The notes under the pieces were generated by a model, which saw only the letters and a program-made list of their open reading frames with translations, was not told the DNA's origin and did no database searches. A DNA stretch of 20,026 nt from a virus. Of this stretch, positions 1-20,026 are shown piece after piece. Where the stretch lies: positions 1 through 20,026 of IMG/VR virus record IMGVR_UViG_3300036864_000090; one strand, written 5' to 3'. The position numbers and the translations under genes are program-made. The stretch's first letter is position 1. Every line of letters starts with the position of its first letter.

Positions 1-1
1 G

Positions 2-2692
2 CTGTCGGCCGCCGGTGAGGCCGCGCTCGCGGACACCCTTGCGGGTCTGTGGGCGCACGTGCTCGGGGTGCGTACGACACTGATCGCGGCCGGGGATCCG
101 CCGAACGGGCACGGGCTCGACAACGTTGGCCGCAAGCTGTGGACTGCCGCGCTGGAGCGATGGGTGAAGCCGATCGCCGACCAGGTCTGGGCCGACTCGC
201 CTCCGATCGTCCGCGAGCAGAACTGGGCCGCGCTGCTTCAGCGGGCACAGTGGACCGTGGACCTGATCACCGATGCGATCAGCCGGACTCTGAGCCTGTT
301 CTCCTCCGCGCCGACCGATCAGCTCCGCGACCAGGTGACACGCGTACTCGACATGGACGCGTACACCGAGACACTCCGGACCGAGATCGCCGAGGTTGAA
401 TCGGCCCTGCTCGACTCGAATCAATCGAACGTTGACCGTGGCGCGCAGTTCTCTCGGCGCGTCCGGCTGTCGGCCAAGCTGTTCATGCTGAAGGCGTCCC
501 GTGCCCGCAGCAAGGGGTACGCCGCGCTCGCGAACGTGGATCCGCCCGAGCGGGCGCGCGAGGATCGGCAGAACGCCCAGAAGGCCAGCCGTCCGGCCGC
601 CGATATCCGCACCGTCGAGCAGGAGATCAGCAGGCTCGACGACCGGCTCTACCACAACCCCGACCTTGAACCGAACCAGCTCGCCCAGCTCCGCGCCAAG
701 CTTGTCCGGCTGAACGGGGAGGGGCAGCACGGGCGGGAGACCTGGCGGAACACCATCACGCGCGACTCTCGCGCCATCGCGACTGGCCTCACCAACTCGG
801 CCACGTTGCAATACGGACTCGACCGCGCGCAGGCCACCGGCGACCAGTGGGTCAAGCAGTGGGTCGCGACCGAGGATGATCGGACGCGGCCGACGCACAC
901 GCACGCCGATGGGCAGGTCCAGCCGCTGGCCCAGCCGTTTCGTCTCGGGGGAGGCGAGTCCGGTCAGCCGGAAGCGCTGGCCGACTTCCCCGGGGACTTC
1001 GACCTGCCGCCCGCCGAGTTCTGGAACTGCCGGTGCTCCATGCGGGTGCTGTCCCGCGCCCAGTTCGAAGCCCTACCGGCTGACGCGGAAGTCTCGGCCG
1101 ACCAAGTAGCCCTAGCCGCAAGTGCCCTGGAGGTCACACCCATGCCTGATGATGAGCTGTCCGACCTGCCGCCGGTGATGTGGCACGGCGTGATCACCAA
1201 GGAAGGCGTCTACACCGGCGACGCGCGGCTGTTCAGCCCGGGTGCGATGCGTACCGCTGCGCTGCCGCTGCCGATCCGATTCCAGCGCGAGGACTGGGGC
1301 GGCCACACCGGCGCTGTCGTCACGGCGAACCTGGAGGGTGCCCGCCGGTTCGGCGAGGACATCCGCGCCTGGGGTACGTTCGCCGACGGCACGCTGACGC
1401 CGGAGGTTGACGAGGTTCAGGGCCTCATGGCGACCCGGATGATTCGCGGGATCTCCATCGACGGGGATGACGTGCTGGATTCGCAGTTCTCCATCGAGCT
1501 GAACGAGCAGGGCGACGCGTTCACTGTGTTCGATTCGATGCGGCTGCGGGCCGCCACGTTCGTCGCCATCCCCGCGTACGACGGAGCCGAGGTCTACCTC
1601 GGGCCGCCCCCGGCCGACTGGCATCTGGAGGGTGAACCGCTCGTAGTCGAGCAGAACGACCCCGGCGACACCCGGCCGGTCAGCGAGATGGACGACGATG
1701 AGCTGATGGGCCTTCTGGCCGCGTCGCGCGTGCCGGAGAACCTCGCGGAGTACTGGACGGTTGGCGAGGGTGCAGCGAAGATCGCGTGGGGTACTCCCGG
1801 CGATTTCAACCGATGCCGGTCGAACCTCGCCCAGTACGTCCCACCGGGTCAGCTCAGTGGCATGTGCGCGAACCTGCATCACCGAGCGCTCGGCAAGTGG
1901 CCGGGTGAAGAGGCCGCGCTGATCGCTCGCGGCGGGCCGGTGCTGTCCGTGTCCGATCGCGCCTCTTCCGCTCCGGGGCTTCAGCACCACGAGCTGACCG
2001 AGCCGAAGGACTGGGACTTTACAGCCGACCAGTTCGCGCCGCGCGAGCTGGACGCGCTGACCCCCGTCACGATCGACGACGACGGCTCGGTCTGGGGCCA
2101 TCTGGCCGGGTGGGAGACCTGTCACACCGGGTTCTCCGACTACTGCCAGAAGCCCCCGCGTTCGGCCACGGGCTACGCACTGTTCCACACGGGCGCAGTC
2201 CGGCTGACGGACGGCACGGATCTGCCCATCGGCAAGCTGACAGTTGGCGCTGGACACGCCAACGCGACCAGCGGTCTGCGGGCTGCCGTAGCGCACTACG
2301 ACAACTCGGCCGTGGCCGTCGCCATGATCCGCGTGCATGAAGACACGTGGGGTGTACAGGCATCCGGCGTGATCATCCCCGGCACGCCCCGGGAAAAGAT
2401 CGAAGAACTACGCCGTTCACCGATCTCCGGCGACTGGCGACCGTACCGGGGGAACCTGGAGCTGATCGCCGGACTCGGCGTGAACTCCCCGGGCTTCCCG
2501 ATCCCGCGCGTCCTCATCGCGACGGCGGGCGGCAAACAGCTCTCGCTGGTCGCGGCCGGATACGTGGGCCGCGATCTCGACGCGGAAGTGATGGAGTTGG
2601 CAGCCCGATTCGCGCCGACCGCTGCCGAGTTGAGCGACCGCGTTGCTATCCTGGCAGCGCGTATTACATCCCCAACTAGCGTGGAGGGCTGA
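2..2692 (+). CDS. MuF-like minor capsid protein fused to capsid maturation protease (5' partial)
   Basis: The reading frame is open from base 2, so the true start lies upstream of the window; it ends at TGA 2690-2692. At 872-1043 it has the phage Mu gpF-type head morphogenesis signature: DDRTRPTHTHADGQ, then a PAEFWNCRC motif. A second domain at about 1165-1620 looks like an actinophage capsid maturation protease, with a candidate catalytic His in WGGHTGA (about 1296-1316) and Ser in RGISIDGDD (about 1445-1471). A third segment at 1705-1920 carries EYWTVGEGAAKIAWGTPGDF and LHHRALGKWPGEE, common in these proteases. The C-terminal part (about 2000-2690) contains a GHLAGWETCHTGF region typical of the same proteins. 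By analogy it would enter the prohead, take part in DNA packaging and ejection, and cleave the scaffold part of the capsid protein encoded 880 bases downstream. Single-chain MuF-protease fusions are known in actinophages. The catalytic residues are inferred by eye. Confidence 0.88.
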   Translation: MSAAGEAALADTLAGLWAHVLGVRTTLIAAGDPPNGHGLDNVGRKLWTAALERWVKPIADQVWADSPPIVREQNWAALLQRAQWTVDLITDAISRTLSLFSSAPTDQLRDQVTRVLDMDAYTETLRTEIAEVESALLDSNQSNVDRGAQFSRRVRLSAKLFMLKASRARSKGYAALANVDPPERAREDRQNAQKASRPAADIRTVEQEISRLDDRLYHNPDLEPNQLAQLRAKLVRLNGEGQHGRETWRNTITRDSRAIATGLTNSATLQYGLDRAQATGDQWVKQWVATEDDRTRPTHTHADGQVQPLAQPFRLGGGESGQPEALADFPGDFDLPPAEFWNCRCSMRVLSRAQFEALPADAEVSADQVALAASALEVTPMPDDELSDLPPVMWHGVITKEGVYTGDARLFSPGAMRTAALPLPIRFQREDWGGHTGAVVTANLEGARRFGEDIRAWGTFADGTLTPEVDEVQGLMATRMIRGISIDGDDVLDSQFSIELNEQGDAFTVFDSMRLRAATFVAIPAYDGAEVYLGPPPADWHLEGEPLVVEQNDPGDTRPVSEMDDDELMGLLAASRVPENLAEYWTVGEGAAKIAWGTPGDFNRCRSNLAQYVPPGQLSGMCANLHHRALGKWPGEEAALIARGGPVLSVSDRASSAPGLQHHELTEPKDWDFTADQFAPRELDALTPVTIDDDGSVWGHLAGWETCHTGFSDYCQKPPRSATGYALFHTGAVRLTDGTDLPIGKLTVGAGHANATSGLRAAVAHYDNSAVAVAMIRVHEDTWGVQASGVIIPGTPREKIEELRRSPISGDWRPYRGNLELIAGLGVNSPGFPIPRVLIATAGGKQLSLVAAGYVGRDLDAEVMELAARFAPTAAELSDRVAILAARITSPTSVEG

Positions 2693-2695
2693 GCC

Positions 2696-2857
2696 ATAGG
2701 GTGCGGATGCGGGGGCAGCGCGAAAGCTGCCAAGGCGAGTGTCCAGACGTACGAGATCACCGGCGACCCGCAGGGTCTGAAGTACCTCACCGAGCGCGAC
2801 GCCATCGACGCCAAGGCGTCGCGCGGCCTGGCCGGTGACGTGGTCGCCTCGCAGTAG
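2696..2857 (+). CDS. Small Cys/Gly-rich protein, apparent ATA start
   Basis: This 53-residue protein begins (I/M)GCGCGGSAKAAK and continues with a VQTYEITGD segment before a short charged helix. Small GCGCGG-type proteins of unknown function often follow the capsid protease in actinophages. The frame has no ATG, GTG or TTG near its conserved-looking N-terminus. The codon at the expected position is ATA (2696-2698). A strong ribosome binding site, GGAGGG (2683-2688), lies 7 bases upstream, and the stop codon of the previous gene ends 3 bases before, in the same frame. Initiation at ATA, possibly by reinitiation, is the simplest reading. Alternatives are readthrough of the TGA to extend the protease, or an ATG-to-ATA base error. 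Two hairpins follow the TAG stop. Function unknown. Confidence 0.62.
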   Translation: MGCGCGGSAKAAKASVQTYEITGDPQGLKYLTERDAIDAKASRGLAGDVVASQ

Positions 2858-2865
2858 AATTGCAG

Positions 2866-2888
2866 TCGGGGCACACCGGAGGCCCCGA
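2866..2888 (+). other. Short hairpin after the Cys/Gly-rich gene
   Basis: TCGGGGC (2866-2872) pairs perfectly with GCCCCGA (2882-2888) across a 9-base loop. It sits 8 bases past the stop of the small Cys/Gly-rich gene and just before a stronger hairpin. It may help terminate or protect the 3' end of the transcript. No T-tract follows. Confidence 0.4.
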
Positions 2889-2900
2889 TAACCGCACAAG

Positions 2901-2937
2901 CAGAACCCCTCCGGAGGGACGCGCCGGAGGGGTTCTG
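2901..2937 (+). terminator. Strong intrinsic terminator-type hairpin
   Basis: CAGAACCCCTCCGG (2901-2914) and CCGGAGGGGTTCTG (2924-2937) form a perfect 14-bp stem with a 9-base loop. It lies after the protease and Cys/Gly-rich genes and before two genes on the opposite strand, where rightward transcription would need to stop. There is no clear T-run, which is common for actinobacterial terminators. Confidence 0.75.
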
Positions 2938-3002
2938 TCGTATCCTGAACTCGGCAATCCGCACGTCTGAGCTGCGGGGGAGTCTTCGCGGGAAATGACC
3001 CG

Positions 3003-3037
3003 GAGGGCCTACCGGATTTTCAAACCGGTAGGCCCTC
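3003..3037 (-). terminator. Terminator hairpin for the minus-strand gene pair
   Basis: GAGGGCCTACCGG (3003-3015) pairs perfectly with CCGGTAGGCCCTC (3025-3037), giving a 13-bp stem around a 9-base AT-rich loop. The inner edge is 7 bases beyond the stop codon of the leftward gene at 3045. It should therefore end the minus-strand transcript, and being symmetric it could also block rightward read-through. No clear T-tract is seen on either side. Confidence 0.7.
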
Positions 3038-3044
3038 GCTTCGT

Positions 3045-3221
3045 TCAGAACATGCGCAGTTCGATCACGGAGCGGCCCCGGAGCTTGTAGCTCTTGAACG
3101 TCAGGTCCAGCCCGGCCGCCCGTGCCTCGCGGCGGATCTCCAGGGCCTTGCTCCGGCGGGCATCCGCCCCGCTCAGGACGACGTAACCCCATGTCCTGAG
3201 CGATGAGAGAGTGTCGCTCAT
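3045..3221 (-). CDS. Small hypothetical protein, minus strand
   Basis: The complement encodes a 58-residue basic protein starting MSDTLSSLRTWGYVVLSGAD and ending SVIELRMF. Its ATG (3219-3221) overlaps the TGA of the upstream minus-strand gene in an ATGA arrangement, which implies translational coupling; no independent ribosome binding site is visible. It is rich in Arg and Lys (ADARRSKALEIRREARAAGL), predicted to be an amphipathic helix followed by short strands (LDLTFKSYKL, SVIELRMF). The pattern is compatible with a small alpha/beta nucleic-acid-binding fold, but no family is recognised. A terminator-type hairpin follows. Its orientation against the structural operon suggests an accessory (moron) gene. 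The overlap and the hairpin support it being real. Confidence 0.6.
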   Translation of the reverse strand: MSDTLSSLRTWGYVVLSGADARRSKALEIRREARAAGLDLTFKSYKLRGRSVIELRMF

Positions 3222-3391
3222 CGTGATACCGGGGTGTAAATCGGCCGGTCGATGGACGCGCGCCGGGCGTTCAGCTCATCCGCTGTGATGGAGTGACGAG
3301 CCATCCACGCCATTGCCTCATCGCAATCTTTGCCGGTCTGGTCGAACGTGACCAGGCAGTTGACTCGGTCCAAGATCTCCACGCGGGTCAT
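3218..3391 (-). CDS. Small hypothetical protein, minus strand, first of a two-gene unit
   Basis: The complement encodes 57 residues beginning MTRVEILDRVNCLVTFDQTG. The start is the ATG at 3389-3391; GAAAGG (complement of 3399-3404) lies 7 bases upstream as ribosome binding site. A longer frame exists upstream on this strand, but it would read antisense through the capsid gene, so the short form is chosen. The middle (DEAMAWMARHSITADELNAR) resembles a small helical domain. No TM segment or signal peptide is seen, and no family is recognised. It overlaps the next minus-strand gene by 4 bases, forming a compact unit with its own possible promoter and terminator. It may be an accessory gene expressed separately from the virion genes. 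Confidence 0.6.
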   Translation of the reverse strand: MTRVEILDRVNCLVTFDQTGKDCDEAMAWMARHSITADELNARRASIDRPIYTPVSR

Positions 3392-3429
3392 CTCAGTGCC
3401 TTTCTCGCAGTTCCTTGCTGACAGGTAGA

Positions 3430-3458
3430 ACATTACACCCCGCCAGGCCCCAGCGCAA
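3430..3458 (-). promoter_or_regulatory. Possible promoter for the minus-strand gene pair
   Basis: On the minus strand, TTGCGC (complement of 3453-3458) and TAATGT (complement of 3430-3435) are separated by 17 bases and lie about 40 bases upstream of the ATG at 3391. Each hexamer matches the sigma-70-type consensus at only about half its positions, so the call rests mainly on spacing and location in the divergent intergenic region. Confidence 0.3.
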
Positions 3459-3485
3459 GCCGCTACGGCAAATGGCGTGTCGGGC

Positions 3486-3560
3486 TGTAATCTGTTCACA
3501 GTACGTACGCCGTCTGAGCCTCGGGCCGGGTCACACAGAAACTCTGACACTCCCGAGGAG
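3486..3560 (+). promoter_or_regulatory. Promoter/leader module upstream of the major capsid gene
   Basis: TGTAAT (3486-3491) is a -10-like hexamer. It is followed by GTACGTAC and then the block CTGAGCCTCGGGCCGGG (3514-3530), which recurs before the major tail and tape measure genes. A 23-base stretch, 3509-3531, is identical to 14535-14557. CCTCGGG (3519-3525) can pair with CCCGAGG (3552-3558), placing half of the capsid gene's GAGGAG ribosome binding site (3555-3560) in a stem. No conserved -35 is visible. The repetition is seen directly; promoter activity and translational control are inferences. Confidence 0.6.
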
Positions 3561-3569
3561 ACACAGACC

Positions 3570-5405
3570 GTGGACCCGATCACGCTCCAAGAACTGCTGG
3601 ACGAGCTTGCCCGCGAGGGCGGCAACCTGACCGATTTCCTGGCCACCGCAGTGACGGCTGGTCGGATCTCCGTCGAGCACGCGGACGCTCTGCTGACCGA
3701 GGCCCAGGCTGCGGCCGAGGTCATCGTCAATGCAGAGACCCGCACCCCCGCCGATGTGGCGACCCTGACCACCCTGGCCGACGCCGTGGATGCTGTCCGC
3801 GAGACCCGCACGGGCCTGGTCGAGACCGCCGCCGCCGAGGCCCAGGCCATCTCGGATCTGGCCGCGCGCATCGCGCCGGTCGCCGACACCGCGACTGACC
3901 CGGCCGACGGCGACGCCCCGGCCGACGACGAGCCCGAGGTCGCTGACGAGCCCGAGGTTGTCGTTCCCGACGACGCCAGCTCCATCACCGAGCCGGAGCC
4001 GGTCACCGCGAGCACCCCGGCCCTGCCGACCATTCCGCGTCCGCGCGTGGACGTGGCCGCCATCGCCCGCCGGACCCAGCGTCCCGCCCCGGTCAACATC
4101 CCCGAGGGCGGACAGATCCCGTTCGGCGGCGCGCTGGTCGCGTCGGCCGGTGCCCCCGGCGGCCGGAGCCTCGGCCAGGTCTACAACACCTGGGACCAGG
4201 TGGGCGACGCGGCTATGTCCGCGTTCGGTTCGATGTCCCGTGGTCAGCTTCAGTCGCTGGTCGCCTCGGCTGCCAACTCGGGCACGGCGTTCCGTCAGCA
4301 GACCGGCCTGGCGAGCTTCCGGATGGAGTTCCCGGACGAGCTGGTCATCTCCGACACCGGCCAGGACTCGACCGCCATCCTCGCCCGCGCCGCCGACCAG
4401 TCCCGCCTGCCGGGCGGATCGCTGCTCGCGGCCGGTGGATGGTGCTCCCCGTCGGAGACCATGTACGACCTGTGTGAGCTGCCGTGTTCGCTCGACGGCA
4501 TCCTGTCCCTGCCCGAGGTCCTCGCGAGCCGGGGCGGTATCCGCTACACCCGTGGCCTGAACTTCGAAGACATCTACAACGGGACGGGGTACTTCCACTT
4601 CACCGAAGCGGAGATGATGGCCGATCCCCGTCCGGACAAGCCGTGCATGGAGATCCCGTGCCCGTCCTTCACGGACGTTCGGCTCGACGTGGACGGGCTC
4701 TGCATCACCGGCGACATCATGCAGAACCGGACCTACCCGGAGGTCGTAGCCCAGTTCATTCAGGGCGCGATGTGCGCGCACGCCCACCGCGTGAACGCGT
4801 TCAAGATCGCTGCGATCTCGGCCGGTTCGACCAACGATGGCGCGATCACCATGGCCGGTCTGGGCGCGACCAACTCGATCCTCTACGCGATCGAACTGGA
4901 GGTCATGGCGTACCGCTACCGTGGCCGCCGGTCGCAGGCGGACACCAGCCTGCTTGAGCTGGTCGCCCCGTTCTGGATCAAGGCAGTGATCCGGGCGGAC
5001 ATCGCCAACCGCAACGCGCCGTCCGGCATCGGCAACCCGCAGGCCGTGAGCGACGCCGAGATCGTCGCCTGGTTCGCCAGCCGGGGTGTCGCCGTGCAGT
5101 TCGTGTACGACTGGCAGGACCTGATCGGCGTGAACGAGGACGACCCGGGTACCGCCGTCGTGGACTACCCGAACACGGTCGAATTCATCCTCTACGAGGC
5201 GGGTACCTGGGTGGTTCCGTCGCTCGACGTGATCACCCTGGACACCCTGTACGACTCGACGCTGATCAAGCAGAACAAGTACCAGGCGCTGTTCACGGAG
5301 CAGGCGTTCGCGGTTACCGAGCGCTGCTTCGGCTCGCGCCGGTTCTCCGTGCCGGTCTGCGCCAACGGAAACACGGGCCTTCAGGTCCAGGCGGTCTGCG
5401 CGTAA
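3570..5405 (+). CDS. Major capsid protein with N-terminal scaffold-like domain (HK97 type)
   Basis: The start is GTG 3570-3572, with GAGGAG (3555-3560) 9 bases upstream. A longer frame to 3477 exists, but it would run through the repeated promoter/leader element. The product is 611 residues. Residues 1 to about 105 are helical and Ala/Glu-rich (ITLQELLDELAREG), followed by an acidic Asp/Pro linker to about 150; together they look like a scaffold (delta) domain removed by the upstream protease. From about 165 on it resembles actinophage HK97-fold capsid proteins, with a Cys-containing GGWCSPSETMYDLCE motif (residues about 289-303), KPCMEIPCPSF, and a C-terminal AFAVTERCFGSRRFSVPVC strand region. 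It would form the icosahedral shell. A perfect hairpin after the stop may reduce read-through into later genes. The capsid call is strong; domain borders are approximate. Confidence 0.9.
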   Translation: MDPITLQELLDELAREGGNLTDFLATAVTAGRISVEHADALLTEAQAAAEVIVNAETRTPADVATLTTLADAVDAVRETRTGLVETAAAEAQAISDLAARIAPVADTATDPADGDAPADDEPEVADEPEVVVPDDASSITEPEPVTASTPALPTIPRPRVDVAAIARRTQRPAPVNIPEGGQIPFGGALVASAGAPGGRSLGQVYNTWDQVGDAAMSAFGSMSRGQLQSLVASAANSGTAFRQQTGLASFRMEFPDELVISDTGQDSTAILARAADQSRLPGGSLLAAGGWCSPSETMYDLCELPCSLDGILSLPEVLASRGGIRYTRGLNFEDIYNGTGYFHFTEAEMMADPRPDKPCMEIPCPSFTDVRLDVDGLCITGDIMQNRTYPEVVAQFIQGAMCAHAHRVNAFKIAAISAGSTNDGAITMAGLGATNSILYAIELEVMAYRYRGRRSQADTSLLELVAPFWIKAVIRADIANRNAPSGIGNPQAVSDAEIVAWFASRGVAVQFVYDWQDLIGVNEDDPGTAVVDYPNTVEFILYEAGTWVVPSLDVITLDTLYDSTLIKQNKYQALFTEQAFAVTERCFGSRRFSVPVCANGNTGLQVQAVCA

Positions 5406-5417
5406 CCCTCTCTGGTC

Positions 5418-5450
5418 GGGTCCGGTCGCATCGTTACTGCGACCGGACCC
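5418..5450 (+). terminator. Hairpin after the major capsid gene (partial terminator or RNA-stabilising element)
   Basis: GGGTCCGGTCGCA (5418-5430) pairs perfectly with TGCGACCGGACCC (5438-5450), a 13-bp stem with a 7-base loop, starting 12 bases after the capsid stop codon. No T-run follows and the next gene has no visible promoter, so it more likely attenuates transcription or protects the capsid mRNA than stops transcription fully. Confidence 0.65.
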
Positions 5451-5477
5451 CCAGCCCGAAACGACTAGGGAGACGAA

Positions 5478-6329
5478 ATGCCCCAGGTTTACCCTCCGCT
5501 CCGGATCGATCCGCCGTCGGTCGAGCGTGCACTCGGCGGTCTGTACTCGGTCGCGCCGCCCCAGGACGGCCCCGGCGAGGGGAACCGGTGGGAGAACGGC
5601 GTTGAATACCAGGCCGAGACCTGCGCCGACCCGACCACGTGGGCCGTCACGTGCGGCACCGACAACGCACGCTTGCCGAAGGCATCCACGCTGGAGCTGC
5701 CGACTGTCACCGGCACGCCGTTCGTGGCCTACCTCGGTATCCTCTGCACGAAGGTCGGCTACACCTTCGAAGAGTTCGCGCGGCTGACCCGCAACGGGCT
5801 CGACATCTGCGAGCAGCGCGCGGTCGAGCGGACGTTCTGGACCGGCGACATGGGCAACGATCCGCATCTGGCGGACCCGACGACCACGATCCTCGCCAAC
5901 TCGGATGTGACCCCGCTCGGCGTGCTTCAGGGCGTGGCCGCGCTGGAGTCGTGGCTCGGTGACAACTACTGCGGTGTCGGCGTGCTGCACGCACCGCGCG
6001 GGCTGTCTCCGTACGCTGCTAACTTCCAGTTGATCCGGGGCACCGGCGCACGGCTGACGACCCCGCTCGGCACCCGCTGGGCCTTCGGCTCTGGCTACTC
6101 GGTCAACACCGGCCCCGACGGCACGCCCGCCCCCGACGGCTCGGCGTGGATCTACGTGACCGGCCAGGTCAATGTCTGGCGGTCCGCGATCTGGATGCAG
6201 CCGGACGAGCTGGAGCAGTCGTTCAACCGCACGACCAACGATGTCGAGATGTTCGCCGAGCGGGCCTTCGTCATCACCACGGAGTGCACTGTCGCAGCGG
6301 TTCGTGTCCGTCTCGACTGCACGTGCTGA
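5478..6329 (+). CDS. Probable second capsid-fold protein (capsid paralogue / minor capsid protein)
   Basis: This 283-residue protein starts at ATG 5478 with AGGGAG (5467-5472) upstream. It has a long central helix-rich part (TFEEFARLTRNGLDICEQRA, then VERTFWTGDMG), then a compact beta region. It ends with ERAFVITTECTVAAVRVRLD followed by CTC. That ending parallels the end of the major capsid protein (EQAFAVTERCFGSRRFSVPV): the same position, an [AF]-rich strand, one Cys in the middle and one near the end. The helix with E...FW.G is also reminiscent of HK97-type shell proteins. It could form pentamers, act as a minor shell subunit, or be a capsid-associated protein that shares only the last strand. 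It directly follows the major capsid gene. Assignment is by eye; structure prediction would settle it. Confidence 0.6.
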   Translation: MPQVYPPLRIDPPSVERALGGLYSVAPPQDGPGEGNRWENGVEYQAETCADPTTWAVTCGTDNARLPKASTLELPTVTGTPFVAYLGILCTKVGYTFEEFARLTRNGLDICEQRAVERTFWTGDMGNDPHLADPTTTILANSDVTPLGVLQGVAALESWLGDNYCGVGVLHAPRGLSPYAANFQLIRGTGARLTTPLGTRWAFGSGYSVNTGPDGTPAPDGSAWIYVTGQVNVWRSAIWMQPDELEQSFNRTTNDVEMFAERAFVITTECTVAAVRVRLDCTC

Positions 6330-6343
6330 TCGGAGAATCCCCC

Positions 6344-6571
6344 ATGTCCGAAGTCCTGCTGGAGCTGAACCACTACGTCCGTGGCGAGATGGCTACCAAG
6401 CTGCTCGCCGCCGCCCGCGAGTTGGGCTTCGGTGTGTCCGTGATCAAGTCGCAGTCCGAAGGCTTCCTCGTGCCGGTGGAGGTCCATCAGTACCTGTTCC
6501 CATCGCAGTACGAACCGATCATCCCCCCTGTGATCGATCCGGCCGCCGACTTCGCCGACGAGCTGGAGTAG
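6344..6571 (+). CDS. Small structural-region protein of unknown function
   Basis: The product has 75 residues, starting at ATG 6344 with CGGAGAA (6331-6337) 6 bases upstream; the upstream extension of the frame overlaps the previous gene and is not needed. The N-terminal two thirds look like a small alpha/beta unit (MSEVLLELNHYVRGEMATKL, then LLAAARELGFGVSVI). The C-terminal part is Pro-rich and acidic (IIPPVIDPAADFADELE) and probably disordered. It follows the capsid genes and precedes the large surface protein, so a decoration or joining role is possible. No family is recognised. Confidence 0.65.
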   Translation: MSEVLLELNHYVRGEMATKLLAAARELGFGVSVIKSQSEGFLVPVEVHQYLFPSQYEPIIPPVIDPAADFADELE

Positions 6572-6608
6572 TTGACCCGTCCGTAACCACAGCAGGGGGG
6601 AAACGAGA

Positions 6609-9335
6609 ATGGCTTTCACACCGACGCCGTGCGCGGGTTGTGGCGGGGGTGCAGGAGGGGGATTCGACGTAGAGCAGAATCTGCTCTGTGACACCCTCGC
6701 AGACGGCTCTATCGTAGGTACCGCGCTGGCCATCTGGACCTACGACGACGCAGGAAACCCGGTCGGCGCACCGACCTTCGTGCACCCGATCACCGGTGTC
6801 GCGTACGTTGCCCAGGGCACGCTTATGCCGTGCCCTGGCGAGACAGGCTGTCTGGAGCCCGTGCAGTTCTGTTTCACCAGCACAGCCGTCGGCGACGTGG
6901 ACCACCCCGGCCGCCAGTACGATCTGACGCTGCCGATCAACCCGGGCTTCGCCGTCCAGTCGATGAACGTGGACGCGGTCAACCACGCGGCCAACCTGGT
7001 ATGGAGCGTTGACGACCCGGACGGTGAAGCGTTCCGCGCTGACCTGACGACCTTCATCGATACGCGCATCCCATCGGGTGCTGTGGTCACGATCACCAAC
7101 CCGAACGCCGGTACCGCCCAGGTCTGCGGTACCGCGCTGCCGATGACGATCCACATTGAGTGCATCCGTCTCGACGAAGACCCGCCGAACCTGATCGAAC
7201 TGATCTACAACGGCGGCCAGGACCTGATCCAGAACCCCGCGTACAACGAATCCCCGGCGCTCAACCCGCCCGTGTCCCAGGGCAACTACGGCTTCCGCCT
7301 GCTGTCCCGCCAGGACGACCCCGGCCCGTTCCCCGGCAACCAGCCCGCCAACGACGCGCTCTGCACCAACGTCGCGAACCGGGGATGGGAGACCAACGAC
7401 GTTGGCCGGACCTTCGAGATCTGGGGACAGGATCAGGTCAACGCGTCGAACGTCACGCCGACTCCGCGCGGGACACCGGTCCAGGAGATCACGTCCGACG
7501 GCCCGCCCCCAGGCGGCATCTCGACGATCTGGCAGACGTTCCAGGCCCCGGCTTCCGGCAACTTCGTCATCCGCGTCGTGCACGGCGCACGGGACGCGGG
7601 CGAGACGCACCGCATCACGCTGGACAACGGCGACACGAACGCCGCCCAGAACGGCGACCTGATCGACAACATCACCACTCCAGGTGTTGTCACCAACTCC
7701 CCCGGTGGTCCTGGCCCGTGGACCACGTTCACGCAGACGATCCCGCTGACAGCGGGCAACATCTACACGTTGGCGATTTCGGAGACCGATGGATCGCCGG
7801 ACGCACGCGGCGGTCTGTTCACCGACATGCGCGCCTACATCGATCTGCCGGACCTGCGCGCGACCGCGACCACCGACGATGACACCTGTGTGGTGACCAC
7901 GCAGGAGACCACCAGCACGACGACGTGCGAGCTGTGGTCGCCGTTGTGCGAGAACGGCGACATCACGGCGTGGAAGAACGCAGAGGATGGCCAGGTCCTC
8001 ACCAACGCGTCGTTCTGGGGCCAGACCCCCTCGCCGGAGTGCTGCACGTCACCGGCGGCCAGCGGTGGGACCGGCAGTGTCTCGGCGGGCAACCTGGTTC
8101 ACTCGTACGCCATCTGCGGTGTGGTCGGAGGCGTCGCCCAGTCGCTCGTGCGGGTGGTCTACACCGACCAGGCCGGGGGCGTGCTGGCCAGCACTATCAT
8201 CGGCCCCGACGGCGGCCCGGTCACCCCGGCGAGCTGGGTTCCCGGCGACTGTGGTGACACCGCGCGGATCCCACTCGGCCCGGTCTGCTACCAGAGCGGA
8301 GGCCCGGTCACTAACCAGGGCTTCATGACGGTGGACGCCGACAACAACCCCGTTTTGTTCAACCTGAACGGCGCGATCGTTGCTCCCGGCTACACGATCG
8401 TGGTCTGCCCCGATACGCAGATCTCCGACGAGATCCTCTGCGACGCAGGGAACGCCAACCATCAGTTCCTCCGCGTCTACGTCAACAGCCCGGTATCCAG
8501 CGGGAATTCGGTCCTGTGGAACCTGGAGCTGGACGGGACCACGCTCTATGCCCCCGTCGGCCCGGTCGGAATCTGCTCGGCTGGCGATACCCGCGACAGC
8601 GAGCTGCAACTCCTCTGCGACGCAACGCCTACCCGGTTCCTGCGCAAGTACCTGTACGACGGCGAGACCGGTGCATTCGTCGGAGTCGTGAACACCACGC
8701 TCGACGGAACCACGCCGTTCGCTCCGGTCGGTGCCGTCGGCATCTGCACGACGCCGACAGCCACGGACTTCGACTTCGTGGTGCTGGAGCTGTGCGACAA
8801 CAACGGTGGATTCCTGCGCCGCCTGACGTTCAACTCGTCCACGGGCGTAGTCACGTCTACGGTCAACACCACGCTTGCCGGGGTCAACTACGTGCCGGTG
8901 GGTACGGTCGGAATCTGCGACGGCTGCTGCCCGACAGTGGTCGGCGAAGGATGCAGCAACACCGGCTCCGGAAAGTACGTGGCCATTCGCAGCACGGCCG
9001 GAGTGGTCTCGCTGTTCGATGCCGTGACTGGGGCGGCCATCGTCGCAGGCAACGTGATCGCGTGCACGACGACTCTGAACGCTCAGGCGCGGATGCTGGC
9101 CGCTTCCACGAGCTGGACTCCGGGCGGGGACGTGACCGGCGTGCTGACGAGTGTCTCGGCAACGGTGGTCACCGGCACTGCAACGGTCACCGACTCGAAT
9201 GGCACGGTCGTGTCTGGGATCCCTGTCGGCGCGACACTCGAATGGACGGTAGAGGACGCCAATACGCTGACCGGCCCACAGAGCATCGCAGCCGACGCGG
9301 CCAGCTCGGTCCTGGTGACCTGGACTCAGCGGTGA
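6609..9335 (+). CDS. Large virion surface protein with lectin-like domain and three 59-residue repeats
   Basis: The product has 908 residues, starting at ATG 6609 with AGGGGGG (6594-6600) upstream. The N-terminus is Cys/Gly-rich (CAGCGGGAGGG). Residues about 258-415 look like a galactose-binding-type beta sandwich: GWETNDVGRTFEIWGQ, then ISTIWQTFQA, VVHGARDAGETHRITLDNG and GGLFTDMRAYIDLP. This layout matches bacterial adhesin or lectin domains with an EIWG...LYQ...HRGR...GNFLDD pattern. Residues 609 to about 772 are three repeats spaced exactly 59 residues apart, each starting x[LI]LCD or ELCD and ending in PVGxVGIC. The C-terminus is Thr/Val-rich beta sequence. There is no signal peptide or TM segment, consistent with a virion protein. 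Its place after the capsid genes favours a head decoration or head fibre, though a tail adhesin cannot be excluded. The next gene overlaps it by 4 bases. Confidence 0.75.
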   Translation: MAFTPTPCAGCGGGAGGGFDVEQNLLCDTLADGSIVGTALAIWTYDDAGNPVGAPTFVHPITGVAYVAQGTLMPCPGETGCLEPVQFCFTSTAVGDVDHPGRQYDLTLPINPGFAVQSMNVDAVNHAANLVWSVDDPDGEAFRADLTTFIDTRIPSGAVVTITNPNAGTAQVCGTALPMTIHIECIRLDEDPPNLIELIYNGGQDLIQNPAYNESPALNPPVSQGNYGFRLLSRQDDPGPFPGNQPANDALCTNVANRGWETNDVGRTFEIWGQDQVNASNVTPTPRGTPVQEITSDGPPPGGISTIWQTFQAPASGNFVIRVVHGARDAGETHRITLDNGDTNAAQNGDLIDNITTPGVVTNSPGGPGPWTTFTQTIPLTAGNIYTLAISETDGSPDARGGLFTDMRAYIDLPDLRATATTDDDTCVVTTQETTSTTTCELWSPLCENGDITAWKNAEDGQVLTNASFWGQTPSPECCTSPAASGGTGSVSAGNLVHSYAICGVVGGVAQSLVRVVYTDQAGGVLASTIIGPDGGPVTPASWVPGDCGDTARIPLGPVCYQSGGPVTNQGFMTVDADNNPVLFNLNGAIVAPGYTIVVCPDTQISDEILCDAGNANHQFLRVYVNSPVSSGNSVLWNLELDGTTLYAPVGPVGICSAGDTRDSELQLLCDATPTRFLRKYLYDGETGAFVGVVNTTLDGTTPFAPVGAVGICTTPTATDFDFVVLELCDNNGGFLRRLTFNSSTGVVTSTVNTTLAGVNYVPVGTVGICDGCCPTVVGEGCSNTGSGKYVAIRSTAGVVSLFDAVTGAAIVAGNVIACTTTLNAQARMLAASTSWTPGGDVTGVLTSVSATVVTGTATVTDSNGTVVSGIPVGATLEWTVEDANTLTGPQSIAADAASSVLVTWTQR
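8433..8922 (+). repeat. Three in-frame 177-bp coding repeats
   Basis: Repeat units begin at 8433, 8610 and 8787, each 177 bases (59 codons) apart, and encode LCD...FLR...TTL[DA]G...PVGxVGIC. Conservation is at protein rather than DNA level, so the duplication is old and kept by selection on the fold. Each unit keeps one Cys near the start and one near the end. Confidence 0.8.
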
Positions 9336-9658
9336 CCGCCGCAACGCACGCCCACTCCAAATCCAGCCCGACGAAGTTTGCTGCCACGGGCGTGACTGAT
9401 GGCTCGGGCAACGTGACGTTCAACTTTCCGGTCGGGCTGTTCTCGGCCGCCCCGGTGGTCACGGCCCAGTACCAAGGGGCCGCGTCATCCTCGCCGGTGG
9501 ACTACCGGATCACAGCACGGTCGGCTACCAGCGTCACGCTGAATGTCCGGCAGTCCCTGGCTACCGTCGTCGCTCTGATCGGTCTCACGATCCTCGCCCA
9601 ATCGCAGCCGTTGGCGGGGGCAACTATCCACGTGATCGCCTCGGAGATCGCCCCGTGA
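9332..9658 (+). CDS. Small beta-rich structural protein (fibre/decoration C-terminal-like domain)
   Basis: The product has 108 residues. The start is GTG 9332-9334, overlapping the TGA of the previous gene (GTGA); the frame extends far upstream, but only inside that gene. It reads as a single beta-rich domain: VTDGSGNVTFNFPVGLFSAA, then APVVTAQYQGA, DYRITARSATSVTLNVRQS and ATIHVIASEIAP. This pattern (GNVTF.FP..F..APVV.A, then TS.TLNVRQ) resembles end domains of actinophage tail or surface proteins. Here it is a separate gene, translationally coupled to the large surface protein before it and to the one after it. It may be a subunit of the same appendage. No TM segment or signal peptide is seen. 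Confidence 0.7.
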   Translation: MTAATHAHSKSSPTKFAATGVTDGSGNVTFNFPVGLFSAAPVVTAQYQGAASSSPVDYRITARSATSVTLNVRQSLATVVALIGLTILAQSQPLAGATIHVIASEIAP

Positions 9659-11730
9659 GCAATGTGACGTGGTTCCCCGACGCGCCTCCGTTCCCGGGCA
9701 CGTCGGCATGGGAGTACTCAGGCAACTCGGGCGCGTCGTACGTCCCGTACACCGGGAGCATCATCAATCAGGTACTCGGTCCGACCGGCACGCAGCGATT
9801 CCGGGCGTCGTTCACTGTCCCGTCCGGTGCACCGAACCACATGACGATCGCGTGGCGGGGTGACATCCACGACGGCACGGTCAACCAGCCGTCAGAGCTG
9901 TGGATCGATGGGGCGTTCGTTGCCATGGGAGGCAACAGCACGACTGCGATCTTCACTGCTTCCCTGCCGACCCCGGCGGCCGGGGCGCACACCGTAGAGA
10001 TCCGGGTCGGCGCTGCCGATGACAACGGCCCCGGCACGTTCCTGACCTCTGTAGACGTGGACGTGTTCAACTCGATTCCTTGTGCCTGCTGCGCACTCCC
10101 AGAGCTTTGCGGGACATCACTGGTCGAAATGCAATTCGATGCGGTGGCCGAGAGTACTCCCGGCGCTGCTGGCTGGAGCCAGGTCAACCTGTTCCAGACC
10201 GCTGATGGGGTCAAGCTCACCACGAATATCTCCGGCTACAACTCCCCCGGGAATCCGCCGCCATCGCCGACGCCAGTAGTGGACTACACCTTCGCCACCC
10301 CGCAGAACTATGTGCGAGGCGTTCGTCTGTGGAACCAGTGCGGCGGAGACCTAGGCGACTCCGATGGGCTGAGCAATACCACAGTCGTCACATTCCTGGA
10401 CGCAGCTAACAACGTCCTCTACACAGGGAATCTGAGCGCCGGGAACGGCGCTGCACCGTTCACCACGCTAATCCCCAGCGGTGCTCTGCTGAACGGAGTC
10501 AAAACCGTTCGGCTATCGAACCTCGGCAAGCAATCCGCGAGCAGTGCTTCCCCGTTGTGGCGCGAGCTGCAAGCCCTTCAGGTTCAGCCTGCGTACGCGC
10601 ATCTGTGCTGCGAGCCGGTGGTTGGGGCGACGTACGAGATCGACTGGTCCTACGCGCACCGGGCCAGATCCGGATCGGAGACGGCACAGCTCCGGATTGG
10701 GGATGCCGCCAACCCGCTCGGCACCAATCCGATCATAGACACTCACAACACAGTCCCCGCCAACGGCTGGACGTTGCGATCGGGAACCGTTCCTATCGGT
10801 GCCGGGTTCCCGTCGATCCGAATGGAATTCCAGGCTCTGGCCCCTGGCGGCAGCGTGGGAAACTTTCTCGATGCCTGCTCGGTCGTGCTTCGCCGAGTGC
10901 TCCCTACCCCCGCTAACTTCGGGGAACAGCTCACCAACGGTGGATTCGAGAACACTGGTGGGGGCCCCGGCACAGTGACCTTTCCCCCGACAAGTACCCC
11001 CGGTTCTGGCTGGAGTACCACCGATGGCTGCGCTTGTCTGGAGATCTGGGGGACGGGTGCGATAGGCGTTCCCTCATTCGCTGGCGTCCGGCATGCTGAG
11101 ATGAACGCTTTTGTCAATGGAACGCTTTTCCAGAATGCCGCGCTGGAGACCTGCGAAAACCTCGTCACCTGGTACGACGGAAACGGCAACAAGCTGGTAC
11201 CTGCGGATGTGACGCCTTGTCCGGTGGGAGGGCCCGCGCTTTCTAATCCGTTCGTCACCAATCTAGTGATGACCGGCGCGTTCTTCGGTGACGGCCCGGA
11301 CCCGGCCGGAGAGAATATCTGCGCGGTAGTCCCAGCGCCGTCATCGACCACGCATTTCGCAGCGCCATCCGGTGGATGCTATGACCCGGATGGGCTCGCT
11401 AATCCCACTATGACGTGGACCGGCCCGCTCAATCAGATTGAGCTGGAGTATGGCAACCTGCCGCAATCCTCGGGTGGGGTACAGGTCAATTTCAACAGCG
11501 CGGAAACCGGGCTGTTGACGTGGCCGGTCAATGGGACGCCGATGGTTGCCGGTGAAGAACGCACGAGCAATCCGACCCCGGCCGGTGGCTACGCCGTACT
11601 GCGGTACATCTCCGGACCTGTCGGGGTCAACGCACCGAAGTCGGCCAGTGCGTCTAACTGGTGGCTACATCAGGGATCGACAGACAACACCACGCCGCCC
11701 ATCCGATTCCGCCTGACGCTATTCCCGTGA
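9655..11730 (+). CDS. Large virion surface protein with several carbohydrate-binding-like domains
   Basis: The product has 691 residues, with a GTG start at 9655 overlapping the previous TGA. Residues 1 to about 140 form a beta-sandwich-like domain (QRFRASFTVPSGAPNHMTIA, AGAHTVEIRVGAADD) ending in a Cys cluster, PCACCALPELC. Residues about 150-315 look like a second galactose-binding-type domain (YTFATPQNYVRGVRLWNQCG, NGVKTVRLSNLG). Residues about 322-411 contain YEIDWSYAHRARSGSETAQL and GNFLDACSV, the second half of a known bacterial adhesin-type domain. Residues about 427-498 contain NGGFENTGGG, CLEIWGTGAIGVP, HAEMNAF and LFQ, the first half of the same kind of domain. The halves thus appear in swapped order. 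No signal peptide or TM segment is seen. It probably binds surface glycans as part of the virion. GC is slightly lower and codon use more mixed than in the capsid genes. Confidence 0.72.
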   Translation: MSNVTWFPDAPPFPGTSAWEYSGNSGASYVPYTGSIINQVLGPTGTQRFRASFTVPSGAPNHMTIAWRGDIHDGTVNQPSELWIDGAFVAMGGNSTTAIFTASLPTPAAGAHTVEIRVGAADDNGPGTFLTSVDVDVFNSIPCACCALPELCGTSLVEMQFDAVAESTPGAAGWSQVNLFQTADGVKLTTNISGYNSPGNPPPSPTPVVDYTFATPQNYVRGVRLWNQCGGDLGDSDGLSNTTVVTFLDAANNVLYTGNLSAGNGAAPFTTLIPSGALLNGVKTVRLSNLGKQSASSASPLWRELQALQVQPAYAHLCCEPVVGATYEIDWSYAHRARSGSETAQLRIGDAANPLGTNPIIDTHNTVPANGWTLRSGTVPIGAGFPSIRMEFQALAPGGSVGNFLDACSVVLRRVLPTPANFGEQLTNGGFENTGGGPGTVTFPPTSTPGSGWSTTDGCACLEIWGTGAIGVPSFAGVRHAEMNAFVNGTLFQNAALETCENLVTWYDGNGNKLVPADVTPCPVGGPALSNPFVTNLVMTGAFFGDGPDPAGENICAVVPAPSSTTHFAAPSGGCYDPDGLANPTMTWTGPLNQIELEYGNLPQSSGGVQVNFNSAETGLLTWPVNGTPMVAGEERTSNPTPAGGYAVLRYISGPVGVNAPKSASASNWWLHQGSTDNTTPPIRFRLTLFP

Positions 11731-11900
11731 TGCCCCGCACACCCGAAGGTGCGAGTTGTCACCCAACCGAGAGGAGGCCCCTTAACCGATAGCGCTGGCT
11801 CGCCCCCTTGCGTGATCGGTCCAACACACTACGCGACAATAGAACAACGCACGCACGTTCGATGGCCCGTCCAGCCGTCGATCTGAGAAAGGGGCGACCC

Positions 11901-12170
11901 GTGACGGGGACGGATATAGCCGCGATCATCACAGCGATAGGTGGCGCAGTGGCAGCAGTCCTCGGCGCGCTTGCTCTGGTGAAGCGCCGGTCAAGTGAAC
12001 TAGGCAAGCAACATCAGGCAGACTGCGAGGACTGCTACGTCGAACGGCGGGCTCTGATTCGGTGGATCAACCGGCTCAGAGATCTCCTCGCGATCCACGG
12101 AATTCCAGAGCCGGAAGGGCTTGACGATGAACTCGGGAACCGACGGCAAACCGTCCAGGCGGAAGAGTGA
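11901..12170 (+). CDS. Small membrane protein with one N-terminal TM segment
   Basis: The start is GTG 11901, with GAAAGGGG (about 11886-11893) 7-8 bases upstream; a TTG 31 codons earlier is possible but lacks a good site. The product has 89 residues: a hydrophobic stretch at about residues 5-26 ([20 protein letters not shown], then LV), a basic stop ([10 protein letters not shown]), a [10 protein letters not shown] motif and a charged helix. This suggests an N-terminal anchor with a cytoplasmic or coat-facing tail. Similar small proteins with a TM segment and CxxC occur in actinophage structural or lysis regions. It could be a holin-like protein, but there is only one TM and no endolysin is in view. 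It overlaps the collagen-like gene by 44 bases, so the two are probably co-produced. The 170 bases upstream hold no gene and only a weak hairpin at about 11736-11753. Confidence 0.68.
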
Positions 12171-12873
12171 TGCTCCGGTTGGGTGGCGACTGGTCGGGCT
12201 GATCATCCTCGGCGTGGCCTGCATCGTTGCCGTGGCAGCATACGCGCTGCAAGGCAAATCCTCGGAGAGCAACCGCGCTGACACTGCGGTCGAGCAGGGT
12301 CAGGACGTACAGGCCGACGCCAAGACCCTCGCGGCCGGGATCCAGAAAGAATGCGCCAAGGGCAAGAAAGTCTCGCCGGTGATCGCCCCCTACTGCCCGA
12401 AGGCCAAAGAGGTCATCGAGCAACCGCCGATCGAAGGCAAGCCCGGGCGAGAGGGCCCGATGGGACCTGCTGGCCCAACCGGTGCTCCCGGCCGACCAGG
12501 GGCCGACAGCACCATTCCCGGGCCGACGGGTCCGCCGGGGGCAGACAGCACAGTGCCAGGGCCAGGCGGCCAGACCGGATCACCCGGTGCCGACAGCACA
12601 GTGCCAGGTCCGACCGGACCGCCTGGGGCCGACAGCACCATTCCCGGGCCTACGGGTCCGCCCGGGGCCGACAGCACGATCGCCGGACCGACCGGCCCAG
12701 TCGGTCCTATGGGTCCGGTCGGTCCACCGGGGGTGGGGATCGTGTCGGTAAAATGTGAGACCGACGCGCCGCACAACCAACTGTTCACGTTCACCTTTAC
12801 GTTCACGCTCAGCAACGGCGAGGTAGTGCCGGTGACCTGCCAGAACGCTCCGACGGAAGGCAACTCCCCATGA
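12127..12873 (+). CDS. Membrane-anchored collagen-like protein
   Basis: The product has 248 residues. ATG 12127 is preferred over TTG 12121 because GGAAGGG (12113-12119) is 7 bases away. Layout: a basic N-terminus (KPSRRK), one TM segment at residues about 22-41 ([20 protein letters not shown]), a charged helical stalk with two Cys (76 and 90), a collagen-type Gly-X-Y region at about 104-203, and a C-terminal beta domain (about 204-248) with two Cys. The positive-inside rule predicts N-in, C-out topology. The collagen part has five GADST[IV][PA] units, each breaking the Gly-X-Y register by one residue. Collagen-like proteins are common in actinophages as fibres. The TM anchor suggests display on the host membrane, or delivery to it, rather than a simple tail fibre. 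ATGA overlaps join it to the next gene. Confidence 0.8.
12499..12690 (+). repeat. Collagen-coding short repeats
   Basis: Copies of a GGGGCCGACAGCACC-type unit recur at 39- or 48-base intervals. One 26-base stretch occurs exactly at both 12499-12524 and 12625-12650. The units encode [11 protein letters not shown][IV]P. Such near-identical units can gain or lose copies by slippage or recombination, so length may vary between related phages. Confidence 0.75.
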
Positions 12874-13604
12874 CCGACGTTCCTTTCGATCCCGCCGCGC
12901 TGTCCCCGAACGATTCCCAGATGGACCTGCGCGGGAACCTGGACCGGTGGATGCGGCTGAACGTCCTGGACGACGGCACGCCTACGAGCGGATGGCCAAA
13001 CCGATTCGAGATCTGGAACGAGCAGGCACTCGACGAACTGCGCATCGTCGCCTGGCTGAACGAACGGGGCGAATGGCGCTGCATCCCCGCCAAGGAAAAC
13101 ACTGTCGCCTGGGCGCTGTATATCAAAGAGCTGCCGACCGACCCGGATCACCACACGACGAACGTGTGGCAGATCCTGGACAACCGGACCGATCGCAACG
13201 TTCTGCTCGGGGTGGACTCCCTCGGCAAGCTGGTGGGCCTGAACGCCCCGGACGCAACGTACGGGCCGTGGACCACGATCCCGCTCGACCCGGCTTTCGC
13301 GGCTGCCAGCGGTGGCGGGTACCGCGCGCCCGAGATCCGGTCGGCCCCGGGCGGCATGCTGCAACTGCGCGGCCGGATGTCATCGGTTGGCGCGTGGGTC
13401 GCGAACACTTCCGTGATCGGGACGATCCCCACGAACGACGCCAACGCCAACTCGCTCCGGCCGACGGTGCCTGCTCAGTTGCTGATCCGTGCCAGCTCGA
13501 CCATGGCCAACCTGATAATCAACACGGATGGGACGATCGTCTGCGCGCAGGCTGTCACCGGCGGCAGCAACGCTTCCATCGAAGGTCTACAGCTCTCGAA
13601 GTAG
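12870..13604 (+). CDS. Structural protein with fibre-tip-like C-terminal domain
   Basis: The product has 244 residues, with ATG 12870 overlapping the collagen gene's TGA (ATGA). The N-terminal part (about 1-140) is Trp-rich with a mixed pattern ([39 protein letters not shown]). The C-terminal part (about 145-244) has [42 protein letters not shown] and [12 protein letters not shown]. This matches the style of trimeric tail-fibre or receptor-binding tips in actinophages (RxxxGxxQLRGR, then GTxPxxxxP, then IxxDGTI). Its partner is probably the collagen-like stalk encoded just before: stalk and head made as separate, coupled chains. It lacks a signal peptide and TM segment. A promoter-like element starts at its stop codon. 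Confidence 0.7.
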
Positions 13605-13659
13605 TACGATTGCCGTGACGTAGCTACGCCGTCTGTGCCTTGGGTGATACGCTGTAGCT
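13605..13659 (+). promoter_or_regulatory. Divergent copy of the promoter module, upstream of the endonuclease gene
   Basis: TACGAT (13605-13610) follows the stop codon of the fibre-tip gene directly. TGACGTAGCTACG (13616-13628) matches the same stretch at 14518-14530, and CCGTCTGTGCCTTGGG is a diverged form of the conserved leader block. TAGCTAC (13621-13627) could pair with GTAGCTA (about 13653-13659), next to the ATG. The copy has lost the GGGCCGG end of the block, so it may be weaker or differently controlled. Confidence 0.5.
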
Positions 13660-14505
13660 ATGACAGGTAGAGTACGCGATCTGGCCGGAATTCGCTTCGG
13701 CCTATTAGTCGCGATCGAACGATCAGGTACCGCCCCCGGGACTCGGGGAGCGGCATGGATATGCGTGTGTGATTGCGGTGCAAGGAAAACAGTCCGTGGC
13801 GCTAACTTGACAAGCGGTCGAACAAAATCGTGCGGATGTACGCGGGGTGAATTCAAGGATTTGACGGGTCTTGTACAGGGACGGCTGACCGTTCTGAGGC
13901 GCGTAGAAAACGATACGCGCGGACGATCGCAGTGGCTCTGTAGGTGTTCCTGCGGCGCAACCAAGATCATGAACGGCTCTAACTCATGTAGAGCGACTTC
14001 TTGTGGGTGCGAATCGCGCATACCCAGGGCGAGCCTTGCAGGACAGTCGTTCGGGCTACTCACTGCGGTGCGGGATGTGGGGAAAGACAGGGAGGGCCGT
14101 CGCCTCTGGCTGTGCACTTGCTTTTGCGGCGGCGCACACACCGTACCGGCTTCCCGTCTGACGAAAGGGCACACTCGCTCGTGTGGCTGCATCCGGGGGA
14201 ACAACAAACAGAACACCGTATACCTACTTCGTAACCCTGACGACAGCACAGTCAAGATTGGGATCACCACCGTAGGGCCTAACGCCAAGTCGGATCGGTT
14301 CGGCGAGCACCGGCGCGACGGCTACACAGACCGGGTTTTCCTTCGGTCAGACCTGCCGGGCGGCGCTGCTCGGAGGATCGAACTAGATGTGCTGGAGAAC
14401 CTCCGGGCCCTAGGTGCCCGCCCCATCCGAGGGGTGGAGTACTTCCCCGGCAGCTACCTCGCCCCCATCGTGAGCGTCTTGAGTACTCATCATCTGCTGA
14501 GCTAG
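13660..14505 (+). CDS. Putative GIY-YIG homing endonuclease with three zinc-ribbon-like repeats
   Basis: The product has 281 residues, starting at ATG 13660. Three tandem modules at residues about 10-60, 70-117 and 128-177 share GxxFGLL or GRLTV, then W[IL]C.C.CG, then [KT][ST]xSCGC. Four or five Cys in each suggest zinc binding; such modules occur as DNA-binding parts of phage HNH-type and other homing enzymes. Residues about 185-275 look like a GIY-YIG nuclease: V187-Y188-L189, then K199-I200-G201-I202, then R213 and H217, and a later Glu-containing helix. The expected GIY is VYL and YIG is KIG, so activity is plausible but not certain. Base composition is visibly lower in GC and codon use differs from neighbours, typical of a mobile gene. 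It is bracketed by copies of the promoter element. No intron is evident, so it would be free-standing. Confidence 0.72.
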   Translation: MTGRVRDLAGIRFGLLVAIERSGTAPGTRGAAWICVCDCGARKTVRGANLTSGRTKSCGCTRGEFKDLTGLVQGRLTVLRRVENDTRGRSQWLCRCSCGATKIMNGSNSCRATSCGCESRIPRASLAGQSFGLLTAVRDVGKDREGRRLWLCTCFCGGAHTVPASRLTKGHTRSCGCIRGNNKQNTVYLLRNPDDSTVKIGITTVGPNAKSDRFGEHRRDGYTDRVFLRSDLPGGAARRIELDVLENLRALGARPIRGVEYFPGSYLAPIVSVLSTHHLLS

Positions 14506-14506
14506 G

Positions 14507-14586
14507 TATGATTCGGGTGACGTAGCTACGTCATGCCGTCTGAGCCTCGGGCCGGGTGTCCTTCTAACCTGAGAGGACCCGGTCCC
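14507..14586 (+). promoter_or_regulatory. Promoter/leader module upstream of the major tail gene
   Basis: TATGAT (14507-14512), 5 of 6 bases of the -10 consensus, is followed by the perfect palindrome TGACGTAGCTACGTCA (14518-14533) and the conserved CTGAGCCTCGGGCCGGG (14540-14556). The leader can fold: GGG-CCGG-GTCCT (14549-14562, with a 2-base bulge) against AGGAC-CCGG-CCC (14574-14586, with a 1-base bulge). This holds most of the ribosome binding site GAGAGGA (14571-14577). The site is 13 bases from the ATG, longer than usual. No -35 match is seen. Confidence 0.6.
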
Positions 14587-14590
14587 AGAT

Positions 14591-15292
14591 ATGACCGCAT
14601 GGAAGTCCGTACGGGGTCGCCGGATGCGGCTGACCCGACTCGACGAGTGCTGCAACCTCCTCCCGGCCGCGACCGCCTGCGCCTTCCTGGTCAGCTCCGG
14701 TTTCGTTTCGGTGAACTACAGCCCCGAGGTCAAGGAAGCCGAAGAGATCGAACTGCTGAACGCAGCCGGTGAGATCTGTGTCTCCGACCCCGGCTGTGAC
14801 GAGCTGAAGTGGATCAACCTCACGCTCAGCCTGTGCGTCGTGGATCCCGAGGTTCTGAACTTCGTCACCGGTGCGCCGCTCGTGCTCGACGTGGCGGGCG
14901 AGAGCGTCGGCAACCGGGTCCAGTCCGGACAGTTCTGCACCGCGAACTTCGCTCTGGAGGTCTGGACCGATGTCCCCGGCCAGACCTGCTCGCAGACCGG
15001 TGCCAAGCAGTACGGGTACTTCGTCGCGCCGTGTGTCGGCCGGGGTGTCCTGGGCGACTGGGACATCGAAAACGACGCGCTGAACCTGGAGCTGACGGCC
15101 AAGGCCCGGGCGGGCTCCGGCTGGGGCAACGGCCCATGGGACGTGGACGCGAGCAACGTGCCGGTTCCCCCGGCGCTGGCGATTCCCGGCCCGCTGCTGA
15201 CCCCGTTCGGCGCGACCGACATCCTGGATCTGCACTTGACCACCATCGCGCCTCCGGCCGTCACCGACGGCTGCCAGCCGATGCCCGCGTAA
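14591..15292 (+). CDS. Major tail protein
   Basis: The product has 233 residues, starting at ATG 14591. It begins MTAWKSVRGRRMRLTRLDEC and contains GFVSVNYSPEVKEAEEIELL, then LCVVDPEVLNFVTG, FALEVWTDVPGQTC, GVLGDWDIENDALNLELTAK, SGWGNGPWDV, and ends LTTIAPPAVTDGCQPMPA. This sequence of motifs is highly characteristic of the tail-tube subunits of actinobacterial siphoviruses. The product polymerises around the tape measure to form the tail tube. It has its own copy of the promoter/leader module, in keeping with a need for many copies. It precedes the head-tail joining genes here, whereas siphoviruses usually encode it after them. A 12-bp stem hairpin follows the stop codon. Confidence 0.9.
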   Translation: MTAWKSVRGRRMRLTRLDECCNLLPAATACAFLVSSGFVSVNYSPEVKEAEEIELLNAAGEICVSDPGCDELKWINLTLSLCVVDPEVLNFVTGAPLVLDVAGESVGNRVQSGQFCTANFALEVWTDVPGQTCSQTGAKQYGYFVAPCVGRGVLGDWDIENDALNLELTAKARAGSGWGNGPWDVDASNVPVPPALAIPGPLLTPFGATDILDLHLTTIAPPAVTDGCQPMPA

Positions 15293-15305
15293 CCTCCCAC
15301 CTACA

Positions 15306-15355
15306 GCCGGTCGGCAGAGTTAGGGGATGGCCCTGCCGACCGGCCACCCATCCCC
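15306..15355 (+). other. Two overlapping hairpins (terminator or pseudoknot) before the secreted-protein gene
   Basis: Stem 1: GCCGGTCGGCAG (15306-15317) pairs perfectly with CTGCCGACCGGC (15333-15344), 12 bp. Stem 2: GGGGATGG (15323-15330) in the loop of stem 1 pairs with CCATCCCC (15348-15355), just before the AGAGGAGGA ribosome binding site. The order left-left-right-right is that of an H-type pseudoknot or of two competing folds. Stem 1 alone would serve as a terminator-type hairpin for the major tail mRNA. Pairing is seen directly; function is inferred. Confidence 0.6.
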
Positions 15356-15368
15356 CAGAGGAGGACAC

Positions 15369-15722
15369 GTGCGAAAGTTCATCGCAGCACTCGCGGTCAT
15401 CGTTGCTGTCTCGTTCGTCGGCGTGCGGCCCGCAGACGCTCACCAGATCGGGCATGTCTGGTGTGGAACCGAGGGGCTATGCCAGCTCGCCTACGCCGAC
15501 GGCGATTACTGGATGGCCAAGCGGAACTACGACGATGAGCCGTGGGTCCGGCTAACGCTGGTCTCCGGATGGAACAACGATCACGTCGCGCCGATCACGT
15601 GCGAGAACCGGGGCGCGTGCGTGGTGGTCTATTACGACGCCTACCAGGCACCGGGCTACTTCATGGCCCGCCGCTGGAACGACACCATGGGCCAGCACTG
15701 GATTCGGCTGACGGAGGTCTGA
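15369..15722 (+). CDS. Small secreted protein with duplicated two-cysteine motif
   Basis: The product has 117 residues, starting at GTG 15369 with AGAGGAGGA (15357-15365) upstream; a longer frame from 15327 would overlap the hairpins and spoil the signal peptide. Residues 1-24 are a classic Sec signal peptide: basic MRK, hydrophobic FIAALAVIVAVSFVGV, and a likely cut after PADA (A24). The mature 93 residues are two copies of one motif: C32-x5-C38 ... MAKR (49-52) ... WVRLT (59-63), and C78-x5-C84 ... MARR (99-102) ... WIRLT (111-115). Four Cys in two pairs suggest disulfides outside the membrane. A secreted product is unusual in the middle of virion genes. It could bind the cell wall, alter the surface against superinfection, or be a virion component exported by accident of annotation. 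No family is recognised. Confidence 0.75.
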   Translation: MRKFIAALAVIVAVSFVGVRPADAHQIGHVWCGTEGLCQLAYADGDYWMAKRNYDDEPWVRLTLVSGWNNDHVAPITCENRGACVVVYYDAYQAPGYFMARRWNDTMGQHWIRLTEV

Positions 15723-15726
15723 GCAC

Positions 15727-17076
15727 GTGAGCATCACGCCCCTGGAGTGCGTCAACCCGTGGCAGGACGAGTGCATATGCGGCGCGAGCCACATGCCCTG
15801 CTGGCCGCGCCCGGACACGTCCTGCTGCGACCGGCTGAACCCGGCCAATCCGACGGCAGAGCAGACCGCACAGATTGAGCGGATCCTCCAGGTCTCCACC
15901 GAGATCATCTGGCGTCTGTCTGGCAAACAGTTCGGCGCGTGTCCGGTCACGGTCCGGCCATGCCGCAAGACCTGCGCCCGGGGCTTCACCGGCTATTGGT
16001 CGGACATCGGGTGGATGCCGGTCCTGGAGAACGGGGTTTGGTTCAACCAGAACTGCGACCGCTGCCGCCCCTCCGGTTGCTCGTGCTCGGAGCTGTGCGA
16101 GGTAGACCTCCCCGGCCCTGTGGTCGAGATCCAGTCGGTGACCCTGAACGGCGAGATCCTCCCCGCCGACCACTACCGCGTGGACGACTTCCGTCGGCTC
16201 GTGCGGGTGAAGGGCTGGAACGATGTAGTCGTAGGCAAGCCGGGGATCGGGCACAGCTACGAGGAGATCCCGACCGAGGATGACGGGGTGTGGTGCTTCG
16301 ACCGGCCATCGACCAACGTCGGCCTGAACAGCCTCAACGACCCGCAGGACGCCAACGGCTGCTATATCGTCGGACCGCCAGCGAACGACGTGGATTTCAT
16401 CAGCTTCGCCCCGACCAGCAGCCTCACCGCGTCGTACGACGACACGTCCGGCGACGGCGTGCTCATCACCATGGTGGACGGATTCGACAGTGACCCGTCG
16501 CCGGTGCTGTACCGGCCAGCCATCACAGGTGTCACGTACAACGCTGGTGACGTGGTCCGGTTCTTCGCCGAGGGTGACCCGACCAAATCCGTCCTGTTGC
16601 GGATGACGGCGGGCAGCGCGACCACGGTCGGCGTCGCCCCGTTCATCAGCCTGAACCTGGATCCAGGCGCTGCGTTCGCGGTCACCTACCAAGAACTGGG
16701 TCCGGCGTGCTGGCCGACTTGCCAGGACATGGCCGCGCCGCTGACCGACGACGGCACCTGGGGTGTCACGTACCGGCGTGGTGCGGTGGTCCCGCAGTCG
16801 GGCCAGTGGGCCGCTGGCCTGCTCGCCTGTGAGCTGTATAAGGCGTGCACCGGCGAAGGTGAGTGCGCGCTCCCCAGCAACGCTCAGCGGATCGCGCGGC
16901 AGGGCGTCACGGTCGAGCTGACGCCGGTACTGGTCAAGCCGGGCGAATTCGCGACCGGCATTCCCGAGGTAGACCTCTGGCTCAACTCGGTCAACCCCTA
17001 CCGGGCCAAGCTGCCATCCGCCGTGTTCTCTCCCGACCGGCCAGCGCCGGTCATGACGACCTGGCCGTGCGCGTAA
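15727..17076 (+). CDS. Head-to-tail adaptor-like protein with inserted beta domain
   Basis: The product has 449 residues, starting at GTG 15727 with GGAGG (15714-15718) 8 bases upstream. The N-terminal part (about 20-160) resembles actinophage head-tail adaptors: WPRPDTSCCDRLNPANPTAE, IIWRLSGKQFGACPVTVRPC, CSCSELCEVDLPGPVVEI, then DHYRVDDFRRLVRVKGW. The C-terminal part (about 324-449) continues the same family: CWPTCQDMAAPL, GTWGVTYRRGAVVP, LLACELYKACTGEGECALPS and NAQRIARQGVTVEL. Between them, residues about 175-323 are a beta-rich Asp/Thr/Val segment (GCYIVGPPANDVDFISFAPT and following) that looks like an inserted domain; the usual adaptor is roughly 150 residues shorter. About 22 Cys suggest disulfides or metal binding. 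It would join the portal to the tail-completion proteins. The next gene starts inside its stop codon. Confidence 0.8.
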   Translation: MSITPLECVNPWQDECICGASHMPCWPRPDTSCCDRLNPANPTAEQTAQIERILQVSTEIIWRLSGKQFGACPVTVRPCRKTCARGFTGYWSDIGWMPVLENGVWFNQNCDRCRPSGCSCSELCEVDLPGPVVEIQSVTLNGEILPADHYRVDDFRRLVRVKGWNDVVVGKPGIGHSYEEIPTEDDGVWCFDRPSTNVGLNSLNDPQDANGCYIVGPPANDVDFISFAPTSSLTASYDDTSGDGVLITMVDGFDSDPSPVLYRPAITGVTYNAGDVVRFFAEGDPTKSVLLRMTAGSATTVGVAPFISLNLDPGAAFAVTYQELGPACWPTCQDMAAPLTDDGTWGVTYRRGAVVPQSGQWAAGLLACELYKACTGEGECALPSNAQRIARQGVTVELTPVLVKPGEFATGIPEVDLWLNSVNPYRAKLPSAVFSPDRPAPVMTTWPCA

Positions 17077-17615
17077 TGGCTGACACGCTCGTAGTCCCGT
17101 ACGCGCAGGCCCTGCTGGCCTGCCTCTGCGCCCAGCTCGCCGACACGATCGGGGGTCCGCCGTGTCAGTGCTGCCTGCGCCCGGGTACCGCCCCGCCCCC
17201 AGCCGACTCGTGCTGTGAGTGCAGCACCGGGCAGGGGCAGGCATCGGTGCAGATCGGACCTATCCGGCCGTTGGTCGCCGGGAAGTTCCCCAACTTCGGG
17301 ATCACTGGCACGCTCGACAACTGCACCGAGTATGAGTTTGCAGTCGAGCTGATCATGACCGTGTACCGCTGTGTCAGCGTCGCAGATGACACCGGCTTCC
17401 CATCGTGCGACGAGCTGACCGCTGACACCCTGAAGATCGCCGACGACGCGCGAGCGATGAGACGTGCCATCCTCTGCTGCGACTGGCGGGGTCAGGATGA
17501 TCTGGACGACGCTACGCAGATCGTGCTGGGCGACTGGCGGCCACTGTCCCCGCTCGGCGGGTGTGCCGGGGGTCAGCAGAGTGTCATTGTCCTACTCGGT
17601 TCCGAGTGCTGCTGA
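17076..17615 (+). CDS. Cys-rich head-tail joining protein
   Basis: The product has 179 residues. ATG 17076-17078 overlaps the previous TAA by one base, so translation is coupled. It begins MADTLVVPYAQALLACLCAQ, then PPCQCCLRPG, SCCECSTGQ, and later AVELIMTVYRCVS, DARAMRRAILCC, VLGDWRPLSPLGGC and LGSECC. This pattern is known from actinophage proteins encoded next to the adaptor, usually without a firm function (head-tail connector or neck). It carries 16 Cys in 179 residues (about 9%), several adjacent, so disulfides or bound metal seem likely in the mature particle. No TM segment or signal peptide is seen. Confidence 0.75.
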   Translation: MADTLVVPYAQALLACLCAQLADTIGGPPCQCCLRPGTAPPPADSCCECSTGQGQASVQIGPIRPLVAGKFPNFGITGTLDNCTEYEFAVELIMTVYRCVSVADDTGFPSCDELTADTLKIADDARAMRRAILCCDWRGQDDLDDATQIVLGDWRPLSPLGGCAGGQQSVIVLLGSECC

Positions 17616-17623
17616 CACGTACC

Positions 17624-17863
17624 ATGAGACACATGGATACAGTCACGGTACGCGCGGCGGTACATCTCAGCGGGTTCCCTCTCGGTGAGACGGTCACCGT
17701 GGTTGAGACTCCCATGGTGGCCGGTGCCATTCGCAAGGGCGCGCTGGTACTGGTGGAACGGCATACGTCTCAGTCTGAGACAGGTGAGACCCCGCCTGAG
17801 ATGGATGAGACCGAAGAGACTCACACTGAACTGAGAGTGAAGAGACAGCGAGACCGTGGCTAG
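17624..17863 (+). CDS. Small head-tail region protein
   Basis: The product has 79 residues from ATG 17624; ATG 17633 (76 residues, starting MDTVTVRAAVHLSGFPLGET) is equally likely, and neither has a clear ribosome binding site. The N-terminal half looks like a small beta barrel (VRAAVHLSGFPLGETVTVVE, then KGALVLVE), a layout often seen in short proteins between joining genes in actinophages. The C-terminal half is acidic and polar (SQSETGETPPEMDETEETHT) and probably disordered. At DNA level the gene contains many TGAGAC hexamers. It overlaps the next gene by 8 bases. Confidence 0.65.
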   Translation: MRHMDTVTVRAAVHLSGFPLGETVTVVETPMVAGAIRKGALVLVERHTSQSETGETPPEMDETEETHTELRVKRQRDRG

Positions 17864-18278
17864 GGTCTCAGTCCGTGTCAACCGGGGCGCGATCCAGGCG
17901 TTGATGCTGAAGCCCGGCGGGCCGGTGGACAAGGCAGTGCGTGAGCCGCTGGAACAGACTGCTGCCATCGCCACCGGTACCGCTCCGGCTGACACGGGCT
18001 TCCTGCGGAACAACCGGAGCATCGACATCGACGTGTCCGGCACCCACGCCAAGGGCACTCTCACGTACCACGCGCCGTACGCGATCTTCGTGCTGAAGGG
18101 CACCGGCGTCCACGGTCCGACCGGCACTCCGATCCGGCCGAAGACATCGCAGTACATGGTGTTCCGTGGGCGGGATGGGAGACTGGTCTACGCCAAGGAA
18201 ACCCAAGGGCAGAGTGCCCAGCCGTTCCTTCAGAACGCCTTCCGTGCCGCGTCGCCGTGGCCGGTCACCATCCACTAG
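17856..18278 (+). CDS. HK97 gp10-like tail-completion / neck protein
   Basis: The product has 140 residues from GTG 17856, overlapping the previous gene. It carries the usual marks of this family: a helical N-terminus (DKAVREPLEQTAAIATGTA), APADTGFLRNNRSI, HAPYAIFVLKGTGVHGPTGT, IRPK, YMVFRGRDGRLVYA, and a QGQSAQPFLQNAF end. Such proteins join the connector to the tail or finish the tail tube. The length is normal. It follows two other joining proteins and precedes the tail chaperones, as expected for this role. Confidence 0.8.
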   Translation: MARVSVRVNRGAIQALMLKPGGPVDKAVREPLEQTAAIATGTAPADTGFLRNNRSIDIDVSGTHAKGTLTYHAPYAIFVLKGTGVHGPTGTPIRPKTSQYMVFRGRDGRLVYAKETQGQSAQPFLQNAFRAASPWPVTIH

Positions 18279-18295
18279 CGAGAGGGCCATCCCCA

Positions 18296-18865
18296 GTGCG
18301 CTTCGAGATCGCAGCGGCCGACAAGAAACACGCCGATGAAGACCAGGTATACGAGCTGTTCGTCTTTCAGCTCCCGAACCGCAACCTGGACGGAGATGAG
18401 GAGTACGCCGCCGTCCGGCCGAGCGAGGAACTGCTCATCACCCTCGCCCAGGACGTGTACCTGATCGAAGAGGATCCGGCCAGCTCGCTCGACGTGCTGA
18501 ACCGCATCCTGACCCACGTGTTCAACCCGCTCGATCTGCGGGAGGCGCTGATCGAATCCGGCGACTACCCGGATACCGACGGGGACGGCGACGGCGAGCT
18601 GTCACCGGCCGGACTCACGCTCGCGCGCACGGGCGGCCGGTTGTCGTTCCGCCGGTCGAGCCGTCGCGACCCGCTGGGAGTCGAGACGATCGCCAAGATC
18701 GCCGTGAGCCTGGTCGAGCAGTGGTCGGGAAAAGATACTGGGAAGCCGCAAGACTTTCTGCCACCATCGCACACCACTGGGACACGTTCGAAGCGGACCA
18801 GTTCATCACGACCGGCCGCGACCCGTTCGACCTCCTCGCGGAAATCCGGTTCGCGCGCTTCCTGA
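18296..18865 (+). CDS. Tail assembly chaperone, zero-frame product
   Basis: The product has 189 residues from GTG 18296, with GAGAGGG (18280-18286) 9 bases upstream. It begins MRFEIAAADKKHADEDQVYE and has a compact acidic alpha/beta N-terminal part typical of the lambda gpG-type chaperone, including VETIAKIAVSLVEQW (residues about 128-142), just before the slip site. After the slip site the zero frame is low-complexity Ser/Thr/Arg (SSSRPAATRSTSSRKSGSRA), which suggests that the shifted product is the conserved one. Its role is to hold the tape measure protein and recruit tail-tube subunits during tail assembly. It is followed by the tape measure gene. Confidence 0.82.
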   Translation: MRFEIAAADKKHADEDQVYELFVFQLPNRNLDGDEEYAAVRPSEELLITLAQDVYLIEEDPASSLDVLNRILTHVFNPLDLREALIESGDYPDTDGDGDGELSPAGLTLARTGGRLSFRRSSRRDPLGVETIAKIAVSLVEQWSGKDTGKPQDFLPPSHTTGTRSKRTSSSRPAATRSTSSRKSGSRAS

Positions 18866-19047
18866 ACATCGCCGAGCACTGGCTCACCCGGGCCATGTCG
18901 GAGCGGGAGCGGTTGTCGTTCGACTCCAAGATCCAGACCCCGCCACCCTGGGCGGATCCGGACGACATCTCCGACGAGGCTGCCGCCGATGACGGAGCCG
19001 CATTCATGGACGCGTTCAGCTCAGGCGGCCGGGGCGTTCGCACGTAA
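18296..19047 (+). CDS. Tail assembly chaperone fusion made by -1 frameshift
   Basis: The zero frame is read from 18296 to 18733 (146 residues), then the ribosome slips back one base at GGGAAAA (18727-18733) and continues in the -1 frame to TAA 19045-19047 (104 more residues, 250 in total). The added part reads RYWEAARLSATIAHHWDTFE, then DPFDLLAEIRFARFLNIAEH, like the T part of lambda gpGT and its actinophage counterparts. The shifted frame also has a GTG at 18721, but no ribosome binding site is seen there. Two overlapping chaperone frames immediately before the tape measure gene are a near-universal siphovirus layout. Confidence 0.8.
18727..18733 (+). other. Slippery heptamer GGGAAAA for -1 ribosomal frameshift
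   Basis: The bases G GGA AAA fit the X XXY YYZ rule exactly in the zero frame (codons GGA 18728-18730 and AAA 18731-18733). The -1 frame is open from here to 19047 and encodes the expected second chaperone part. No clear downstream stem was found by eye. Confidence 0.85.
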
Positions 19048-19106
19048 GATGTAGCCAACGTCGCTGAGCTTCGGGCCGGACATCCTTCCATCGAAAGGTG
19101 TCCGGC
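19045..19106 (+). promoter_or_regulatory. Promoter/leader module upstream of the tape measure gene
   Basis: TAAGAT (19045-19050) contains the chaperone stop codon. CTGAGCTTCGGGCCGGA (19064-19080) is the conserved leader block with two changes. The hairpin GCCGGACA-CCTT (19075-19087, one bulged T) pairs with AAGG-TGTCCGGC (19095-19106), a 12-bp stem. It contains the AAAGG ribosome binding site (19094-19098) for GTG 19109. This copy has no GACGTAGCTACG palindrome. Confidence 0.55.
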
Positions 19107-19108
19107 TC

Positions 19109-20026
19109 GTGGGTGCAGAGGTAGTCGGTTCCGCCTCGGTCACGATCGATGCGGACTGGTCCGACTTCGACGAGCAACTCCAGCGTCGCCTGGCCTCGGC
19201 CGCGCGCAAAGCAGGGAACGACGCAGAGAAAATCCTGAAGCGCTCCGGCAAGCGCGCCGGTGAGGAATTCTCCGACGGGGTTGCGAAGGCAGCCAGCAGC
19301 ACCAAGACGCTCGACTCGATCCGCAATTCGATCCAGCGCCTGGAGACCGCCGCGATCAAAGCCGGTGACTCCCAGGTAGACGCCGCCGAGCGGGTCCGGC
19401 TGGCCGAGGTATCGCTCGCCAAGACCAAACGAACTACATCCATGGTCACGATCGACGGTCTTGAGAAAATCACCGCCGCTGAGAACAAGCTGATCAAGGC
19501 CCGCCGCGATGCACAGCGCGTGGACAGCGCCGCCGTCGCCGCATCGAAGGCTCTGGCCGACGCCAGGTCCAAGCTCGCGGCCGAGTCGGAGTCGGCCGGG
19601 GAGAATGCTGGCGAAGCGCTGGCCCGGGGACTGCGCAAGGTCGTGAACAAGGAATCGGCCAAAACCGGGAAGGAATCCGGAGGGTTCTTTTCGAATGCGT
19701 TCCAGACCGCAGCGGCCAAGGGAATCGGTACTGGGCTGTTCCGTATCTTCGCCGCCGGGGCCGCCGCTCTGGTCACTGCCGCGACGCCGCTGTCTACGGT
19801 CCTGGGCGGGGCTGTCGCGGCTGCGGTAGCGCTGGTCGCCGCGATCGGCCAGGCCGCCGGTGCCGGTATCGCGCTGGGCGGGGTCTTCGCCTCCCTGGGT
19901 CTGGCCGCCGCGACCCTGAAAGTCGGCCTGTCGGGCGTAGGTGACGCGCTGAAGGGCGACGCGGACGCGCTGGCCAAGCTGGCTCCGGCCGCTCGTGCCA
20001 CGGTTGATCAGCTACGCGCCATGGCC
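19109..20026 (+). CDS. Tape measure protein (N-terminal part, cut by window edge)
   Basis: The start is GTG 19109; AAAGG at 19094-19098 is 10 bases upstream. The frame is open to the end of the window (306 codons). It begins with a GAEVVGSASVTIDADWSDFD segment, then a long Ala/Lys/Glu helical region with coiled-coil character (DEQLQRRLASAARKAGNDAE and onwards to about residue 195). A Gly/Ala-rich hydrophobic stretch follows at about 209-275 (LFRIFAAGAAALVTAATPLS, then AVAAAVALVAAIGQAAG). This is the usual make-up of siphovirus tape measure proteins, which set tail length and may help DNA cross the membrane. It follows the tail chaperones and has its own copy of the promoter/leader module. Confidence 0.85.
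   Translation, partial: MGAEVVGSASVTIDADWSDFDEQLQRRLASAARKAGNDAEKILKRSGKRAGEEFSDGVAKAASSTKTLDSIRNSIQRLETAAIKAGDSQVDAAERVRLAEVSLAKTKRTTSMVTIDGLEKITAAENKLIKARRDAQRVDSAAVAASKALADARSKLAAESESAGENAGEALARGLRKVVNKESAKTGKESGGFFSNAFQTAAAKGIGTGLFRIFAAGAAALVTAATPLSTVLGGAVAAAVALVAAIGQAAGAGIALGGVFASLGLAAATLKVGLSGVGDALKGDADALAKLAPAARATVDQLRAMA

Follow-up and report, generated by a model that had tools for sequence, protein, structure and literature searches.

The window that we analyzed, a complete IMG/VR record of 20,026 bases, comes from an actinophage-type siphovirus, and the three leaders that precede its major capsid, major tail and tape-measure genes belong to a wider promoter-plus-leader family that heads late genes in actinophages. 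In this family a -10 hexamer is followed, usually after 10-28 nt, by a hairpin of the form CTG(x)GC-[5-7 nt]-GCCGG (hereafter the module), and then by the ribosome site and the start codon. We lean, if only just, toward the hypothesis that each copy is a late-gene promoter followed by a conserved hairpin that would be read in the nascent RNA by a phage-specific factor. The features of the window are as follows.

59-2692: MuF/capsid protease
3488-3493, + strand: -10 hexamer TAATCT of the capsid-gene promoter, matching the family -10 consensus
3514-3529, + strand: leader hairpin module CTGAGC-CTCGG-GCCGG of the capsid gene
3555-3560, + strand: Shine-Dalgarno sequence (SD) GAGGAG of the capsid gene
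3570-5405, + strand: major capsid protein gene (phrog_777), GTG start at 3570
5418-5450, + strand: terminator-like hairpin that follows the capsid gene, with a perfect stem of 13 bp and a loop of 7 nt
5478-6329: second head protein (phrog_779)
12121-12873: collagen-like gene, among the tail-fibre type genes
up to 13604: tail-fibre type genes
13604-13645, + strand: divergent promoter/leader copy before the HNH-family gene, hairpin 3' arm lost
13660-14505, + strand: HNH endonuclease-family gene (phrog_374), between two leader copies
14507-14512, + strand: -10 hexamer TATGAT of the major tail gene promoter
14540-14555, + strand: leader hairpin module CTGAGC-CTCGG-GCCGG of the major tail gene
14571-14577, + strand: SD GAGAGGA of the major tail gene
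14591-15292, + strand: major tail protein gene (phrog_792), ATG start at 14591
15306-15344, + strand: terminator-like hairpin that follows the major tail gene, with a perfect stem of 12 bp
15727-17076: head-tail adaptor
19045-19050, + strand: -10 hexamer TAAGAT of the tape-measure gene promoter
19064-19079, + strand: leader hairpin module CTGAGC-TTCGG-GCCGG of the tape-measure gene
19093-19098, + strand: SD GAAAGG of the tape-measure gene
19109-20026, + strand: tape-measure gene (phrog_934), GTG start at 19109, truncated at the record end

The first-pass annotation had described the leader as CTGAGC[CT]TCGGGCCGG[GA] (16-17 nt) at 3514-3530, 14540-14556 and 19064-19080; all of these coordinates are right, and no fourth match with up to three mismatches occurs on either strand of the window. 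The 23-base identity that it had reported between 3509-3531 and 14535-14557 is real (exact repeats in 60 Markov shuffles reached 17 at most), and the genes downstream of the three leaders had been named correctly (phrog_777, phrog_792 and phrog_934). The sole longer real repeat in the window, 26 nt at 12499/12625, is a coding repeat of the collagen-like gene. The -10 hexamers at 14507 (TATGAT) and 19045 (TAAGAT) stand, whereas for the first copy TAATCT at 3488-3493 matches the family consensus better than the TGTAAT at 3486 that had been claimed. The divergent copy is likewise real and is longer than had been claimed: positions 13604-13645 align with 14506-14551 as GTACGATT...GTGACGTAGCTAC...GCCGTCTGTGCCTTGGG, and GTGACGTAGCTAC and GCCGTCTG are common to the copy at 13604 and the tail-gene copy. 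There is thus a leader copy on either side of the HNH gene.

The wider family can be followed outward from the window. A scan of viral contigs for the exact CTGAGC... motif returned 24 stretches, two of which (L009 and L012) are relatives at 50-54% protein identity that have the motif directly before the tape-measure start and carry relatives of the window's tail genes; the other 22 look unrelated, with the match mostly within genes. In the record from which L009 derives (G001), the CTGGC form precedes the major tail gene, whose protein is 72% identical, and a CTGCGC form stands before another tail gene, so that the CTGAGC form of the window is linked to the commoner CTGGC form. Loci of more distant relatives were fetched by capsid similarity, and reading the regions upstream of their major tail genes revealed the consensus CGCTGGC-N-GGGCCGGGC before many of them. 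Under a broader definition of the module, it precedes 39 of 82 capsid genes, compared with 9.6% at random places, and 24 of 73 major tail genes, compared with 2.1%, the random places being sampled in windows of the same size. Scanning viral contigs for plain CGCTGGC-N-GGGCCGGGC gave chiefly chance matches inside genes (about 12 of 120 had both a -10 and an SD), and for this reason the plain motif counts were left unused.

Among named phages, the module is present in Gordonia phages Wizard, Bakery, EMoore, Hans, Belphegor, Ashertheman, Sitar, Lilbeanie and Clawz, in Streptomyces phage BayC and, as one copy, in Microbacterium phage MementoMori. No convincing copy was found in Mycobacterium phages Swish and Acadian, Microbacterium phages Fransoyer and Megan or Gordonia phage Axumite, all of which share the same structural genes yet are without the module. 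A scan of bacterial genomes for a -10 plus module gave 18 stretches, of which 14 are in Actinomycetes (Micromonospora and relatives, Streptomyces and Actinoplanes), and in those examined the module lies before tail, capsid or tape-measure type genes. Prophages of Streptomyces, Micromonospora and Actinoplanes carry the element as well; a single prophage of Streptomyces sp. MP131-18 has four copies, tape measure included. The remaining four stretches, outside Actinomycetes, look like chance.

The association of the module with a -10 is strong. In a set of 62 cases chosen by gene position only, with no -10 criterion, TANNNT lies upstream of the module (the hexamer ending 8-30 nt before it) in 50, compared with 6.9 expected and a maximum of 16 in 200 shuffles. 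Family leaders aligned on the hexamer give the -10 consensus GGNTACNCT and show no conserved -35. The distance from the -10 to the module, although it ranges over 10-28 nt, is mostly 16-19 nt, and GTAG is enriched in this spacer (13 of 59, 3.3 expected). For a transcript that starts about 7 nt downstream of the -10, the hairpin would begin about 10 nt into the RNA; the module itself lies 7-45 nt upstream of the SD. At the level of sequence, these data support the earlier proposal of a phage promoter class with a conserved leader at the capsid, tail and tape-measure genes.

The genes that are headed in this way suggest what the element marks. Wizard (58 kb) has exactly four occurrences of GCTGGC-CGAG-GGCCGG, before the capsid, tail, tape-measure and endolysin genes, and EMoore has three copies, at the capsid, tail and endolysin genes. 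In BayC the copies are at the capsid gene, the tail gene and a displaced tape-measure gene. Two further relatives, for which gene names come partly from reading of the proteins, have copies at the capsid gene, the tail gene, a chaperone-like gene and the tape measure (G010) and at the protease gene, the capsid gene, the tail gene, a small gene, the tape measure and a lysin-B-like gene (G006). The first-pass annotation had assigned the element to the three most needed head and tail proteins; the capsid, tail and tape-measure genes are indeed headed by it, but it is not limited to them, and in relatives it also heads other late genes, of endolysin, protease, tail-chaperone and tail-fibre type. 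The module therefore marks the heads of late transcription units. In the window, moreover, the capsid and major tail genes end in strong perfect stems, and all other genes have stems of 4-7 bp after the stop. These two units therefore look like separate cassettes of promoter, leader, gene and terminator-like hairpin. BayC and Clawz likewise have strong 3' stems of 12-17 bp. Wizard and EMoore have perfect stems of only 6-9 bp at these places, although folding predicts longer imperfect hairpins downstream of three of the four genes.

The module combines nearly invariant arms, CTG(x)GC and GCCGG, with a loop that differs between phages. The loop is 5-7 nt long, the 5' arm tolerates an extra base (CTGAGC, CTGCGC, CTGTGC), and a U-G pair is invariant. 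In the examples folded, the 20-nt module alone forms the hairpin at about -4 to -10 kcal/mol, whereas the predicted minimum-energy fold of full-length leaders mostly uses other pairings, and the module would have to act during RNA synthesis. The first-pass annotation had looked to relatives for conservation of the block and for compensatory changes in the stem: the block is conserved, but the stem hardly varies, so that there is no covariation and no compensatory change supports the pairing. A covariance model of 21 positions ranks real sites first, and two of the window copies score only 12.4 bits (E about 1), which is not significant alone because the model is too short; these copies are tied to the family through the close relative G001. 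We infer that the hairpin acts at the RNA level because loop length is variable, the 5' arm accepts an insertion, the U-G pair is invariant and the spacing is loose.

Within a genome the loop is uniform. Across 57 modules from 22 genomes, 78% of the pairs drawn from one genome have identical loops, as against 5% of the pairs that span two genomes, a contrast reached in 0 of 2000 permutations, although some of the genomes are related and the permutation figure is thus no clean probability. The flanks are only a little more similar within a genome than between genomes: 12-nt upstream flanks are 50% alike within a genome versus 39% between genomes, and 11-nt downstream flanks 40% versus 32%. Phages of G. 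terrae 3612 have loops CGAGG, TAGGG or CTGGG, each uniform within its phage. This pattern suggests, as the simplest account of the sequences, that the loop is selected through a phage-specific reader; homogenisation of a short tract between copies could also produce it.

We therefore favor, to the degree given at the outset, the following arrangement. Each copy would comprise a late-gene promoter and, near the 5' end of the transcript, a hairpin CUG(x)GC-[5-7 nt loop]-GCCGG acting in the nascent RNA. Something universal (the host polymerase, Nus factors or the ribosome) would see the arms, and a factor specific to the phage would recognize the loop in the way that N recognizes boxB. Hairpin and factor together would allow the units so headed to be transcribed late or at a high level, and the effect would be antitermination, transcript stability or better initiation. 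A narrower form of this hypothesis, which we offer only tentatively, is nut-like control of late genes, in which the stem would engage the host machinery while a co-evolving phage factor reads the loop and activates the units for capsid, tail, tape measure and lysis. In lambdoid phages, boxB has a stem of about 5 bp and a loop of about 5 nt, lies near the 5' end of transcripts and has a phage-specific loop; the module resembles it in its phage-specific loop, and as a small hairpin in nascent RNA it would also resemble it in position. It differs from boxB/nut in being found at each late unit beside the start codon and in its actinobacterial hosts. No N-like protein was found among the shared proteins of module phages, nor did a candidate reader emerge: no non-structural protein is common to all module phages, a search in which a fast-evolving small protein would be missed, and no protein occurs in every module phage while being missing from the relatives that have no module. 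The absence of the module from many relatives with matching structural genes, the lack of compensatory changes and the other pairings favored in full-length leaders also count against the arrangement.

A rather unlikely alternative is that the module is an mRNA leader that has no phage-specific reader and whose 5' hairpin would shield the abundant late mRNAs or adjust the access of ribosomes. The module does lie in the 5' UTR just upstream of the SD and start, and the capsid and tail genes also have strong 3' hairpins, so that both mRNA ends could be protected. Furthermore, in the window and G001 the 3' half of the module can pair with sequence around the SD, and in the tail and tape-measure leaders this SD-side stem shows four one-sided changes that keep the pair and none that break it, albeit in two to three sequences, too few to judge. 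The first-pass annotation had placed the ribosome site in a hairpin, yet the site is no more buried there than it is in controls or in shuffles. The predicted unpaired probability of the SD is 0.33 for the capsid, 0.17 for the tail and 0.19 for the tape-measure leader of the window, and the shares of shuffles, made with module and SD held fixed, that match these values are 47%, 19% and 8%, respectively. When burial was ranked against shuffles of each window and G001 leader the ranks were 0.08-0.69, and SD accessibility did not differ (p = 0.41) between 59 leaders and the starts of 73 controls. The nearest relative has its tape-measure SD in the loop. Sequestration of the ribosome site was thus rejected as a shared function, since accessibility is like that of controls and shuffles, and this also weighs against the mRNA leader, as does the second hairpin after the module, whose stability does not exceed that of shuffles (62 leaders, mean z -0.27). 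In addition, the phage-specific uniformity of the loop would need a separate reason.

That the module acts instead as DNA, with CTGGC...GCCGG a dyad bound just downstream of the start site by an activator, a sigma factor or a repressor of phage origin, is less probable again. The strong association with the -10, the imperfect dyad made by the arms and the lack of covariation for RNA pairing would all suit such a site. However, the spacing to the -10 varies over 10-28 nt, half-site insertions and changes of loop length are tolerated, the dyad retains a T at a position where symmetry would require C, and invariant arms around a phage-specific spacer are the reverse of usual operators. The regulator operator that the first-pass annotation had entertained is further weakened by temperate Wizard, whose immunity region is without a copy: none of the four exact copies in the whole genome is near repressor gene 47. 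Cluster A stoperators are short, oriented, intergenic, repeated repressor sites of 13 bp, and the module resembles them in being short, oriented, intergenic and repeated; it differs in being tied to a -10 and in being missing from the Wizard immunity region.

We consider it quite improbable that the module is a put-type RNA, which would cause processive antitermination by direct action on host RNA polymerase with no phage protein. The put element of HK022 consists of two defined tandem hairpins in leader RNA near a phage promoter, is repeated in the genome and needs no phage protein. The module is similar to it as a leader hairpin near a phage promoter with several copies per genome, and its position near the transcript start, its strand specificity and its conservation across hosts would fit; but put requires a tandem pair of hairpins, of which the second has no counterpart here that is conserved or stable beyond chance, and phage-specific loops within one host strain would be unexpected. 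Both boxB/nut and put are offered as functional analogies, and membership is not claimed. Finally, it is hardly credible that the element is a boundary between modules or a sequence for joining recombinants that has spread through modular exchange and has no regulatory role, since, although located between gene modules and present on each side of the HNH gene of the window, it is tied to the -10 and to late-unit heads, including the relocated tape-measure gene of BayC, and its flanks are not homogenised along with the loop.

The element does not correspond to repeats described previously. Start-associated repeats of function unknown occur in Cluster K mycobacteriophages and Microbacterium cluster EF: the 13 bp SAS, GGGATAGGAGCCC, sits at the ribosome binding site, and the inverted repeat ESAS spans 17 bp (PMC3203893, PMC7302621). 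Like these, the module is a conserved repeated motif beside the starts of selected phage genes; unlike them, it has the form CTGGC-loop-GCCGG, lies upstream of the SD, is tied to a -10 and extends across phage genera. MementoMori, which has one copy of the module, also has a published repeated intergenic motif of function unknown, but comparing this genome with itself gives for these 30 bp repeats a family GGTATAGAGTAGGCGTWAGCCAAACACC in the right arm, a different sequence. There were no Rfam matches above the gathering score in the window or in three of the related loci (L105, L231 and L236), a Gordonia phage survey does not mention the motif (PMC5559632), and no earlier description of it or of a late promoter class of Gordonia phages was found in a literature search that had most subscription papers outside its reach. 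The promoter-plus-leader element is so far unnamed.

Late-gene control in actinophages is largely unknown outside a few mycobacteriophages. The element gives late promoters and likely transcript starts from sequence alone in phages of Gordonia, Streptomyces, Micromonospora and Microbacterium, and it improves the annotation of start codons. If nut-like control of the kind proposed here is true, it would represent a new class of RNA-based regulon for a large group of actinobacterial siphoviruses.

The reading frame of the capsid gene remains open 5' of the gene's start, across the leader and back to a GTG at 3477 (window 3477-3570), so that an automatic gene caller would set the start codon 5' of the promoter element. 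As the capsid start, the GTG at 3570, which lies downstream of GAGGAG, fits better than that at 3477. Long perfect terminator-like hairpins (5418-5450 and 15306-15344) are found in the window only after the capsid and major tail genes. Collagen-like Gly-Pro repeats are encoded at 12481-12697, and the longest repeat of the window, an exact DNA repeat of 26 nt (12499/12625), falls within this stretch.

In the right arm of Microbacterium phage MementoMori, the intergenic repeat GGTATAGAGTAGGCGTWAGCCAAACACC occurs at 32244, 38090, 41691 and 46920; it is apparently the published cluster EI repeat, and looks like a promoter class distinct from that of the module, probably an early one. All four modules of the Streptomyces sp. 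MP131-18 prophage share an additional upstream element, GTACACGCGYCTACCCT, possibly an extended promoter particular to that phage type. In the genome of Saccharomonospora phage PIS 136, CRISPR-like repeats at about 11420-11520, CCGCCCCGC(A/G)CACGCGGGGATGAACC, adjoin a gene start.

Between 13604 and 14557 of the window, a decayed copy of the promoter/leader is followed by an HNH-family gene and then by an intact copy. This gene is absent ahead of the major tail gene in G001, a close relative that carries the module at that position. The arrangement appears as if a mobile gene had been inserted together with, or next to, a duplicated leader.
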